Positions 1 to 64,000 of a stretch of DNA of 64,000 nt are shown in pieces. Each line of letters starts with the position of its first letter. The stretch's first letter is position 1. The translations under genes and the position numbers were made by a program. The DNA comes from Pollutimonas subterranea (GTDB taxonomy: Bacteria; Pseudomonadota; Gammaproteobacteria; Burkholderiales; Burkholderiaceae_B): assembly GCF_002849655.1 (NCBI RefSeq), contig NZ_PDNW01000002.1, forward strand, positions 186,001 to 250,000. Direction: 5' to 3'. The notes below the pieces were generated by a model. The model made no database searches, was not told the DNA's origin, and worked only from the letters and a program-made list of their open reading frames with translations.

Positions 1-182
1 CGCGCGCGCAGGTCAATGTAAAGCGAGTCGTAAGGCAGAAGCCAGGGGCCCACGATACAAGCCAGCGTCAGTGCAGTAATCATGAAGATCCCGACCAGGG
101 CCAGGCGATGGCGGGCGAACCGGCGCACGGCCCGGCTCTGCCACCAGCGACTGTGGCCGGACGATGTTGCGATAGCGGTCAT
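1..182 (-). CDS. Peptide ABC transporter permease, DppC-type (cut at the window edge)
   Basis: Only the first 60 or so codons are present. The start is ATG at 182, behind an AGGAG-like ribosome site. The protein opens with a basic stretch (SRAVRRFARHRLAL) and runs straight into one hydrophobic segment (about residues 31-48). That is the usual N-terminus of DppC/OppC permeases, which have a short cytoplasmic RFxRHRLAL-like region before the first helix. It lies 21 nt after the DppB-like gene in the same direction, so it would be the second membrane subunit of the same importer. The rest lies outside the window. Confidence 0.8.
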   Translation of the reverse strand, partial: MTAIATSSGHSRWWQSRAVRRFARHRLALVGIFMITALTLACIVGPWLLPYDSLYIDLRA

Positions 183-203
183 AACAGTCTCCTGATTAAG
201 GGG

Positions 204-1154
204 TCAGGCAAGGCGGATGCGTGGATCAACCGTCGCCACGATGACGTCGGCGATGAGGTTTCCAAGCAGTGTCAAAATGGCGGAGAGCATAAGAAGCCCC
301 ATCACCACCGGGTAATCGCTGTAACCGAGGCTGTCGAGAAACAGCCGTCCCATTCCGGGCCAAGTGAAAACCGTCTCGGTTACCAGTGCGCCGCCGAGAA
401 TCGTGGGCAGCTGCATTCCTGCCAGCGTGATCATAGGAAGCAGAGCATTGCCCACCACGTGCTTCATCACGACCCGGCGCTCTCGCACCCCCTTGGCCCG
501 GGCAGTCTTGATGAAGTCTTGATTGATCACGTCGAGCGTGGCCGAGCGCATGTAGCGGCTCCAGGTGGCAATGCTCACCAGGGACAGTACGAGGCTCGGC
601 AAGATAAGGTGATGCAGGTAGTTCAGTACCGACTGATCGCCGATCGTGTACATATTGCCCGCGGGCACCCAGCCGAGCTTTAGTGAGAATACATAGATAC
701 CAACAAGGCCAAACCAGAAGGTCGGGATCGAAAGCGCGATCATGGCGCCGATGGTGGCGGTGTAGTCGAAACCCGAATAGCGGTGCGTCGCGCCACGGAT
801 ACCTATCCATGTACCGATGGCGATGGAAATGGCCGTCGATGATCCCATCAGCAACAGCGTCGCGAAAAGATGTCGACCGATCACTTGCAGGACCGGAACG
901 CCGTCGCGAAAAGAGGTGCCCCAGTCTCCGCGCAGCATTCGCCACGCCCAGTCGAAATATCGCAGAATCAGCGGTTTGTCGAGGCCAAGCTGACGGGTCA
1001 GGCGGTCGATGTCCGCCTGCGTCATGCTGGCGTCAAGTGCAAATTGCGATAAGGGACCGCCGGGTATCATGTTCAGCACCGTGAAGCCGATGATAGACAC
1101 GATCACCAGCAGGATAATGCTCTGCCACAGGCGATTAAACAGAAATCCGGCCAT
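204..1154 (-). CDS. Peptide ABC transporter permease, DppB-type
   Basis: The 316-residue protein has the size and layout of DppB/OppB inner-membrane subunits. It has an N-terminal helix (LWQSIILLVIVSIIGFTVL), the family sequence around residues 30-70 (PGGPLSQ and LGLDKPL), and about five further helices. The EAA-type cytoplasmic loop that contacts the ATPase is visible as IKTARAKGVRERRVVMKH. Late in the protein, LGGALVTETVFTWPGMG is also diagnostic. It lies between the binding-protein gene and the DppC-like gene, so the five importer functions form one minus-strand operon. Substrate (dipeptide, oligopeptide or other amine-bearing solute) cannot be told from the permease. Confidence 0.92.
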   Translation of the reverse strand: MAGFLFNRLWQSIILLVIVSIIGFTVLNMIPGGPLSQFALDASMTQADIDRLTRQLGLDKPLILRYFDWAWRMLRGDWGTSFRDGVPVLQVIGRHLFATLLLMGSSTAISIAIGTWIGIRGATHRYSGFDYTATIGAMIALSIPTFWFGLVGIYVFSLKLGWVPAGNMYTIGDQSVLNYLHHLILPSLVLSLVSIATWSRYMRSATLDVINQDFIKTARAKGVRERRVVMKHVVGNALLPMITLAGMQLPTILGGALVTETVFTWPGMGRLFLDSLGYSDYPVVMGLLMLSAILTLLGNLIADVIVATVDPRIRLA

Positions 1155-1227
1155 TCAGCCCCCATCGGGATTACAGGACTTTGAAAGAAATGCCCGGGCA
1201 CTGCGCTTGCCCGGGCGGCGCATACGA

Positions 1228-2892
1228 TCAGGCCTTGCGGGACCAACCCGCCGCATTCCAGGATTCGCTGCGGGTGTTGCTGTTGCTGACCACGCCCTTG
1301 ATGTCCGACTTCCAGCCTTGGACGGAATTCTCTGAAAACAGGGGCAGAAAGGGCAGATCGGCGCGCACTGTCGCCTGAATTTCCTTGTAGATCTCGATCC
1401 GGCGCGCCTGGTCGAAGCTGCGTGCGCCTTCTTCCAGAAGCTGGTCGACGCGCGGATTGCTGTATTGCGCGGTATTCGAGCCCCGTCCGCCTTTGACGCG
1501 AGTTGCACCGCTATGGAAGCGGTTGAATACGTCGGGGTCCGCCCCCACCAGATAATTGATGCCCACCACGACAGAGTCGAATTGCGACAATGTCCAGAAA
1601 TCTCCCCAAATCACAGCGGCGGGCAGGTTCGAGATGGTCATCTCGATGCCGATCTCCTTCAGTGTCTGTTGGACAAATTGCTGCATCTGTTCGCGCAGAT
1701 GGTTGCCCGTCGTGGTCGAATTGGTGAACGCAAGCCGCACGCCATCCTTGGCGCGGATTCCGTCACGCCCCTTCACCCAACCTGCGTCATCAAGCAACTT
1801 CACCGCATTCTCGAGGCTGAACTCATGCTTGGGCAGGTCTTTGTTGTAGTAAATCGAGCCACGCGGCATGTAGGATTCGACGGGCTCAGGCAGGCCATAG
1901 TAGAGCGCATCGATGATCGACTGCTTATCAATGGCTGCATAGATTGCCTGGCGCACTGCCAGATCTTTGAAAACCGGACGTTCCAGATTGAGGTAAATCT
2001 GTTCGACGGCCGGCGCCGGTTGCAGCTGGACCACCCGATTTTTCAGAGTCTTCGCCTCGGCATAATTGTCGGGGGTGATATATTGGCGCCCCACAAGATC
2101 GATGTCGCCGCTCTTGAACTGGGTATAAAGTACCGTCAGGTCGGGAATATATTTGAAAACCAACTGCTCGATATAAGGCCCTTCGCCGTGGTAGCTGGTA
2201 TTGGCAACCAAATTGATATGGTCGCCTGCGACGCGACTACCCCATTTGAATGCGCCGGTACCAATCGGTGCTTGATTGAAAGCGGCGGCGTTCTTGTCCG
2301 CCTCGCGCTCGAGCACGTGCTTGGGAACGATGAACGTCTCGGTCAGGAAAGACAGATAAGGCGCAAAGGGCTCTTTCATTCGCCACGTCAGCTCGGTCGG
2401 CGAGACCACGGCAATGTCGTGTACGAGGTTATGTCCCGCAGTTCGCCAGCTACGGAAGTTTGGATCGACGATCAATTCCAGCGTGAACTTGACATCTTCG
2501 GCGGTCAGCGGAGCGCCATCATGCCATTTCACATCGTCACGCAGCTTCACGCGCCATTGCAGACCATCGGCAGAAAGCCCGCCATTCTCCTGGCTCGGCA
2601 CCTCCGTGGCGAGATTTGGCACGATGGATCCGTCTGGCATGGTTCTGAACAACGCGTCGAAAACCGAAAAGTGGATGCCATCGTCAACTTCGATCTTCAG
2701 CATCAGTGGATTGAATACGGTCGGCTCCTGTGACAAACCGACGATGACCCTGCCAGAAGGTGCTGCTGGAGGGGTTTGGGCGAAGGCGGGCTTGCCCAAC
2801 AAGTACGGGGCAAACAAACCCGCTGCACCAGCAACACCCATAATCTTCAGGGCTGAACGGCGGGTTGTTTTCGGGATAATTGGGTCAGTCAT
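1228..2892 (-). CDS. Periplasmic substrate-binding protein of a peptide-type ABC importer
   Basis: This is a family 5 solute-binding protein of 554 residues, normal for the DppA/OppA group. The N-terminus carries a twin-arginine type signal (TTRRSALKIMG) followed by a hydrophobic stretch and a cleavage-like PAFAQ near residue 39, so export by Tat is likely. The mature part shows family features such as WRVKLRDDVKWHDGAPLTAE around residues 110-130, IGTGAFK, and YLNLERPVFKDLAVRQAIYAAID. The ATG at 2892 has an AAGGAG site about nine bases upstream. It is transcribed between the fused ATPase and the permeases. The ligand is not predictable from sequence; neighbours suggest a peptide or amine-containing compound. 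Confidence 0.92.
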   Translation of the reverse strand: MTDPIIPKTTRRSALKIMGVAGAAGLFAPYLLGKPAFAQTPPAAPSGRVIVGLSQEPTVFNPLMLKIEVDDGIHFSVFDALFRTMPDGSIVPNLATEVPSQENGGLSADGLQWRVKLRDDVKWHDGAPLTAEDVKFTLELIVDPNFRSWRTAGHNLVHDIAVVSPTELTWRMKEPFAPYLSFLTETFIVPKHVLEREADKNAAAFNQAPIGTGAFKWGSRVAGDHINLVANTSYHGEGPYIEQLVFKYIPDLTVLYTQFKSGDIDLVGRQYITPDNYAEAKTLKNRVVQLQPAPAVEQIYLNLERPVFKDLAVRQAIYAAIDKQSIIDALYYGLPEPVESYMPRGSIYYNKDLPKHEFSLENAVKLLDDAGWVKGRDGIRAKDGVRLAFTNSTTTGNHLREQMQQFVQQTLKEIGIEMTISNLPAAVIWGDFWTLSQFDSVVVGINYLVGADPDVFNRFHSGATRVKGGRGSNTAQYSNPRVDQLLEEGARSFDQARRIEIYKEIQATVRADLPFLPLFSENSVQGWKSDIKGVVSNSNTRSESWNAAGWSRKA

Positions 2893-2938
2893 GAGACGAT
2901 CTCCTTGATACGGCCTTGTTGATACAGCGATTATTCAG

Positions 2939-4627
2939 TCACGCGGCTCTTCTGGCCTGCTCCTTGCCCGGTATGGCGGCGACCAGTTCCCGGGTATAGG
3001 CGGACTTCGGGGCGAGGAAAATCTGCGAGGGCGGACCTATCTCGACAAACTTACCCTTTTGCATCACGGCAATTTCGTCGCAGATCTGGCTGGCAACGCG
3101 CAGGTCATGGGTGATGAAGACCATCGACACACCTGTCTCGCGCTGCACTTGGTCGAGCAACTTCAAAATTTGTGCCTGAATCGAAACATCGAGCGCAGAG
3201 ACGCACTCGTCGGCCACAAGCAACTTCGGCCTGAACATCAGCGCGCGGGCTATGCCAATGCGTTGGCGCTGTCCCCCCGAGAATTCGTGCGGATAGCGCC
3301 GGAAGGCTCCGGCATCGAGGCCGACATGCGATAACAGCACCATCGCTTCTTCGCGGGCCTGAGGGTAGGCCATACCGTGCGCCACAGGACCGACGGTCAT
3401 GATATGGCCGACAGTCGAGCGCGGATTGAGCGAGGCAAAGGGATCCTGGAAAATCATCTGGATCTTCGGGCGCAACGCGCGGAAAGTACCTTCCGCCATC
3501 TTGGCGATATCGGTGCCCTCGAACAGGATGCTGCCACTATCGCTTTTCATTAACTTGATCAGCAACCGCCCAAGTGACGTTTTTCCCGAGCCGCTCTCGC
3601 CCACTACGCCAAGGGTTCGGCCGGGTTTCAATTCAAATGAGACGTCGTCGACCGCCTTGGTCAGCCGCTCGCTGCGCAAAAGGCGGCTGCCGCTGCTATA
3701 GGTCTTCACCATATGCTCAACCTTGAGGATCGGCGTCGTTGAGGTCTCGGGCTGCACCCGGTCGGTGCCGGTCAGCTCCGGCACCGATGCAATCAAGCGC
3801 TTGGTGTAGGGATGGTCAGGGTTATTCAACACCTTGTCGGCGGGTCCCTGCTCGACGATTCTGCCCTTCTCCATCACCACGACGCTGTCTGCGATCTCCG
3901 CGACCACGCCGAAGTCATGAGTGATGAACATGACGCTCATCCCCTTGCGACGCTGGATATCCCGGATCAGATCCAGGATTTGCGCTTGCGTGGTCACGTC
4001 GAGAGCAGTGGTTGGCTCGTCTGCGATAAGGACGGCGGGTTCCATTGCCAGCGCCATCGCGATCATTACCCGCTGTCGTTGTCCGCCTGACAGGCGAAAC
4101 GGATACTGGTGATACATCAATGAGGGCTCCGGCAAGCCAACCTCGGCTAGAAGTTCAAGGCTGCGGTCCTTGCGGCTCTCCGCTGTGCCCTCACCGTGGG
4201 CCGCCATTGCCTCGGCAATTTGCGCTCCGACAGTCATCAGGGGGTTCAATGCCGAAAGCGGGTCCTGAAAGATCATGGAGACTACCCGCCCACGCAGGCC
4301 GCGCAGGTATTCAGGGTCGGCATTAATAATCTCGGTATCGATCAGCCTTATCGATCCGTCGGTCACGCGGATCACCTTGGGCAGCAGGCCCATGATCGCA
4401 TTGGCCGTCACCGATTTCCCCGAGCCCGATTCTCCGATAATGCAGAGTATTTGTCCTTTCAGAAGATCGAAAGAAATTTCGCTGACGGCATGGGCGCGCT
4501 CCATACCGGGGGGCAGGCTGACGGAAAGATTGCGCACCGAGAGGACGGCGGCTGGGGCTGTCATGATGCTTGCCGATATAGAAACCACAGTCCTCTCCTG
4601 TTCAGTCATGGCAGCTAAAAAATTCAA
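2939..4627 (-). CDS. Fused DppD-DppF type ABC transporter ATPase
   Basis: Two complete nucleotide-binding domains sit in one chain of 562 residues. The first has Walker A GESGSGKS near residue 65, signature LSGGQRQRVMIAMAL, Walker B AVLIADEPTTALDV. The second starts near residue 300 and repeats this as GESGSGKTS, FSGGQRQRIGIARAL and LLVADECVSALDV. In the second Walker B the usual DEP is DEC, a common DppF-like variant. Each half ends with an oligopeptide-transporter C-terminal stretch (NNPDHPYTKRL, and FLAPKSAYTREL). It energises the importer encoded downstream. Possible starts are 4627, 4609 (MTEQ) or 4564 (MTAPAAV); the last gives the most family-like N-terminus. Known relatives include single-chain GsiA/YejF-type ATPases. 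Confidence 0.92.
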   Translation of the reverse strand: MNFLAAMTEQERTVVSISASIMTAPAAVLSVRNLSVSLPPGMERAHAVSEISFDLLKGQILCIIGESGSGKSVTANAIMGLLPKVIRVTDGSIRLIDTEIINADPEYLRGLRGRVVSMIFQDPLSALNPLMTVGAQIAEAMAAHGEGTAESRKDRSLELLAEVGLPEPSLMYHQYPFRLSGGQRQRVMIAMALAMEPAVLIADEPTTALDVTTQAQILDLIRDIQRRKGMSVMFITHDFGVVAEIADSVVVMEKGRIVEQGPADKVLNNPDHPYTKRLIASVPELTGTDRVQPETSTTPILKVEHMVKTYSSGSRLLRSERLTKAVDDVSFELKPGRTLGVVGESGSGKTSLGRLLIKLMKSDSGSILFEGTDIAKMAEGTFRALRPKIQMIFQDPFASLNPRSTVGHIMTVGPVAHGMAYPQAREEAMVLLSHVGLDAGAFRRYPHEFSGGQRQRIGIARALMFRPKLLVADECVSALDVSIQAQILKLLDQVQRETGVSMVFITHDLRVASQICDEIAVMQKGKFVEIGPPSQIFLAPKSAYTRELVAAIPGKEQARRAA

Positions 4628-4857
4628 TATATATTAAAAATCGCCGCAAGGTCGATTTAAATTGTTTAGCTCGAAAATATGATGCAGCCGTACATTTTCT
4701 GCTATGCTTTTTTATAGGCTATCTGGACAAACTTGATGCTCGTGAGGTAAGTGGGGTGATTGCAGGATTCACCATATTTATGTTGAAAATTTCTCATGAG
4801 TATTTCATTATATTGTTTGATCATCATTTTCTGTCAATAGGGAATTTCAGCAGCAAC
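4628..4857. promoter_or_regulatory. AT-rich divergent intergenic region
   Basis: This 230-base gap separates the importer operon from the divergent XRE-cupin regulator. It is far more AT-rich than its surroundings, with TATATATT at 4628-4635 and TATGCT and TATAGG near 4703-4717. Promoters for both directions must lie here, and regulators of the XRE-cupin type commonly bind such gaps. I could not identify a convincing -35/-10 pair or a clean palindrome, so no site is assigned. A GTG at 4756 with GAGG upstream could extend the regulator's reading frame into the region. Confidence 0.4.
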
Positions 4858-5481
4858 ATGCGAAAAGACATGGAACCGCGCGTCACCGCTACACCCTCAT
4901 CGGGAGTACCCGAATTTCAGCTTGGCGCCAATCTTCGGAAGCTGCGCAAACAGAAGAGCCTGTCGCTTCAGAGTCTAGCGCAGGCCTCAGGCGTCTCGGT
5001 AGGGATGATCAGCCAAGTCGAACGCGGCATCGCCAATCCATCGATGCGGCTCCTGACCTCGCTGCGGCGGGCGCTGAACATCTCTATGCAAGAATTGTTC
5101 GGCGAGACCGGGAATGAAATTCCCGTGGCTAGCGACCCGCAATTCGTGCGCCGCCGCGCGCAGCGTCCCGTGATCGATTTGGGCATCCTTCACAAGGAGC
5201 TTCTGACACCCTCAGGCCGCCAAAACCTGCAAATCATGATCCTGCGGCTGGAGCCCGGCGGCGAATCCGGAGGCAAGGCACTCAGCTATCCGGCGGAAAA
5301 AGGCGGGCTCGTCCTGTCCGGCAAGGTGGTCCTCAGCGTCGATGATGTAGCCGCCGAACTGGAAGCGGGCGACAGCTTCGTCTTCGACAGTACCCAACCG
5401 CACTCCTTGCGCAACACCAGCGACACATCGACAGAAGTCCTCTGGATCATCGGGGCGGTACAGTTCGACCGCCACCTTTAG
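4858..5481 (+). CDS. XRE-family transcriptional regulator with C-terminal cupin domain
   Basis: The protein of about 207 residues has an N-terminal helix-turn-helix of the XRE/Cro type (LGANLRKLRKQKSLSLQSLAQ and VSVGMISQVERGIANPS). It is followed by a small beta-barrel sensor domain (cupin_2, GLVLSGKVVLSVDDVAAELEAGDSFVF with a closing HSLRN). This is the PuuR-like architecture, in which the cupin senses a metabolite. I chose ATG 4858 because the reading frame upstream is AT-rich and unlike the family; GTG 4756 (241 aa) is possible and has a fair ribosome site. It lies directly upstream of an oxidoreductase and divergent from the importer, so it probably controls both. Confidence 0.88.
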   Translation: MRKDMEPRVTATPSSGVPEFQLGANLRKLRKQKSLSLQSLAQASGVSVGMISQVERGIANPSMRLLTSLRRALNISMQELFGETGNEIPVASDPQFVRRRAQRPVIDLGILHKELLTPSGRQNLQIMILRLEPGGESGGKALSYPAEKGGLVLSGKVVLSVDDVAAELEAGDSFVFDSTQPHSLRNTSDTSTEVLWIIGAVQFDRHL

Positions 5482-5509
5482 CCCTTCACCGCAACAAGGA
5501 AAATCCGTC

Positions 5510-6817
5510 ATGCAATCATCCCGAATCGCCGAAAAGAGTACTCCCTACTGGTGGGAAGCCGCGCCGGTTCAGCCGCTGCCGGAGCAGCCGCTAGCCAAGC
5601 AGGTGGATGTGGTCATCGTCGGTGCGGGTTATGCCGGGCTGACCGCGGGGCTGACCCTTGCGCGAGCGGGACGTTCGGTCGCGGTACTGGACAAGATGAA
5701 TCCTGGCGAGGGCGCCTCGTCGCGAAATGGCGGCATTACCAGCGGCAACATCCGGCTCGATTACGCCGAGCTGGTACGAAAATACGGCGAAGAGCACGCT
5801 AACGCCATCGAAGCCGAAGGCAAGGCCGCGCGCGAATTCATCTATGACTTCATCCGTAACGAAGGCCTCAACTGCGATTTCAGTCTGACCGGCCGCTTCT
5901 ATGGCGCCATCGGCAAGGAGCAATACGAGACCATGGCCCGCAGCGCCGAGAAGCTGCAAAAGGCGCTTGGCGTCGACTCCTATGCTGTCCCCCATGCCGA
6001 ACAACGCCAGTATCTCGGCACAGATTACTATCGCGGCGGCACCGTACGCATGGACATTGGCGGCTTGCATCCGGCGAAGTACCATGCCGAGATCCTTCGC
6101 ATCACCCTGGCGGCAGGCGTCACTGTGCACTCCAATACAGCGGTGCAATCCATCACGAAGGACGCCACGGGCTTTCGGGTCGAAACGGCGGTGGGCACGA
6201 TTACCGGCCGACAGGTGCTGATTTGCACCAATGGCTATACCGATGGCGCCGATCCATGGCTACGCCGTCGTCTGGTGCCAGTGCGCAGCCGTATCATTGC
6301 TACCGAGGAACTGTCACCAGAGCTGATGATGAAGTTGATGCCGCGCAAGATGATGTGTGGTGAGAGCAAGGTCCTTGGCTATTACTACCGCCCATCGCCG
6401 GACGGGAAGCGCATCCTGCTGGGTGGTCGCGATGCCTCGCAAAGCGGCGATCCGGCGGCACCGACTGTCGCGCTGCGAGACGGACTGATCCATCTTTTCC
6501 CCGAACTCGCGGATGTGAAAATCAGTCACAGCTGGTTCGGCAACGTTGCCATGCACCGCGACATGCTGCCACGGATCTTCGAGCACGACGGCCTGACCTA
6601 CGCCACGGGCTTTTGTGGTTCCGGCGTTGTCTGGGCACCCTGGATCGGCAGCCGTGCCGCACACAAGCTCTTGGACGACGATCAGCGGAAGTCGGCGTTC
6701 GATTTCCGGCCAATGTCTTCCATCCCCTTCTATGCTGGCAAACCTTATTTCATGCCAGCCTTCATCCAGGTGTATCGGTTGCAGGACCGTATCGCTCTGG
6801 CACGCGCCACACGCTAA
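5510..6817 (+). CDS. FAD-dependent oxidoreductase, PuuB / DAO family
   Basis: This 435-residue protein has the DAO-fold dinucleotide site (VVIVGAGYAGLTAGLTLARAG, residues about 33-53), an E/D ending beta-2 (VLDK), and the ASSRNGG motif typical of gamma-glutamylputrescine oxidases and related amine oxidases. Near the C-terminus, TYATGFCGSGVVWAPWIG matches the second FAD-contact region. Family members oxidise primary or secondary amines or amino acids with oxygen as acceptor. It lies 28 nt after the XRE-cupin gene and upstream of a 2-hydroxyacid dehydrogenase, so an imported amine or amino acid derivative is the plausible substrate. The exact substrate is unknown. Confidence 0.85.
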   Translation: MQSSRIAEKSTPYWWEAAPVQPLPEQPLAKQVDVVIVGAGYAGLTAGLTLARAGRSVAVLDKMNPGEGASSRNGGITSGNIRLDYAELVRKYGEEHANAIEAEGKAAREFIYDFIRNEGLNCDFSLTGRFYGAIGKEQYETMARSAEKLQKALGVDSYAVPHAEQRQYLGTDYYRGGTVRMDIGGLHPAKYHAEILRITLAAGVTVHSNTAVQSITKDATGFRVETAVGTITGRQVLICTNGYTDGADPWLRRRLVPVRSRIIATEELSPELMMKLMPRKMMCGESKVLGYYYRPSPDGKRILLGGRDASQSGDPAAPTVALRDGLIHLFPELADVKISHSWFGNVAMHRDMLPRIFEHDGLTYATGFCGSGVVWAPWIGSRAAHKLLDDDQRKSAFDFRPMSSIPFYAGKPYFMPAFIQVYRLQDRIALARATR

Positions 6818-6877
6818 GCCTTTTCTGCCGCCGGTCCTCGCAAGAGTTCGGTGGCCTCGATCCAGCAAGGATGTCCG

Positions 6878-7804
6878 ATGACTCTCCTCATGCTTTCCTA
6901 CCCCGAACGCGTCGAGGTCTTTCGCCGCGCCTTCGCCCGTGACCTGCCGGAAGTGCCTTTCGCCAGCGATCCTGCGCAGATCGACCCGCGGGAGGTCCGC
7001 TACCTGATAACCTGGAATTATCCCGACAACCTGGCCGAACGCTATCCAAACCTCGACGTGATTTTCTCGGTCGGGGCGGGAGTCGATCAGATGATCCAGG
7101 CGCAGATCCCGCCAAGGGTCAAACTGGTCCGCATGATTGAAAGCGGCCTGACCAGCCTGGTGCGGGACTATGTGGTGATGAGCGTGTTGGCCCTGCATCG
7201 CCGCCTGCCAGCTTATATCGAGCAGCAGCGACGGCGCGAATGGGTCAATCTGGAATTCACGTGGGCCGACCAGCGCCGCGTGTCGGTCCTGGGCCTGGGA
7301 GAACTCGGACAGGCCTCGCTTGAAGCGCTCAAGCATTTCGGTTTCCGTCTTGCAGGATGGAGCCGCAATCCGAAAGAAATCGAGGGCATCCGCTCATACC
7401 ATGGTCGTGAAGGATTGATGGCGATGCTGGCTGAAACCAACATCTTGATCTGCTTGTTGCCGCTGACCCCAGAGACCCGACATATCCTCAATGCCGACCT
7501 CTTTGCGCAGCTACCGCAAGGGGCCTCGCTGGTTCAGGCGGGACGGGGCGGACACCTCGATCAGGAAGCGTTGCTGGAGGCACTCAATACAGGACATCTG
7601 GAAGCGGCATTCATCGACGTGACTGATCCCGAGCCGCTACCGGCCGACCACCCGCTCTGGTCGCACCCGAAAGTGGTGCTGACACCTCATGTGGCCGGCC
7701 ATACCCGCGCCGAAAGCTCGGCCGAAGCAACCATTGCCAATCTGCGCTGCATTCTTGCGGGTGAAGCGCCCAACGGACTCGTCGATCGCCAACGCGGGTA
7801 TTGA
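6878..7804 (+). CDS. D-2-hydroxyacid dehydrogenase, GhrA-like (glyoxylate/hydroxypyruvate reductase)
   Basis: The protein has 308 residues from ATG 6878, which is preceded by a good AAGG site; an upstream GTG at 6851 is less likely. The Rossmann motif reads VSVLGLGELGQASLEAL around residues 135-151, close to GhrA. Catalytic residues of the family are visible: Arg in VQAGRGGHLDQ, Glu in DVTDPEPLP, and His in TPHVAGHTR. Early residues VGAGVDQM also match. These enzymes reduce 2-oxo acids with NAD(P)H. In this cluster it could reduce the oxo acid made by the preceding oxidase, but that is inference from position. Confidence 0.88.
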   Translation: MTLLMLSYPERVEVFRRAFARDLPEVPFASDPAQIDPREVRYLITWNYPDNLAERYPNLDVIFSVGAGVDQMIQAQIPPRVKLVRMIESGLTSLVRDYVVMSVLALHRRLPAYIEQQRRREWVNLEFTWADQRRVSVLGLGELGQASLEALKHFGFRLAGWSRNPKEIEGIRSYHGREGLMAMLAETNILICLLPLTPETRHILNADLFAQLPQGASLVQAGRGGHLDQEALLEALNTGHLEAAFIDVTDPEPLPADHPLWSHPKVVLTPHVAGHTRAESSAEATIANLRCILAGEAPNGLVDRQRGY

Positions 7805-7823
7805 CCCCGCTTTCGCCCTTGCC

Positions 7824-7864
7824 TTTTCCGCCAATGGGACAAGGTTTTCCGCCAATGGGACAAG
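7824..7864 (+). repeat. Perfect 20-bp direct repeat, two copies
   Basis: The sequence ttttccgccaatgggacaag occurs at 7824-7843 and again at 7845-7864, separated by a single base (period 21). It starts about 20 bases after the dehydrogenase stop codon and lies about 230 bases upstream of the biosynthetic operon's proposed promoter. A 21-base period is two helical turns, so a protein could contact both copies on one face of the DNA. A recent slippage duplication explains it equally well. Confidence 0.85.
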
Positions 7865-7929
7865 AGTTTGGCAAGGGTGCTTGAGGAAAACAGACCCCCG
7901 TCTGGACGCTGTTTGGCAGTCGGGTGTCA

Positions 7930-7994
7930 GGTGAGTTCCCGTTAAGTGCCAGTTGAGTGCCCGTCGAGCGTTAGTTGAGTGACGGTCGGTTACC
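7930..7994 (+). repeat. Degenerate 11-bp tandem repeats, about six copies
   Basis: Successive 11-base units align as cgttaagtgcc (7940-7950), agttgagtgcc (7951), cgtcgagcgtt (7962), agttgagtgac (7973) and ggtcggttacc (7984-7994), with a 10-base ggtgagttcc at 7930. The shared core is (a/c)gttgagtgcc. The array ends about 60 bases before the proposed -35 of the NRPS operon. The rest of the 367-base gap between the dehydrogenase and the operon (7805-8171) contains the 20-bp repeat, the promoter and no credible gene. Confidence 0.75.
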
Positions 7995-8054
7995 GTCGCG
8001 TGCAGCTGCGCAGGTCCCGATCTCTAATTCATTTAATCCAAGTAAGTAAAACGC

Positions 8055-8083
8055 TTGCGTACGTTACAAAACCGAACTATTAT
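8055..8083 (+). promoter_or_regulatory. Putative sigma-70 promoter of the NRPS/PKS operon
   Basis: TTGCGT at 8055-8060 and TATTAT at 8078-8083 are separated by 17 bases. The -10 matches the consensus at five of six positions, the -35 at only three. Transcription would begin near 8090 and leave a leader of about 80 bases before the GTG start at 8172. It is the best candidate in the gap ahead of eight tightly packed co-directional genes. Confidence 0.45.
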
Positions 8084-8171
8084 TTTTCGTTGGTAACCCT
8101 GATGGCTCGGGCCGTTGGGTGTCGCATGAAGCGCATCAGCAAGCCCACCCTCACAACACAGGAGTACCGCC

Positions 8172-8696
8172 GTGACTTCCAACAATCCCTCCCTCGACTC
8201 TGCCAACACAACTGAAGATAGCCAGGTAATCCAAGCCGCCAAGCCTTCAGTTGACATGGAAGCGGCCAACGCCCAAGCCGAGAAGATCATAAAGAAACAG
8301 GTGAAGTGGGCTGCAGCGGCCGCCATTGTGCCGATCCCCCTCTTGGATCTGGCTGCGCTGGCCACTGTTCAAGTCAAAATGATCAAGAACATCGCCGAAT
8401 GTTATGGCTGCGAGGCCAAGGAAAGCTCGCTTAAGCCGCTGGTCGCTTCCCTGGCGGGTACGCTGGGCGCCGCTGGCCTCAGCGGTGGCTTGCTCGGCTC
8501 TTCGGCCAAAGTCGTACCGGTCGCAGGCACCATTCTGGGCAGCATCGGGTTTGCCGCTTTTGGTTCAGCGGCTACCTATGCGCTGGGGCGGGTATTCGCG
8601 TCGCACTTTGCCTCGGGCGGCACTCTTGCAGATTTCAATGCCAGCGCAGCCGGTAGTCGCCTGAAAGAAGAATTCCAGAAAGCACGCAGCGAATAA
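8172..8696 (+). CDS. DUF697 (YcjF-like) membrane protein
   Basis: The start is GTG at 8172, with CAGGAG eight bases upstream. The 174-residue product begins with a hydrophilic segment (1-50). It continues with the DUF697-type core: AAAAAIVPIPLLDLAALATVQVKMI, then glycine-rich hydrophobic stretches at about residues 90-145 (LAGTLGAAGLSGGLLG and AGTILGSIGFAAFGSAATYALG), and a charged tail. Proteins of this family are membrane-associated and poorly characterised; some relatives are fused to GTPases. It is the first gene of the operon that leads through an exporter into the NRPS genes, so a role in export or in protecting the producer's envelope is a reasonable guess, not a demonstrated one. Confidence 0.75.
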   Translation: MTSNNPSLDSANTTEDSQVIQAAKPSVDMEAANAQAEKIIKKQVKWAAAAAIVPIPLLDLAALATVQVKMIKNIAECYGCEAKESSLKPLVASLAGTLGAAGLSGGLLGSSAKVVPVAGTILGSIGFAAFGSAATYALGRVFASHFASGGTLADFNASAAGSRLKEEFQKARSE

Positions 8697-8700
8697 CGCC

Positions 8701-8868
8701 ATGTCGCCGATGTCCGTTCTTGCCTACGTACTTCTTTGTCTGGTCGTTGCCTTCATCGGGCGCAACAGTCGGGTACGCTTCGTCGGTGCTTTTGTGCTGT
8801 CGCTGCTGCTCACACCCGTCATCATGGGGCTGGTTTACCTTGTAGCCGAACCACGTAAAACACCGTGA
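8701..8868 (+). CDS. Small two-helix membrane protein (55 aa)
   Basis: An ATG at 8701, four bases after the previous stop, opens a 55-codon frame ending at TGA 8866-8868. The product has two hydrophobic segments (about residues 5-17, VLAYVLLCLVVAF, and 25-46, VGAFVLSLLLTPVIMGLVYLV) joined by a short basic loop (GRNSRVR) with a basic tail (EPRKTP). The reading frame fills the gap between the DUF697 gene and the exporter and has coding-like third positions. I do not recognise a family. Its place suggests an accessory subunit of the exporter or a partner of the DUF697 protein. Confidence 0.65.
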   Translation: MSPMSVLAYVLLCLVVAFIGRNSRVRFVGAFVLSLLLTPVIMGLVYLVAEPRKTP

Positions 8869-8901
8869 TTCCTTATCGCTCAACTGGGCCCCAAAATAAC
8901 C

Positions 8902-10620
8902 ATGGCTGAACCGATAGCACCCCGGAGCACTGGAGCATTTCTGCTCCGGCTGTTGGGTCGCTCAGATAACCAGGATGAACGAGCCCCTTTACCTTTTCTT
9001 GCGTTTCTGACCATGTGGGGGCAACAAGGCACCCGTGGCTTCCTGCTGGCCTACGCGGTGCTCTCGGCCGCGGCCGGCACGGGCATTCTTGTATTACTCA
9101 ACACAGAAGCCGAATTGCTCCAACGCCAAGGCTATTCCACATTGATCGCGGTGTTTTTCATCGTTCTGCTACTGGTATACCGATTTTCGCAACGCATGCT
9201 GGTGGCCAACGCAGCCGCCCAGATCGAACAGGAACTGCATGCACGTCGGCAAACCATCGTGCGCAAAACCCTGAATCTTTCGCTGCGCGACATTGAACAC
9301 CTTCGCGGCGAACGGGTCGTCAATGGGCTGGCGGCATCGTACGACTCATTGTCCCAGGCTATCGTGCCGCTGGTGGCTGGCCTGGAAGGCGTCGTCATGC
9401 TGGCGTTCATGTACGCCTACTTGCTCGTCCTGTCGCCCGCAGCGGGGGCGCTGACGGCAGTCGTAGCCGGACTCTCGGTGCTGGGCTACCTTAGCCTTAA
9501 TCGCCAGCTCGATCATACACTGCGCGAAACCGAAGAAAGCGGGCGGCGCTTCCGCAGCTATGCGGCCGCCTTGGTACAGGGCAACAAAGAGCTGCGCATG
9601 AACACACAACGGCGCGTCGAGCTTGAGCGCGACATGGCCGAAACATCTGCAAGCATGGCAGCAAGCAGGTCCAATAATGCTCACATCCTGGCCCAGATCC
9701 TTACCACCGGTACATCGGTGTCTTATTTACTGGCGGGCAGTGTCGTGTTCCTGCTGCCCATGCTCGCCGACATCCCCGGCGAAGATATATCCCGCATTGT
9801 CATGGCTGTGCTGTTCCTGATCGGGCCAGTAGGTTCTCTGGCCAACAGCGTCCAGCACTTCATCATCGCGCGCTTTGCACTGGACAATATCCAGCAGTTT
9901 GAACAGCGTATCGATGAGTGCGGCGCCCCCGCCCCGGATGCCACCGATCCGCCGCCGGCGGCTTTCGACGGACTGAAACTGAGCCGCGTTTGCTACCAGC
10001 ACCAGGCGGCTCAAACAGCGAACGCTGCGGGCTTTCGGGTCGACGACATCTGCCTTGAACTAAAGCCCGGTGAAGTCATCTTCATTACCGGGGGCAATGG
10101 GTCAGGAAAAACCACTGCACTACGGGTGCTTACCGGACTGTACCCGCGCGACGGCGGGACCATTACCGCGCGGGGCGTGCAAATACCCGCGCAAGCTCCT
10201 CAATGGTATTGCAATCTCTTTGCCGGTGTATTCGCCGATTACCACGTGTTTCCCCGCGCCTATGGCCTTGAAGCCTCCGGGCTGGCGGCGCTCGACCATT
10301 GGCTCAAGCGGCTGGGAATCCGCGACGAACTGGCCGACGACCTGAGCACGCTGCAGACCGAGGCGCTATCGACTGGCCAGAAGAAACGACTGGCCCTGGC
10401 TCTGGCTCTGGCCGAAGAACGTCCAGTGCTGGTGCTGGACGAGTGGGCTGCCGACCAGGATCCGGCCACACGCCTGGCCTTCTATACCGAAATCCTGCCC
10501 GAGCTCAAGCGCCAAGGCAAGGCCATTATCTGCATCACCCATGACGACCGCTATTTTGATTGCGCCGACCGACGCTTTCATATGTCTGAAGGAAGAATGA
10601 CCCCTGCGGACGCCTCATGA
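8902..10620 (+). CDS. Cyclic-peptide export ABC transporter, SyrD/PvdE type
   Basis: The 572-residue half-transporter has an N-terminal six-helix membrane domain (about residues 40-320) and a C-terminal ATPase. The ATPase motifs are Walker A TGGNGSGKTT near residue 398, signature LSTGQKKRLALALAL near 490, Walker B VLVLDEWAADQDP, and switch His in CITHDDRYF. The DEWAADQDP form and the TGQ-type signature are characteristic of the cyclic-peptide exporter family that includes SyrD and PvdE. Such proteins move nonribosomal peptides or their precursors across the inner membrane as dimers. It overlaps the next gene by four bases (ATGA), and three NRPS genes follow, so export of this operon's product is the likely role. 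Confidence 0.9.
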   Translation: MAEPIAPRSTGAFLLRLLGRSDNQDERAPLPFLAFLTMWGQQGTRGFLLAYAVLSAAAGTGILVLLNTEAELLQRQGYSTLIAVFFIVLLLVYRFSQRMLVANAAAQIEQELHARRQTIVRKTLNLSLRDIEHLRGERVVNGLAASYDSLSQAIVPLVAGLEGVVMLAFMYAYLLVLSPAAGALTAVVAGLSVLGYLSLNRQLDHTLRETEESGRRFRSYAAALVQGNKELRMNTQRRVELERDMAETSASMAASRSNNAHILAQILTTGTSVSYLLAGSVVFLLPMLADIPGEDISRIVMAVLFLIGPVGSLANSVQHFIIARFALDNIQQFEQRIDECGAPAPDATDPPPAAFDGLKLSRVCYQHQAAQTANAAGFRVDDICLELKPGEVIFITGGNGSGKTTALRVLTGLYPRDGGTITARGVQIPAQAPQWYCNLFAGVFADYHVFPRAYGLEASGLAALDHWLKRLGIRDELADDLSTLQTEALSTGQKKRLALALALAEERPVLVLDEWAADQDPATRLAFYTEILPELKRQGKAIICITHDDRYFDCADRRFHMSEGRMTPADAS

Positions 10621-11723
10621 ACTTAAAACTCCGACACAAATTGCGGCGCCTGACCTCCGCCCTGGTGTTCCTGCTGCTGATTTTCGTCTTCCTGATCATC
10701 GTGCTGTGGGACTCCGTCGTGCAAACCACGCCAGTAGGGCACACCAGCGTGCTATGGCACCGGTTTCCCATCAGCGATGAGCACTCGGTCGGGCCCCTGC
10801 GCGAAGGCGTGCACCTCATCCAGCCGTGGGATCAGTTCTATACCTATGACTTGCGGCTGCAGACCAGCGACCACGACTTTCAGGTCGTTTCCAAGGACGG
10901 TCTGCATTTCAATATTTCATTTACCATCCGCTGGCGGTTGTTGCGTGACAAGATCGTATTGCTGAACCAGACCCTGGGGCCCGCTTACGTCGAAAAACTG
11001 CTGGCTCCGAAAATCGGCTGGGCCGCCCGCCGCGTCGTGGCACTTTATTCCGCAGAAGCGCTCTTCACAGAAAAACGCAGCGAAGTCCAGGATGCCTTGT
11101 ATGAGCTGATCACCAGCGCATCGATTGAAAACGGCATTGCCCCTGAAGCGCCCGGCAGGCATGACCCGAACGACGTTCTGGAACTCACCGACGTACTTAT
11201 CCTCAGGGTCGAACTGCCGCCGCAAATCAGGCAGGCCATTGAAAACAAACTCGAACAGGGACAAATTGTTGAAGAATACCGCTTCATCGTCGAGCGTGAA
11301 GAACTCGAGTCTCAACGCAAAGCCATCGAAGCCGACGGAATCCGGAAGTTCCAGGAAACCATCGCACCCGCCATATCCGACAGCTATCTGAAGTGGCGCG
11401 GCATTGAAGCCAGCCTGGAACTGGCCAAGTCGCCCAACAGCAAAATTGTGATCTTCGGCAACAGCGAAAGCGGGCTGCCGGTCATTTTCGACGCCACTGA
11501 CAAGACCGCCCCTGCAGGCGGTCCGGCCGGCATCGACGACCCAGCATCTGCCGTCAGTACGGGCCCCGACAAAACTTCACCGAACAAAGCCGGAGTTCAA
11601 ACCCAGCAGCCGGCTTCAAGCAGCACGACACCAAACATGCCGCCTATTCCCGGCCCGATGCGGGGCTATAAAGACGATGGCCCTGGCCATCGCTACCCGG
11701 CGGCTCATTCGCAACAAAGGTAA
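10617..11723 (+). CDS. SPFH / band 7 (prohibitin-like) membrane protein
   Basis: This 368-residue protein has one N-terminal membrane helix (about residues 13-33, LTSALVFLLLIFVFLIIVLWD). A prohibitin/SPFH domain of about 200 residues follows (TPVGHTSVLWHRFP, REGVHLIQPWDQFYTYDLRLQT, and DGLHFNISFTIRWRL). A charged, probably coiled-coil region comes next (EEYRFIVEREELESQRKAIEADG). The last 70 residues are rich in Pro, Ser, Gly and Thr and probably disordered. SPFH proteins form ring-like membrane assemblies that organise membrane domains and regulate membrane proteins. It is translationally coupled to the exporter by an ATGA overlap, which is an unusual pairing for an NRPS locus. Confidence 0.85.
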   Translation: MNLKLRHKLRRLTSALVFLLLIFVFLIIVLWDSVVQTTPVGHTSVLWHRFPISDEHSVGPLREGVHLIQPWDQFYTYDLRLQTSDHDFQVVSKDGLHFNISFTIRWRLLRDKIVLLNQTLGPAYVEKLLAPKIGWAARRVVALYSAEALFTEKRSEVQDALYELITSASIENGIAPEAPGRHDPNDVLELTDVLILRVELPPQIRQAIENKLEQGQIVEEYRFIVEREELESQRKAIEADGIRKFQETIAPAISDSYLKWRGIEASLELAKSPNSKIVIFGNSESGLPVIFDATDKTAPAGGPAGIDDPASAVSTGPDKTSPNKAGVQTQQPASSSTTPNMPPIPGPMRGYKDDGPGHRYPAAHSQQR

Positions 11724-11728
11724 TTCCC

Positions 11729-14700
11729 ATGTTCAGCCCGAACACGTCTGCTGACAGGCCGGGAAGCGTCAATGCATCGCTATTGCAAGCACGGCTGGAA
11801 CAGCAGCCGGGCATCCATGCCGTCACTGCCGCCACCGTCAAAATCCATGGGCAAGACAAAACGGTTTTCTGGCTGAGCGGCCCAGGCAGCCTGGCCCTGA
11901 GCGCAAACCCGCCTCAATGGGTGGGTCCAGGCGTGCAATTGCTCGCCGTCACACAGGCTCCAACGCCTCATGAAACCGCCACTCTTCCCGTCTGGACGCC
12001 TGCGGCGCTCGAACACGCCGAGGCCACCGTACGGCGGGAAACCAGCGATCCCACTGCTCGGCTGGTCATGCAGTCTCCAATAGGCAGCCTTGTCGCAATA
12101 CCCGGCCATGACAGCCCCGCCGATACCGCGGCGAGCGACTCCACCAAGCCGTTGCCATCAATAATCGGCCGCTCGCGCGGCAAGATTCCGGCATTGAGCG
12201 ACGGCGGTCCGCAGCATTGGCCGGAGGGCTTTCCCCGCGATTGCGTAGAAGCCTTGACGCGTGCCGCCACTTCGGACGCGCAAGCGGTCATTTACCAGCC
12301 CGACGGGCAAATCACCCGTATCCCTTACGCCGCCCTGCAGCACGAAGCGCTGCGCGTACTGGCCGGACTGCAGCAATCGGGCCTGAAGGCCGGCGACACG
12401 CTCCTGGTCGCCTCCAACAAGGCCGACGTCCTTTTGACGGGTTTATGGGCTTCGATTCTGGGAGGCATATACGCGAGCGCCATCGAATTGCCGGATCCCC
12501 AGGCGGATTCTGCCGCGTATCACCGTCTGGAAGCCGTCTGTGCAGTACTGAACAATGCTCCCCTATTGCTCGATGCCCAAGCGGCGGCACAGCGGGCGCA
12601 TCTGCCCGCAATCCAGGTCCGCCGCCTGCTAACGCTCGAAGCGCTGCGACAGGCACCGGCCGCCCAGGCTCGCGTCCATTGTGCCGACCCGCATGACACC
12701 GCGCTCATCATCCTCACTTCGGGCAGCACCGGCGTGCCCAAAGGCGTCATGCAAAGCCATCGCGCGATCCTGGGCATGGTGGCGGGCGTGCTGCAACAAA
12801 ACTGCCAAGCCGGACCCGATGACGTCATGTTGAACTGGATGCCACGCGATCATGTCGGCGCCATGGTGTTCGTCTTTCTGGCTGCAGCCATCTTGCGGGT
12901 CAGGCAGGTTCACGCCGACACCGCTTATGTGCTGGGGCAGCCCGAACGCTGGCTGCAACTGATCAACGACGAAAAAATCAGCATTACCTGGTCTCCCAAT
13001 TTCGTTTACGAACTGCTGGCCCGCGCCGCCCGGGCCACAAAGATCCGCTACGACCTGACCAGCCTGCGTCGCATCTTCAATGGGGGTGAGGCCGTCAATG
13101 AACAGGCCTTGCTGTCCAGTCTTCACGATCTGGAGCGGCACGGGCTTGACCCTGCCGCAATGATTCCTTCGTTCGGTATGTCGGAAACCTGCTCTGCCAT
13201 CACCATGGGCCAATTGGGCAATACCATCGGTGCTTTCACCAGCATGGGACCTCCCGTACCAGGCTGCCGGATTCGCATTACCAACGACCATAACCAGCCC
13301 CTCACCGAAGGTGAACTGGGCAATATACAGATCGAATCGTCCCAACTGCTGACGCGCTACTTCGGGCTGCCTGAAAGCTTGTCCCGTATTGAAAATTCAT
13401 CGTGGTTTGATACCGGCGACATCGGCTTCCTGGCAAATAGCGAGCTGTACCTCACAGGGCGAATCAAGGACACGCTCAATGTGCGGGGCGTCACGCTGTT
13501 TGCCCATGAGCTTGAAAACTCCCTGATCAGAATCCCGGGTATCGATCCAGTATGCCTCGCGGTAACCCCTGTCCAGCCCGCAGGCTCGTCTACCGAACAG
13601 ATCGCCGTTTTCTTTTCAACCTACCCCGAGACCGGCGTGTGCAACGTACCGGCCCTGTCGGCTGTCCTTGCCTCTGTGCATGAGATCCTGCGCTCGGCCC
13701 ATGCCGTGGCGACCCACTACGTGATTCCGCTGGCGCCCTGCGAATTTCCAAGAACACCCATCGGGAAAATCATCAAGAAAGAGTTGCGCCAGCGCCTGGA
13801 AAGCGGGCACTATGACGCAGCGCTTCAACGCGCCCGACGGCTAACCGCGCCTGCTGCACATCAGGCTGCGCTTCACCGACGCCGCTGGGTGAAGCTGCCC
13901 ACTCCCACGGTACCGGGCGCTGTCCCCGCAGCAAACACACGCATTTTGGTCATGACCGCCGATTCGGGCGTTAACGATGTGCTGGAAACGCTGCAATCCA
14001 ACCCCGAACGCCAGACGCTGCTGCTTGATATCCGCCCCCTGCTTGCCTCCGGCACAGGTGCTTCAGGCCTGGCCTACAACCTTTTGCAGGACATCAATCG
14101 GGCTGTGGTTGCGCAACCGTCTATCAGTGCGCCGATCCAGGTGCTCGCCCACTCTTGCCTGCACCTTGGCCCTGAAGACCTCCTGGACCTGGAAGCCGCC
14201 ATGCTGCCCGGACTGATCCACAGCTTCAACTTGGCCGCGTCGGACTGGCGCTGGGCTCTGGTGGACCTTCGGCCGAACGCACCGGGTTCCGCGGCCATAG
14301 CCTTGCAAGGCAGCGGCTATGCCCCGATTGTCGCCCTGCGCCAGAACGTCTTCCTGATCGAGCACTTTGATACCGTCGACCCCGACACCAGTTCTTTCAA
14401 GCCGGCACCAGGGCTTTGGCTGCTTATCGGCGGCCTGGGTGGCGTGGGGGATCAATGTGCCCAGGCGCTACAGGAACTGGGCGCCGGTCTGCTGATCTGC
14501 GGGTCCACACCGCAAGACGCACTGCCCGATTCCAAGCGGCAAAGGTTAGCGTCGCAGGCCGCACATGGCCCGGTTCGCTATGTCGCCGCCGCCGACATCG
14601 AAAGCCTGTTGTCTGAAGTGGCTGCAGCAGAGCAAGCCATGGCCATGCCGCTGCGCGGGGTCATACATTCGGCGGGGCTTGATCTGGGTGGTCACGAACG

Positions 14701-15547
14701 CTGGGAAGACGACGCATTTCAGCGCAGCCTCGCCGTCGCGCACGGACGTTTGGCACAGTTGGACACGCTATTGCGCGCACGCCCAGGTACGCAGTGTGTC
14801 GTGATTGCATCGATCACGGGAATGGCCGGCGGCCGGCTGGGCAGTTACGCGGCACAACAGTCCGCCCTGATCTCGCTGACGCAACGCTTGCCTGCAGTCA
14901 GCATGCCAACCGTTCTGGCCTTTTCTGCCTGGAACAATATCGGCCTGAGCCACAATCGCACGAGTCCCTCACTGCTTGCCAACGACGGTCTGCTTGTCAT
15001 CAGCCCGGCAATAGGGCGCCGCGTTTTGACATGGGCCCTGCATCATCCGGGCGGCGTATTCAGTATCGGTCTGAATGATCGTCATCCGCTCCATGCCTGG
15101 CGTGTGCCTCAAGCATTGACGCCGCTTCTTGAACCGGCCATTCATGCTCTGCGCGGTGGCGCCATTTGCGCGCCGGACGGACAAGGCCACCTGCACTGGC
15201 TGCCCATTCTGCACGCGTCAACAGCAAGCGCCGGCCTTGATCCGGCCGCAACGTGCATCGCCGGTTTCATTGCCCTGGCGCTGGATCAAGCCACCATCGA
15301 TGTCCATGACGATTTCTTCCTGATTGGTGGCGATTCGATCAGCGCGAGCCGTCTGGCCGCGCAGCTTTCAGAGTGGTTCTTCACCGATGTGCCGGCAGCA
15401 GCCGTTTTTCAGCACCCGACCGCCAATGGGCTGGCCGGCTATCTGCGTATTCAGGTTGACGAGCCCGAACTGTTTGCGACGGTCATTGCCCACTTGGATC
15501 AAATGCTTGACGGCGCCAACGCTGGCGTCGGAGCCCTTGACTCATGA
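11729..15547 (+). CDS. Loading enzyme: acyl-ligase (AL), ketoreductase-like and carrier domains
   Basis: This 1272-residue protein starts the assembly line. An N-terminal extension (1-150) precedes an acyl-AMP ligase of the AL/FAAL-like type: TSGSTGVPKGV near 328, NWMPRDHVG near 370 (a hallmark of PKS loading ligases), GMSETCSA near 485, TGRIKDTLNVRG near 575, and catalytic Lys in TPIGK near 675. Next come a KR structural half (about 700-885) and a KR catalytic half with intact GGLGGVG near 900, Ser in IASITG and Tyr in SYAAQQS near 1038. The expected catalytic Lys is not visible, and the usual Asn is Gln. A carrier domain follows with GGDS, its Ser near 1200. The protein should activate an acid and pass it to the next enzyme's condensation domain. 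It overlaps that gene by ATGA. Confidence 0.85.
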   Translation: MFSPNTSADRPGSVNASLLQARLEQQPGIHAVTAATVKIHGQDKTVFWLSGPGSLALSANPPQWVGPGVQLLAVTQAPTPHETATLPVWTPAALEHAEATVRRETSDPTARLVMQSPIGSLVAIPGHDSPADTAASDSTKPLPSIIGRSRGKIPALSDGGPQHWPEGFPRDCVEALTRAATSDAQAVIYQPDGQITRIPYAALQHEALRVLAGLQQSGLKAGDTLLVASNKADVLLTGLWASILGGIYASAIELPDPQADSAAYHRLEAVCAVLNNAPLLLDAQAAAQRAHLPAIQVRRLLTLEALRQAPAAQARVHCADPHDTALIILTSGSTGVPKGVMQSHRAILGMVAGVLQQNCQAGPDDVMLNWMPRDHVGAMVFVFLAAAILRVRQVHADTAYVLGQPERWLQLINDEKISITWSPNFVYELLARAARATKIRYDLTSLRRIFNGGEAVNEQALLSSLHDLERHGLDPAAMIPSFGMSETCSAITMGQLGNTIGAFTSMGPPVPGCRIRITNDHNQPLTEGELGNIQIESSQLLTRYFGLPESLSRIENSSWFDTGDIGFLANSELYLTGRIKDTLNVRGVTLFAHELENSLIRIPGIDPVCLAVTPVQPAGSSTEQIAVFFSTYPETGVCNVPALSAVLASVHEILRSAHAVATHYVIPLAPCEFPRTPIGKIIKKELRQRLESGHYDAALQRARRLTAPAAHQAALHRRRWVKLPTPTVPGAVPAANTRILVMTADSGVNDVLETLQSNPERQTLLLDIRPLLASGTGASGLAYNLLQDINRAVVAQPSISAPIQVLAHSCLHLGPEDLLDLEAAMLPGLIHSFNLAASDWRWALVDLRPNAPGSAAIALQGSGYAPIVALRQNVFLIEHFDTVDPDTSSFKPAPGLWLLIGGLGGVGDQCAQALQELGAGLLICGSTPQDALPDSKRQRLASQAAHGPVRYVAAADIESLLSEVAAAEQAMAMPLRGVIHSAGLDLGGHERWEDDAFQRSLAVAHGRLAQLDTLLRARPGTQCVVIASITGMAGGRLGSYAAQQSALISLTQRLPAVSMPTVLAFSAWNNIGLSHNRTSPSLLANDGLLVISPAIGRRVLTWALHHPGGVFSIGLNDRHPLHAWRVPQALTPLLEPAIHALRGGAICAPDGQGHLHWLPILHASTASAGLDPAATCIAGFIALALDQATIDVHDDFFLIGGDSISASRLAAQLSEWFFTDVPAAAVFQHPTANGLAGYLRIQVDEPELFATVIAHLDQMLDGANAGVGALDS

Positions 15548-18500
15548 AAAGAATCTTTGCTCACCACCACGAAGCGCTAAAAGCTGCTCTGCAGGAAAAA
15601 GGTTTGCTTGACAAAGGTTCGGCAAGGTCCCTGCGGGAAACCCTTGATGCGTCATGGCCCGCCCCGGCTGCCGTGCAGCGCCTGTGGCTTCAGGAGTGCC
15701 TGGAAGGCGATGAACGCCTTAATGGACTGGGCGTATGGCTGAGGCTTGAACAAGCGCACGCAATGCCACAAGTCGAACAGGCCATCCAGGCATTGGTAGA
15801 CCGCCATGAAACCTTGCGCACCATCTATGAACCCAAAGATGATCAGCTCTACGCGAGGGTTCTGACCGAAAAAACCTTTGTGCCCGCGCCGATCATGGAC
15901 GAGCCCGACGAAACGGCCCTCACGCAGCTGCTGCATACTCATAGCCCCTCTCTGTCAAGCAACGAAAGCTGGCGCGTGCATCCCATTGTTGACGCAGATG
16001 GCGATTGCCGAGGCATCATCTGGCTGATGCACCACGCCGTGTGCGACTGGTTTGGCCTGCAAGTGCTGATACGGGAGTTTGCGGGCTTGCTTCAGAACCT
16101 GCCCCTGGCGGACACCCCGCCGATGCAACCACGCCACGCAAGCCAGGCGGAACGGCAGCGCTCCGCAACCCGTACGGACACCTTGCGAGCCTACTGGCGC
16201 GAGCGGCTTCAGGGTGCGTCCATTTTTTTTTCGCCGCCTATCCGCCTGGCCGCTGCAGCATCGGCTGTACCGACCGAATTCGCCTGCGAGCGTTTCCGCG
16301 TATCGATCGACCCCGGACAGACTGCGGTCTTGAGAACCGCTAGTCGCAAGATCAAGACCACGCCGTACTTTTTTTTCCTGACTGCCTTCGTACGTTTGCT
16401 GCAAAGCCTGACTCTGGACGAGGAAGTGGTCGTTGCCACCACCATCGCCCACCGTGATCGTCCGGGTACCGAAACGCTGGCTGGCAGCCTGAGCGATCTG
16501 CTCCCCCTGCGTTGCGACCCGGCAACATCCCTTACCTTCATTCAGGCCCTGCGCCATATTCAAACCCATGCCTCGAAAGACATGGCGCATGCCGAACTGG
16601 GCCTGCACCAGATCGTCGAGGCCGTGCGACCGGAACGCCGGCCCGGCAAGGCTCCGCTGACGCAAGTCATGTTCAATGTGCTGCCGCCGCTCTCGGCGCA
16701 AGGGATGGAAATCATACCCGCGCCATTGCCAGTTGCCCGCGCCGATCTGGTATTCGAAATTCTTGAAGACGAGGGTTTTACGGTAAACATCGAATGCCGC
16801 GCCGATTCGTTTCCAGCCGGGTTTACGCAGCTGCTGGCGCAGGCGTGGCAGCGGGAAATCTCTGCCGCGCTGATTGCGTTGCAGGATCCGGTATCAGACA
16901 CGCACACGGCTGCGCATTGCGAAACTGTGCCGGACACCCAGTTCGCGGCAGCGCCACCGCTGCTGCCGGCAGACGCCGCCATCGAACTGTTCATGCAGCA
17001 GGCGAAAAAAACTCCGCTAGCTCCTGCGCTGATGTCCGGTAGCCGTACGATTAGTTACGACGAGTTGACGAAACACGTCGACCTGCTGGCGCACGCATTG
17101 CGCGAGCACACCGCGTTTTCATCCGGCTGCAGGGTCGGCGTGTGGCTGCCTCGGTCGATTGACCTGGTCGTTGCCGTACTGGCCTGTCTTAAAACCGGTG
17201 GGATCATGATGCTGCTTGATCCCAATCATCCCGCACAGCGCCAGCGTCAGATTCTTTCAAGCGCGCGTCCCGCGCTGCTGATAGTCCGGCCCGACGCGGC
17301 TCCCCCGATTGACCCGGCTACCGCCATCGTCCATACGCTCGACACGTCATCGCCTCAAGCCGTCCCCCATACCGTATTCGAACCGGCCTTCCCTTTACCC
17401 GACGACGCATTCATTGCCTTTACCTCAGGATCCACGGGCACCCCCAAGGGGGTGGTCTGCACCCAGCGGGCGCTGGTCAATCGGCTGGCATGGTACGCCT
17501 CAGCTTTCCCGCCAGCACACGACGATGTCGCCTGCCTGAAGACTTCGTCCGGGTTTGTAGACATCTATGCCGAAATGCTCGGCCCATTATGTGCGGGAAT
17601 CCCGCTGGTTATCGCGTCCGATGAGACCGCGGCTGACCCGCCGGCACTGGCGAGCCTTATGCAACAGCACCGGGTCACCCGGCTGGTGCTGGTACCGACT
17701 TTATTGGAAGCGCTGCTTGCCCATGGCGACTCAGCCGGCCTGCAATACCTGCGTCTATGCGCCTGCAGTGGTGAACCGCTTGCCCCGGCGCTGGCCAGAT
17801 CGTTTGCCCTTGCCGTGCCAACCTGCCGCCTCATCAACATCTATGGGGCGTCCGAAGTCACGGCCGACGCCACCTGGGCTGAAATAAAGCCTCCATTAGC
17901 GGCATACTGTGATATTGGCGAAGCGCTGCCCGGTGTTGCGATCGCGGTCGTCGATCGCAACGGCGATCGCGTGACCGACGGTTTCCCCGGCGAACTCGCC
18001 ATCAGTGGAATCGCGTTGGCCAACCACTATCTGGATGATCCCGTGCTGACCGAAAAGCGATTTCGATCGCTGCCCGCTTTCGGCGGCCAACGGGCCTTCC
18101 TGAGCGGTGACACCGCCATCAAGATTCCTCACGGGCCGCTGCTGCTGCTCGGCCGCAGCGACCGGCAACTCAAGCTTGAAGGTGTACGGGTCGACGCAGC
18201 CGAAATCGAAGCCGCGCTGGCGTCACTTGCGGGCATTTCGCGCTGCCGCGTCGTAATGGATACACAGACAACACCTCCCCGATTGCTGGCTGCCATCGTC
18301 GGCAGGCCGCCTGCCGATGACTGCACGCTGCGCAGCCGCCTGTGCGATCTTCTACCCAGCTCGGCCATTCCCCAGCGGCTGCTCTGGATGGATGCGCTAC
18401 CAGCCGGACCCACGGGGAAGGTGGACGACGCAGGTATTTTGGCAGCGGCTCGACAGACTGCACTGACACCGGCCTCAACTGCGCTTGCCGGCCACGAGGC

Positions 18501-21500
18501 TCCGAAGGGCGACATCGAGCTCCTGCTGGCACAACAGTGGTCTGAGCTGCTCGATTGCACTATTGACGATCGCCACGCGCATTTCTTTGAACAAGGAGGC
18601 AGTTCACTCAAGGCCATCATGGCCATGAACCGGGTACGCTTGGCACTGGGTCTGCCGGCTGATGCGCGCTGGCTGTTCGAAACCCCCACACTGGCAGGCA
18701 TTGCGGCGCGCATCCATCAGGCACGCGCGGATCATCCGCCCGCTCAAACCGCACAGGCAACACCAAAAGAAGAAACAGTCCCAACCGGCCATGCGCCGGT
18801 GCAAGCTCCCCTGACATTCAACCAGCAATGGCTGGTCCGCGAATACACGAACAACCCCAAGCGTACCGCCTATAACCTGGCCATCGCCTACCGCTACGCC
18901 GGGTCACCCGATGCCAATACCTTGCAAGAGGCTTTGCAACATTTGGCCAATCGGCACGCCGCCCTGCGCACGCGGTTAAAGCATTCCTGCGGCCAGTGGG
19001 CCCAACACATTTGGCCGCCCGGTACCCCCTTGCTGGTCACCCGGCGTGAAACGCCGTCCATGAACGACGAAACCGCCGCCCGCCACCGGGACACCTTGGC
19101 GGGAATACCCTTCGTGCTCAATGGCGAACCGCTATTTCGGGTTGAGATCTGCGTTGCAACTGCCGATAAGCTGTATTTGTTCATGACCGCCCACCATGCC
19201 ATGATCGATGGCTGGTCAAGCGAACGATTGATGCGTGATCTGGCCCGCCATTACGCCGCCATCTGCGGGCAGGCCGAGGCGCCATGCGACCTGCTTACCG
19301 GCATCGGCGAAATCGCCACTGCCCAGCACGCCCGCCTGACGACATTGGCCCAGGCACTGCCCGCCTATCGGGACTACGTGACGGGCGGAGCCTGCCCGCG
19401 CTGCCCGTCGACCGGACGCGGCACAACACGCGGCGGCCCACTGGCCAGCTTACCGGTCCTCTCGCAAGCGCCCCTCCACGCCAAAGACTCGAAAGGGGTT
19501 ACCCCGTTCGTACTTGGGCTGTGTGCGTTGGCTGGCGCTTTGCAGCAATTCAACACGCTTGATCGGCCGATCCTCATCGGTTTTCCCGAAGCGGGCCGGC
19601 ACGATCCCCACCTCGAAAACAGCATTGCATTTCTTGCCAACACCGTACTGGGGCGCTTCGATCTCTCGGGCCAAAAACCTGGTCCGGCCGCTGTAAACGC
19701 CGCACAGCGGCAACTTCTGGAGGCCCTGTCATTTCGGGACATCCCTGCATTCTGGCTGCAAGAACAGGGATGGAAGGGGCTCGACGACCGCAGCGACGAC
19801 CTGCAGGCGATGGTCGTGCCGGAACAGGACTTTGATTGGAACGTGACGATACCGGGTTTGGACATTGCCTGCCTGGGCCAGGCCACCGCGAGGGGGGCTC
19901 GCGTCGATCTTGCCCTGACCATCAGACGGGGACGCCAGGGCGGCACCGACTTCGGGCTGGAATATGACAGTCAGCGGGTGCCTCACGAATTTGCCCAACG
20001 CCTGGTCCGGGTTCTGCAAACCCTTCTGGCGCTGAATCAGCCGGCACGGCCGCCGACTACCGCAGCAGACCTTGCACTTGCCGTGGTGGGAGACCAGTCC
20101 GCACAGGAAGCCGTGTCCGTTGCGCAGGAATCAGCCCGGCCCATTCCCGCCAGCCGGCTGGATATCTTGCTGGCAGGCCTGGCCGCGTCCTGCCCGGATG
20201 TCCGTCTGGCCGCCGACGCCACAACGACACTGACGGGCGCGCAGTTGTGGACGCGTGCCCAGGATATCGCCCGGATGATGCGTCGGGCACATCCGGCACC
20301 CGGCGTCGTTGCCCTGTGCATGGAGCGCTCAGCCAATTGGCTGGCTTCGTTGCTGGCAATCTGGCAAACCGGCTCGACCGCTGTCATCATCGACCCGCAA
20401 TGGCCAGCCGAACGGGCTGACTTCATCATCGGGGACAGCGGGGCACAACTGCTTTGGGCCAACGGCATCGGGGCCGATATGGGCGCCAACACAGCAGACA
20501 GCGACGCGGCGGCGGCCCCGCCCAACCCGGTGGCGGCGCTCGTCTACACATCGGGATCCAGCGGTCGGCCAAAAGGCGTGCCGATATGCCATGATGCCCT
20601 GATCCGCTTGGGCAGCAGCCTGGCAAGCCATTACGAACTGAAATCCAGCAGCACCATCTTGCAGCTGGTCTCCCCCGCTTTCGACGTTGCTCTGTCGGAC
20701 ATTGCCATGAGTTGGTGCTCTGGCGCCTCGCTGGTCACCCTGCCCCAGCACTCAGTCATGCCGGGCAGCACGCTGAGTCATGCGATTGATGCCTGGGGCA
20801 TTACACACTTACAGGCACCGGCGGCCGTTTTAAATGGCACCCAGGCACAAGCTCACCCGTCTCTGGAAATGGTGGCCGTAGGCGGCGAAATCTGCCCAGC
20901 CGTCACCCTGGATGCCTGGTCGCAGAATCGAAAGCTATTTATTGTGTATGGCCCAACCGAAACCACGGTGACAGCCAGCTTAATGCCTTATCGAGCCGCG
21001 CATGCTCCGGGCAGCCTGGGCACTGCTGTGGCGGGTAATCGGCTCGCCATTGTAGATTCGTCGGGTCGGCCGCTGCTATTCGGGATGCCCGGCGAGCTCC
21101 TGATTGCGGGGCCGCAAGTGGCTCAGGGCTATCACGGCCATGCCCAATCCTTATCCAAGGCGTTTGGCACAACATCCCTGTTTGGAGAGCCGTGCCGCGC
21201 ATACCTCACCGGCGACCGGGCCTGGATGGACGAAAGTGGGCAAGTCTGGTTGCTGGGGCGACTGGACCGGCAGTTCAAGATCCGGGGCCAAAGAATTGAT
21301 CCGGAAGAGATCGAGATCATATTGCGCCAGCACCCCGCGGTCAGCCAGGCCGCCATCGCCTCACGGCCGACGCTGGACTCGGGCACCGCGCCCGGCGCGG
21401 CCGAAGCCGAAAACCTGATCGTCGCCTGGATAGTATCCGCAACGGCCGCAAGACCTTCGGAAGAGACCCTGCGGCGCTGGTTGCAAGATCGATTGCCAGC

Positions 21501-21870
21501 GGCGTATGTACCCGCACGCTGGGTCTTCATTGCAGAGTTGCCGTTGAACGCAAACGGCAAAACCGACTGGGCGGCGCTGGTTGAACCAGCATCCGCGGCA
21601 CTGCCCTCAGTACAAGCAAGTGCAGTCCGCCTTGAAGATCGCGACGATCTGATCGAATTCCTTTATGCCTGCTGGTGTGAGTTGCTGGATCGCGACGAGA
21701 TCGAATACGACCGGAGTTTTTTCGACTACGGCGGTCACTCGATGCTGATGGTCAAGCTCCACGAACGCCTCGAACAGGCGACCGGCCTCACGCTGTCCAT
21801 CGGTGAGATTTTCGGGCATCCCACCCTCGACGAACTGGCGAACTATCTGCTCGAGCAGATCAATGCGTAA
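15544..21870 (+). CDS. Nonribosomal peptide synthetase, two modules (C-A-PCP-C-A-PCP)
   Basis: The 2108-residue protein holds two elongation modules. Module 1: condensation domain (about 35-440, active site HHAVCDW near 162, with the last Gly of HHxxxDG replaced by Trp), adenylation (about 480-940, FTSGSTGTPKGV near 625) and carrier (GGSS, Ser near 1019). Module 2: condensation (about 1080-1500, HHAMIDG near 1217), adenylation (about 1530-1990, YTSGSSGRPKGV near 1668) and carrier (GGHS near 2065). Hand alignment to PheA gives ten-residue codes VDAVCCIADK for module 1 and DVSQVVVVTK for module 2. The first lacks Asp235 and has Asp at 236, a pattern I associate with beta-alanine-type activation. 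The second I cannot assign. No epimerase or thioesterase is present. Confidence 0.92.
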   Translation: MKRIFAHHHEALKAALQEKGLLDKGSARSLRETLDASWPAPAAVQRLWLQECLEGDERLNGLGVWLRLEQAHAMPQVEQAIQALVDRHETLRTIYEPKDDQLYARVLTEKTFVPAPIMDEPDETALTQLLHTHSPSLSSNESWRVHPIVDADGDCRGIIWLMHHAVCDWFGLQVLIREFAGLLQNLPLADTPPMQPRHASQAERQRSATRTDTLRAYWRERLQGASIFFSPPIRLAAAASAVPTEFACERFRVSIDPGQTAVLRTASRKIKTTPYFFFLTAFVRLLQSLTLDEEVVVATTIAHRDRPGTETLAGSLSDLLPLRCDPATSLTFIQALRHIQTHASKDMAHAELGLHQIVEAVRPERRPGKAPLTQVMFNVLPPLSAQGMEIIPAPLPVARADLVFEILEDEGFTVNIECRADSFPAGFTQLLAQAWQREISAALIALQDPVSDTHTAAHCETVPDTQFAAAPPLLPADAAIELFMQQAKKTPLAPALMSGSRTISYDELTKHVDLLAHALREHTAFSSGCRVGVWLPRSIDLVVAVLACLKTGGIMMLLDPNHPAQRQRQILSSARPALLIVRPDAAPPIDPATAIVHTLDTSSPQAVPHTVFEPAFPLPDDAFIAFTSGSTGTPKGVVCTQRALVNRLAWYASAFPPAHDDVACLKTSSGFVDIYAEMLGPLCAGIPLVIASDETAADPPALASLMQQHRVTRLVLVPTLLEALLAHGDSAGLQYLRLCACSGEPLAPALARSFALAVPTCRLINIYGASEVTADATWAEIKPPLAAYCDIGEALPGVAIAVVDRNGDRVTDGFPGELAISGIALANHYLDDPVLTEKRFRSLPAFGGQRAFLSGDTAIKIPHGPLLLLGRSDRQLKLEGVRVDAAEIEAALASLAGISRCRVVMDTQTTPPRLLAAIVGRPPADDCTLRSRLCDLLPSSAIPQRLLWMDALPAGPTGKVDDAGILAAARQTALTPASTALAGHEAPKGDIELLLAQQWSELLDCTIDDRHAHFFEQGGSSLKAIMAMNRVRLALGLPADARWLFETPTLAGIAARIHQARADHPPAQTAQATPKEETVPTGHAPVQAPLTFNQQWLVREYTNNPKRTAYNLAIAYRYAGSPDANTLQEALQHLANRHAALRTRLKHSCGQWAQHIWPPGTPLLVTRRETPSMNDETAARHRDTLAGIPFVLNGEPLFRVEICVATADKLYLFMTAHHAMIDGWSSERLMRDLARHYAAICGQAEAPCDLLTGIGEIATAQHARLTTLAQALPAYRDYVTGGACPRCPSTGRGTTRGGPLASLPVLSQAPLHAKDSKGVTPFVLGLCALAGALQQFNTLDRPILIGFPEAGRHDPHLENSIAFLANTVLGRFDLSGQKPGPAAVNAAQRQLLEALSFRDIPAFWLQEQGWKGLDDRSDDLQAMVVPEQDFDWNVTIPGLDIACLGQATARGARVDLALTIRRGRQGGTDFGLEYDSQRVPHEFAQRLVRVLQTLLALNQPARPPTTAADLALAVVGDQSAQEAVSVAQESARPIPASRLDILLAGLAASCPDVRLAADATTTLTGAQLWTRAQDIARMMRRAHPAPGVVALCMERSANWLASLLAIWQTGSTAVIIDPQWPAERADFIIGDSGAQLLWANGIGADMGANTADSDAAAAPPNPVAALVYTSGSSGRPKGVPICHDALIRLGSSLASHYELKSSSTILQLVSPAFDVALSDIAMSWCSGASLVTLPQHSVMPGSTLSHAIDAWGITHLQAPAAVLNGTQAQAHPSLEMVAVGGEICPAVTLDAWSQNRKLFIVYGPTETTVTASLMPYRAAHAPGSLGTAVAGNRLAIVDSSGRPLLFGMPGELLIAGPQVAQGYHGHAQSLSKAFGTTSLFGEPCRAYLTGDRAWMDESGQVWLLGRLDRQFKIRGQRIDPEEIEIILRQHPAVSQAAIASRPTLDSGTAPGAAEAENLIVAWIVSATAARPSEETLRRWLQDRLPAAYVPARWVFIAELPLNANGKTDWAALVEPASAALPSVQASAVRLEDRDDLIEFLYACWCELLDRDEIEYDRSFFDYGGHSMLMVKLHERLEQATGLTLSIGEIFGHPTLDELANYLLEQINA

Positions 21871-24800
21871 TCAGAGACTCATAATGCAGAAGCCGTCCTC
21901 ATCCACATTCCTCGAACGACTGGCTCACGATAAAGCAGGGCTTCCCTCTACGGTCCGCCTCCCCCTGAACGCAGAACAAACACGGCTGTGGTTCATCGAC
22001 AAGCTCAGCCAGAACAGCCAGGGTTTTGTGCTGCAAGCCTCCTTCCTGCTGCGCGGCGCAGTCGACCCTACCGTCTGGCAAAAGGCAGTACGCCTTACGG
22101 TTGAACGCCATGCCATTTTGTCGGCTCGACTGGTGGAGCACGATAACAAGGCCTGGCTGGAATTGGCGGATACCTCTTCCGAACTTGAAATGTGCGAGGC
22201 CGACACGCCGCGCGCACTGCCGCCCGGCACCCTATTTCGCGCAATGCTGCAGCCGCGTGCTGAACACTACCAACTGACGTTCCTCATTCATCATCTGATC
22301 GCCGACCGCTCCTCCATGGCGATACTGATCAACGACTGTTTCACTTCCGTACGCGGAATCGGCCTTCCGTCCGCCGCACAATTCACCGAGCGCTTGCTGG
22401 CCCGTCAGGCGGAGCCGGCAAATGCGCCCGAGGCATTGGAGTGGTGGCGTGCGGCTCTGGAAGGCGCCCCGGCCGAACTGGCCTTACCCTTCGATCACCC
22501 GCGCCCACCCGAGCGAGGTCGGCGCGGTGCGACGATCAGCCTGCCTTTGACGGAAGATGCCGACCTGACGGCACTCAGTAAATCGCTAGGGGCCACACCT
22601 TTCATGACCTATCTGGCCCTCTACGTGCAACTGCTGCAACGCTGGAGCGGCGAGGAAGACCTGGTGATCGGCTGCCCGGTCTCCATACGCAAAACCCGGG
22701 AAGACCAGCAGATGGTCGGGTTTCTGGTCAACACCTTGCCGCTGCGACTGAAGCCAGGCCTGAACGATGATCTCGCGACGCGAGTCAGTCAGGTCAAGCA
22801 AACCCTTCTGAACACCCTGGGTCAGCCGGCAGTCACGCTCGATCAGATCGTCAGCACACTGAACCCGCGCCGGCATCTGAACCGCAACGCCTTGTTCCAG
22901 GCAATGTTCGTGCTGCAGGCACAGCCGCTGGCCATGCCCACGCTGCCCGACATCGACATCGAGGCTCTGTCGACGGCGCCATTGGCGCCGGAGGTCGATC
23001 TGAACCTCAGCGTGGAGCGCACGACAGACCCGCAGACCCCTTACGTCGCGCATCTGGAATACGACCCCGAACTCTTCCACGCCGAAACTGCCCTGGAATT
23101 TCTGCAACAGTTCATAGCCTTATGCCGCGCGGCGGCCCAGCCACAAGGCGCCGCACAAAAGCCGTCGGCAAGCCACCAACTGGCTTGCTGGAAGGGGCCG
23201 CGACTGGCGTTGCCGCCGCATACCGTTGACACCCTCATCCTTGAAACTCTGAACGGTTTGGCGCCCGAGCGGCCCATGCTGCAGGATGCCGGCCAAACGC
23301 TTTCATGCAAGGAACTACTGTGGAACATTGCACACACTTCCGACGCTCTCGAGGCCGCCGGCGTCGCGCCGTACACACGCGTCAGCCTGTGCCTGCCGCG
23401 CCTGACCGAACTGGTACCGGCGCTGCTGGCGGTTTGGCGGTTGGGAGCCTGTGCTGTTTTCCTGCCCACCGATGGGCCGCATGACGTCATCGCGGAGCGT
23501 GCAACGCTGGCGGGCGCAAATATCGTGCTCATTGGCACTGATAGCCCCGACCTTGCCGGCCTGGCAGCCGATAGCTGCAAGGTGCTCACCTGGGATGCCC
23601 TGCGGCACGCGCATTCATCCGGTGTCCACGCTCGAACCGATATGGGCGCGTTCAAGGAAGAGCCGGCCTATGCCTGCTTCACTTCCGGTACAACCGGCAC
23701 ACCCAAAGCCGTATTCATCAGTCACGCCAGCTTACTGAACCATGCGCTGGATTGCAGCCGTCGCTTCGAACTGGATGCGACAGACCGGGTCTTGCAGTTT
23801 GCCGCGCCTGCCTTCGATGTCCTGCTCGAAGAGGTGATTCCGGCCTTGTTATCCGGCTCAAGTCTTGTGCAACTGGCAACCGGGTACACCGGCGATCTCG
23901 AAGCCTTCCATCAGGCCCTGGAAGACAAGCGCATTACCGTCGCCAATTTACCGGCAGCCTTCTGGCACACCTGGGTGCATGAACTGATCGCAGCCGGTAC
24001 TCCTGTGCCGACAACACTCAGACTGCTCATCACCGGCAGCGAAGCGGTTCAGGCGGCCGCTGCACGCATCTGGCGAACACACGCCGCCCATTGCCGCCTG
24101 TTGTGCGCTTATGGCTTGACTGAAACCACCATTTCGGCCGGCTTTATGCAGGTGGACGACGTGCCCGGACACTGGTCCACCATGCCTCTTGCCGAAGCCG
24201 TTCAAAATACCGAATTGGCTGTAGTCGGGCCAGACAACCAACCGCTGCCTGCGCTATGTCTGGGTGAAATCCGCGTTCGCGGCCAGGCGTTGATGCTGTC
24301 TTCAACGGGCGAAGTCCACCCTATATCAGGCCGCGCCCCCATCACTGAATTGCATACCGGCGACTACGGCCGGATGGATCTGAATGGACGGCTATGGTGC
24401 CTGGGGCGCCGTGACCGGCAAATCAAGATTCGCGGCATCCGCGTAGAGCCAGCCACGCTTGAACACGCCTTGACCCGGATTTCGGGCATCAGCGAGGCTG
24501 CCGCACTGGCCATTCCGGTCGGGCAACGCCACAGCCTGTGGGCCTTTGTCACAGGCCATGCGGCGCCTGCGGCCGCGGCCATCAAAGCCGCGCTGCAAAA
24601 CCGGCTGCCAGACGTGCTGATGCCGGAACAGATCATTGCACTACCCAGCCTGCCCCGTACGGCGCAAGGAAAAACCGACTACAAGGCTCTGGCCGCACGG
24701 GCTGCGCAACAGCCGAGGCCGCCGTCCGATACCCGCTTGAATTCTGGCCGGGAACGTCTGATCGCCCAGCTGTTCAGTGAGGTTCTGCAACGCAGCCCGG

Positions 24801-27800
24801 TCGGTCCAGAGGACAATTTTTTTGACCTGGGCGGCGACTCGATCAGCAGCCTGCAGGTAATCTCGCGCGCGCGCCGCGCGGGCGTTGACCTGTCTGCCAA
24901 GACCGTCTTTGAATATCAGACGGTGCGCGCTATTGCGCAACAGACGACTGAAACCGCCAAAGCCTCGCACGATGCGCAGAGTTGCGGGTCTGTGTGGGCC
25001 ACGCCCATTCTTTCGTGGTTCAAGTCGGAAATGAAAGGGGCATGGCGTCAGTTCAACCAGGCTGTTGTCATTGCTCTGCCCGACCCAGTTGACCTGCCCC
25101 GGCTTCAGCAAGCACTGAGCGCCGTCGTTCACTGCCACGAAATTTTCGGCCTCCATGTCGCGACGGCGCCTGATGGTGAGGTGAGCTACCACATCCCGAC
25201 CACTCGGCCAGCCCCTCTGTTCAGCGTGGTGACACGACCTGACGATGTGGCCGACTCAGCCTGGGCCACCCTGCGGCAGAGGCATCTGGCTGAGGCACAA
25301 GGCCGGCTTGATCCGTCCACCGGCATTAATGTTTCGGCCGTGGCCCTGCCCGCCGATAAACAATTAATGTTGACGGTTCATCACTTGTGCATCGATGTCC
25401 TGTCGTGGCAGGTCGTGCTGCGCGACCTGCAGAACGCTTATGAGGCTGCGGACCGGCTGGATGCGTCACCGCTGCGTCGCCACGGTTCACCATGGCGGCG
25501 CTGGGCTTTGGCTCTACAAGACTTCAGCCTCGACCCCGATGTACGCGCGTCGCTGCCCTTTTGGATAAAAAGCCTGTCGGCCCGCCCGACCCCACTGGCC
25601 CCGGGTCTGCCCGCCAAGCCCGGCATCGAAGCGGACGCCCGAGTTCATCAACTGGCCCTCAGCACCGAACTGACGCAACATCTGCTGCGCAAGGTTCCTG
25701 CCGTGTGGGGGCTGCGCATGGACGAAACGCTGCTGACAGCCCTTGCTCTGGCCCATGCGGCAGACGAGAGCGTAGTCTTGCGCGTGGATCTCGAACGCAA
25801 TGGTCGCGCCTCCCCCCTGGATGACCTGGATATTTCCGAAACTGTCGGCTGGTTCACCTCGGTCATTCCATTAAGTCTGCAGACAGGTCGGAATGCTCAG
25901 ACCATGGCCCAAGCCGTTAAAGCGAGACTGGCAGACGTCCCACACGAAGGTCTTAGTTATGGCTTGTTGCGCTACGGGAATAACCCCGAAACAGTCCGCC
26001 TGCTAGCTGGCTTGCCTGAAGCCGATGCTCTGTTGAATTACGTCGGCATTCTCGACGGCTGGGCCCAGGGTCCGTTCCAGCCAGTTGATGCCGACACGGG
26101 CCCGACCATCGCCCCGGATCTCGCGCGGAGCCACCGCATTGAGCTTAATGCGGGCGTTGTCGCCGGCCAGTTGCGCGTGGCACTGAATTACGCCGATGGG
26201 CACGGCAGCAAGCAAGCCGCAGCCTCACTGATGGCCAACATCGAAAGAGCGCTGAACCGGATTGCCGCCGAGACCGGTTACCAGCGCAGCGTTGGCGGCC
26301 AGGCCGACGTCGCTAACAATGAAGTCCGTGCCGCGGGGGCCTTGCCCCATATCCCGGTCACCCCCCTGCAGCGCGGGATTTTGCTGCACAGCCTGCATGA
26401 ACCGCAAACGTATTTCGACCAGCTTCATTTCAGGCTTGACGGGCCCCTGAACCTCGATGCGCTGAAAACCGCTTGGGCTTTGCTACTGGATCGCCACGGA
26501 GCCCTGCGATGCGCCTTCGGATTCGATGACAACGATGAACCGTGCCAATACATCGAATCCGGTCTCGCGCTGTCGTGGCAGCTCTATGATTGGACGACGC
26601 TGGATGAACCCGAGTCGCGCCGAGAACTACAAACGCTGATGCAAGCCGACCGCCAGAAAGGCTTCGTGCTGGACCAGGCGCCGTTGATGCGCATGCATTT
26701 GATCAAACAAGCGCAAGATCGGCATGATTGGATCTGGAGCAGTCACCACCTGATACTCGATGGCTGGTCTGTATCCATTTTGATGCAGGACTGCCTGAGC
26801 GCGTATACCGCCAGCCTCGAGGGCACCGTACCCGACTGGCCCAGCCCACCCGACTGGCACGCCTTTGTTCACCGCTGGCATCGCCTTAATGCGGCGGGTG
26901 CATTACTGTGGTGGAAACAGGCGCTGGCCAATGTTGCCCCAACGCTGATGGCTCAACGCGATACCGTTGGCCTTGCCCCACCCGCGCAGAGAGCGCTGCA
27001 CGACGCCGGGATTGCACTGGATCCGGCCATACGCGACGCCCTGGCCTCCGTGTGTCGTCGACATGGCGTGCCGCTGGGCGTATTGATTCAGGCGTCATGG
27101 GCCATGCTGCTGCGCCGATACCGGTCTATCGACACGGTGGTCTTCGGGATCACACTCGCCCACCGCCCACCCGAGTTCAACAACGCTGACGCCTTGGTCG
27201 GCATGACCATCAATACCGTGCCGGTCATCGCCGACATACAGCCGGATATGCCGCTTTCTACTCTGCTGGCCAACCTACGGCAACAGTCGTTCGAACGGAC
27301 TGACCACGCCTTCGTGGGACTTGAAGAAATCCTGCAAACGGCGCGGCACGACCCGGCCTGCCCCCTCTTTGACACCTTGCTGCTGGTACAGAACTACCCG
27401 CGCCCCACAACCCTGGCGGCAAGCGATCTGACCATTCAGGTATGCGACGTGCGGGAGCAAACCAACTTCGCCCTCACCGCCATCGTCACGACGGGTGAGG
27501 ACGCCGCGATGAGTCTAGCCTGGGACAGCACACGTATTTCCGACGCGCTGGGGCGCGATGTACTGAACCACTGGCATCAGCTTCTGCGGGCCATGACACA
27601 TGATGCGCCGTCACTCGTACGCGACTTGTCTATCTATACCGATATCGCGCTGAACAAGCGGATTGCGTTGGCCACGGGTCCTGACAGCGAGCTATCGGCA
27701 CCGGACGTGTTGGAACGATTCGATCAATGGGTGGATGCCACTCCCGAACATCCCGCGGTTCAGGCCCTGGAAGGCTGCTTCAGCTATCGAGCTCTGTCGT

Positions 27801-30800
27801 GTGCCGCTGATCAACTGTGCCAGGCGCTGCGCGACTCAGGCGTAGTCACGGGCGAACCCGTTGCCATTCTTTTGCCGCGCGGCGCCCGCGCCATCGCGGC
27901 TTTGCTCGGTGTCATGAAATCAGGGGCGATGGCTGTCCCCATCGATGCCGCCTACCCCGCCGAGCGCATTGCTTTCATGCTGCAAGACAGTCAGGCCAGA
28001 TGGCTGCTCACCGAATCGGCCCTTACGGATCGCCTACCGTCACCCCTCCCTATCAGAGCCTTATTTATTGACCAGATGCCCGATACGACTCAGCCTGTCG
28101 TTACGCATCGGCCCGAAATTTCCCCCACAAGCCCGGCCTATCTGATCTACACATCAGGCTCGACCGGCCAGCCCAAGGGGGCGATCACGCACCATGGCGG
28201 GCTGGCCAACATGATGCGCATCCAGCAATACCATCTGTGCCCAAAGGCGACAGACCGAGTGCTGCAATTCGCCGCCTTGTCCTTTGACGCGTCCATTTGG
28301 GAAATCTTCATGGCCCTAGGGTCAGGCGCCACCTTGCACGTCCCAGACCCGGTTGCGGTCCGGTTTGGTGAAGAATTGCTCGACACCATCGAGCACGAAC
28401 GCATCACAATAGCTACCTTGCCGCCGTCCCTGATGGCCACGCTGCCCCCACGGGCCTTGCCGTCGCTGCGCATACTGATGGTAGCGGGCGAAGCCTGCCC
28501 CGATGTCGTGGTGGAAAAATGGGCGGACGGTCGGCGACTGTTCAACTGTTACGGGCCCAGCGAAACCTCGGTATGTTCCAGCCTCCATGAAGTCACGGGC
28601 CGAACCTTGCACATTCCCATCGGCAAACCGGCGGCTCATACGCGGGCCTACGTCATTGACCCGGACGGCCAACTGGTCCCTCCAGGCGGCGAAGGCGAGC
28701 TGCTCATTGGCGGAGACGGGGTCGGGCTGGGCTATCTGCATCGAGCCGAGCTGACGGCTGAACGCTTCAAACCGGATTCCTGGAGCACTGAACCCGGCAA
28801 TCGGGTCTATCACTCCGGCGACCGGGTGCATGTCGGGCACAACGGCGAGCTCACTTTTTACGGCCGTATCGACCGGCAATTGAAAGTACGTGGCTTTCGT
28901 GTCGAGCCCGGCGAAATCGAACGCCAGCTGGAACAACTTGGTCCTATCGACAAAGCCCTGGTCGGACTGTCGCCCCGTGTCGACGCCGAGCCGGTCCTGC
29001 TGGCCTGGGTACTTCCCCGGGCGGGTCTAACCATCGATACGCAACGACTGCGCGACGACTTGTCCAGACGTCTGCCTTCTCACCTGGTGCCCGCTGTCAT
29101 CCAGGCCCTGCAGCAGATACCGCTCACACCCAACGGCAAAATCGACTGGGCAGCACTGCCGATGCCCGCTGATGGTGCCTACGCAATTGAAGCCCCGGTT
29201 CAAACGGACAGCACAGACCGGGCCAGAACGATTGCCCAAAAATTGGAGTCCATCTGGGCCGAACTGCTGAAACTGCCCAGAGTCGACTGGCACGGTAACT
29301 TTTTTGATCTGGGAGGACAGTCGCTATTGCTGGTCAAAATGCAGCCCATGCTGCGCAATACCTTCAACATCAAAGTGCCCACCCGCATTCTGTTTGAACA
29401 TGTCACGATATACGCGCTAGCCCAGTGGCTGGCCACGCAACAGACAGCAGAGCCCGGCGTGCCCGAAGTCGACTCCGACTCCATCGCCATCGTCGGCATG
29501 GCCTGTCGTCTTCCTGGTGCCGATTCCGCCGAGGCTTTCTGGACTCTGCTGCGCGAAGGCCGCGAAGGCATCACCGAGTTCGAATCCGATCTGTCTGGCG
29601 ATACCTTGCAAGCCGGTCAAAGCCACTTTGTGCCGCGATGCGGCGTCATCCCCGACAGCGACCAGTTCGACGCCGCCTTTTTTGGCATTGGGGCTCGCGA
29701 TGCGCTCCTGCTTGACCCGCAGCACCGGCTATTTCTGGAAGGCGCCTGGAATGCCTTTGAAGACGCCGCTGAAATTCCTGGCGGCAACATTGGCGTATTC
29801 GCCGGCTGCAGTCACAATACCTGGTTGCGCGAAGTCCTGGTGCCAGGCGGCGAAACCCTCGGTGGCCCGGCGGGTTTTCATGCCATTACCGCCAATGACA
29901 AAGACTTCCTGGCAACACAGGTCGCCTACCGCCTGAACCTCAGCGGCCCCGCGGTCACCGTCCAATCGGCGTGCTCCACCTCCTTGGTCGCGGTCGCCCA
30001 AGCGGTCGATGCCTTGCGTGCCGGGCGCTGCGACATGGCGCTGGCCGGCGGTGTCTCGTTGAGTTTCCCCGACCCGTCCGGCTACGTTTACGAACCCGGA
30101 ATGATCCTCTCGCCCGATGGCCATTGTCGTTCCTTTTCAGCCGATGCTGCGGGCACGGTTCCCGCAGCGGGGATGGGTGTGGTGCTGCTCAAGCCGCTTG
30201 AGAAAGCACTGGAGGACGGAAATCGCATTTACGCCACCATACGGGGCGTTGGCGTCAGTAATGACGGCGCTCGCAAGATGAGTTTTGCCGCGCCCGGCAT
30301 TGAAGGCCAGGCCAAAGCCATTCAGCAAGCCCTTTCGGATGCCGGGTTGCGCAGCGACGAAGTTGACCTGGTCGAAGCGCATGGCACAGGCACTGCGCTG
30401 GGCGATCCAGTGGAGATCACCGCCCTTGGCAAGGCTTATGCCAAAGGACGCAGCCGTCCCTTGCTGATTGGTTCCGTCAAGAGCAATATCGGGCATGCCG
30501 ACGCCGCTGCCGGCATTGCCGGGCTGATCAAAGCTACTCTAAGCCTGCACCATCAGTTCCTTCCCGCCAGCCTGCACGCAGACCGATTAAATCCTAAGCT
30601 GGATCCCGGGCCACAGCCTTGGTTCGAGATCGCCCGCGTAGGCTCGACACTATCGCCCCCCGGGCGCCCACTGCGCGCGGGGGTCAGCTCGTTCGGCATC
30701 GGGGGCACCAACGCCCACGTCCTGCTCGAGCAAGCCCCTTGCCGGCAGGCAATACAGACTGTGAACGACAACTGGCAAGTCGTCCCGGTATCGGCGTCGG

Positions 30801-33800
30801 TCCCCGGTCAGCTGGCGGTTGTCCTCAAGAAGCTTGAAGACCATTTGCGGCATTCACCCACACCGCTTGCTTTAGCCGACATCGCCACCACGCTGCAGCA
30901 AGGCCGTACGGCAATGAAGGCGCGTATAGCGCTTATCGCCGATAAGACAAGCGGTCTGATCCAGCTATTGCCCGGGACTGTTACGGATACCGTAACCTTA
31001 GGCTCAGGCACTACACGCCGCCCACCGAAGATTGCTTTGCTATTGCCGGGCCAGGGGGTTCAGCATCCGGGTATGGGGGCTGCGCTATCGGCCCAATACC
31101 CAGCCTTCAGGGAACATCTGGCAGCCCTGTCCGACCTGCTGCGCCCGTTGTTGAACCTCTCGTTGATCGATACACTCAATGATTCCGCCCTCGATTCCGG
31201 ATTCTGGCAAGACACCCGCGTAGCACAACCCGCCATCCTGGCCATCAGTCTGGCCTGCGCCCAGTGGTGGGCATCGCTGGGTATCAAGGCCGACCTCATG
31301 TTAGGCCACTCGCTGGGCGAATACACTGCCGCTTGTCTGGCGGGCGTATTTTCGCCGGAGGACGCATTGAGCATCGTGGCCGAGCGTGCTCGCCTGATGG
31401 CAGCCATGCCCCACGGAGCCATGCTCGCCATCACGCAAGAGGGACCCGCTATGGAGGCCCTGCTCTTACGCCACCCGGCACTTGATCTGGCAGCCATCAA
31501 CGGCCCGCGTCAGGCGATCATATCAGGCCCCGTTGACGCCATCGATACGCTTGCAGCCGAGCTGGCCCAACAGCTGCTGCCCGCGCAACGGCTTTGCACC
31601 TCGCACGCATTCCACTCGCGATCCATGCAACCTGCAGCCGATGCTCTGCGCGCCTTTCTGAGCACCCGGGTCCTGAATCCACCCACCGGCAAATTCGTGT
31701 CCAACCTGACCGGAACCTGGATCACACCGGAACAAGCCGTATCGCCCGACTATTGGGCCGAACACATGCTGGCGCCCGTGCGCTTTGCGCAGGGCTTGCA
31801 AACACTGCAGGACAAAGGCGCCGGTCTTGCGATTGAAGCGGGTCCGGGCAGGGTCCTGACCATGCTGGCACGCAGCAAGGGCTTGCCCGCCTGCCCCAGC
31901 CTGGATGCCGCCTCGCGGTCCGGGACAAGTTCGGCGCCAGAGCATGCGCCCGCCCACATCCAAAGCGTTGCGCAGCTTTGGGAAAGCGGTATTGAAGTGG
32001 ATTGGAGCGCGTTCAATACCCAGCCTGGAAAGCGTATTGCCCTGCCCGGCTATTCGTGGGCGCGCCAAGTATTCCGGCCAAAGGCGGTATCAATACCGGC
32101 GGCACCGGATACGGAGGCAACACCGCCCAAAGAAAAACCATCGCCTGACCACTGGTTTTACACGCCGCTCTGGGTTCGCCGATCACCGGTAACCTGCGCG
32201 GACGCCTCGGGTCCTTTGTTGATTTACAGCTCGGCAATGGCACTTGCCAACCCGGTAGCGCAAGTCCTCAGGCAATCAGGACGCGAGGTCAGAGTAGCGA
32301 CATCAGCCGAGGCCTTGCTGGCCGTGCCCGGCGAAGCGCGCACGCAGCTTGTTGTACTGATGCCCCCTGCAGGCGGACAGTCGGCACTGGCCATCATGAC
32401 GCAGTTGCGCACTACGCTGCTGACCGTACGCGACGCCATCCTGGCTTGCCACCCCAAGCCGATGCGCATCGACCTGGTCACGATGAGCGGCGCTGCCGTA
32501 CAGGGCAGCGAGCCCCTGTGCCCGGCGAATACGGCGCTGATCGCCGGGTTCAGAGTGTTGGCCCATGAGTTCCCGGAACACCTGTTCGCCGGACTGGACC
32601 TGGTCTCGCCCGATCCCGTTCTGGTGGCCCGGCAGATGCAGGAATGGCTGAACACTGAAAGAACGGGGCAGTTCCTGGCCTACCGCCAAGGCCAATACTG
32701 GAACGAAGAAGTGGCGCGCTGCCACATGCCCCCGGCACAGCCCTGGCCCTTGCGGGCTGGAGGAACTGTCCTGATCACGGGAGCTGCGGGCGGGGTCGGC
32801 CAGGCTTTTGCTCTGGACCTTGCTCGCCACGCCGACACACCGCATTTGCTGCTCGCAACCCATCGCACGCCCCTGCCTGACATGCTTTGCCGGCAATTAC
32901 AGGCGCTGGGCGCGAAGATCAGCCAGCTGACGCTCGAGCTGGCCGACGAGCAGTCCACTACCGATACCCTGACGAACTGGCAAAACGCCTTCGGCCCGAT
33001 CAACGGAGTCATACACGCGGCCGGGCTGGCCGACTATGGCGGCGTCATGGCTCGTCGCAGTGCCGGCTCGATTGACAGCGTACTGGCGCCGAAAATCATT
33101 GGACTGCACGGCATTGAAAGCGCCCTGACGGGTCTGCCCCTGGACTTCATGGTGCTGTGCTCGACATTGGGGTCCTTTCTTCCCGCCGCCAAATTTGGTC
33201 AAGTGGCATACAGTGCTGCCAACGCGTATCTGGACACGGCGGCTGCCGCACTAGTGCAACGCCATCCCTGGCGTGCCGTCACCATAAACTGGGATGATTG
33301 GGTGGAGGTCGGCATGACAGTCGCCGCCCGTCAGCGGGCAGGGTTGCAGGCCTTGAGTGCGGAGTCCGGCCTTTTGCATGATGAAGGCCCCGCCGCCGTC
33401 CGACGCGTCTTGCCCACCCCGCTCACCCGCGTAGCCATTGCAGTCAATGATCTGACGGCGCTCGTTGCCCGCAGCGGCACATGGTTTTCAGACGAACTCG
33501 CCGGACCCAACATTGACAGCACCGACCGGCCTGTTTCAAGCGTGACAGCTCCAGTCGCGCAAGCTCTTGCCGGCCCTGCCGATCTTTGCCCCGTTCTGGA
33601 GGACCTATTCTGCGAAGTACTGAACGAACCTGTTTGCGGGCCCCATGGCAATTTTTTCGATCTGGGCGGACACTCCCTGCTGGCCATGCAACTGATTAGC
33701 CGGGTCAAAGAGACAACCGGCCTGGATGCAACACTGATCGACTTGTTCGCCTCGCCCACGCCCGATGCGCTGGCGCAATTGCTGGTCACCAAAGCGCCCG

Positions 33801-33811
33801 AGACGCCCTAA
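21863..33811 (+). CDS. Hybrid NRPS-PKS: C-A-PCP-E-C-A-PCP-KS-AT-KR-ACP
   Basis: About 3982 residues from ATG 21863, which overlaps the previous stop (ATGCGTAA); ATG 21884 is the alternative. Module 3: C (HHLIADR near 142), A (FTSGTTGTPK near 607, code DVENLTAISK), carrier GGDS near 990, and epimerase (HHLCIDV near 1173, TVGWFTSVIPL). Module 4: C (HHLILDGW near 1628), A (YTSGSTGQPKG near 2097, code DAWTMACVCK, close to Phe codes) and carrier GGQS near 2485. The PKS module has KS with ACSTS near 2703, EAHGTGT and SNIGHADAA; malonyl-type AT with GHSLGEY near 3148 and HAFH near 3248; KR with TGAAGGVG near 3640 and Lys (APKIIG), Ser and YSAAN all present; and ACP GGHS near 3935. The chain ends just after the ACP without a thioesterase or reductase. 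Confidence 0.93.
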   Translation: MRNQRLIMQKPSSSTFLERLAHDKAGLPSTVRLPLNAEQTRLWFIDKLSQNSQGFVLQASFLLRGAVDPTVWQKAVRLTVERHAILSARLVEHDNKAWLELADTSSELEMCEADTPRALPPGTLFRAMLQPRAEHYQLTFLIHHLIADRSSMAILINDCFTSVRGIGLPSAAQFTERLLARQAEPANAPEALEWWRAALEGAPAELALPFDHPRPPERGRRGATISLPLTEDADLTALSKSLGATPFMTYLALYVQLLQRWSGEEDLVIGCPVSIRKTREDQQMVGFLVNTLPLRLKPGLNDDLATRVSQVKQTLLNTLGQPAVTLDQIVSTLNPRRHLNRNALFQAMFVLQAQPLAMPTLPDIDIEALSTAPLAPEVDLNLSVERTTDPQTPYVAHLEYDPELFHAETALEFLQQFIALCRAAAQPQGAAQKPSASHQLACWKGPRLALPPHTVDTLILETLNGLAPERPMLQDAGQTLSCKELLWNIAHTSDALEAAGVAPYTRVSLCLPRLTELVPALLAVWRLGACAVFLPTDGPHDVIAERATLAGANIVLIGTDSPDLAGLAADSCKVLTWDALRHAHSSGVHARTDMGAFKEEPAYACFTSGTTGTPKAVFISHASLLNHALDCSRRFELDATDRVLQFAAPAFDVLLEEVIPALLSGSSLVQLATGYTGDLEAFHQALEDKRITVANLPAAFWHTWVHELIAAGTPVPTTLRLLITGSEAVQAAAARIWRTHAAHCRLLCAYGLTETTISAGFMQVDDVPGHWSTMPLAEAVQNTELAVVGPDNQPLPALCLGEIRVRGQALMLSSTGEVHPISGRAPITELHTGDYGRMDLNGRLWCLGRRDRQIKIRGIRVEPATLEHALTRISGISEAAALAIPVGQRHSLWAFVTGHAAPAAAAIKAALQNRLPDVLMPEQIIALPSLPRTAQGKTDYKALAARAAQQPRPPSDTRLNSGRERLIAQLFSEVLQRSPVGPEDNFFDLGGDSISSLQVISRARRAGVDLSAKTVFEYQTVRAIAQQTTETAKASHDAQSCGSVWATPILSWFKSEMKGAWRQFNQAVVIALPDPVDLPRLQQALSAVVHCHEIFGLHVATAPDGEVSYHIPTTRPAPLFSVVTRPDDVADSAWATLRQRHLAEAQGRLDPSTGINVSAVALPADKQLMLTVHHLCIDVLSWQVVLRDLQNAYEAADRLDASPLRRHGSPWRRWALALQDFSLDPDVRASLPFWIKSLSARPTPLAPGLPAKPGIEADARVHQLALSTELTQHLLRKVPAVWGLRMDETLLTALALAHAADESVVLRVDLERNGRASPLDDLDISETVGWFTSVIPLSLQTGRNAQTMAQAVKARLADVPHEGLSYGLLRYGNNPETVRLLAGLPEADALLNYVGILDGWAQGPFQPVDADTGPTIAPDLARSHRIELNAGVVAGQLRVALNYADGHGSKQAAASLMANIERALNRIAAETGYQRSVGGQADVANNEVRAAGALPHIPVTPLQRGILLHSLHEPQTYFDQLHFRLDGPLNLDALKTAWALLLDRHGALRCAFGFDDNDEPCQYIESGLALSWQLYDWTTLDEPESRRELQTLMQADRQKGFVLDQAPLMRMHLIKQAQDRHDWIWSSHHLILDGWSVSILMQDCLSAYTASLEGTVPDWPSPPDWHAFVHRWHRLNAAGALLWWKQALANVAPTLMAQRDTVGLAPPAQRALHDAGIALDPAIRDALASVCRRHGVPLGVLIQASWAMLLRRYRSIDTVVFGITLAHRPPEFNNADALVGMTINTVPVIADIQPDMPLSTLLANLRQQSFERTDHAFVGLEEILQTARHDPACPLFDTLLLVQNYPRPTTLAASDLTIQVCDVREQTNFALTAIVTTGEDAAMSLAWDSTRISDALGRDVLNHWHQLLRAMTHDAPSLVRDLSIYTDIALNKRIALATGPDSELSAPDVLERFDQWVDATPEHPAVQALEGCFSYRALSCAADQLCQALRDSGVVTGEPVAILLPRGARAIAALLGVMKSGAMAVPIDAAYPAERIAFMLQDSQARWLLTESALTDRLPSPLPIRALFIDQMPDTTQPVVTHRPEISPTSPAYLIYTSGSTGQPKGAITHHGGLANMMRIQQYHLCPKATDRVLQFAALSFDASIWEIFMALGSGATLHVPDPVAVRFGEELLDTIEHERITIATLPPSLMATLPPRALPSLRILMVAGEACPDVVVEKWADGRRLFNCYGPSETSVCSSLHEVTGRTLHIPIGKPAAHTRAYVIDPDGQLVPPGGEGELLIGGDGVGLGYLHRAELTAERFKPDSWSTEPGNRVYHSGDRVHVGHNGELTFYGRIDRQLKVRGFRVEPGEIERQLEQLGPIDKALVGLSPRVDAEPVLLAWVLPRAGLTIDTQRLRDDLSRRLPSHLVPAVIQALQQIPLTPNGKIDWAALPMPADGAYAIEAPVQTDSTDRARTIAQKLESIWAELLKLPRVDWHGNFFDLGGQSLLLVKMQPMLRNTFNIKVPTRILFEHVTIYALAQWLATQQTAEPGVPEVDSDSIAIVGMACRLPGADSAEAFWTLLREGREGITEFESDLSGDTLQAGQSHFVPRCGVIPDSDQFDAAFFGIGARDALLLDPQHRLFLEGAWNAFEDAAEIPGGNIGVFAGCSHNTWLREVLVPGGETLGGPAGFHAITANDKDFLATQVAYRLNLSGPAVTVQSACSTSLVAVAQAVDALRAGRCDMALAGGVSLSFPDPSGYVYEPGMILSPDGHCRSFSADAAGTVPAAGMGVVLLKPLEKALEDGNRIYATIRGVGVSNDGARKMSFAAPGIEGQAKAIQQALSDAGLRSDEVDLVEAHGTGTALGDPVEITALGKAYAKGRSRPLLIGSVKSNIGHADAAAGIAGLIKATLSLHHQFLPASLHADRLNPKLDPGPQPWFEIARVGSTLSPPGRPLRAGVSSFGIGGTNAHVLLEQAPCRQAIQTVNDNWQVVPVSASVPGQLAVVLKKLEDHLRHSPTPLALADIATTLQQGRTAMKARIALIADKTSGLIQLLPGTVTDTVTLGSGTTRRPPKIALLLPGQGVQHPGMGAALSAQYPAFREHLAALSDLLRPLLNLSLIDTLNDSALDSGFWQDTRVAQPAILAISLACAQWWASLGIKADLMLGHSLGEYTAACLAGVFSPEDALSIVAERARLMAAMPHGAMLAITQEGPAMEALLLRHPALDLAAINGPRQAIISGPVDAIDTLAAELAQQLLPAQRLCTSHAFHSRSMQPAADALRAFLSTRVLNPPTGKFVSNLTGTWITPEQAVSPDYWAEHMLAPVRFAQGLQTLQDKGAGLAIEAGPGRVLTMLARSKGLPACPSLDAASRSGTSSAPEHAPAHIQSVAQLWESGIEVDWSAFNTQPGKRIALPGYSWARQVFRPKAVSIPAAPDTEATPPKEKPSPDHWFYTPLWVRRSPVTCADASGPLLIYSSAMALANPVAQVLRQSGREVRVATSAEALLAVPGEARTQLVVLMPPAGGQSALAIMTQLRTTLLTVRDAILACHPKPMRIDLVTMSGAAVQGSEPLCPANTALIAGFRVLAHEFPEHLFAGLDLVSPDPVLVARQMQEWLNTERTGQFLAYRQGQYWNEEVARCHMPPAQPWPLRAGGTVLITGAAGGVGQAFALDLARHADTPHLLLATHRTPLPDMLCRQLQALGAKISQLTLELADEQSTTDTLTNWQNAFGPINGVIHAAGLADYGGVMARRSAGSIDSVLAPKIIGLHGIESALTGLPLDFMVLCSTLGSFLPAAKFGQVAYSAANAYLDTAAAALVQRHPWRAVTINWDDWVEVGMTVAARQRAGLQALSAESGLLHDEGPAAVRRVLPTPLTRVAIAVNDLTALVARSGTWFSDELAGPNIDSTDRPVSSVTAPVAQALAGPADLCPVLEDLFCEVLNEPVCGPHGNFFDLGGHSLLAMQLISRVKETTGLDATLIDLFASPTPDALAQLLVTKAPETP

Positions 33812-33820
33812 TCAACGGAC

Positions 33821-34609
33821 TCAACTCTCATGCCGGATGGCTGTAAAAACCGGGCCATCCGCCGTCAGGGACGATTCGTGCATGATAACGGCGGGCGCCG
33901 GTTCGCCTGCTGCGGGCCTGTGAACGGCCAGCCCCAGGCAAAAATTCTCGTCACGAAACACCCGTAGCGGCCAGGACGCGGACCCACTCGGCCCGAAAGC
34001 CGCCGGGAGGTGCACGGCCGGAATCCAAGCCTCTGCGGCGGGCAACCCGCACGGCGACAGCCATCCGAAAGCCCCATCGGTCCATGAAAATACCGGTAGC
34101 TCCAGCTCGCAAAGAGGCTGGCGAAGCCCCAGACCCACCGCCTTGACCAGTGCCTCTTTGGCCACCCACCACGCCAACCGCTGCGCACCCTGGTCCTTGT
34201 CCAAGGCCGACGTTAGAGCAAGCCGTTCCCCAGCCGACAACCAGGCCTCATCCATATCGGACAAGGCATGTACGCGGTCGACCACTTCGACATCAACGCC
34301 TACCGGACCTCGGCGGGAAACCACTACTGCGACGCGACCGCGTGTGTGCGACAAACTGAAGAACGGCTGTGCGACGGGGCTAAGAACGTGGGGTTTGCCG
34401 AGAGCGTCGACGTCGAACCTCCATTGTTCGAACCTGCCCGCGACGTGGTCCAATGCGACGCGCAGCAGCGCGTGACTGGCCACATAGGCTCGCCGGTCCA
34501 CCGCGTGAACAAAGCGTCCTGCCCGCGCATGCTCGGCACACGTCAGGCGTTGCATCATCCAGTCGGGCTCGCCGGCGGGTACAACGGCTACAAAAACTTC
34601 AACTGCCAT
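33821..34609 (-). CDS. Sfp-type 4'-phosphopantetheinyl transferase
   Basis: The 262-residue protein carries the family's magnesium and CoA motifs: FFSLSHTRGRVAVVVS, then GPVGVDVEVVD near residue 120, and WWVAKEALVKAVGLGL near 165 (the W-x-x-KEA-x-x-K signature). Such enzymes transfer phosphopantetheine from CoA to the Ser of carrier domains, and the neighbouring operon contains six of these. It is convergent with the NRPS/PKS gene, the stop codons lying nine bases apart, so it has its own promoter. Its length fits the larger Sfp/EntD-like branch. The C-terminal 60 residues are poorly conserved in such enzymes and may be degenerate here. Confidence 0.9.
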   Translation of the reverse strand: MAVEVFVAVVPAGEPDWMMQRLTCAEHARAGRFVHAVDRRAYVASHALLRVALDHVAGRFEQWRFDVDALGKPHVLSPVAQPFFSLSHTRGRVAVVVSRRGPVGVDVEVVDRVHALSDMDEAWLSAGERLALTSALDKDQGAQRLAWWVAKEALVKAVGLGLRQPLCELELPVFSWTDGAFGWLSPCGLPAAEAWIPAVHLPAAFGPSGSASWPLRVFRDENFCLGLAVHRPAAGEPAPAVIMHESSLTADGPVFTAIRHES

Positions 34610-34638
34610 TCGCGACTCCCGGTACCATGCCTGATTGA

Positions 34639-34827
34639 TCAGTCTGCAAGGGAACGCAGCCTTCGAGCCAACGCGTAGAAATCATTATCAAATGATAGCA
34701 GCACCACGTTGTCATCCAACGTCCTGTTGAGCGACGTGGCCAGCTGCATATGACACGGCCTGCCTGCGAAAGCCAGTCGCTGCGTGCGAATGAACTGGGC
34801 TCTTTCCGACCAACAGGGGAAAACGCA
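34639..34827 (-). pseudogene. Fragment resembling the C-terminus of a PIN-domain (VapC-like) protein
   Basis: A frame of 62 codons with no upstream start, bounded by TGA at 34828-34830 and ending in TGA at 34639-34641, reads QLATSLNRTLDDNVVLLSFD then NDFYALARRL at its end. This resembles the last strands and helices of PIN ribonucleases (...HLATAL...LVTFDxDFxxLA). The N-terminal acidic residues of a PIN domain are absent, and no antitoxin gene is nearby. It lies between the tRNA-Ser gene and the phosphopantetheinyl transferase, which fits debris left at an insertion boundary. The resemblance is short and could be chance. Confidence 0.35.
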
Positions 34828-34879
34828 TCAGTCGCTGACTGGCCTGATTCGTGGATAGGAAAGCTGGTAAGAAACGCCC

Positions 34880-34913
34880 AAAAAAAATCCTCGTAATCAT
34901 TGGATTACAAGGA
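34880..34913 (-). terminator. Rho-independent terminator after tRNA-Ser
   Basis: Read on the minus strand, an 11-bp stem (TCCTTGTAATC / GATTACGAGGA, one G-T pair) with a four-base loop is followed by eight T residues (34880-34887). It starts 11 bases after the tRNA 3' end. It should end the tRNA transcript before the phosphopantetheinyl transferase region. Confidence 0.9.
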
Positions 34914-34924
34914 CTTTTCAATAC

Positions 34925-35017
34925 TGGCGGAGACGGAGGGATTCGAACCCTCGATGCGGGTATAAGCCGCATGCTCCCTTAGCAGGGGAGTACCTTCAAC
35001 CACTCGGCCACGTCTCC
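34925..35017 (-). tRNA. tRNA-Ser (anticodon GCT)
   Basis: The minus strand reads GGAGACG as the acceptor 5' side and CGTCTCC-G-CCA at the 3' end. There is a D arm, anticodon stem CTCCC/GGGAG around loop CTGCTAA (anticodon GCT), a long class II variable arm (about GCATGCGGCTTATACCCGC), and a T arm GAGGGTTCGAATCCCTC. CCA is encoded. It would read AGC/AGU codons. The 3' end faces the biosynthetic cluster, a common integration position for mobile islands. Confidence 0.97.
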
Positions 35018-35029
35018 GAACAGGCCGCC

Positions 35030-35035
35030 ATTCTA
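35030..35035 (-). promoter_or_regulatory. Possible -10 of the tRNA-Ser promoter
   Basis: TAGAAT on the minus strand lies 13 bases upstream of the mature tRNA 5' end. It is followed by a GC-rich stretch (GGCGGCC), as is usual at stringently controlled tRNA promoters. No good -35 hexamer is present at 16-18 bases, so the call rests on position and the -10 alone. Confidence 0.3.
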
Positions 35036-35150
35036 GCACGATAAAACCTCATTTTTTCTGATACCCCGCTCGCGAGGCGAAATCACAAGAAATTTCGGTA
35101 AAGAATGGCGGTTTGAAACTCTAAAATTCAACGATACAACAGACACGGAC

Positions 35151-36422
35151 TCAGGGGTTTGCAGCCTGGCCGCTTTCCGTATCCAGACCGAACGCCTTGT
35201 GCAACGCACGTACGGCCAATTCCATGTACTTGTCGTTGATAATCACTGAGGTCTTGATCTCGCTGGTGCTGATCATCTGAATATTGATGCCCTCTTCCGA
35301 CAAAGTGCGGAACATCAGGCTTGCGACGCCTACGTGGCTGCGCATGCCGATACCCACGATGGAGACCTTGCAGACCTTATCGTCGGAAACGATCTGTCCT
35401 GCGCCGACTGCCGGTCCAATCTGGTTATTCAGGAGGTCCAGCGTGCGCGCGAAGTCGTTGCGATTCACGGTGAAGGAGAAATCCGTGGTGCCCTGCACGG
35501 ACTGGTTTTGCAGGATCATGTCGACGTCGATGTTGGCGGCGGCAACCGGACCAAGAATCGAATAGGCCACACCCGGGGTGTCCGGTACGGCTAGGAGGGT
35601 AACTTTCGCCTCGTCACGGCTGAAGGCGATGCCCGATACAACGGCGGCTTCCATTTTTTGATCTTCCTCGAAAGTGATAAGGGTGCCCGAAGTCATTTCT
35701 TCTTCGAGCGGAATCAGGGGGTCGGTGAGCGACGACAGGACGCGCACGGGCACGCGATACTTGCCGGCGAACTCGACGGAACGGATCTGGAGAACCTTGG
35801 ACCCAAGAGACGCCATTTCCATCATCTCTTCGAACGAGATGACTGCCATGCGTCGCGCCTCGGGCACCACGCGCGGATCGGTCGTATAAACGCCGTCGAC
35901 ATCGGTAAAGATAAGGCATTCAGCGGCGCCCATGGCGGCCGCCACGGCAACCGCCGATGTATCGGAACCGCCGCGTCCAAGCGTCGTAATATTGCCGTCG
36001 TCGTCGATGCCCTGGAACCCGGTCACGATAACCACGCGGCCCGAGTCGAGATCGCCACGTATCCGGGCATCGTCGATGGACTTGATACGGGCCTTGGTGA
36101 ACGAGGAATCGGTACGCACGGGCACTTGCCAGCCAGCGTAGCTGCGCGCTGGAACGCCCTGCGACATCAGCGCCATGGCCAATAGCGAGCTGCTTGCCTG
36201 CTCTCCCGTGGAGGCCAGCATGTCAAGCTCGCGGGAATCGGGTTGCGGTGAAATTTCCTTGGCCAGGCCAAGCAGGCGATTCGTTTCACCCGACATGGCG
36301 GAGGGAACCACGACAACCTGGTGGCCGGCTGCATGCCATTTGGCGACGCGTCGCGCCACGTTCTGGATGCGCTCGACCGAGCCCATGGACGTACCGCCGT
36401 ATTTTTGAACAATCAGGGACAT
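35151..36422 (-). CDS. lysC: Aspartate kinase
   Basis: The 423-residue protein is a monofunctional aspartokinase, which phosphorylates aspartate to start lysine, threonine and methionine synthesis. The N-terminus IVQKYGGTSMGSVERI is the kinase signature; TTLGRGGSDTSAVAVAAA near residue 165 is the amino-acid-kinase glycine-rich region, and FTDVDGVYTTDPR follows. The C-terminal 160 residues form two ACT domains that bind the feedback inhibitors (TLLAVPDTPGVAYSILGP, and VSIVGIGMRSHVGVA). Length fits the 400-430-residue alpha-type enzymes. Fifty bases separate it from tilS upstream, and it may share that transcript. Confidence 0.96.
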   Translation of the reverse strand: MSLIVQKYGGTSMGSVERIQNVARRVAKWHAAGHQVVVVPSAMSGETNRLLGLAKEISPQPDSRELDMLASTGEQASSSLLAMALMSQGVPARSYAGWQVPVRTDSSFTKARIKSIDDARIRGDLDSGRVVIVTGFQGIDDDGNITTLGRGGSDTSAVAVAAAMGAAECLIFTDVDGVYTTDPRVVPEARRMAVISFEEMMEMASLGSKVLQIRSVEFAGKYRVPVRVLSSLTDPLIPLEEEMTSGTLITFEEDQKMEAAVVSGIAFSRDEAKVTLLAVPDTPGVAYSILGPVAAANIDVDMILQNQSVQGTTDFSFTVNRNDFARTLDLLNNQIGPAVGAGQIVSDDKVCKVSIVGIGMRSHVGVASLMFRTLSEEGINIQMISTSEIKTSVIINDKYMELAVRALHKAFGLDTESGQAANP

Positions 36423-36472
36423 CTTCTACTCTGCATTAAAGAGACACTGTCAGATAGACAAAGTCGATTAGT

Positions 36473-37549
36473 TTAACGTTTTTCATCATTGCTGTTTTCG
36501 GCGGGAAGGCAAGCGGGCGCGGCCACGGCGGCGTCAAGCAGTACTCGACCCTGGACGCAACGTATCCATACAGGGCCGTGCTTTACCCGCATCTGCCTGT
36601 CGTGACCCATGGCATGCAGGCCGCGCAATTGGCGCATGATGTCCTGCAACCGCGCATCGGTGGGCATGCGCACACCATGCAGCGCCAGCCAGTAGCGCAA
36701 GACCAGCGCCTGGCGCGCGGCGGACAGCAGGCGCCATCCCGCCAGCGAGAAGCTTCTGGAATCGTCTGCGGGTGACAGTCCAGCGAAATCCTGGGCCGCA
36801 ACCTCGTCCAGCACTTGCTGCGTTTCGGCGCTTTGGCGGGCGTGGCGCAGTACGATGCCCTGCCAGCCCGGCCAGCGTTCGTTCAGTACCGGCACCAGAC
36901 GTTCGCGCACGGCTGCGCGCGTGTACTTGTCGTTGGCGTTGCTGGGATCGTCCACCGGCGCCCAGTCGCTGAACGAGAAAAACTGATCGGCTTGCTCAAG
37001 TATGACGGCCCTGTCGACATCCAGCCAGGGGCGCAGATACGTCAAGCCTTCGCGTTTCATGGTGGACGCCATGGCCGCCAGGCCGGTGGGGCCCGAACCG
37101 CGTAGCAGGCGCAGCATGACGGTTTCCGCCTGGTCGTTGCGATGATGCGCCAGCAGTATGTGCGCAACGCCAGTCTGGGCCGCCATGGAACGCAGGGCTT
37201 CATAACGGGCGTCCCGCGCTGCGGATTCCATGCCGGCGCCGGTAGACAGGCCTACGCGCACCATGCGGCTGTGGCAGGGCACGCGCAGCCAGTGCGCCAG
37301 GTCATGGACATGGCCCTGCCACTGCGCGGCAGCCGCTTGCAATCCATGATGCACGTGGAAGAAATGCAGCGTCAACTTATTGCGGCGGGCGAGAATGGCC
37401 GCATGCACGGCCAGCATCGCGGAGTCGGCTCCACCGCTAAGCGCCACGGCAATGCGGTTGGCCGGCTGCGGCAAGGCAGCCAATGCGTCGTCCATGGCCT
37501 GAAGCAGGCCGGCCGAACCAAAATTACTCCAGAACTCATCGCTGGGCAT
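36473..37549 (-). CDS. tilS: tRNA(Ile)-lysidine synthase
   Basis: The N-terminal PP-loop ATPase motif reads ALSGGADSAMLAVHAA near residue 36. It is followed by HVHHGLQ and LLAHHRNDQAETVMLRLLRG, both typical of TilS. The enzyme converts C34 of tRNA-Ile(CAU) to lysidine, so that AUA is read as isoleucine, and is essential in most bacteria. The 358 residues include the substrate-binding middle region (VDDPSNANDKYTRAAVRERLVP is highly conserved) and a short C-terminal domain. It follows accA by eight bases, so the two are probably cotranscribed. Confidence 0.95.
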   Translation of the reverse strand: MPSDEFWSNFGSAGLLQAMDDALAALPQPANRIAVALSGGADSAMLAVHAAILARRNKLTLHFFHVHHGLQAAAAQWQGHVHDLAHWLRVPCHSRMVRVGLSTGAGMESAARDARYEALRSMAAQTGVAHILLAHHRNDQAETVMLRLLRGSGPTGLAAMASTMKREGLTYLRPWLDVDRAVILEQADQFFSFSDWAPVDDPSNANDKYTRAAVRERLVPVLNERWPGWQGIVLRHARQSAETQQVLDEVAAQDFAGLSPADDSRSFSLAGWRLLSAARQALVLRYWLALHGVRMPTDARLQDIMRQLRGLHAMGHDRQMRVKHGPVWIRCVQGRVLLDAAVAAPACLPAENSNDEKR

Positions 37550-37557
37550 GGCTGGCG

Positions 37558-38523
37558 TCAGGAAGCGCTTTCCTGGAAGCGGCCATAAGACATCAAGCGT
37601 TGCAGGCGGTGTTCGATAAGCTGGTCGGGGTTCATACCCGACAACTGTCGCAAGGAGTCCGACAGGGCGCGACTAAGCTGGCGGGCCATGACGACAGGAT
37701 CGCGATGGGCGCCACCAACCGGCTCGTTGACGATGCGATCGATGAGGCCCAAATCCTTGAGCCGCGGCGCGGTAATGGCCAGCGCTTCGGCGGCGGTGGA
37801 GGCCTTGTCGGCACTGCGCCACAGGATGGATGCGCAGCCTTCCGGCGAAATAACGGCATAGGTGGCGTATTGCAGCATCATGACGACATTACCGACCGCG
37901 ATGGCCAATGCACCGCCTGAACCGCCTTCACCGATGATGGTGGCGATGATGGGCACTTTGAGTTCGGCCATCGCGTACAGGTTGTGGCCGATGGCTTCAG
38001 ACTGGCCTCGCTCTTCGGCACCGATACCGGGGTAGGCGCCCGGGGTGTCGACGAAGGTGAAGACCGGCAGGCGGAATTTTTCGGCGACCCGCATCAGGCG
38101 CAGTGCTTTCCGGTAGCCTTCGGGGCGCGGCATGCCGAAATTACGCATGGCGCGCTCTTTGGTATCGCGTCCTTTCTGGTGGCCGATGACCATGCAGGGC
38201 GTACCGTTGAAACGGGCCAGCCCGCCAATAATGGCCTGGTCATCGGCATACATGCGGTCGCCGTGCATCTCGTGAAAATCGGTGAAGATCTCGCGCACGT
38301 AGTCCATGGTGTAGGGCCGCTGCGGGTGGCGGGCGACCAGCGCCGTCTGCCATGGCGTCAGCTTGGAATAAATGCTTTTAGCGAGCGTCTGGTTCTTTTG
38401 TTGCAACCGGCCGACTTCTTCCGATATATCGACGGCGGAATCGGTTTGAACAAAACGCAATTGCTCGATTTTGTTTTCGAGCTCGGCCAGAGGCTGTTCA
38501 AATTCCAGGAAGGTATTACGCAT
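37558..38523 (-). CDS. accA: Acetyl-CoA carboxylase carboxyltransferase subunit alpha
   Basis: The 321-residue protein matches AccA along its length: [19 protein letters not shown] at the start, then [49 protein letters not shown] (in part), [22 protein letters not shown], and the carboxyltransferase site [13 protein letters not shown]. With AccD it transfers the carboxyl group from biotin to acetyl-CoA, giving malonyl-CoA for fatty acid synthesis. Malonyl-CoA is also what the AT domain of the nearby PKS module is predicted to use. It is upstream of tilS in the same direction. Confidence 0.97.
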
Positions 38524-38560
38524 AAGAGCTTGGTATCCAGATTAGGGCATTTGCTTTTTA

Positions 38561-39208
38561 TCAGTACTGTATGGCGGCCGGGTCCAGGCTGCGCCATAAG
38601 TACCAGGTAGCTACCGTGCGCCACGGCGCCCAGGCCTGGGCAACTTCCCGGGCCTCGAAACGCGAAACGGGCTCACCACTAAAGTAGTGTAGCGAAATTG
38701 CCTTGAGCAGGCTGGAATCGTCCAAAGGAAGAATGTCCGGGCGCTGCAGGTTGAAGATCAGGAACATCTCGGCCGTCCACCGCCCTATCCCACGGATGGC
38801 GCACAGATCGGCAATAACGGCTTCATCGTCCATCGTGCCCCATGCGGCGGGCTTTACCTTCTTTTCGGCAAAATGGGTGGCAAGGTCGAGAATGTATACG
38901 GACTTTCGTTTTGACAAGCCGGCCAGGGCGCTATCGGTCTCGGCCAGCTTCAGCACCGAGCGCGGCGTAGGCTGGCGCCCGCAAGCGTCGGTGAAGCGTA
39001 CCCACATGGCATCGGCCGCGGCAACGGACAATTGATGCCCGATAATAGCCCGGGCCAGCGTGATGAAAGGTGTGGCCGAAGGCGCCAGCCATTCGGACTT
39101 GTGCTGGGGAATCAGCTTCTTCAGGATCCGGTCGCGCCCCATAAGCTGCGCGGAGGCCTCGTCCCAGAACTCGGGCTTGTCTTTGATCACTATCATGGTT
39201 TCTGGCAT
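38561..39208 (-). CDS. DNA-3-methyladenine glycosylase II, AlkA-like (HhH-GPD)
   Basis: This helix-hairpin-helix DNA glycosylase of 215 residues removes alkylated bases. The hairpin and catalytic region are visible: LCAIRGIGRWTAEMFLIF (HhH) and ILPLDDSSLLKAI with the catalytic Asp. I chose ATG 39208 because AGGAA lies five bases upstream; the frame can be extended to 39232. The start lies inside the last codons of cysS (stop at 39217), so the two genes are tightly coupled. It lacks the N-terminal domain of E. coli AlkA, as do many shorter relatives. Confidence 0.88.
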   Translation of the reverse strand: MPETMIVIKDKPEFWDEASAQLMGRDRILKKLIPQHKSEWLAPSATPFITLARAIIGHQLSVAAADAMWVRFTDACGRQPTPRSVLKLAETDSALAGLSKRKSVYILDLATHFAEKKVKPAAWGTMDDEAVIADLCAIRGIGRWTAEMFLIFNLQRPDILPLDDSSLLKAISLHYFSGEPVSRFEAREVAQAWAPWRTVATWYLWRSLDPAAIQY

Positions 39209-39216
39209 GGCATTTC

Positions 39217-40665
39217 CTAGGCGCGACGCCATTGGGTGATGCCGCCGGCCTTGTCTTCAAGCTCGATTCCGCCGTGCTGGAGTTCGGTGCGCAGGCGGTC
39301 TGCCTCGGCAAAATCACGCTGTTGTTTTGCCGATGACCTGGCTGTGATCAGCGCTTCGATTTGCTCGTTGGACAAGACGTCTTGTGTGCTGCCGCCGCGC
39401 TGATAGCGACTGGAGGACTGCAGATACAGAGCCGTATCGGCCTGCAAAATGCCCAGCAACCCACCCAGCTTGCGCATCAGTCCCGACACCTCGCCGGAGC
39501 CGCTGCGATTGGCCTCGGAAGACAGTTCGAACAAAGCCGCAACGGCGCCCGATGTATTGAAGTCGTCGTCCATGGCGGCGCGGAATGCCTGTGCGCCGGG
39601 ATGAGCCCAATCGATATCCACCTGGGCAGGCGGAACGTTATGCAATGTCTGATATAACCTGTCGAGCGCATTCTGCGCATCCAGCAGGTTGTCGGGCGCA
39701 TAGTTTTGCGGACTGCGGTAATGATTGCGGACAATGAAAAACCGCAGCATTTCGGCTTCGCGGACATTGGGCTGGTAGACGGCCTGGTCATCCGACAGCG
39801 CGGCATCGGCGGCGATCGTAGCGCGTATCGTGCGGAAGTTCCCCAGCGACTTGGACATCTTGTCGGCATCGACCATCAGTGGGCCGCAATGCATCCAGAT
39901 AGAAGCCAGCGTGCCCCCAAAAGCCCCCTCAGTCTGGGCGATTTCGTTTTCATGGTGCGGAAACTTCAGGTCGGGACCGCCACCGTGAATATCCAGCGGC
40001 AAGCCCAGCAAAGACTTGCTCATGGCCGAGCATTCTATATGCCATCCCGGCCGTCCCGTGCCATACGACGATTCCCATTGGGATTCGGACGGTTCGTCGG
40101 CCTTGGCGGATTTCCATAGCACGAAGTCCAGCGGATCGCGCTTGCCCGATGACACCGCGACACGCTCTCCGGCCCGCAGGTCATCGAGCGACTTGCCCGA
40201 AAGCTTGCCGTAGCCGGGAAACTGGCGCACTGCGTAATTGACGTCGCCATCTTCGGACTGATAGGCCAGCCCTTTATCCTGGAGCTGCTTTATGATGCCG
40301 AGCATGTCGCCGACATGGTCGGTGGCGCGAGGTTCGAAGTCGGGCGCGGCAACGCCCAGGGCGCGCTCATCGGCGTGCATGGCATCAATATAGAACGACG
40401 TGACTTCGCTCATGCGACGCCCGCTTTGCACGGCGCGGCGAATGATCTTGTCGTCGATATCGGTAATGTTGCGCACATACCTGACCTTATAGCCGCTCTC
40501 GCGCAACCAACGCTGCACGACATCGAAACTGACCAGCATGCGCGCATGCCCCAGATGGCAGAAATCGTAAACCGTCATGCCGCAAACATACATGCGCACC
40601 TCGCCGGGCTCTACGGTTTTCAGTGGCTCTTTGCCCCGGGAAAGGGTGTTATAAATGTGCAGCAT
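39217..40665 (-). CDS. cysS: Cysteinyl-tRNA synthetase
   Basis: The 482-residue class I synthetase has [20 protein letters not shown] (zinc Cys plus the HIGH-type motif HLGH near residue 37), the zinc and editing-free active-site region ([13 protein letters not shown]), and KMSKSLGNF near residue 266. The C-terminal anticodon-binding part ends in [17 protein letters not shown]. It charges tRNA-Cys in the cytoplasm. A divergent TPR gene begins 167 bases away, so its promoter lies in that gap. Confidence 0.97.
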
Positions 40666-40773
40666 GGACGATTTTGTCTATAAATAAATACGATTGCAGG
40701 CCCGTTCAATGCAAATCTCCTTGCAGTAAACTGGGTGCTGAACGTAAAGCATGGCTAAAATGGCGGTCGATAA

Positions 40774-40797
40774 GTATAGCAAGCGTTGATGCTATAC
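40774..40797. repeat. Inverted repeat between cysS and the TPR gene
   Basis: GTATAGC at 40774-40780 and GCTATAC at 40791-40797 form a perfect 7-bp inverted repeat around a 10-base centre, inside the 166-base divergent gap. It could be an operator or overlap -10 elements, as both arms contain TATA. No clear -35 partner was found for either direction. Confidence 0.4.
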
Positions 40798-40831
40798 CAC
40801 CCACCCACCCTAACGTATAGGTGCGCAACCT

Positions 40832-41608
40832 GTGTTTCGAATTTATTGTCCTGTATTAGCGATCGCCCTGTTTACGGGCGGGCTGTCGGTACAAACTGCC
40901 GGTGCCCAGACGCCCGTGCCCGGCCTCGAGCCACATGTCGATCTTAACGCCACGCTTGACGCCGGTCCAGACGCACCCTCTTTTGCATCATCTTCAGGCG
41001 GTATCAGAGTCGAAATGGCACGGCAATCGCTGAGCGCCAATGAGAAGCTCTTCAACGACGAGCCCCCGCCTGAAGGCGGCTGGAAAGGGCTGGCCCGGCT
41101 GCTCGAAGCCATCACGCCCAGTGTGGACACCGATATACCATTGACGCCTTCGCAGATCACCTCGCGCATCTCGGCCATGATAGATCGTGGTGAAGCGCGC
41201 GAAGCGCTCCAGATCATCGATAAGCGCGCGGCCCAGCTTGACGCGCAGGCCGACCTGGGCAGCGATGTACAGTTGATGTTCTTGCGGGGACGCGCCTTGG
41301 CCGCATTGGGCCGGCAAGCCGAAGCCATAGAGCTCTACCTGACGATGACCACGCTGTATCCAGAGCTGCCCGAGCCATGGAACAACCTTGCATCCGAATA
41401 TGTAAAGCAGGGCAAACTTGAAATGGCCCAGGACGCGCTGGCCATGGCGCTGTCGGCCAATCCCAATTACGCGACCGCCCGGGCCAATATGGGCGACGTA
41501 CAGCTTATGCTAGCCCGCCAGTCTTTTCAAAGCGCCGCGCAACTGGGCATCGGCGACGCGGGCGGCAAAGCGCAGGCAACGGCCGAACTCCTGAACAACA
41601 ACCGTTAG
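40832..41608 (+). CDS. Exported tetratricopeptide-repeat protein
   Basis: The start is GTG at 40832 with AGGTG upstream. The 258-residue product begins with a signal peptide (hydrophobic LAIALFTGGLSVQTAGA, cleavage before QTPVPG near residue 26). A linker follows, then at least two or three TPR units in residues 115-250 (AREALQIIDKRAAQLDAQADLG, LGRQAEAIELYLTMTTLYPELP, QGKLEMAQDALAMALSANPNYA). TPR folds mediate protein contacts, so it is probably a periplasmic or outer-membrane scaffold. The gene sits between cysS and a peptidyl-prolyl isomerase, an order I recognise from Bordetella-like genomes. No catalytic role is evident. Confidence 0.82.
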   Translation: MFRIYCPVLAIALFTGGLSVQTAGAQTPVPGLEPHVDLNATLDAGPDAPSFASSSGGIRVEMARQSLSANEKLFNDEPPPEGGWKGLARLLEAITPSVDTDIPLTPSQITSRISAMIDRGEAREALQIIDKRAAQLDAQADLGSDVQLMFLRGRALAALGRQAEAIELYLTMTTLYPELPEPWNNLASEYVKQGKLEMAQDALAMALSANPNYATARANMGDVQLMLARQSFQSAAQLGIGDAGGKAQATAELLNNNR

Positions 41609-41617
41609 GAAACTACT

Positions 41618-42280
41618 TTGCACATGATGCTTCCACGTTCGTTTTTAACCGGCATGTCGCGTCCGACGCTGCGTGCCGTCAGCCTTGCTTGCGCAACATC
41701 GCTCGCCCTGTGCATGGGTAGCGTCGCGCAGGCAGCCTCTTCAACTTCCAATCAAGGTAAGCCCATGAGCACAACAGCAACTCCACACGTCAAGCTTCAA
41801 ACCAACCACGGCGACCTGCTCATCGAACTGAACGCCGAAAAAGCGCCAAAAACCGTTGAAAGCTTCCTGATTTACGTCAACGAAGGCTTTTACGATGGCA
41901 CGATCTTCCATCGCATCATCAACAACTTCATGGTCCAGGGCGGTGGTTTCGATGCCGACATGAAGCAAAAGCAAACGCATGCGCCCGTCGAAAACGAGGC
42001 CAACAATGGCTTGAAGAACGACCGCTACACCCTGGCCATGGCCCGCACGTCCGACCCGCACTCGGCGACTGCCCAGTTCTTCATCAACGTGGCCGACAAC
42101 GACTTCCTGAACTTCACCGCGCCTACGCCTAACGGCTGGGGCTATACCGTCTTCGGTAAAGTCATAGAAGGCACCGAAGTGGTCGACAAGCTCAAGGGTT
42201 TGAAAACCGGAAACAAGGGCTTCCACCAAGATGTTCCCGTCGAGGACGTCATCATCGAGAAAGCAACGGTCGTTGAGTAA
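41618..42280 (+). CDS. Cyclophilin-type peptidyl-prolyl cis-trans isomerase
   Basis: The cyclophilin core (residues about 55-220) contains [44 protein letters not shown] and [13 protein letters not shown], close to E. coli PpiB. The full frame starts at TTG 41618 (or ATG 41624) behind AGGAAA, and encodes a signal peptide ([17 protein letters not shown]) that would send it to the periplasm. A second possible start, ATG 41765 with AAGG upstream (MSTTATPHV), would give a cytoplasmic PpiB of normal length. Whether both forms are made cannot be seen. It overlaps the lpxH start by eight bases. Confidence 0.9.
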
Positions 42281-43040
42281 GCTTCCGCTGGCGGGCGCGG
42301 TATGGATCGCCTCGGATATTCATCTGGGGCCGGATACACCCAATACTGCGCGCGCCTTTCATGCTTTTCTGGACAAGGCATGCGCCCAGGCGGATGCCTT
42401 GATTTTATGCGGCGACATCTTCGACGCATGGATAGGCGACGACTTCGCGCTGGCCAGTCCTCCGGAATGGCTCGTGCATACACTGGACAAGCTGGTACAC
42501 GTATCCTCGACCACGACGTTGTGGCTAGGACGCGGCAACCGTGACTTCCTGATTGGCCACGCCCTGGCGCGGCGAGTCGGTGCCCAATTACTGCCCGATA
42601 AAGTGTATCTGGTCACCGAATACGGTAATGTCCTGCTTTCGCACGGGGATGAATATTGCACTGCCGACGCCGGCTATCAGCGTTTTCGCCGCATTGTGCG
42701 AAACCCCGTTGTGCAGAAAACCTTCCTTGCATTGGGCCTCAAGCTGCGGCGCGATATTGCCGACTGGGCCAGGCAGCGCAGCATGACCGCCAACCGCTAT
42801 AAATCAGCCCGCATCATGGATGTGGAACCGCAAGCCATCGAACAGGCCTTCCTGGACTATGACGTCGATACGATGGTGCATGGCCATACCCATCGGCCTG
42901 CGACGCACCGACACATCGTGGGCGGACGACCACGCCAGCGCATCGTGCTGCCCGATTGGGATTACGATCATAGCCAGCCTGCGCGTGCAGGCTGGCTAAC
43001 CATAGATCGCAACGGCCCGGTACTGCATCAGCAGACCTGA
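42273..43040 (+). CDS. lpxH: UDP-2,3-diacylglucosamine diphosphatase
   Basis: This calcineurin-like phosphoesterase of 255 residues cleaves UDP-2,3-diacylglucosamine to lipid X in lipid A synthesis. The metal-binding motifs are ASDIHLG (D-x-H) near the start, [13 protein letters not shown] (GD), [11 protein letters not shown] (GNRD), SHGDEYC and HGHTHRP. I chose TTG 42273 (TTGAGTAA overlaps the isomerase stop), which gives a normal N-terminus. The longer frame from 42231 would read through the isomerase end in an unlikely composition. GAGAAAG lies about nine bases before the TTG. Confidence 0.92.
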
Positions 43041-43044
43041 AGCG

Positions 43045-44766
43045 TCACGCCTCGAAATCCAGCTGCAGTTGTGCGATGGCATCACGCTGGCGCACCTGCA
43101 CACGCTTGGCGAGGCGGCTGAGCAAATAGGCCGTAAGGTGGGCAGTGGCTTGCGGATCATCGATCAAGGCTTCGGGCGTGGGGGCTATATCGCGCGCGAC
43201 AGGCAAGGCCGCGCCCGAATACGTAAAGGTCACGCGCAAGCCATACTCATCAAAACGGGTCCGTACTTCCAGCCACGGTTCCTCGGGGGAAATCCGGTTG
43301 GAATGGGCGAGCAAGTCGAAAGCCTGCCACACGGCCTGCTCGGCGCGCTGGACGGCGTCGCGCCGGGCACCCCACAAGCGCCCCTGGTTCTCCATGAATT
43401 GATTGAGATCATCGGCGGTGGTTGCATCCAGCGAGAAACGCTGCCTGGTGCGCCGCGATGCCCCCAGGCGAAACAGCATGGTCAATACCAGCGCTATCAG
43501 CGTCCCGTTGGTGACGCCGGCCAGATCCATGAATCCGGCCAATGGCGCATACTCCAGGCCGCGCACGATGTACTGGTGGGAAACCCCGACAATCAGCCCC
43601 ACGCCCAATGCCAGCGAGCGCCGGTCATCGAGCATGCGCGAGGCCACCAGCTTCAGTCCGGCCATGATCAGGAAAGCGGATAGGAACAGCAATAAAGCAC
43701 CGACCACCGGACCCGGGACCGCAAGCCATAGCACGATCAATTTCGAGCACAAGGCGGTGACGATCAGGAAACCGGCGACCCAATAGCCAAGATAGCGGCT
43801 TGCGCTGCCCGAGGTGGCGGCCAGGCCCACCGCGCCTCCACTGGAAGACTGGGGCATTGCGTTGATAAACGAAGCCAGTACGTGGGTCAGGCCTTCGGCG
43901 CGCAGGCCGCGGCCATAGGCACGCAGGTCCGGCTTGTGCCAGTCGGCGTCGGCAGTGCGCTGTGCTACGGTCTGCGTGCCGATGGACATCAAGGACAAGG
44001 CCAGGCCCATAAGCATATAGGGCCAGACCAGATTCCAATCGAAGGACCAGCCGAATACGGGCAGATTGGGCAAGCGCAGCCAAGGGGTCGACGCAATATA
44101 ACTCACGCTTTCCGAAGGCATCAGGCCCACCAAAGCAGCCATGATGCTGCCGGCCAGCAAGCCCAGCAAGGTGGCGAACAGACGTACTCGCGATTTCAGC
44201 CAGATATTGCAGAACACCATGACAAAGAATGTGAACGCGGCGACCATGAGTTCCAGATTCGTCGCGCCTTGCCCGACCTGGGCATCGAACAGGACTTTGA
44301 GTCCGACCTGCCCGGTTGCAACCCCGGTCAGCATTACCGCGAGACCTGCAATCTCGACGGTAAATACGCTGCGCAAGCGCACGATGCAAGCGCTGAATAC
44401 AAGCTGGGTTAGCCCCGTCACGAATACCATGCCGTAGGCCAACGGCATGCCGCCCGGGCTGCTGCCCGCCAGGAACATCACGGCAAACACCGTAGGCGTG
44501 GCTTGCAAGGGGTAGTAATAGCCCGAGCCTATTCCCCAGCGGTTCATCGTCTGCAACAGTATGGAAAACGCACTGGCAATCAGCGAAGCGCTGGCGATGT
44601 CCAGGTAGACGCTACTGCCAAGATTGACAGAGCTTTCGTGGACAAACAAGTTGGGCACGACCAGCAGCGCCCCGAGAAAGGCGATTTGCTGCAGGGCCAG
44701 CCCCATCGCGGTCGGGACTGGCAGCCTGTCGTTGATCCAGTAGACAATTGATTCCGGTTTGCGCAT
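43045..44766 (-). CDS. NCS2-type nucleobase permease with C-terminal ATPase-like domain
   Basis: The 573-residue protein has about 14 hydrophobic segments in residues 20-440, in the uracil/xanthine permease pattern. Typical segments include LQQIAFLGALLVVPNLF, the QATPT loop, and NAMPQSSSGGAVGLAATSG, which corresponds to the NCS2 signature region. Residues 450-573 are soluble. They contain AVQRAEQAVWQAFDLLAHS, then WLEVRTRFDEYGLRVTFTYSG, which resemble the N-box helix and central strands of RsbW-type anti-sigma ATPases. I know no named protein with this fusion. It is convergent with lpxH, the stops lying four bases apart. Substrate is unassigned. Confidence 0.8.
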   Translation of the reverse strand: MRKPESIVYWINDRLPVPTAMGLALQQIAFLGALLVVPNLFVHESSVNLGSSVYLDIASASLIASAFSILLQTMNRWGIGSGYYYPLQATPTVFAVMFLAGSSPGGMPLAYGMVFVTGLTQLVFSACIVRLRSVFTVEIAGLAVMLTGVATGQVGLKVLFDAQVGQGATNLELMVAAFTFFVMVFCNIWLKSRVRLFATLLGLLAGSIMAALVGLMPSESVSYIASTPWLRLPNLPVFGWSFDWNLVWPYMLMGLALSLMSIGTQTVAQRTADADWHKPDLRAYGRGLRAEGLTHVLASFINAMPQSSSGGAVGLAATSGSASRYLGYWVAGFLIVTALCSKLIVLWLAVPGPVVGALLLFLSAFLIMAGLKLVASRMLDDRRSLALGVGLIVGVSHQYIVRGLEYAPLAGFMDLAGVTNGTLIALVLTMLFRLGASRRTRQRFSLDATTADDLNQFMENQGRLWGARRDAVQRAEQAVWQAFDLLAHSNRISPEEPWLEVRTRFDEYGLRVTFTYSGAALPVARDIAPTPEALIDDPQATAHLTAYLLSRLAKRVQVRQRDAIAQLQLDFEA

Positions 44767-44783
44767 GGGGTGCGACCGGAAGA

Positions 44784-45470
44784 TCAGATGGCGGGCATAA
44801 GGCGAAAGTCGTTTTTATCGGACTTCCATAGGTCGCCCGTCTCGATGTCGAACCACCAACCGTGCAACGAAAGCTTGCCGGCATCGTAGCGTTCCTTTAC
44901 CCACGGATACGTCAGCAGGTTGTGCAGGGAGCCCGTCACGGAGGCGCGCTCGACCAGGCCGGGATTCTCTTTCAGGAGGTCTACCGATACCTTATGGCGC
45001 ACCCCCGATTCATCGGGATTCAGATACAGTTCGGTCGCATCCATGGCCATCGAGACCCAGTCAGCGACAAATTCGCGCTCTATCGGCTTGCCACCGGCCG
45101 CGGCCAGCACCGCCTTGATGCCGCCGCAACTGGCATGCCCGAGCACGATGATGTGATCGACGGCGACGTCGCGCACCGCATACTCAATGGCGGCGCCGGT
45201 GCCATGCAAGCCGGCTCCCTGCTCGTACGGAGGTACAAGGTTTGCGATATTGCGTACGGTGAAGAGCTCGCCGGGCTTCGCGCCCAGCAGTACTCCGGTA
45301 TCCACGCGCGAATCGCTGCAGGCAATGATGAGTGTGGCGGGAGCCTGCCCCTTGGATAGCGCCTGCATCATCTCGGGATCGCGCTCGTAGTACTGGCTGC
45401 GAAACTGGCGTACAGCCGCTTCGAAATGGGATATGTCACGAAGGCTGTTCGGGCAACATTCTGCAGTCAT
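44784..45470 (-). CDS. Beta-class carbonic anhydrase
   Basis: The 228-residue protein interconverts CO2 and bicarbonate with a zinc ion. The zinc ligands and dyad are in IIACSDSRVDTG near residue 50 (Cys, Asp-Arg) and VLGHASCGGIKAV near residue 110 (His, Cys). The surrounding sequence (FTVRNIANLVPPYE, LHGTGAAIEYAVRDVAVDHIIVLGH in part) is typical of the Can/CynT group. It probably supplies bicarbonate for carboxylases such as acetyl-CoA carboxylase. It is 17 bases upstream of the permease in the same direction and may be cotranscribed with it. Confidence 0.95.
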   Translation of the reverse strand: MTAECCPNSLRDISHFEAAVRQFRSQYYERDPEMMQALSKGQAPATLIIACSDSRVDTGVLLGAKPGELFTVRNIANLVPPYEQGAGLHGTGAAIEYAVRDVAVDHIIVLGHASCGGIKAVLAAAGGKPIEREFVADWVSMAMDATELYLNPDESGVRHKVSVDLLKENPGLVERASVTGSLHNLLTYPWVKERYDAGKLSLHGWWFDIETGDLWKSDKNDFRLMPAI

Positions 45471-45511
45471 GGAAGCTATCTCTTGTAGGGGTCAGCGGAA
45501 ACAAGCAGCCG

Positions 45512-45517
45512 ATTATA
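45512..45517 (-). promoter_or_regulatory. Probable -10 element of the carbonic anhydrase promoter
   Basis: A perfect TATAAT on the minus strand lies 41 bases upstream of the carbonic anhydrase ATG. The -35 region at 17 bases (AAATCT-like surroundings) is weak. Transcription would start near 45505. Confidence 0.5.
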
Positions 45518-45534
45518 GCGGGATGTTTCCAGAT

Positions 45535-46407
45535 TTAACGCATCAAGAGCCAGGCAAGCACCACAAAACCCAAGGCTATGCGATACCACGCGAAGGGCCG
45601 GTAGGTTCTTTTCGACACGAAACGCAGTACCGCGCGCACGATGAACAGGGCGCTGATAAAGGCAGCCACGAACCCTACCGCAATGGCTTCCGTCTGGGTG
45701 CTGGACAACGCCCCGGCGTTGCGGTACAGGTCGTAGACCGTTGCCGCCAGCATGGTCGGCATGGCAAGGAAAAATGAAAACTCGGTCGCCGTTTTGCGCT
45801 GGATGCCGGCCATCATGCCGCTGATGATGGTGGCTCCGGACCGCGACGTGCCGGGCACCATGGCCAGGCACTGCGCGAACCCCACTATCAAGGCCTGTCG
45901 CCAGGTGATTTGCTCGAGGGTGATCGCGGTGGCGTGTTGCGACGCAACGCTATCGTCTTTGGCCAGGATATCGCCGCCCTTGCCGTGCTTGGAATATTGC
46001 GGCTTGCGCTCTACCCACAGCATGATCAGGCCACCCAATATCAGGGTGACGACGAACACTCCGGGATTATGGAACAAGGCCTTGATGTACTTGATCATGA
46101 CGGCGCCGATGACGGCGGCAGGCAGAAATGCAATCAGCAGGTTGCGCATGAACAGCACCTCGCTGCGATCGCCGCTCAGGGTACCCCGTATCAGCTGCCA
46201 GACGCGGGCCCGGAATATCCATATGACTGCCAGGATCGAGCCGAACTGGATCACGACTTCGAACACCTTGTCACTACCGGATGAGAAATTGATCCATTCG
46301 CCAATAAGCAGCAGGTGTGCCGTGCTGGAAACCGGGATGAATTCGGTGAAACCTTCCATCAGCCCAAGGAAAAGTGCTTTTATCAGAAATAATGTACTGT
46401 CAGTCAT
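45535..46407 (-). CDS. uppP: Undecaprenyl-diphosphatase
   Basis: The 290-residue membrane protein recycles the undecaprenyl carrier used in peptidoglycan synthesis. The two conserved active-site regions are present: [20 protein letters not shown] near residue 16 and [16 protein letters not shown] near residue 185. Seven to eight hydrophobic helices are visible. Overexpression of such proteins confers bacitracin resistance. It overlaps the end of the TerC-CBS gene by eight bases, so the two probably share a transcript. Confidence 0.96.
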
Positions 46408-47986
46408 GCTCGCTCATGTCGCTTGTATCGTCAGTCTGATGATAAGTGCGCTCGATCTGGACAGTCGCTATGCGGCGGCCATCCAGGCGCAATATCGTGA
46501 ATGTGAATGTGGCGTGATCCTGGCGCAGTTCACAGCTGTCGCCCGTTGCCGGCAAATGGCCGAAACGCTCCAGCAGGTAACCCGCCAATGTCGAATAGCC
46601 TTCTTCCTCGTCCACCAGGTCGTCGGTGTTCAGGAGCAGTTCAAGATGATGCAAATCGGCCGCTCCATCGACACGCCACCGATCCTCACCCTCGACGACA
46701 ATGTCCGGGCTCTCGTCCTCGTCGGGAAATTCGCCCGCAATGGCTTCGAACACATCAATGGGCGTGACCACGCCTTCAACGGCGCCGAACTCATCGGTGA
46801 TCAGCACAAGCTGGCCTTTTGAACGCTTGAGCGTATCCATCAGCCGCAAGACACCTGTCGACTCATGCACGAAGATGGGATCACGCAGGCGTGAAAGCCG
46901 CAAATGGCCATGGGTCATCAGGTCGGCGATCATTTCCTTGGCACGGCCTATGCCTATGACCTCGTCCAGCGACCCGCGGCAGACGGGGAAAAAACTGTGC
47001 GGCGCCCTGGCGATCTGCTCGCGCTGCTCGGCTGGATCATCATCCAGGTCGATCCACGAGATGTCCGTGCGGGGCGTCATGATGGAATTGATCGATCGAT
47101 CGCCCAGGGTGAGCACGCCGCTGACCATGTAGCGCTCTTCGTCACCGAAGACCGGGGCAGCTTCCTCGGTATCAGGCTGCTGAGGCTCAGGCCCCATCAA
47201 GGGACGTTTGCCCAACATCCGCATCACCCCTTCGGCCGTGCGTTCACGCAAAGGCCGTATCGTCTCGATGCGGCGCATATTGCGTCTTGCGACCTGGTTG
47301 AGCACTTCGATCGAGACCGAAAAAGTGATAGCAGCGTACAGGTAACCCTTGGGCACCGTGAAGCCAAAGCCTTCCGCAAGCAGCGAGAAGCCGATCATCA
47401 TCAGGAACCCAAGACACAGGATCACAACAGTGGGATGTGCATTGACAAAACGCGTCAGGGGCTTGGACGCGACCAGCATTATGCCTATGGCGATGGTCAC
47501 CGCAATCATCATTATGGACAAATGATCGACCATACCCACCGCGGTAATGACGGCATCGATGGAGAAAACGGCGTCAAGAATAACGATTTGCGTGACAATG
47601 ACCCAGAAGCTTGCATGCATGCGCGCCCCCGTGGCGTGTACCGCCTTGCCTTCCACCCGCTCGTGCAGTTCGAGCGTTCCCTTGAAAAGCAGGAAAAATC
47701 CGCCGACTATCAGGATGAGATCGCGCCCCGAGAAGCTCATGGGTCCAAGCGCGACAAGAGGATCGGTAAGTTTTATCAGCCATGACATGACCGACAGCAA
47801 CACCAGTCGCATGATCAAGGCCAGCGACAATCCCAGAACGCGGGCCCGATCGCGCAGTGCCGGCGGCAGCTTTTCGACAAGAATGGCGATAAAAATCAGA
47901 TTGTCTATACCCAGGACAATCTCGAGAATGACCAAGGTAAGCAAGCCGACCCAAGCCGATGGGTCCACCATCCATTCCATCAACAC
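46400..47986 (-). CDS. TerC-family membrane protein with CBS and CorC domains (YoaE-like)
   Basis: The 528-residue protein begins with a seven-helix TerC domain (residues 1-235; [19 protein letters not shown] and [15 protein letters not shown] hold the conserved acidic membrane residues). A pair of CBS domains follows (about 290-410; [25 protein letters not shown], and [27 protein letters not shown] in part). A C-terminal CorC/HlyC transporter-associated domain ends the protein ([14 protein letters not shown] onwards). This matches the E. coli YoaE/YegH/YfbA type. TerC relatives are implicated in manganese export. The gene lies before uppP and after a strong terminator. Confidence 0.92.
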
Positions 47987-48010
47987 GCTCCGTAAAACAA
48001 GCAGGGACGT

Positions 48011-48047
48011 AAAAAAACAAGGGCCGGCAAAAATGCACCGGCCCTTG
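48011..48047 (-). terminator. Rho-independent terminator after suhB
   Basis: On the minus strand a perfect 10-bp stem (CAAGGGCCGG / CCGGCCCTTG) with a ten-base loop is followed by seven T residues (48011-48017). It lies 11 bases after the suhB stop and upstream of the TerC-CBS start. Confidence 0.93.
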
Positions 48048-48057
48048 TCATGGTGTA

Positions 48058-48849
48058 TCAGGCCTGCACGTGGCCCAGCATCTGCGTAAAGATCTTTGGT
48101 GTGGCGGCCAGCACGCTGCCGCTTTTCATCCAGTCTTGTTCACCGTCGAAATCGGCGATCAACCCCCCCGCTTCCAGTATCAGCAAGCCGCCGGCCGCCA
48201 GATCCCAGGGCTTCAGGTTCACGCCGCAATAACCATCCAGGCGTCCGTTGGCCACGTAGGCAAGATCGAGTACAGTGGAACCAAGCCGACGCGCCGACGC
48301 GCATTCCGACAGCATGCTGGCATAGCGGGTATTGGCGCCGATGACGCCTGCCGAACCGGGCACATGGGCACCCAGCAATGCATCGTGATAACGTGTCTGG
48401 CCGGATACGCGAACCCGCCTGTCATTCATGAAAGCCCCGCCGCCCCGTGTGGCAGTGAATAACTCATTGCGGGACGGGTCATAAATGACGGCCTGGGTGA
48501 CTTGCCCCCGTTGCGCCAGCGCAATCGATACGGCATAGATGGGCAGGCCATGAATGAAGTTGGTCGTTCCATCGAGCGGATCGATGATCCACTGGAATTC
48601 CGCCTGGGTGTCGACTGACTGGCCGCTGGCAAGATGGGTGCCGGTTTCTTCACCCAGGAAGCCGTGATCGGGATAAGCAGTGCGTAAAATATCGATAATG
48701 GCTTCTTCGGCGGCATGATCGACTTCCGTGACATAATCCTTGGGCCCTTTGCGTGCCACTTGCAGGCGTTCCAGGTCGAGGCTGGCGCGGTTGATAATGG
48801 CGCCAGCACGGCGAGCCGCCTTGATGGCGGTATTGAGCATCGGGTGCAT
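48058..48849 (-). CDS. suhB: Inositol monophosphatase family protein SuhB
   Basis: The 263-residue protein starts at ATG 48849 ([16 protein letters not shown]), the SuhB-like N-terminus, with GGAA upstream; a frame extension to 48900 is unlikely. Metal-binding motifs are visible: GEE near residue 68, [17 protein letters not shown] near 85, and [15 protein letters not shown] near 215. In E. coli SuhB also acts in rRNA antitermination complexes, independently of its phosphatase activity. The divergent gene trmJ begins 106 bases away. Confidence 0.94.
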
Positions 48850-48955
48850 AAAATTCCGTAGTAAACAAAAGACTGTCAGTGCCTGGCACAGCCGAATCAA
48901 ACCGCCTGGATAGGCAAAAAATCAGGCAATAAACATTAAAAACCATCTATTTTAA

Positions 48956-49750
48956 ATGACTCAGACGTTTTCTTCCGAAACGGCCAACGCATTCGCCCGC
49001 GTTCGCTTCATTATGGTCCATCCCAGCCATCCCGGAAATGTTGGCGCGGCCGCCCGCGCCATCAAGACGATGGGGTTCCACGATTTATGCCTGGTGGCCC
49101 CCCGCTTCCCCGATGTACTGGATCTGCCTGAAGCACAATCCCTAGCCAGCGGGGCGACCGACGTGCTTGCCGCCGTCACCATCGTTCCAACGCTGCAAGA
49201 GGCGCTGGCGCCTGTAACCATGGCTTTCGCCCTTACCGCGCGAGCCCGTATGATAGGCCCTCCGCCTTGCGATATCCGCGAGGCAGCCGATATAAGTTGC
49301 AACCACCTCCAACAAAGCAACAACAGAGTGGCCATCGTACTGGGCACCGAAAGGTCGGGCCTGACCAACGACGATATTGCCTTGTGCCAGCGTATCTGTC
49401 ACATTCCGGCGAATCCGGACTATAGCTCGCTGAATGTGGCCCAGGCCCTGCAGTTGGCAGCTTGGGAGTTGCGCTATGCACTGGCGGTCGCCACATCGCT
49501 GCCACTACTGCCCGTCACAGACGGGCAGGCCGAAACAGGCAGTGAGCCGGCAACGAGCGAGAAAATTCAGGCGCTCATGGCCCACTGGGAGCAGGCCATG
49601 GTGGCAGTCGGCTTTCTCGACCCTGAACATCCCAAAAAACTGATGCCCAGGATGCGCCACATGTTAGGCCGGAATGCGTTAAGCCAGGACGAGGTCGACA
49701 TGCTCCGGGGCCTGTGCACCGCCATGATAAAAACGGCAAGAAAGCAGTAA
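48956..49750 (+). CDS. trmJ: tRNA (cytidine/uridine-32-2'-O)-methyltransferase
   Basis: This SPOUT-class methyltransferase of 264 residues methylates the ribose of position 32 in several tRNAs. Recognisable motifs are VHPSHPGNVGAAARAIKTMG near residue 22, IVLGTERSGLTNDDIALC near 126, and IPANPDYSSLNVAQALQL near 150; the last two form the knotted SAM site. A C-terminal helical extension (residues 190-264) is also typical of TrmJ. It is divergent from suhB and convergent with scoB, whose stop codon begins at the next base. Confidence 0.94.
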   Translation: MTQTFSSETANAFARVRFIMVHPSHPGNVGAAARAIKTMGFHDLCLVAPRFPDVLDLPEAQSLASGATDVLAAVTIVPTLQEALAPVTMAFALTARARMIGPPPCDIREAADISCNHLQQSNNRVAIVLGTERSGLTNDDIALCQRICHIPANPDYSSLNVAQALQLAAWELRYALAVATSLPLLPVTDGQAETGSEPATSEKIQALMAHWEQAMVAVGFLDPEHPKKLMPRMRHMLGRNALSQDEVDMLRGLCTAMIKTARKQ

Positions 49751-50389
49751 TCAGCCCGCGATCAACGGCAAGCCGGTCAAGCGCGAGAGCTCTGCAATAC
49801 CGGCGCCGGCCAGGTCATCGATAAGCAGCACCTGGCCATCCTTGAGTTCGAATACAGCCAGGTCGGTGTAAACGCGCGACACGCAGCCCAGGCCGGTAAG
49901 CGGGTAGGTGCAACGCTCTACCAGCTTGCTCTCGCCCTGACGCGTCAGCAATTCCATCAACACGTAGACGGATTTCGCACCAATTGCCAGGTCCATGGCG
50001 CCGCCCACTGCGGGTATATCGTCCGGTCCGCCTGTGTGCCAATTGGCCAGGTCGCCGGAACGCGATACCTGGAATGCGCCGAGCACGCAGATATCCAGGT
50101 GGCCGCCGCGCATCATGGCAAACGAATCAGCATGATGGAAAAAAGCGCCGCCAGGCAGCAAGGTGACCGGTTGCTTGCCCGCGTTGATCATGTCCGGATC
50201 TTCCTCGCCAGCCTCTGGAGCCGGACCCATGCCGATAACACCATTTTCACTGTGCAAGATGATTTCGCGGTCGGCCGGCAGATAATTGCCGACCTTGGTG
50301 GGCAGACCGATGCCCAGGTTTACGACACTGCCCTCTGGAATGTCTTGCGCCACGCGGGCTGCCATTTGTTCGCGATTGAAAGGCTTCAT
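49751..50389 (-). CDS. 3-oxoacid CoA-transferase subunit B
   Basis: The 212-residue protein is the catalytic subunit of a type I CoA-transferase. Its active-site Glu lies in LHSENGVIGMG near residue 47, and NLGIGLPTKVGNYLP and VLGAFQVSRSGDLANW also fit ScoB/PcaJ/AtoA. With subunit A it moves CoA from succinyl-CoA to a 3-oxo acid (acetoacetate, or 3-oxoadipate in PcaIJ). Its ATG overlaps the stop of subunit A (ATGA at 50386-50389). Which 3-oxo acid is used cannot be told. Confidence 0.93.
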   Translation of the reverse strand: MKPFNREQMAARVAQDIPEGSVVNLGIGLPTKVGNYLPADREIILHSENGVIGMGPAPEAGEEDPDMINAGKQPVTLLPGGAFFHHADSFAMMRGGHLDICVLGAFQVSRSGDLANWHTGGPDDIPAVGGAMDLAIGAKSVYVLMELLTRQGESKLVERCTYPLTGLGCVSRVYTDLAVFELKDGQVLLIDDLAGAGIAELSRLTGLPLIAG

Positions 50390-51057
50390 TTTGCGGCTCC
50401 TGCAGCTACCACACGTTGAACGAAAAGACCCGGCGTCACTACCGCTTCGGGGTCCAGCGTGCCGAGTTCGACGATCTCATCGACCTGGGCGACGGCAATG
50501 CGCGAGGCGGTCGCCATGATGGGACCAAAGTTGCGCGCTGTCTTGCGATACACCAGATTTCCCCACCTGTCGCCGCGCAAGGCCTTGATCAACGCATAGT
50601 CGGCATGCAAGGGATACTCGAGCACGTAATTCCGGCCATCGATGGTGCGTTGCTCTTTTCCCTCGGCCAGCAGCGTGCCGGCGCCAGTGGGCGTATAAAA
50701 GCCGCCGATACCGGCGCCGCCGGCGCGTATACGCTCGGCCAGGTTTCCTTGCGGCACGAGTTCAAGCTCGACTTTGCCGGCACGATACAGGGCATCGAAC
50801 ACATGCGAATCGGCTTGCCGGGGAAAGGAGCAGATGACTTTTCGTACGCGCCCTGCGGCAAGCAAGGCTGCCAGTCCGGTATCGCCGTTGCCCGCGTTAT
50901 TGTTGATGATGACGAGGTCTTTTGCACCTTGGTCCAGCAGTGCATCGATCAGTTCCTTGGGCTGGCCGGCCAGGCCGAAGCCGCCCACCATAATGGAAGC
51001 ACCATCGGGAACGTCGGAAAGTGCCTCACGCAAGCTGTCAATAATTTTGGAAATCAT
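50386..51057 (-). CDS. 3-oxoacid CoA-transferase subunit A
   Basis: The 223-residue partner of subunit B has the CoA-transferase signature GASIMVGGFGLAGQPKELIDAL near residue 19-40. It also has NNNAGNGDTGLAALL and GGFYTPTGAGTLLAEGKE, as in ScoA/PcaI/AtoD. It stands first in the two-gene unit, after the Bug binding protein gene, with a terminator between them. Together with the binding protein and the divergent IclR regulator, it suggests uptake and breakdown of a carboxylic acid, in the style of beta-ketoadipate or ketone-body pathways. Confidence 0.93.
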   Translation of the reverse strand: MISKIIDSLREALSDVPDGASIMVGGFGLAGQPKELIDALLDQGAKDLVIINNNAGNGDTGLAALLAAGRVRKVICSFPRQADSHVFDALYRAGKVELELVPQGNLAERIRAGGAGIGGFYTPTGAGTLLAEGKEQRTIDGRNYVLEYPLHADYALIKALRGDRWGNLVYRKTARNFGPIMATASRIAVAQVDEIVELGTLDPEAVVTPGLFVQRVVAAGAAK

Positions 51058-51095
51058 TCTGCACTCACTTTCTGCGTAATAAAGAACTTCTCATG

Positions 51096-51123
51096 AAAAA
51101 TGGCCGACCATCGGTCGGCCATT
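51096..51123 (-). terminator. Rho-independent terminator after the Bug binding-protein gene
   Basis: On the minus strand AATGGCCGACC / GGTCGGCCATT form an 11-bp stem with a three-base loop, followed by TTT (51096-51098) and the T residues of the stem end. It is 20 bases after the stop codon of the binding protein and precedes the CoA-transferase genes. Confidence 0.88.
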
Positions 51124-51143
51124 GCGCCCGTCTATATATCGTA

Positions 51144-52136
51144 TTAGTCGACGGTGGCGCCGGAGGCCTTGACGACCTTGGCCCAGCTGTCTACTTCAGA
51201 CTTGATGAACGCGCCGAACTCGGCAGGCGTCGTCTTGGCCGGGACTGCGCCCAGGCCCGCCAGGCGAGCTTGTACATCGGGCTTGGCCAAGGCCGTTTGC
51301 ACGGCGGCGTTAAGCTTGTTCACGATATCGTCAGGCGTACCCTTGGGGGCAATTACGCCGAACCATGACGACACATCGTACGAAGGAAAGCCCGATTCCT
51401 GCATGGTGGGCAAGTCAGGAGCGGTCTGGGTACGATCTTCAGTTGTCACGGCCAGGGCGCGAAGCTTACCGGATTCAACATGCGGCCATGCCGAAGGCAT
51501 GTTGTCGAACATATATTGCACTTGGCCGCCGATAAGGTCGGTAAGTGCCGGAGAGCTGCCCTTATAAGGGATATGGGCGGCATCGATGTCGGCCAATTGC
51601 TTGAACAGTTCGCCAGCCATGTGAATGGACGTGCCGCTACCCGACGACGCGAAGTTCAGCTTGCCGGGGTTGGCCTTGGCGTATTCCACCAGCTCTTTTA
51701 CCGACTTGACGGGGACTTCGGGGTTCACGACCAATACATTGGGAACCCGTACGCCCAAAGCCACTGGCGTAAAGTCATCAACGAGGTTGAAACGCAGGTT
51801 TTTATATAGCGTCTGGTTGATTGCGGCCGTTACGGCCACCATGTAAAGGGTATAACCGTCAGGCTTCGCACGCGAGACCATTTCAGTGGCGATATTGCTA
51901 CCGGCACCCGGGCGATTCTCGACCACGACCGGCTGGCCAAGCGCATCGCTCATTTCCTTGCCCAGGATACGTGCAACGACGTCGGTGGTGCCGCCTGCGG
52001 AAAAACCGACGATCATGCGTATTGGGTTTTCAGGATAGGCCGCCGATGCGCTGCCTGCAAAACCGACTGTACCGGCAAACAACATACTGGCTGCAATAGT
52101 TTTGGCGCCCAGCTTGAATTTTTTTTGAATATTCAC
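51144..52136 (-). CDS. Bug-family (TctC-like) periplasmic solute-binding protein
   Basis: The protein is 330 residues from GTG 52136, behind GAGGAC; a longer frame to 52202 is unlikely. The signal peptide ends at GSASAAYPENPI near residue 32. The mature N-terminus PENPIRMIVGFSAGGTTDVVAR is the Bug-family hallmark, as are NRPGAGSNIATEMVSRAKPDGYTLYM (in part) and SWFGVIAPKGTP. These proteins bind carboxylates and are extremely numerous in Bordetella and relatives, often without their own membrane subunits nearby, as here. It lies beside an IclR gene and two CoA-transferase genes, so its ligand may be the acid they process. Confidence 0.93.
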   Translation of the reverse strand: MNIQKKFKLGAKTIAASMLFAGTVGFAGSASAAYPENPIRMIVGFSAGGTTDVVARILGKEMSDALGQPVVVENRPGAGSNIATEMVSRAKPDGYTLYMVAVTAAINQTLYKNLRFNLVDDFTPVALGVRVPNVLVVNPEVPVKSVKELVEYAKANPGKLNFASSGSGTSIHMAGELFKQLADIDAAHIPYKGSSPALTDLIGGQVQYMFDNMPSAWPHVESGKLRALAVTTEDRTQTAPDLPTMQESGFPSYDVSSWFGVIAPKGTPDDIVNKLNAAVQTALAKPDVQARLAGLGAVPAKTTPAEFGAFIKSEVDSWAKVVKASGATVD

Positions 52137-52154
52137 AGTGTCCTCGCGTATTAG

Positions 52155-52202
52155 TGTCCATGTTACGGACAGTTCTATAATGGGGAGCGCATTTTCCCTC
52201 AA
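52155..52202. promoter_or_regulatory. Divergent promoters with a 17-bp palindrome (probable IclR operator)
   Basis: The palindrome TGTCCATGTTACGGACA (52155-52171) lies next to a perfect TATAAT at 52176-52181 on the plus strand, facing iclR. On the minus strand TTGAGG (52197-52202) and TATAGA (52174-52179) are 17 bases apart and face the binding-protein gene. IclR proteins typically bind such short palindromes in divergent gaps and control both genes. The assignment to this IclR is inference. Confidence 0.5.
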
Positions 52203-52235
52203 TTTCGGTTTTTCTCCAACCTACTCGTACATTCA

Positions 52236-53006
52236 GTGGACACATTACCCGACACCGATAGCCCAAATTCCGGACCTCGCACTTTGCGGCGGGGCCTGCA
52301 CGTCCTGCGGGCATTGCAACAAAGCCCGGATAGCGGCGTGAGCGTAACCGGGCTGGCACGCATGACCGGTTTGCAGCGTCCCACCATTTATCGATTGCTT
52401 GCCGCACTCGTGGAAGGCGGTTTCGCAAAAAATGTAGGCGGTAGCAAACGCTATGTGGCTAATCACAACATTGCCATGACCGAGCCCGGACAAGACCCCC
52501 GCATCGAGCTCGCCCTTCCCATACTGAAAAATCTGGCTTCGATTACCGGAGACGCCGTTTTCCTGGTGGTACGCGACGGCTACGAATCGGTCAGCCTATG
52601 GCGTGAAATCGGCGCGTATCCAGTCCAGATTCTTGCGACCTTTGCCGGAAAGCGCCAGCCGCTGGGCGTAGGTTCAGGAGGCATGGCATTATTGGCCGGA
52701 CTTGACGATGAAACGATAGAAAAGATTATTGCGCACAATAGCGACCGTCTTGAGCAGTACGGCGGAATGACCGGACGTGAAATGCGGCAGCTCGTACAAA
52801 ATACCCGGACGCGGGGCTACTCGGTGGTCGGCAACTATGCCGTGCGCGGCGCCTTGGGCGTCGGGTGCGCGCTATACGATTCGAATCACCAACCTTATCT
52901 TGCCATCAGCGCCACGGCCATTACTGAACGTATGCCGGCACCCCGACAGCGAGAAATAGCAAAGCTGATCCAGAATGAACTAAAGACCCTTGCCACGAAA
53001 ATATGA
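52236..53006 (+). CDS. IclR-family transcriptional regulator
   Basis: The 256-residue protein starts at GTG 52236. An N-terminal winged helix-turn-helix (residues about 20-75; VSVTGLARMTGLQRPTIYRL and LLAALVEGGF) is followed by the IclR effector domain, with FLVVRDGYESVSLWRE, PLGVGSGGMALLAGL and TRGYSVVGNYAVRGALGVG. The family mostly represses or activates catabolic genes in response to an aromatic or carboxylic acid. It is divergent from the Bug binding protein and 100 bases from it, so it probably controls that gene and perhaps the CoA transferase. Confidence 0.92.
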   Translation: MDTLPDTDSPNSGPRTLRRGLHVLRALQQSPDSGVSVTGLARMTGLQRPTIYRLLAALVEGGFAKNVGGSKRYVANHNIAMTEPGQDPRIELALPILKNLASITGDAVFLVVRDGYESVSLWREIGAYPVQILATFAGKRQPLGVGSGGMALLAGLDDETIEKIIAHNSDRLEQYGGMTGREMRQLVQNTRTRGYSVVGNYAVRGALGVGCALYDSNHQPYLAISATAITERMPAPRQREIAKLIQNELKTLATKI

Positions 53007-53014
53007 CGACATGA

Positions 53015-53050
53015 CTTATCCACGGTAATTGTGGATAAGCGCGAGGACAA
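53015..53050. repeat. Palindromic element, copy 1 (DnaA-box-like arms)
   Basis: CTTATCCAC (53015-53023) and GTGGATAAG (53031-53039) form a perfect 9-bp inverted repeat around seven bases, followed by gcgaggacaa. TGTGGATAA at 53030-53038 is a perfect complement of the DnaA box TTATCCACA. The nearly identical copy 2 lies 123 bases further on. A second small hairpin, GTGGG/CCCAC (53052-53066), follows. Confidence 0.8.
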
Positions 53051-53137
53051 CGTGGGCAATACCCACATAAGTCCTTGTAAATCGGCAGCTATTTGACCAT
53101 GGGTGAATTTACGCCAAACGTCGGATTTCCGGGGCGA

Positions 53138-53173
53138 CTTATCCACGCGCGCTGTGGATAAACCCGAGGACAA
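53138..53173. repeat. Palindromic element, copy 2 (DnaA-box-like arms)
   Basis: TTATCCAC (53139-53146) and GTGGATAA (53154-53161) surround a seven-base centre, as in copy 1, and are followed by cccgaggacaa, which matches the copy 1 flank. TGTGGATAA at 53153-53161 is again a perfect DnaA box complement. Neither copy ends in a T-run, so they are not ordinary terminators. The 294-base gap between iclR and the small gene (53007-53300) holds these two elements, a hairpin at 53244-53268 and no gene. Confidence 0.8.
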
Positions 53174-53243
53174 GCTAGGGTTTAAGCAAAACCTGCCATA
53201 TAAAACAATAACTTGCGAGGCATGAACCCATAATGCCCAAATA

Positions 53244-53268
53244 GGCGCCCGTCTGAAAAACGGACGCC
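53244..53268 (-). terminator. Hairpin after the 48-aa membrane peptide gene
   Basis: GGCGTCCGT / ACGGGCGCC on the minus strand pair over nine positions (one G-T pair) around a seven-base loop. It lies 33 bases after the small gene's stop. No T-run follows, so it may be a weak terminator or a message-stabilising hairpin. Confidence 0.35.
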
Positions 53269-53300
53269 CACCGCAACGGTGACTACCTTATATTGCCCAG

Positions 53301-53447
53301 CTAGGGAGCTCTGCCGCTTATCAGGCGTACCAGCACCATCACAATGGCGACCACGATAAGAATGTGAATGAAGCCGCCTATCGTGTACGACGTGACCAGG
53401 CCTAACAGCCATAGGACTAGCAAAATTACTGCAATGGTATAGAGCAT
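53301..53447 (-). CDS. 48-aa membrane peptide of the Lmo0937 family
   Basis: The start is ATG 53447 with AAGGGAAA just upstream; the frame extends to 53522 but that part is unlike a protein. The 48 residues read as two hydrophobic helices (MLYTIAVILLVLWLLGLVTS and IHILIVVAIVMVLVRLI) joined by YTIGGF. This is the pattern of the Lmo0937-family/DUF3309-like small envelope peptides, which are often stress induced. It lies divergent from a PRC-barrel gene. Confidence 0.8.
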   Translation of the reverse strand: MLYTIAVILLVLWLLGLVTSYTIGGFIHILIVVAIVMVLVRLISGRAP

Positions 53448-53603
53448 GGGCTTTCCCTTAATAAGTTTCTCGTAGGCACGCCGACTTCGATGATGAAGTT
53501 GACGGCATCTTCTCCACAGCAACTGCCATGCCCGGATAAGTATTGCGGCAGCGGCATGCTATTTGCTGTGAGCGAATACCTGTACAACTTCAAAGGAAAT
53601 ACT

Positions 53604-54125
53604 ATGAAACGCTTATTCGCCATTGCAGCATGTTCGGTGCCATTTCTTATGCTTCCCGCAGTGCATGCGCAAACGACTCCCGCGGCCGACAGCGGCAGCT
53701 CGACCACCGGTGGCCCCGCTGCTCCGGCCCCGAGCACGCCTCCCGCCAGTTCCACTCCCTCGGGCGTCACCCCAACCGCACCGGAATCCAGTACTGCTCC
53801 GGCAACGGGGATGGGCGCGACGGGCGCACCTGATACTGCGGAAACGACGCAGGCAATCTCTGGCTGGAGCGTGAAACAGAAGATCATGGGCAAGGACGTG
53901 CATAACGAGAACGACGAGAAGGTGGGAGAAATCACTGATGTCATCCTCGCGGACGACGGCAAGGCCGTCTATTACGTGATCGGTGCCGGCGGGTTTCTTG
54001 GCATGGGCGCACACGATGTAGCCATCCCGTTTGAGAAAGTCACTCAAGGCGATGACAAACTGACCCTGACCGGCTATACGAAGGACCAGCTGAAGGCGCT
54101 TCCGAAGGTGGAAGTCGCCAAATAA
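53604..54125 (+). CDS. Exported PRC-barrel domain protein
   Basis: The ATG at 53604 has AAAGGAAA six bases upstream. The 173-residue product begins with a signal peptide (KRLFAIAACSVPFLMLPAVHA, cut before QTT near residue 22). A Ser/Pro/Ala/Thr-rich linker of about 65 residues follows. The C-terminal PRC-barrel reads IMGKDVHNENDEKVGEITDV, VYYVIGAGGFLGMGAHDVAIPFEKV. Many such exported PRC-barrel proteins occur in soil proteobacteria near stress genes; their function is not well known. The flexible linker suggests a tether to the envelope. Confidence 0.82.
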   Translation: MKRLFAIAACSVPFLMLPAVHAQTTPAADSGSSTTGGPAAPAPSTPPASSTPSGVTPTAPESSTAPATGMGATGAPDTAETTQAISGWSVKQKIMGKDVHNENDEKVGEITDVILADDGKAVYYVIGAGGFLGMGAHDVAIPFEKVTQGDDKLTLTGYTKDQLKALPKVEVAK

Positions 54126-54189
54126 GAGGCGGTAAGCGGCAGGCGGACCACTTTCGCCTGCCTGTTCTTTCTTATCGCAAGGAGTAGTC

Positions 54190-54420
54190 ATGACCCATCA
54201 AACCCAATCTTCGTTTCCGACTGTAGACCCGGCGGGTATCACTCCGGGACATGACGAAGCCGTTACGAATCCCCCCGAACCGCGCACCCTCTACAAGGAT
54301 GAATCCGAAGGAGGCCCCGCAGGATCGAAGAAACAAGGCGTGTGCGACACCTCGCAGGAAGGTACGCCGGACACTGACCTGGTTTCGATAGGAACCAATT
54401 CTTCGAACCAACCGGTGTGA
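54190..54420 (+). CDS. Small hydrophilic protein of unknown function
   Basis: The ATG 54190 has AAGGAGT seven bases upstream, an excellent site. The 76-residue product is hydrophilic, rich in Pro, Gly, Ser, Thr and acidic residues, and has no hydrophobic segment. It has a single Cys (GVCDTS) and looks disordered. I recognise no domain. It lies between a PRC-barrel gene and a DUF3182 gene, four bases before the latter's start, so it is probably part of the same operon. Confidence 0.65.
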   Translation: MTHQTQSSFPTVDPAGITPGHDEAVTNPPEPRTLYKDESEGGPAGSKKQGVCDTSQEGTPDTDLVSIGTNSSNQPV

Positions 54421-54424
54421 GCAT

Positions 54425-55552
54425 ATGGGTCCACGTCATGATTTACCCGACGCAAAGGGCGGAGCTGTACTGGTTTATGCGGCACGCGACCATGAGCCAC
54501 AGCATGATAGGGCAGTCCATTTTGAACTCGGCAAACGCATTGCGCGTTTGCTGGGGCTTGAATTTGAAGGGCAGTACGATTCCACAAAAGCCTACTCGGG
54601 TCGGCGGTACTTTCTTCCAAGCGACACACTCATTGGCATCGCGGCAGCTCGCGACTTGGGCATAGCGGCCGAGACGGATATTTTTGGCGGCGTCGCGCCC
54701 CACGCATTCATCCCGACCAAGGCCATCACTCATCCTTTGCTGGCAGACAATGCCTATGCCCCACAAGGATGGTCGCGCGATTTCGGTCGACGCGTCAGGG
54801 ATGTGGTCCTGCAGGGATACACCAGTTTTACACTGGAAGACGCACGACAGGCCGGCCTGGAATTGCTGAACCATGGCGTGCTGCGCGTAAAACCCGTGCA
54901 CGCGACCGCCGGACGCGGGCAAGTGCTGGTTTCGAATGCCAGCGAGCTGGACCAAGCATTGCATGAGCTCAACACGGTCCGCCTGTCCGACTGCGGTGTG
55001 GTGCTTGAAGAGCATCTCGATGACGTAAAAACATACAGCGTCGGCCAGGTCCGCGTGGCTAACATGGTTGCCAGCTATGTGGGCACCCAGCGGTTGACGA
55101 CCGACAACCATGGTGTATCGGTGTACGGTGGATCGGATCTTATTATCCGGCGGGGCGATTTTGGCGCCCTGCAGAGCCTGGATATACCCGACGATTTTCG
55201 TAGTGCCATCGCCAAGGCCGAAATGTACGATCGGGCGGCGTCGGATTGCTTTGCCGGTTTAATCGCTTCCCGGCGCAATTACGATATTGCGGGAGGCATG
55301 GATGCGCAAGGCAAGCTGCGTATCGGGGTGCTGGAACAATCGTGGCGTTCCGGCGGGGCCAGCAGCGCCGAGATCGCGGCTCTCGAGGCTTTCCAGGCAG
55401 ACCCGGACCTCCAGCAAGTCCGTGCGAGCACGATCGAAATTTTTGGCGAAAAAGCCGAGCCGCCTCCCACTGCAATCGAAGTGTATCGAGGCGAGGACAA
55501 GGACCTCGGCCTGATAAGAAAATACGTAACGGTGGAACCCTATGGGAACTAG
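54425..55552 (+). CDS. DUF3182 family protein
   Basis: The 375-residue protein starts at ATG 54425, four bases after the small hydrophilic gene. It contains stretches I recognise from DUF3182 proteins: AKGGAVLVYAARDHEPQHDRA (in part), FGRRVRDVVLQGYTSFTLEDAR, and LRVKPVHATAGRGQ, GVVLEEHLDDVKTYSVGQVR. The middle part (GVLRVKPVHATAGRGQ, then VLEEHL) resembles ATP-grasp ligases, though no function is established. No signal peptide is visible. The alpha/beta hydrolase gene starts 11 bases inside its end, so translation is coupled. Confidence 0.75.
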   Translation: MGPRHDLPDAKGGAVLVYAARDHEPQHDRAVHFELGKRIARLLGLEFEGQYDSTKAYSGRRYFLPSDTLIGIAAARDLGIAAETDIFGGVAPHAFIPTKAITHPLLADNAYAPQGWSRDFGRRVRDVVLQGYTSFTLEDARQAGLELLNHGVLRVKPVHATAGRGQVLVSNASELDQALHELNTVRLSDCGVVLEEHLDDVKTYSVGQVRVANMVASYVGTQRLTTDNHGVSVYGGSDLIIRRGDFGALQSLDIPDDFRSAIAKAEMYDRAASDCFAGLIASRRNYDIAGGMDAQGKLRIGVLEQSWRSGGASSAEIAALEAFQADPDLQQVRASTIEIFGEKAEPPPTAIEVYRGEDKDLGLIRKYVTVEPYGN

Positions 55553-56300
55553 CAGCGCTTCTGTAGAGATAGTGGTCGACGACGAGCACGTTGCCGGTAC
55601 ATTCCTGGCCCCCCAATCCAAGGTGCCGGGCGTGCTGTTCGTGCACGGCTGGGGCGGTAGCCAGGAACGCGACTTGGACCGCGCGCGCGGCATAGCAGGA
55701 CTGGGCTGCGTGTGCCTGACGTTCGACTTGCGCGGCCATGAAAAAGGTTCGGAACGCCAACAGACCGTCACCCGCGAAGATAACCTGCGTGACATCATTG
55801 CGGCCTACGATAGGCTGGCGCAGCATCCCGCCATCGACACGTCGTCGATCGCCGTAGTGAGCACGAGCTACGGCGGCTATCTGTCCACCATCCTGACAAC
55901 AATGCGGCCGGTGAAGTGGTTATCGCTACGCGTTCCTTCTTTGTACCGCGATGCCGAATGGTCTTTGCCCAAGCGTCAATTGAATCGTGAAGATCTCGCC
56001 GTGTACAGGGGCGCGCCGGTTACTCCTGAAGAAAACCGGGCCCTTGCAGCGTGCGCGGGCTTCAAGGGTGACGTCCTGCTGGTGGAATCCGAACATGACC
56101 ACCTTGTGCCGCATGCCACCATCATGAGTTACCGCGCCGCGTTTCGCAATTCCCACTCGCTAACGCACCGGGTGGTCGACGGAGCGGATCACGCCTTGTC
56201 GGAAAAAGCATGCCAGCAAGCCTACACGTCCATCCTGATCAGCTGGATCACGGAAATGGTAGTCGGCGCCCGGGTCGGCGCGCGATCCGGACGATTTTGA
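55542..56300 (+). CDS. Alpha/beta hydrolase (dienelactone-hydrolase-like)
   Basis: The 252-residue protein has the fold's main motifs: oxyanion region LFVHGWGGSQERDL near residue 31, nucleophile elbow VSTSYGGYLST near residue 108 (the S-x-S-x-G form in place of G-x-S-x-G), acid Asp in LLVESEHDHLVPH near 185, and His in GADHALSE near 215. Such enzymes cleave esters, thioesters or peptides; no substrate is evident. It overlaps the DUF3182 gene and lies 44 bases before a flavin oxidoreductase. No thioesterase is present in the distant NRPS operon, but nothing links this gene to it. Confidence 0.82.
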   Translation: MGTSSASVEIVVDDEHVAGTFLAPQSKVPGVLFVHGWGGSQERDLDRARGIAGLGCVCLTFDLRGHEKGSERQQTVTREDNLRDIIAAYDRLAQHPAIDTSSIAVVSTSYGGYLSTILTTMRPVKWLSLRVPSLYRDAEWSLPKRQLNREDLAVYRGAPVTPEENRALAACAGFKGDVLLVESEHDHLVPHATIMSYRAAFRNSHSLTHRVVDGADHALSEKACQQAYTSILISWITEMVVGARVGARSGRF

Positions 56301-56344
56301 ACAGCAGGCATTGATTTCCTGCGGGGCAGCCCCATCTGTTCAAA

Positions 56345-57343
56345 ATGACTCCATTTTCCATACTCGACCTTTCGCCGATCACCGAAGGCAGCAATGCCGC
56401 CGAATCTTTCCGCCATACCTTGGACATCGCCCAGCATGGCGAGCGATGGGGCTATAACCGCTACTGGATGGCGGAACATCACGGAATGCCCGGCATAGCC
56501 AGCGCGGCAACCGCTGTACTCATCGGCCACGTAGCGGCCGGCACATCCACCATACGTGTAGGCGCAGGCGGCATCATGCTGCCGAACCACTCGCCGCTGG
56601 TGATTGCGGAACAGTTTGGCACGCTCGAATCACTCTTTCCAGGGCGTATCGATCTTGGATTGGGCCGTGCTCCCGGCTCGGACCAGACCACCGCCCGCGC
56701 CTTGCGCCGCAACCTCGCTTCCGACGCGGACGAATTCCCGCGCGACGTGGTCGAGCTGATGGACTACTTTTCAGATGAGCCACGGCAAGCCGTGCACGCG
56801 GTGCCGGGTAAAGGCTTGAACGTTCCTCTCTGGATACTCGGTTCCAGCCTTTTTGGCGCGCAACTGGCCGCTGCACTGGGCCTGCCCTACGCCTTCGCTT
56901 CGCATTTCGCGCCACAGCAGATGATGCAGGCCATTCAGTTGTATCGCAGCACGTTCAAGCCATCGGAACACTTGCAGAAGCCTTACGTGATGCTGGGGTT
57001 CAACGTGTTCGCCGCCGATACCGACGAGCAGGCCCAGTTTCTCGCGACATCGTGGCAGCAGTCGTTTGTCAATCTGCGCAGTGGCCGCCCTTCCCGGCTT
57101 CCTCCTCCTGAAAAGGGATACCTGGACAAGATCGGGCCGCAAGCGCAGGAACTGTTGCAGCACGTGCTTTCGTGTTCTGCGATCGGCGCGCCCGACACCG
57201 TCGCGGTCCAGCTCAAGGCCTTCCTGGACAAAACCGGCGCCGATGAGTTGATGATTACATCGAACATGTTTGATCACGCGGCGCGGCTACGTTCCTACGA
57301 GATCACTGCACAGGTACACCAGTCGCTCATGTCTCCCCGCTAG
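56345..57343 (+). CDS. LLM-class flavin-dependent oxidoreductase (luciferase-like)
   Basis: The 332-residue protein is a bacterial-luciferase-fold monooxygenase of the MsnO8-like group. Characteristic stretches are [22 protein letters not shown] near residue 40 (in part), [22 protein letters not shown] and [16 protein letters not shown]. It uses reduced FMN and oxygen on an unknown substrate. It starts 44 bases after the hydrolase gene. The downstream yggS begins 73 bases after its stop, possibly on the same transcript. Confidence 0.9.
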
Positions 57344-57416
57344 CGGTCTACAATGGCATGACCGCTTATTCGCCGCCCTGGCCGACAGGGCGGCAATCAT
57401 TTCAGGGTATGCCAAC

Positions 57417-58190
57417 ATGACCGACGAAAGCTCTATTGCCGACCGCCTTGCTCACGTCACAGACCGCATCCGTGCGGCCGCGCTTCGCGCCGGCCGTCCC
57501 CCTGATTCCGTTGCGCTGCTGCCGGTCAGCAAGACCTTTGGCGAAGAAGCAATACGTGAAGCCGTGCGTCTGGGAGTGCACCGATTTGGTGAGAACAAGG
57601 TGCAGGAGATCCGGACGAAATACGAAGGCCTGGCCGATTGCAATATCGACTGGATCATGATCGGCCACCTGCAAACCAACAAGGCGAAAGACGTGGCGCG
57701 CCTGGCTGCAGAAGTACAGTCGCTGGACCGTATGGAGCTGGCCGTCGCGCTGGACAAGCGCCTGCAACAAGAAGGACGCGCCATAGACGTACTGGTGCAA
57801 GTCAAGACATCGAGCGAGCCCAGCAAATACGGATTACCGCCAGACGAGCTGCCCGCATTCCTGCGCAGCATTGCCCGTGACACCCCTACCCTGCGCGTGC
57901 GCGGCCTGATGACCATGGCCATCAATGTCGAGAGCCAGGATGCGGTTCGCGCGTGCTTCCGTACCCTGCGCGAATTGCGCGACCGTACGCAGCACGAAGG
58001 TATTGATGGCGTGGAACTGGGACGGCTGTCCATGGGCATGAGTGGCGACTTCGAGATTGCCATTGAAGAAGGCTCGACCGAGGTGCGTATCGGCACGGCC
58101 ATCTTCGGCGGACGCATCTACGGTGATGACTATTATTGGCCCGAAAACACGCCGGCGGCAGGATTAATTCCTTCGCCCAGAATCAACTAA
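57417..58190 (+). CDS. yggS: YggS-family PLP homeostasis protein
   Basis: The 257-residue protein folds as an alanine-racemase-type barrel. The PLP Lys is in LLPVSKTFGEEAI near residue 37, and HRFGENKVQEI, DWIMIGHLQTNKAKDVARL, LSMGMSGDFEIAIEEGST and VRIGTAIFG mark the family. These proteins bind PLP and affect amino-acid and vitamin B6 balance without catalysing a known reaction. I chose ATG 57417, since the longer frame to 57270 overlaps the oxidoreductase and is not family-like. The 135 bases after the stop contain no gene. Confidence 0.95.
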   Translation: MTDESSIADRLAHVTDRIRAAALRAGRPPDSVALLPVSKTFGEEAIREAVRLGVHRFGENKVQEIRTKYEGLADCNIDWIMIGHLQTNKAKDVARLAAEVQSLDRMELAVALDKRLQQEGRAIDVLVQVKTSSEPSKYGLPPDELPAFLRSIARDTPTLRVRGLMTMAINVESQDAVRACFRTLRELRDRTQHEGIDGVELGRLSMGMSGDFEIAIEEGSTEVRIGTAIFGGRIYGDDYYWPENTPAAGLIPSPRIN

Positions 58191-58325
58191 TCTTGACTAT
58201 ATAAATTCAATTTCGAGATTCTCCACTTATTTCTGAAAATAGGCTGCAAAAGCCTGAATGGTACATGCTGGACGCCTGAGAAATGACGATAAGGGAGAAA
58301 GAAAACGGCGCCCGTCTATGCCTCG

Positions 58326-58673
58326 TCACTCAAACAGAATGGCTTCGATTCTGGCCAGGGCCTCATCGACGATAGACTGCGGTACGGTTTCCTTGAGGCG
58401 CACTTTGCGTGCACGCCAATCCAGCGACTTCAACTGATGACAGTGCACAGCACCCTGAGTATCCGTACCCACTCCCATCAGCGTGACCACCGTTCCGTAA
58501 GTTCGGGCGGCCGCAGCAGCCCCCTGCGAAATCGGACAAATCATCGCCAACCCTTGTTGGTTAAAGACCTTGCCACTCAGCACAAGACCGAAGTGCGGCC
58601 CTTGCATCTCTCGACCTGAGGAAGGGTCGAAATCGAGATGTACGATGTCGCCACGGCTGGGCACATACGCCAT
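58326..58673 (-). CDS. MazF/PemK-type toxin (endoribonuclease)
   Basis: The 115-residue protein has the family N-terminus VPSRGDIVHLDFDPSSGREMQG, where the GD and the following strand hold the catalytic Arg/His region. GPHFGLVLSGKVFNQQGLAMICPISQG continues the SH3-like barrel. Such toxins cut RNA at short motifs and are held inactive by their antitoxin. Its start overlaps the stop of the antitoxin gene by one base (58673), the normal arrangement. Confidence 0.92.
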   Translation of the reverse strand: MAYVPSRGDIVHLDFDPSSGREMQGPHFGLVLSGKVFNQQGLAMICPISQGAAAAARTYGTVVTLMGVGTDTQGAVHCHQLKSLDWRARKVRLKETVPQSIVDEALARIEAILFE

Positions 58674-58918
58674 CAGCCGTTCTCCAGCCCAACTGTGGGC
58701 ATTTCCTCCCAGCCCTCGACACGAGGCAGCCCTTCAGACATTTCTGCCATCAGGTCGACCAACTTATAGTGCGGACGGATTGGCGCCTCGACAGTCATCT
58801 TCTTTCCCTGAAGATGAAGTTCGACCTGAGAACCTTCGCCGAGACCGTTCTGCTCAACAAACGCCTTGGGGACGGTCATCACGAGCGAGCCGCCCGCTTT
58901 GCGTAAAGTTTGAAGCAT
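58673..58918 (-). CDS. MazE/PemI-type antitoxin (AbrB-fold)
   Basis: The 81-residue protein has an N-terminal SpoVT-AbrB DNA-binding fold (LRKAGGSLVMTVPKAFVEQNG, SQVELHLQGKKMTVEAP) and an acidic toxin-binding tail (DLMAEMSEGLPRVEGWEEM). AGGAGG sits five bases before ATG 58918, an ideal ribosome site that favours antitoxin excess. It overlaps the toxin gene by one base. It should repress the operon through the palindromes at 58950-58989. Confidence 0.92.
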   Translation of the reverse strand: MLQTLRKAGGSLVMTVPKAFVEQNGLGEGSQVELHLQGKKMTVEAPIRPHYKLVDLMAEMSEGLPRVEGWEEMPTVGLENG

Positions 58919-58949
58919 ATACCCTCCTGTTTTACTTAGGGCCCAAGAA

Positions 58950-58989
58950 GTCCTATTTTAATAGAACTAAATATCCTATTCAAGTAGGA
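58950..58989 (-). promoter_or_regulatory. MazEF promoter overlapped by two palindromes
   Basis: On the minus strand TTGAAT (58978-58983) and TAAAAT (58955-58960) are exactly 17 bases apart. Each hexamer lies in an imperfect palindrome: GTCCTATTTTAATAGAAC at 58950-58967 and TCCTATTCAAGTAGGA at 58974-58989, which share TCCTATT. Transcription would start near 58948, 30 bases before the antitoxin start. This is a textbook layout for antitoxin autoregulation. Confidence 0.7.
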
Positions 58990-59045
58990 CATGTTTCACA
59001 TCAGCTCATGCTTAAGACACATAGGTCTCATGATGCGTACCCAAA

Positions 59046-59098
59046 GCCCTTCTGACTAGCGTGCTAGGTTTCCAGGAAGGGCCCGTCATAGGAAGGGC
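59046..59098. repeat. Nested inverted and direct repeats upstream of mutS
   Basis: GCCCTTC at 59046-59052 pairs with GAAGGGC at 59076-59082, enclosing CTAGC/GCTAG (59056-59060 and 59063-59067). AGGAAGGGC recurs at 59074-59082 and 59090-59098. The 321-base gap between the antitoxin start and mutS otherwise holds only the toxin-antitoxin promoter and no gene. Function is unknown. Confidence 0.4.
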
Positions 59099-59239
59099 AT
59101 AGCGTAATATGTCGTCTAGCGTTTTGAACCTGTAGGAACCCATAGTTTTGGTCTCGAGGATAAAACCGATACGCTAAGGCACCCACAAATTGAGTTTTTA
59201 TATGAAAATCCGACAACTCACGGAATTTTTGGCTGAAAA

Positions 59240-61882
59240 ATGAGCAATTCCGGAAAGGCAGAAAACCACACCCCCATGATGCAGCAATTCCACCGTCTGA
59301 AAGCCGAGGCGGGTTCGCATCTGTTGTTCTACCGCATGGGCGATTTCTACGAGATGTTCTACGGTGACGCAGAGCGCGGCGCCCGGCTGCTTAACCTCAC
59401 GTTGACCAAGCGCGGAACCTCCAATGGTGCGCCCATACCCATGGCAGGAGTTCCCTTTCATGCCATGGAGGGCTACCTTGCAAGGCTCGTGGCGCAGGGC
59501 GTATCGGTTGCCATCTGCGAGCAGATCGGCGATCCGGCGGCCAGTAAGGGGCCGGTCGAGCGCAAGATCGTGCGTATCGTCACGCCGGGCACCCTGACCG
59601 ATGAGGCCCTGCTGCCGGCAAAAGCCGATCGCATGATCGCCGCCGTCTGGATTGCAAAGGCGAATAAAGTCGAGCGCGCAGGACTGGCCTGGATGAATCT
59701 TGCCAATGGCGAGTTCAAGGTCGGCGAATGTACGCGCGACATGCTCGACACCGAGTTGCACCGCATCGCCCCTGCCGAACTGGTCTGTGCCGAAAGCGCG
59801 CGAATAGACGCGGGCAATGGCATTGCCATCAGCGCCATCCCCGACTGGCACTTTGAAGCAGACGGCGCGCGCGATGTACTGCAGCGACACTTTGCGGTCG
59901 ACTCATTGGCCAGCTTCGGGCTGTCCGATCTGCCGACGGCCAGTTGCGCCGCCGGCGCCCTGCTGCGCTATGTCAGTCGCACCCAGTCGCAATCGCTGTC
60001 ACACATACAAGCCATACAGGTGGACCATGGCGGGGAATATGTCGTGCTGGACCCCGTCACCCGCAAGAACCTCGAGATTACCGAGACAATCAGCGGCGAA
60101 AGCAGTCCCACGCTTTTCTCGACACTGGACCATTGCGAGACCCCCATGGGCAGCCGACTGCTGCGCCGGTGGCTGCACAACCCGCTGCGCGACAATGACG
60201 CCGCCCTGGCGCGCCAGCACGTCATCTCCGTGTTCCTGTCGGCACCCAGGCAGGACAGGCTTGATGCGGAAGCGCCTCTTTCCTCGCTGCGCCAGATGCT
60301 GGACCGCTACCCCGACCTGGAACGTATTGCCACGCGTATCGCATTGCGCTCGGTACGGCCGCGAGAGCTTGCCAGTCTTCGGGAAGCGCTGGCATTGCTG
60401 CCGGCCGTTGCGGAACACCTGAGGCTTTGCTTCAACGCCGAATCGACATTGCTTCCGTATAGCCAACGTATAAACATCGATGCGGCGATCGCAGCACTAT
60501 TGCACCACGCCGTTGCACCGGAACCGGCCTTGATGATACGTGAAGGCGGCGTTATCGCACCGGGCTACGATGAAGAGCTCGATACCTTGCGCCGCCTTGC
60601 CAGCGACAGCGGCGAATTCCTGCTCGAACTGGAGGCACGCGAGCGCGAACGCACGGGCATCAGCAATTTGCGTGTTGAGTTCAATCGGGTTCACGGCTTC
60701 TATATAGAGGTCTCCCGCGGTCAATCCGACAAGGTGCCTGCGGACTATCGCCGCCGCCAGACCCTGAAAAGCGCCGAACGCTACATCACTCCAGAGCTGA
60801 AAACCTGGGAAGACAAAGTGCTTTCGGCGAAGGACCGAAGCCTGTCGCGCGAAAAATGGCTGTTCGAGAACCTGCTGGATGAGCTCATGGTGCATGCACC
60901 GGCTTTATCTGGATGTGCGTCCGCCTTGGCGGAAATCGATGCCCTCGCGGCATTGGCCGAACATGCCGCGCTGAACGGCTGGGTAGCGCCCGACCTGACA
61001 CAAGGCAATGAAATCGTGATCGAAGCCGGCCGCCATCCAGTGGTCGAGCACTCCATAGAACGCTTTACGCCCAACGATTGCGAGCTGGGCCCCCAAAGGC
61101 GGATGTTACTGATCACCGGCCCCAACATGGGTGGCAAGTCAACCTATATGCGTCAAATCGCCCTGATTGCCTTGCTCGCCAGGACAGGCAGCTTCGTGCC
61201 GGCCACGACAGCCCGCATCGGCCAGATAGACCGGATATTCACGCGCATCGGGGCCGCGGACGACCTCGCGGGCGGCCGTTCCACCTTTATGATGGAAATG
61301 ACCGAAGCCGCCGCCATCCTGGCGGGTAGCACGCCACAAAGCCTGGTATTGATGGACGAGATAGGCCGCGGCACCTCGACCTATGACGGCCTGGCCCTGG
61401 CCTGGTCCATTGCCCATCGACTGCTCACCCACAACCAGGCTCTCACGCTGTTTGCCACCCATTATTTCGAGATCACGCGGCTGCCCGGCGAAGCGCCGGC
61501 GGCCGCCAATGTACACCTGGCCGCGGCGGAATCGTCGTCAGGCATCGTGTTCCTGCACGAGGTCCAGGCCGGTCCGGCCAGCCGCAGTTATGGAATTCAG
61601 GTTGCCCAGCGCGCCGGTATCCCGGCTGCCGTAATCCGCCATGCAAGCCGCGAGCTTTCCCGCCTGGAAGCGCAAGGGGCGCCCACGCCGCAACTGGATT
61701 TATTTTCCGCAGCGGCCGACCACGACGACCAACCGCAAGAGGACTTGTCGCTAGAAAACGCCGGCACCACCATACAGGAACACTCGGCACTACAATCGGA
61801 ACTGGCCGCGATCGATCCCGATCAACTCACTCCACGTGAAGCCCTGGACATCCTCTACCGCTTGCGCAAAGACTACTCTTAA
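59240..61882 (+). CDS. mutS: DNA mismatch repair protein MutS
   Basis: The 880-residue protein has the N-terminal mismatch-binding domain ([16 protein letters not shown] near residue 30, with the Phe-x-Glu wedge), connector, lever and clamp domains. The C-terminal ATPase follows with [18 protein letters not shown] near residue 625, [16 protein letters not shown] and [19 protein letters not shown] near 705. Length fits the 850-residue family, with a short extra tail. It recognises mismatches after replication. It overlaps the next gene by one base, and transcription presumably starts in the AT-rich part of the upstream gap, for which I found no firm promoter. Confidence 0.97.
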
Positions 61883-63069
61883 TGAATCCCCAACAGCCAC
61901 TCACTCTCCTGGGCGGACTTACGCCCGCCGATTTCATGAAGTATTATTGGCAGCGCAAGCCTCTGCTGATCCGCCAGGCCATCCCTGGCTTCAAGCCTTC
62001 CCTGTCCATTGCCAATATCAAACAATTGGTCAAGCGGGAAGAAGTTGAATCGCGGCTGATATGGCAGGACGAGAATGGCTGGAACATGAAGACAGGCCCC
62101 TTCCAGCGCCTGCCGGCGGCCCGCAAGCCGAACTGGTCACTGCTCGCGCAAAGCGTTGATTTGCACGACGATGCAACAGCGGCGCTGATGCGGCAATTTC
62201 GCTTCATTTCCGATGCGCGTCTGGACGACGCCATGATAAGCATAGCCACCGACGGCGGCGGCGTTGGACCGCATTTCGACAGCTATGACGTCTTCCTGCT
62301 GCAGGCGCACGGCCAGCGCCGCTGGCGCATCAGCCAGCAAAAAGACCTCACGCTGCAGCCCGGCCTGCCATTGAAGATTCTGCAAAACTTTGTCGCTGAA
62401 GAAGAGTTCGTTCTTGAGCCGGGCGATATGCTTTACCTGCCCCCGCATGCCGCACATGACGGCGTGGCCCTGGGCGATTGCATGACTATTTCCGTCGGCT
62501 TTCGCGCCCCCACCGAAGCGACCCTGGCCTGCGGCATGCTGGAAGCCGCCAACGACCAGATCCTGGCAAATCTAGGCGACCGGGGCGGCCTGTACGCCAA
62601 TCCCACCATTCCGGGTCCAACGCTATCGAGTACATTCAAAGACAAAGGCGTCGCGGCAAGCGCGACACCGGCGGCGCTCCCCGATACGTTGCTAAAGGCC
62701 GCAATCAAGGCGATCGAGAAAGTGCGTTTCGATGAAGCACTTGCCGCGCGTTTCCTGGGACAGTGGCTGACCGACATACCGGCCAACGCCTATTTCGAAC
62801 CCGGCAGCGAGACCGTTGATTTATCGGCTGGCCTTCCGTCTTCGGGAAAACTGGTCCTTGATCGCTGCAGCCGTGTGATGTACCGCGGCAAGGAACTTTT
62901 CATCAATGGCGAAGTGGCCGCCGTTCCCGCGTCATCCCGCTTGCGGCGACTGGCCGATGAGCGCGAGCTCCCGTGCTCCAGCGACGATGCCGTCAAGCTG
63001 AAACGAAAGGAAAGACGCATCCTTACCGAATGGCTCGAGGAAGGCTGGCTGCATCTGGTAGACGACTGA
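61882..63069 (+). CDS. Ribosomal oxygenase of the RoxA/YcfD type (JmjC-like cupin)
   Basis: The 395-residue protein has a JmjC-type cupin with the iron ligands H-x-D in GGGVGPHFDSYDVFLLQ near residue 130 and the second His in MLYLPPHAAHDGVALGD near 190. The C-terminal winged-helix part (residues 290-395) ends in LKRKERRILTEWLEEGWLHL. YcfD/RoxA hydroxylates an Arg residue of ribosomal protein L16 using 2-oxoglutarate and oxygen. The start overlaps the mutS stop (TTAATG), so it is cotranscribed with mutS. Confidence 0.9.
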   Translation: MNPQQPLTLLGGLTPADFMKYYWQRKPLLIRQAIPGFKPSLSIANIKQLVKREEVESRLIWQDENGWNMKTGPFQRLPAARKPNWSLLAQSVDLHDDATAALMRQFRFISDARLDDAMISIATDGGGVGPHFDSYDVFLLQAHGQRRWRISQQKDLTLQPGLPLKILQNFVAEEEFVLEPGDMLYLPPHAAHDGVALGDCMTISVGFRAPTEATLACGMLEAANDQILANLGDRGGLYANPTIPGPTLSSTFKDKGVAASATPAALPDTLLKAAIKAIEKVRFDEALAARFLGQWLTDIPANAYFEPGSETVDLSAGLPSSGKLVLDRCSRVMYRGKELFINGEVAAVPASSRLRRLADERELPCSSDDAVKLKRKERRILTEWLEEGWLHLVDD

Positions 63070-63162
63070 TGGCAAGGCCGCGACCTGCATCATATGCTTC
63101 AAAGACCTTTGGAATACGTTCTTATTAGCTTATAAGTAATTTAGAAATAAGAACCGAATCGT

Positions 63163-63190
63163 TTGGCGTTCAAGCCCGGCTAACTAGAAT
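63163..63190 (+). promoter_or_regulatory. Putative promoter of the cysJ-like gene
   Basis: TTGGCG (63163-63168) and TAGAAT (63185-63190) are 16 bases apart. Just upstream lies an AT-rich stretch (63121-63150, ttattagcttataagtaatt and following) of the kind bound by CysB at sulfur-assimilation promoters. The CysB assignment is inference from gene function and base composition. Confidence 0.4.
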
Positions 63191-63218
63191 GGGGGCACAT
63201 GCATTCTCCGAGTACGCC

Positions 63219-64000
63219 ATGCTGGCCCCTTCTTATATACCCGAAGCAAAACATAAGCTCCTTGTCGAACTGTCCGATGGTCTTGAATCCAATGCCCTAA
63301 GCTGGCTTTCCGGCTATTTCGCCGGTGTCGCACAAGGCAGGCAACAGTCAGGCCGCAGCGCCCCGCCGTCTATCGTGGCGGTCGCCGACACACAATCGGC
63401 AAGACAGCTCACCATCGTGTACGGAAGCCAGACGGGCAATGCCAAGCGCATTGCCGAATCCATCGCCGAGCGAACCGGTGCATTGGGTCTCAGTACACGC
63501 CTGCTGCGCGCCGATCGTTACCCCACCCGCGAACTGAAAGACGAGCACCTGCTGTACATCGTCATGAGCACGCAGGGTGAAGGCGAACCGCCTGATGATT
63601 CCCTGGCGTTCGTCGAATTTTTAAGCAGCCGGCGCGCCCCCAAGCTGCCTCAATTGAAATACGCGGTTCTTGGCCTAGGCGATTCCAGCTATCCCCTCTT
63701 CTGCGGCATTGCACAGAATCTCGACGCCCGGCTGGCCGAATTGGGTGCTCAGCGCCTGCACGATCTGGGTACCGCCGACCTCGATATCGAGACCGTGGCG
63801 TCACCCTGGCAAGAAGCCACCATCGCGCTGGCACAGAAAGCCCTTAAACAGTCCGAACCGGCTGGCGCCAGTGTCATCCCCCTGCACCCCAAGGCAACGC
63901 CTGTTTCGCGCGATCAGCCCTTTCTTGCCGAGCTGCTGCTCAACCAGCCCATAACGGGACGCGACAGCAATAAGGATGTGCGCCATCTGGAGATATCGCT
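63219..64000 (+). CDS. cysJ: Sulfite reductase (NADPH) flavoprotein, alpha component (cut at the window edge)
   Basis: About 260 residues are present from ATG 63219. After an N-terminal extension (1-65) comes a flavodoxin domain: LTIVYGSQTGNAKRIAESIAE near residue 68 (FMN phosphate loop), IVMSTQGEGEPPDD near 115, and YAVLGLGDSSYPLFCGIAQN near 150. The FAD-binding reductase part begins near the cut end (ITGRDSNKDVRHLEIS). CysJ passes electrons from NADPH through FAD and FMN to the sulfite reductase haemoprotein. It is not possible here to exclude a relative acting on another acceptor. Confidence 0.88.
   Translation, partial: MLAPSYIPEAKHKLLVELSDGLESNALSWLSGYFAGVAQGRQQSGRSAPPSIVAVADTQSARQLTIVYGSQTGNAKRIAESIAERTGALGLSTRLLRADRYPTRELKDEHLLYIVMSTQGEGEPPDDSLAFVEFLSSRRAPKLPQLKYAVLGLGDSSYPLFCGIAQNLDARLAELGAQRLHDLGTADLDIETVASPWQEATIALAQKALKQSEPAGASVIPLHPKATPVSRDQPFLAELLLNQPITGRDSNKDVRHLEIS

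What the first reader, a model, noticed from the sequence alone, without database searches (positions are those of the whole stretch)
8172..33811. A 25.6 kb operon for an unrecognised acylated NRPS-PKS product
Seven co-directional genes run with gaps of 4-33 bases or overlaps (ATGA at 10617 and 15544, ATGCGTAA at 21863). The line reads AL-KR-ACP / C-A-PCP-C-A-PCP / C-A-PCP-E-C-A-PCP-KS-AT-KR-ACP. By collinearity the product would be an acyl group, a beta-alanine-like unit, an unassigned residue, a D-configured basic residue and a Phe-like residue extended by one reduced malonate. I do not recognise a known compound with this order. Domain order is read from motifs; the residue identities are inference.
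Basis: partly seen in the sequence, partly recalled or inferred. Interest (0 to 1): 0.88.

Follow-up and report, generated by a model that had tools for sequence, protein, structure and literature searches.

The report
Peptide assembly operon with export cassette
This bacterium carries a probably acquired seven-gene operon for an unknown acylated peptide, and four of its genes form an unstudied membrane export set that recurs beside unrelated peptide and polyketide pathways, among them that of the anticancer compound didemnin.

Summary
In detail: seven co-directional genes (8172-33811) with the stated gaps and overlaps, the seventh a 55-aa ORF at 8701-8868, and the domain order as read.

The line is not unique. 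An uncultured Tateyamaria has it domain for domain at 35-41% identity; a rearranged line lies in G155. All three share four A-code classes in order: beta-Ala-like, unassigned, Orn-like with E, Phe-like. No TE is encoded. The loading KR lacks its lysine in the window and Tateyamaria, and the loading domain resembles McyG more than fatty-acyl ligases.

At least two partners occur at 43 of 80 Band7 loci, 24 of these with NRPS/PKS within 10 kb against 2 of the other 37; it also lies beside the didemnin genes. One paper found notes the ABC-prohibitin pair; none found gives its function.

The parts
8172..8696 (+). DUF697 membrane-type protein, 174 aa; cassette gene 1
   Evidence: Pfam DUF697 66.9 bits; AlphaFold2 five helices, pLDDT 84.8; no PDB fold match at E<=0.001
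8701..8868 (+). 55-aa two-helix membrane protein; cassette gene 2
   Evidence: two hydrophobic stretches; helical hairpin, pLDDT 74.1; no Pfam or NCBIfam family at E<=0.01
8902..10620 (+). ABC exporter of the cyclic-peptide type; cassette gene 3
   Evidence: TIGR01194 288.7 bits against a cut-off of 286.2
10617..11723 (+). prohibitin-like SPFH (Band 7) protein with one N-terminal TM stretch; cassette gene 4
   Evidence: Pfam Band_7 79.5 bits; profile matches prohibitins first; hydropathy
11729..15547 (+). loading protein AL-KR-ACP, 1272 aa; KR lacks catalytic Lys
15544..21870 (+). NRPS C-A-T-C-A-T, 2108 aa; A codes VDAVASIAD and DVSQAGVVT
21863..33811 (+). NRPS-PKS C-A-T-E-C-A-T-KS-AT-KR-ACP, 3982 aa; A codes DVENIGAIS and DAWTMACVC; no TE
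33821..34609 (-). 4'-phosphopantetheinyl transferase, convergent with the operon
   Evidence: Pfam ACPS 40.5 bits; a homologous gene lies by the G155 cassette, and a PPTase-like ORF, judged by eye only, by the Tateyamaria one
34925..35017 (-). tRNA-Ser(GCT) at the right border of the variable region
   Evidence: homology to the four same-genus genomes starts at 34913-34925

Best explanation
It is a probably horizontally acquired, single-operon biosynthesis-and-export unit for an N-acylated peptide with a polyketide extension. Shown by sequence: seven genes in one operon, a loading protein, two NRPS(-PKS) proteins, an ABC exporter with an SPFH, a DUF697 and a 55-aa partner, and a PPTase next door. 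Inferred: the PPTase arms the carriers; the loading domain activates a carboxylic acid (McyG/A-KR type) and puts it on its ACP; beta-alanine (or a close beta-amino acid), an unassigned residue, an ornithine-like residue turned to D, and phenylalanine are added; one malonate (AT motif HAFH, meaning recalled) with ketoreduction makes a statine-like beta-hydroxy-gamma-amino acid end; an unidentified activity releases the chain; and the four membrane proteins export it, the prohibitin-like protein most likely forming a cage or scaffold round the exporter. Same-kind lines exist in a Rhodobacterales bacterium and in a second bacterium of the window's order.
For: Operon and domains. Collinear Tateyamaria cluster, 34.7/35.0/41.1% identity over the three proteins, 20 of 20 domains in order. 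A-code classes conserved in three lines. Exporter class. SPFH = prohibitin-like. Cassette order DUF697-small-ABC-Band7 on one strand at 28 of 80 Band7 loci, Band7 alone at 33 of 80. NRPS/PKS within 10 kb at 24 of 43 loci with 2 or more partners against 2 of 37 others. Beside didemnin genes. All three non-own genomes of the order sample with the Band7 at E<=1e-25 have it beside NRPS/PKS. Acquisition: the 4 same-genus genomes hold only partial matches to the loading protein (best ones of each 26-31% identity); in G003 window 7838-34924 is replaced by 5.9 kb with an integrase-like ORF beside tRNA-Ser; the Band7 tree nests the window in a mainly alphaproteobacterial group, 100/99. Hydroxamate siderophore disfavoured.
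Against: No TE or other release domain; Tateyamaria's best TE-family match is 39.7 bits, so release is unexplained in both. Export is inferred from family membership, and the exporter passes its cut-off by only 2.5 bits. At nine loci (L038-L046) the cassette sits with IcmF-, DotU- and NAD_binding_4-type genes and no NRPS/PKS within 10 kb, so peptide export cannot be its only role. 19 of 43 cassette loci show no C/E/KS within 10 kb, though some contigs are short. The cassette label is clustered on the Band7 tree but is not one clade: 7 changes. Substrate names rest on codes whose assignments (beta-Ala, Orn) I recall. Protein order in the line is assumed.
Confidence: 0.6

Rival explanations
1. 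An ordinary orphan NRPS-PKS lipopeptide cluster with an ordinary exporter; the SPFH, DUF697 and 55-aa genes are passengers that act elsewhere in envelope stress.
For: NRPS-PKS clusters with exporters are common (general knowledge); at L038-L046 the cassette has other neighbours.
Against: The four genes keep one order and strand at 28 of 80 loci from several bacterial families and are operonic here.
Confidence: 0.22
2. A siderophore line: Orn-like code read as N5-hydroxyornithine and a PvdE-like exporter.
For: Code DMENIGGIT in Tateyamaria resembles the hydroxyornithine code (recalled); exporter class TIGR01194.
Against: No strong Lys/Orn N-monooxygenase in the window's genome (best 52.1 bits, partial) or Tateyamaria (26.3), against 423.5 in G155; no TonB receptor among the 20 neighbour proteins scanned.
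Confidence: 0.07
3. The proteins do not act in gene order: 21863-33811 precedes 15544-21870, giving acyl-D-Orn-Phe-ketide-beta-Ala-X.
For: Both NRPS proteins start with C and end with a carrier; neither has a TE. In G155 the ketide module sits after the second residue instead.
Against: The order of the four code classes along the genes is the same in three lines, and in G155 the beta-Ala and second modules follow the loading gene and are fused to the PKS module.
Confidence: 0.15
4. An A-KR-type line whose starter is an alpha-hydroxy acid made from an alpha-keto acid by the loading KR.
For: Architecture matches the 6ulw A-KR module; G155's loading KR keeps S, Y and K.
Against: The window and Tateyamaria loading KRs lack the Lys.
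Confidence: 0.25

Closest known systems
Uncultured Tateyamaria cluster (NZ_CANLAG010000005.1, L032/L115-L117); no description found
   Same: all seven genes, 20 of 20 domains, A-code classes
   Different: 35-41% identity in the line; adds a CmlA-type diiron beta-hydroxylase that the window's genome lacks
   Same: loading protein, four A-code classes, cassette, PPTase
   Different: PKS module after residue 2, second E and a last C domain; TE-family gene and CmlA-type gene in the cluster
Didemnin (did) cluster, Tistrella mobilis pTM3
   Same: the same four-gene cassette 4.8-9 kb from the first NRPS gene; an A domain 33% like the window's loading domain; a KS right after an Ile-type module
   Different: much longer line (11 NRPS and 2 PKS modules, PMC10811503 introduction); cassette diverges from the NRPS genes
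McyG loading module; 6ulw A-KR module (StsA, name recalled); AerA (recalled)
   Same: non-amino-acid A domain; in 6ulw A, KR and carrier in that order
   Different: loading KR lacks Lys
TIGR01194 exporters (SyrD/PvdE kind, recalled)
   Same: fused permease-ATPase over the cut-off
   Different: linked to SPFH, DUF697 and 55-aa partners
CesCD-CesAB of cereulide (PMC7527721)
   Same: ABC transporter tied to an NRPS line: a precedent for tethering
   Different: two-gene transporter; the terms prohibitin, flotillin and SPFH do not occur in the text

Membership tests
Collinear NRPS-PKS assembly line | intact modules with conserved catalytic motifs | tested here: met
   Pfam; HHxxxD in all 5 C/E domains; KS, AT and carrier motifs read by eye from the translations
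Collinear NRPS-PKS assembly line | terminal release domain | tested here: not met
   no TE match in Pfam; last protein ends with the ACP and has no GxSxG in its last 350 aa
Canonical fatty acyl-AMP ligase (FAAL) | reaches a FAAL family score | tested here: not met
   NF006624 201.5 bits, cut-off 600; solved FAALs 122.7 bits or less against McyG 332.4
A-KR keto-acid module | A then KR then carrier | tested here: met
A-KR keto-acid module | KR with S, Y, K, N | tested here: not met
   K replaced and N to Q in the window; K replaced, N kept in Tateyamaria
TIGR01194 cyclic peptide exporter | score over the curated cut-off | tested here: met
   288.7 against 286.2; the related multidrug model NF007813 gives 292.6 but its cut-off is 604
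Prohibitin/SPFH | Band_7 domain after an N-terminal TM stretch | tested here: met
Prohibitin/SPFH | ring or cage assembly | not testable with these tools
   no complex prediction on hand; the Band7 protein was not modelled
Hydroxamate siderophore cluster | Orn/Lys N-monooxygenase | tested here: not met
   best match in the genome 52.1 bits, partial, on another contig; formally over the 21.3-bit cut-off, which 12 of 14 control genomes also pass
Known MIBiG cluster | near-identical characterised cluster | not testable with these tools
   no MIBiG; in the plasmids collection the 12 rows listed for the loading protein have at most 33.1% identity
Anti-phage defence system | cassette proteins in PADLOC | tested here: not met
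   Band7, DUF697 and 55-aa: 0 families; the ABC protein matches 5 models, by its ATPase part

The most novel reading that the evidence does not exclude
DUF697, the 55-aa protein, the exporter and the prohibitin-like protein form one membrane machine: an SPFH cage that encloses the exporter, docks the assembly line at the membrane and hands hydrophobic peptide or polyketide products straight to export. It would be a transferable export module shared by many proteobacterial pathways, didemnin included, that I found described nowhere as a unit.
Probability: 0.3. Interest if true: 0.8.

Novelty: new variant of a known kind. Interest (0 to 1): 0.6.

Why it matters
How large nonribosomal products leave Gram-negative cells is often unclear. 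A conserved four-gene set with a prohibitin-like protein gives a definite object to delete, tag and image, also in the didemnin producer, where knock-outs and secretion imaging are already published (PMC10811503). It is also a search handle for unknown pathways: in the order sample it picked out three non-own genomes, all with NRPS/PKS beside it. The three related lines give a testable product hypothesis.

Tried and rejected
Seven genes looked like six until the 55-aa ORF was found. The Tateyamaria 'MBL' gene was first taken for a release enzyme; Pfam makes it CmlA-like (CmlA_N 238.1 bits), so that idea was dropped. Att repeats between 34851-35030 and 7001-8300: no shared 11-mer in either direction. 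A 9-position code for the loading domain was computed but the GrsA alignment is unreliable there and is not used. PDB fold search with the DUF697 model: no match at E<=0.001. RNA families in 7500-35300: only the tRNA. Promoter scan of 7700-8300: 0 sites. Band7 DNA in E. coli genomes: no match. Papers: DUF697 + Band 7 + nonribosomal 0; SPFH + NRPS + gene cluster 0; A-code strings 0; led to PMC12016528, which notes an ABC exporter and a prohibitin gene beside one Thalassobaculum cluster (one section read); for I saw the listings of at most 15 papers each, which showed nothing else on the cassette. Passages of PMC9964501, PMC12186527 and PMC12305651 were read and are not used. The cassette counts have no correction for kinship, and 10-kb flanks and short contigs undercount neighbours.
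Full report
OBSERVATION. The window lies at G000:C22:186001-250000 of a 4.54-Mb genome. Genes 8172-8696, 8701-8868, 8902-10620, 10617-11723, 11729-15547, 15544-21870 and 21863-33811 are all on + with gaps of 4, 33, -4, 5, -4 and -8 bases. Pfam confirms AL-KR-ACP, C-A-T-C-A-T and C-A-T-E-C-A-T-KS-AT-KR-ACP; the E call rests on TIGR01720 at 72.7 bits, just under its 74.2 cut-off, found in that segment and not in two C segments. A convergent PPTase follows at 33821-34609. No TE is encoded.

A FAMILY OF LINES. The 4 same-genus genomes hold only partial matches to the loading protein (best ones 26-31% identity); 4 of the other 398 order genomes match it at E<=1e-60. One of these, G155, has a loading AL-KR-ACP gene, NRPS/PKS genes, a PPTase, and DUF697, ABC and Band7 genes and the small ORF. 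A scan of named genomes with a Band7 alignment brought in an uncultured Tateyamaria (Rhodobacterales) whose cluster matches the window in all 20 domains tested, at 34.7, 35.0 and 41.1% identity over the three proteins. Nine-position A codes, read on a GrsA stretch checked against 1amu, are for window / Tateyamaria / G155: VDAVASIAD / VDTVVSLGD / VDWVTSLAD; DVSQAGVVT / DVSQAGAVT / DVSQVGAVT; DVENIGAIS / DMENIGGIT / DVENVGGIS; DAWTMACVC / DAWTVAAVC / DAWTVAAVA; GrsA (Phe) gives DAWTIAAIC. From memory, VDWVISLAD is the bleomycin beta-Ala code and D-x-ENxG is typical of ornithine or hydroxyornithine; no paper in the library holds the strings searched. The second code is unassigned. In G155 the KS-AT-KR-ACP module follows the second residue rather than the fourth, so lines of one family have moved their ketide module.

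STARTER, RELEASE, TAILORING. The loading domain matches McyG best (4r0m; whole-chain 332.4 bits), then 6ulw (295.3), with solved fatty-acyl ligases at 122.7 or less. Its KR keeps Ser and Tyr but has lost the Lys that 6ulw, G155 and the extension KR keep; Tateyamaria has lost it too. I therefore read the starter as a directly loaded carboxylic acid and the KR as a relic; this is inference. Release is open: at E<=0.001 the window's genome has TE-family matches only at C55 (two) and C68 (one, under the cut-off); C55 also holds a second NRPS locus. Tateyamaria's only Condensation matches, 5 of 5, are in this cluster and its best TE-family match is 39.7 bits; G155 has a TE-family gene in the cluster, 124.7 bits. 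Tateyamaria and G155 carry a CmlA-type beta-hydroxylase that the window's genome lacks, so their products may bear one more hydroxyl.

THE CASSETTE. Within 6 kb, 28 of 80 show exactly DUF697-small-ABC-Band7 on one strand and 33 Band7 alone. C, E or KS domains lie within the 10-kb flanks at 24 of 43 loci with at least two partners and 2 of 37 of the rest; those two are L092, which has the small ORF, and L097 (Fisher p 8e-7; kinship not corrected). In a Band7 tree of these loci and the window, the cassette label needs 7 changes against 27 for shuffled labels, so it is clustered but not one clade; one fork of 41 rows (98/90) holds 38 of the 44 cassette rows, window included, and 3 others. Order sample: 4 of 399 genomes have the Band7 at E<=1e-25, own included, and the three others all have NRPS/PKS beside it. 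Phylum sample: 14 of 397 genomes at E<=1e-30; of the 13 places outside the own genome and G155, 7 show C/E/KS in the stretch fetched; 3 of the other 6 lie on contigs under 15 kb, and not all 13 have every partner. Plasmids: 19 records; all 5 that I opened have NRPS or PKS domains in the stretch, but in Caballeronia only the small ORF lies close to the Band7.

DIDEMNIN. On Tistrella mobilis pTM3 the four genes lie at L121 10976-15139 (-), 4.8 kb before an NRPS gene with two codes DAWQFGLID (Gln, recalled), followed by genes with Pro-, Leu-, Thr- and Ile-type codes (recalled) and a KS. That is the didemnin order; the naming rests on this and on the published account of DidA as a bimodular NRPS that activates Gln (PMC10811503; abstract, introduction, first part of the results, section 2.4 and one passage read). 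That paper lists eight transporters and eight hypothetical proteins among 19 flanking ORFs in strain L17 and reports knock-outs of didA, didJ and didK in what I read; I saw no test of the cassette genes.

HOW IT PROBABLY WORKS. The exporter belongs to the cyclic-peptide class. The Band7 profile matches prohibitins first, then HflC and erlins; such proteins form rings or cages (known biology, not tested). DUF697 is predicted as five helices, the 55-aa protein as a helical hairpin; the latter has no Pfam or NCBIfam family at E<=0.01. The simplest mechanism is a scaffolded exporter. Tethering of the line is the bolder version; CesCD tethers the cereulide NRPS to the membrane (PMC7527721, passages read). 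Against a purely peptide role: nine loci (L038-L046, eight Azospirillum and one Roseomonas) carry the cassette beside mechanosensitive-channel, DotU-, IcmF- and NAD_binding_4-type genes, eight of them with a SET gene too, and no C/E/KS within 10 kb.

ACQUISITION. In G003 (same genus, 89% DNA identity in both flanks) homology stops at window 7837 and resumes at 34925, the edge of tRNA-Ser; 5.9 kb with an integrase-like ORF sits there instead (the integrase call is read by eye from the translation). GC is 61.2% inside against 58.2 and 58.6% outside. No att repeat was found. The Band7 tree puts the window with Tateyamaria (100/93), Puniceibacterium and an unclassified proteobacterial MAG (98/85) and Aquibium (100/99); G155 and G299, of the window's own order, are not in that tree but match the window's Band7 at 39 and 38% only, against 63% for Tateyamaria. 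Transfer is well supported; its direction and mechanism are not shown.

VERDICT. The export cassette, seen through this operon, is the part a specialist would want to test. The single mention I found in print is of an ABC exporter and a prohibitin gene next to one Thalassobaculum cluster (PMC12016528, one section read).

Noticed in passing
window 34925-35017; G003:C22:178400-189300 (L132): tRNA-Ser(GCT) borders a variable region in this genus; G003 has an integrase-like ORF, an ATPase-like ORF and others at the site (judged by eye).
   Followed up: partly
L038-L046: A version of the cassette with a second ABC gene lies beside mechanosensitive-channel, DotU-like, IcmF-related, NAD_binding_4 and SET genes, without C/E/KS domains within 10 kb.
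   Followed up: partly
L116/L118; L022/L119; L085: CmlA-type diiron beta-hydroxylase genes near the cassette in Tateyamaria, G155 and an Opitutaceae MAG; no match in the window's genome.
   Followed up: partly
G000:C55:141046-167452: A second NRPS locus in the window's genome, with a TE-family match inside an NRPS frame and another in a 288-aa frame.
   Followed up: no
L058, L062, L064, L066, L067, L073, L074: Seven Pseudoalteromonas loci have a C-A-T NRPS end about 3-4 kb before the cassette; product not identified.
   Followed up: no
L088 and G208:C24: G208 contig C24 has the length and coordinates of JAOTRT010000010.1, Candidatus Nitricoxidireducens bremensis, so the window shares that organism's order in the scheme used.
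   Followed up: partly
window 4756-7804: PuuR-like regulator, FAD-dependent oxidoreductase and 2-hydroxyacid dehydrogenase genes upstream; window 4766-7837 is present at 89% DNA identity in G003, so not part of the acquired region.
   Followed up: yes
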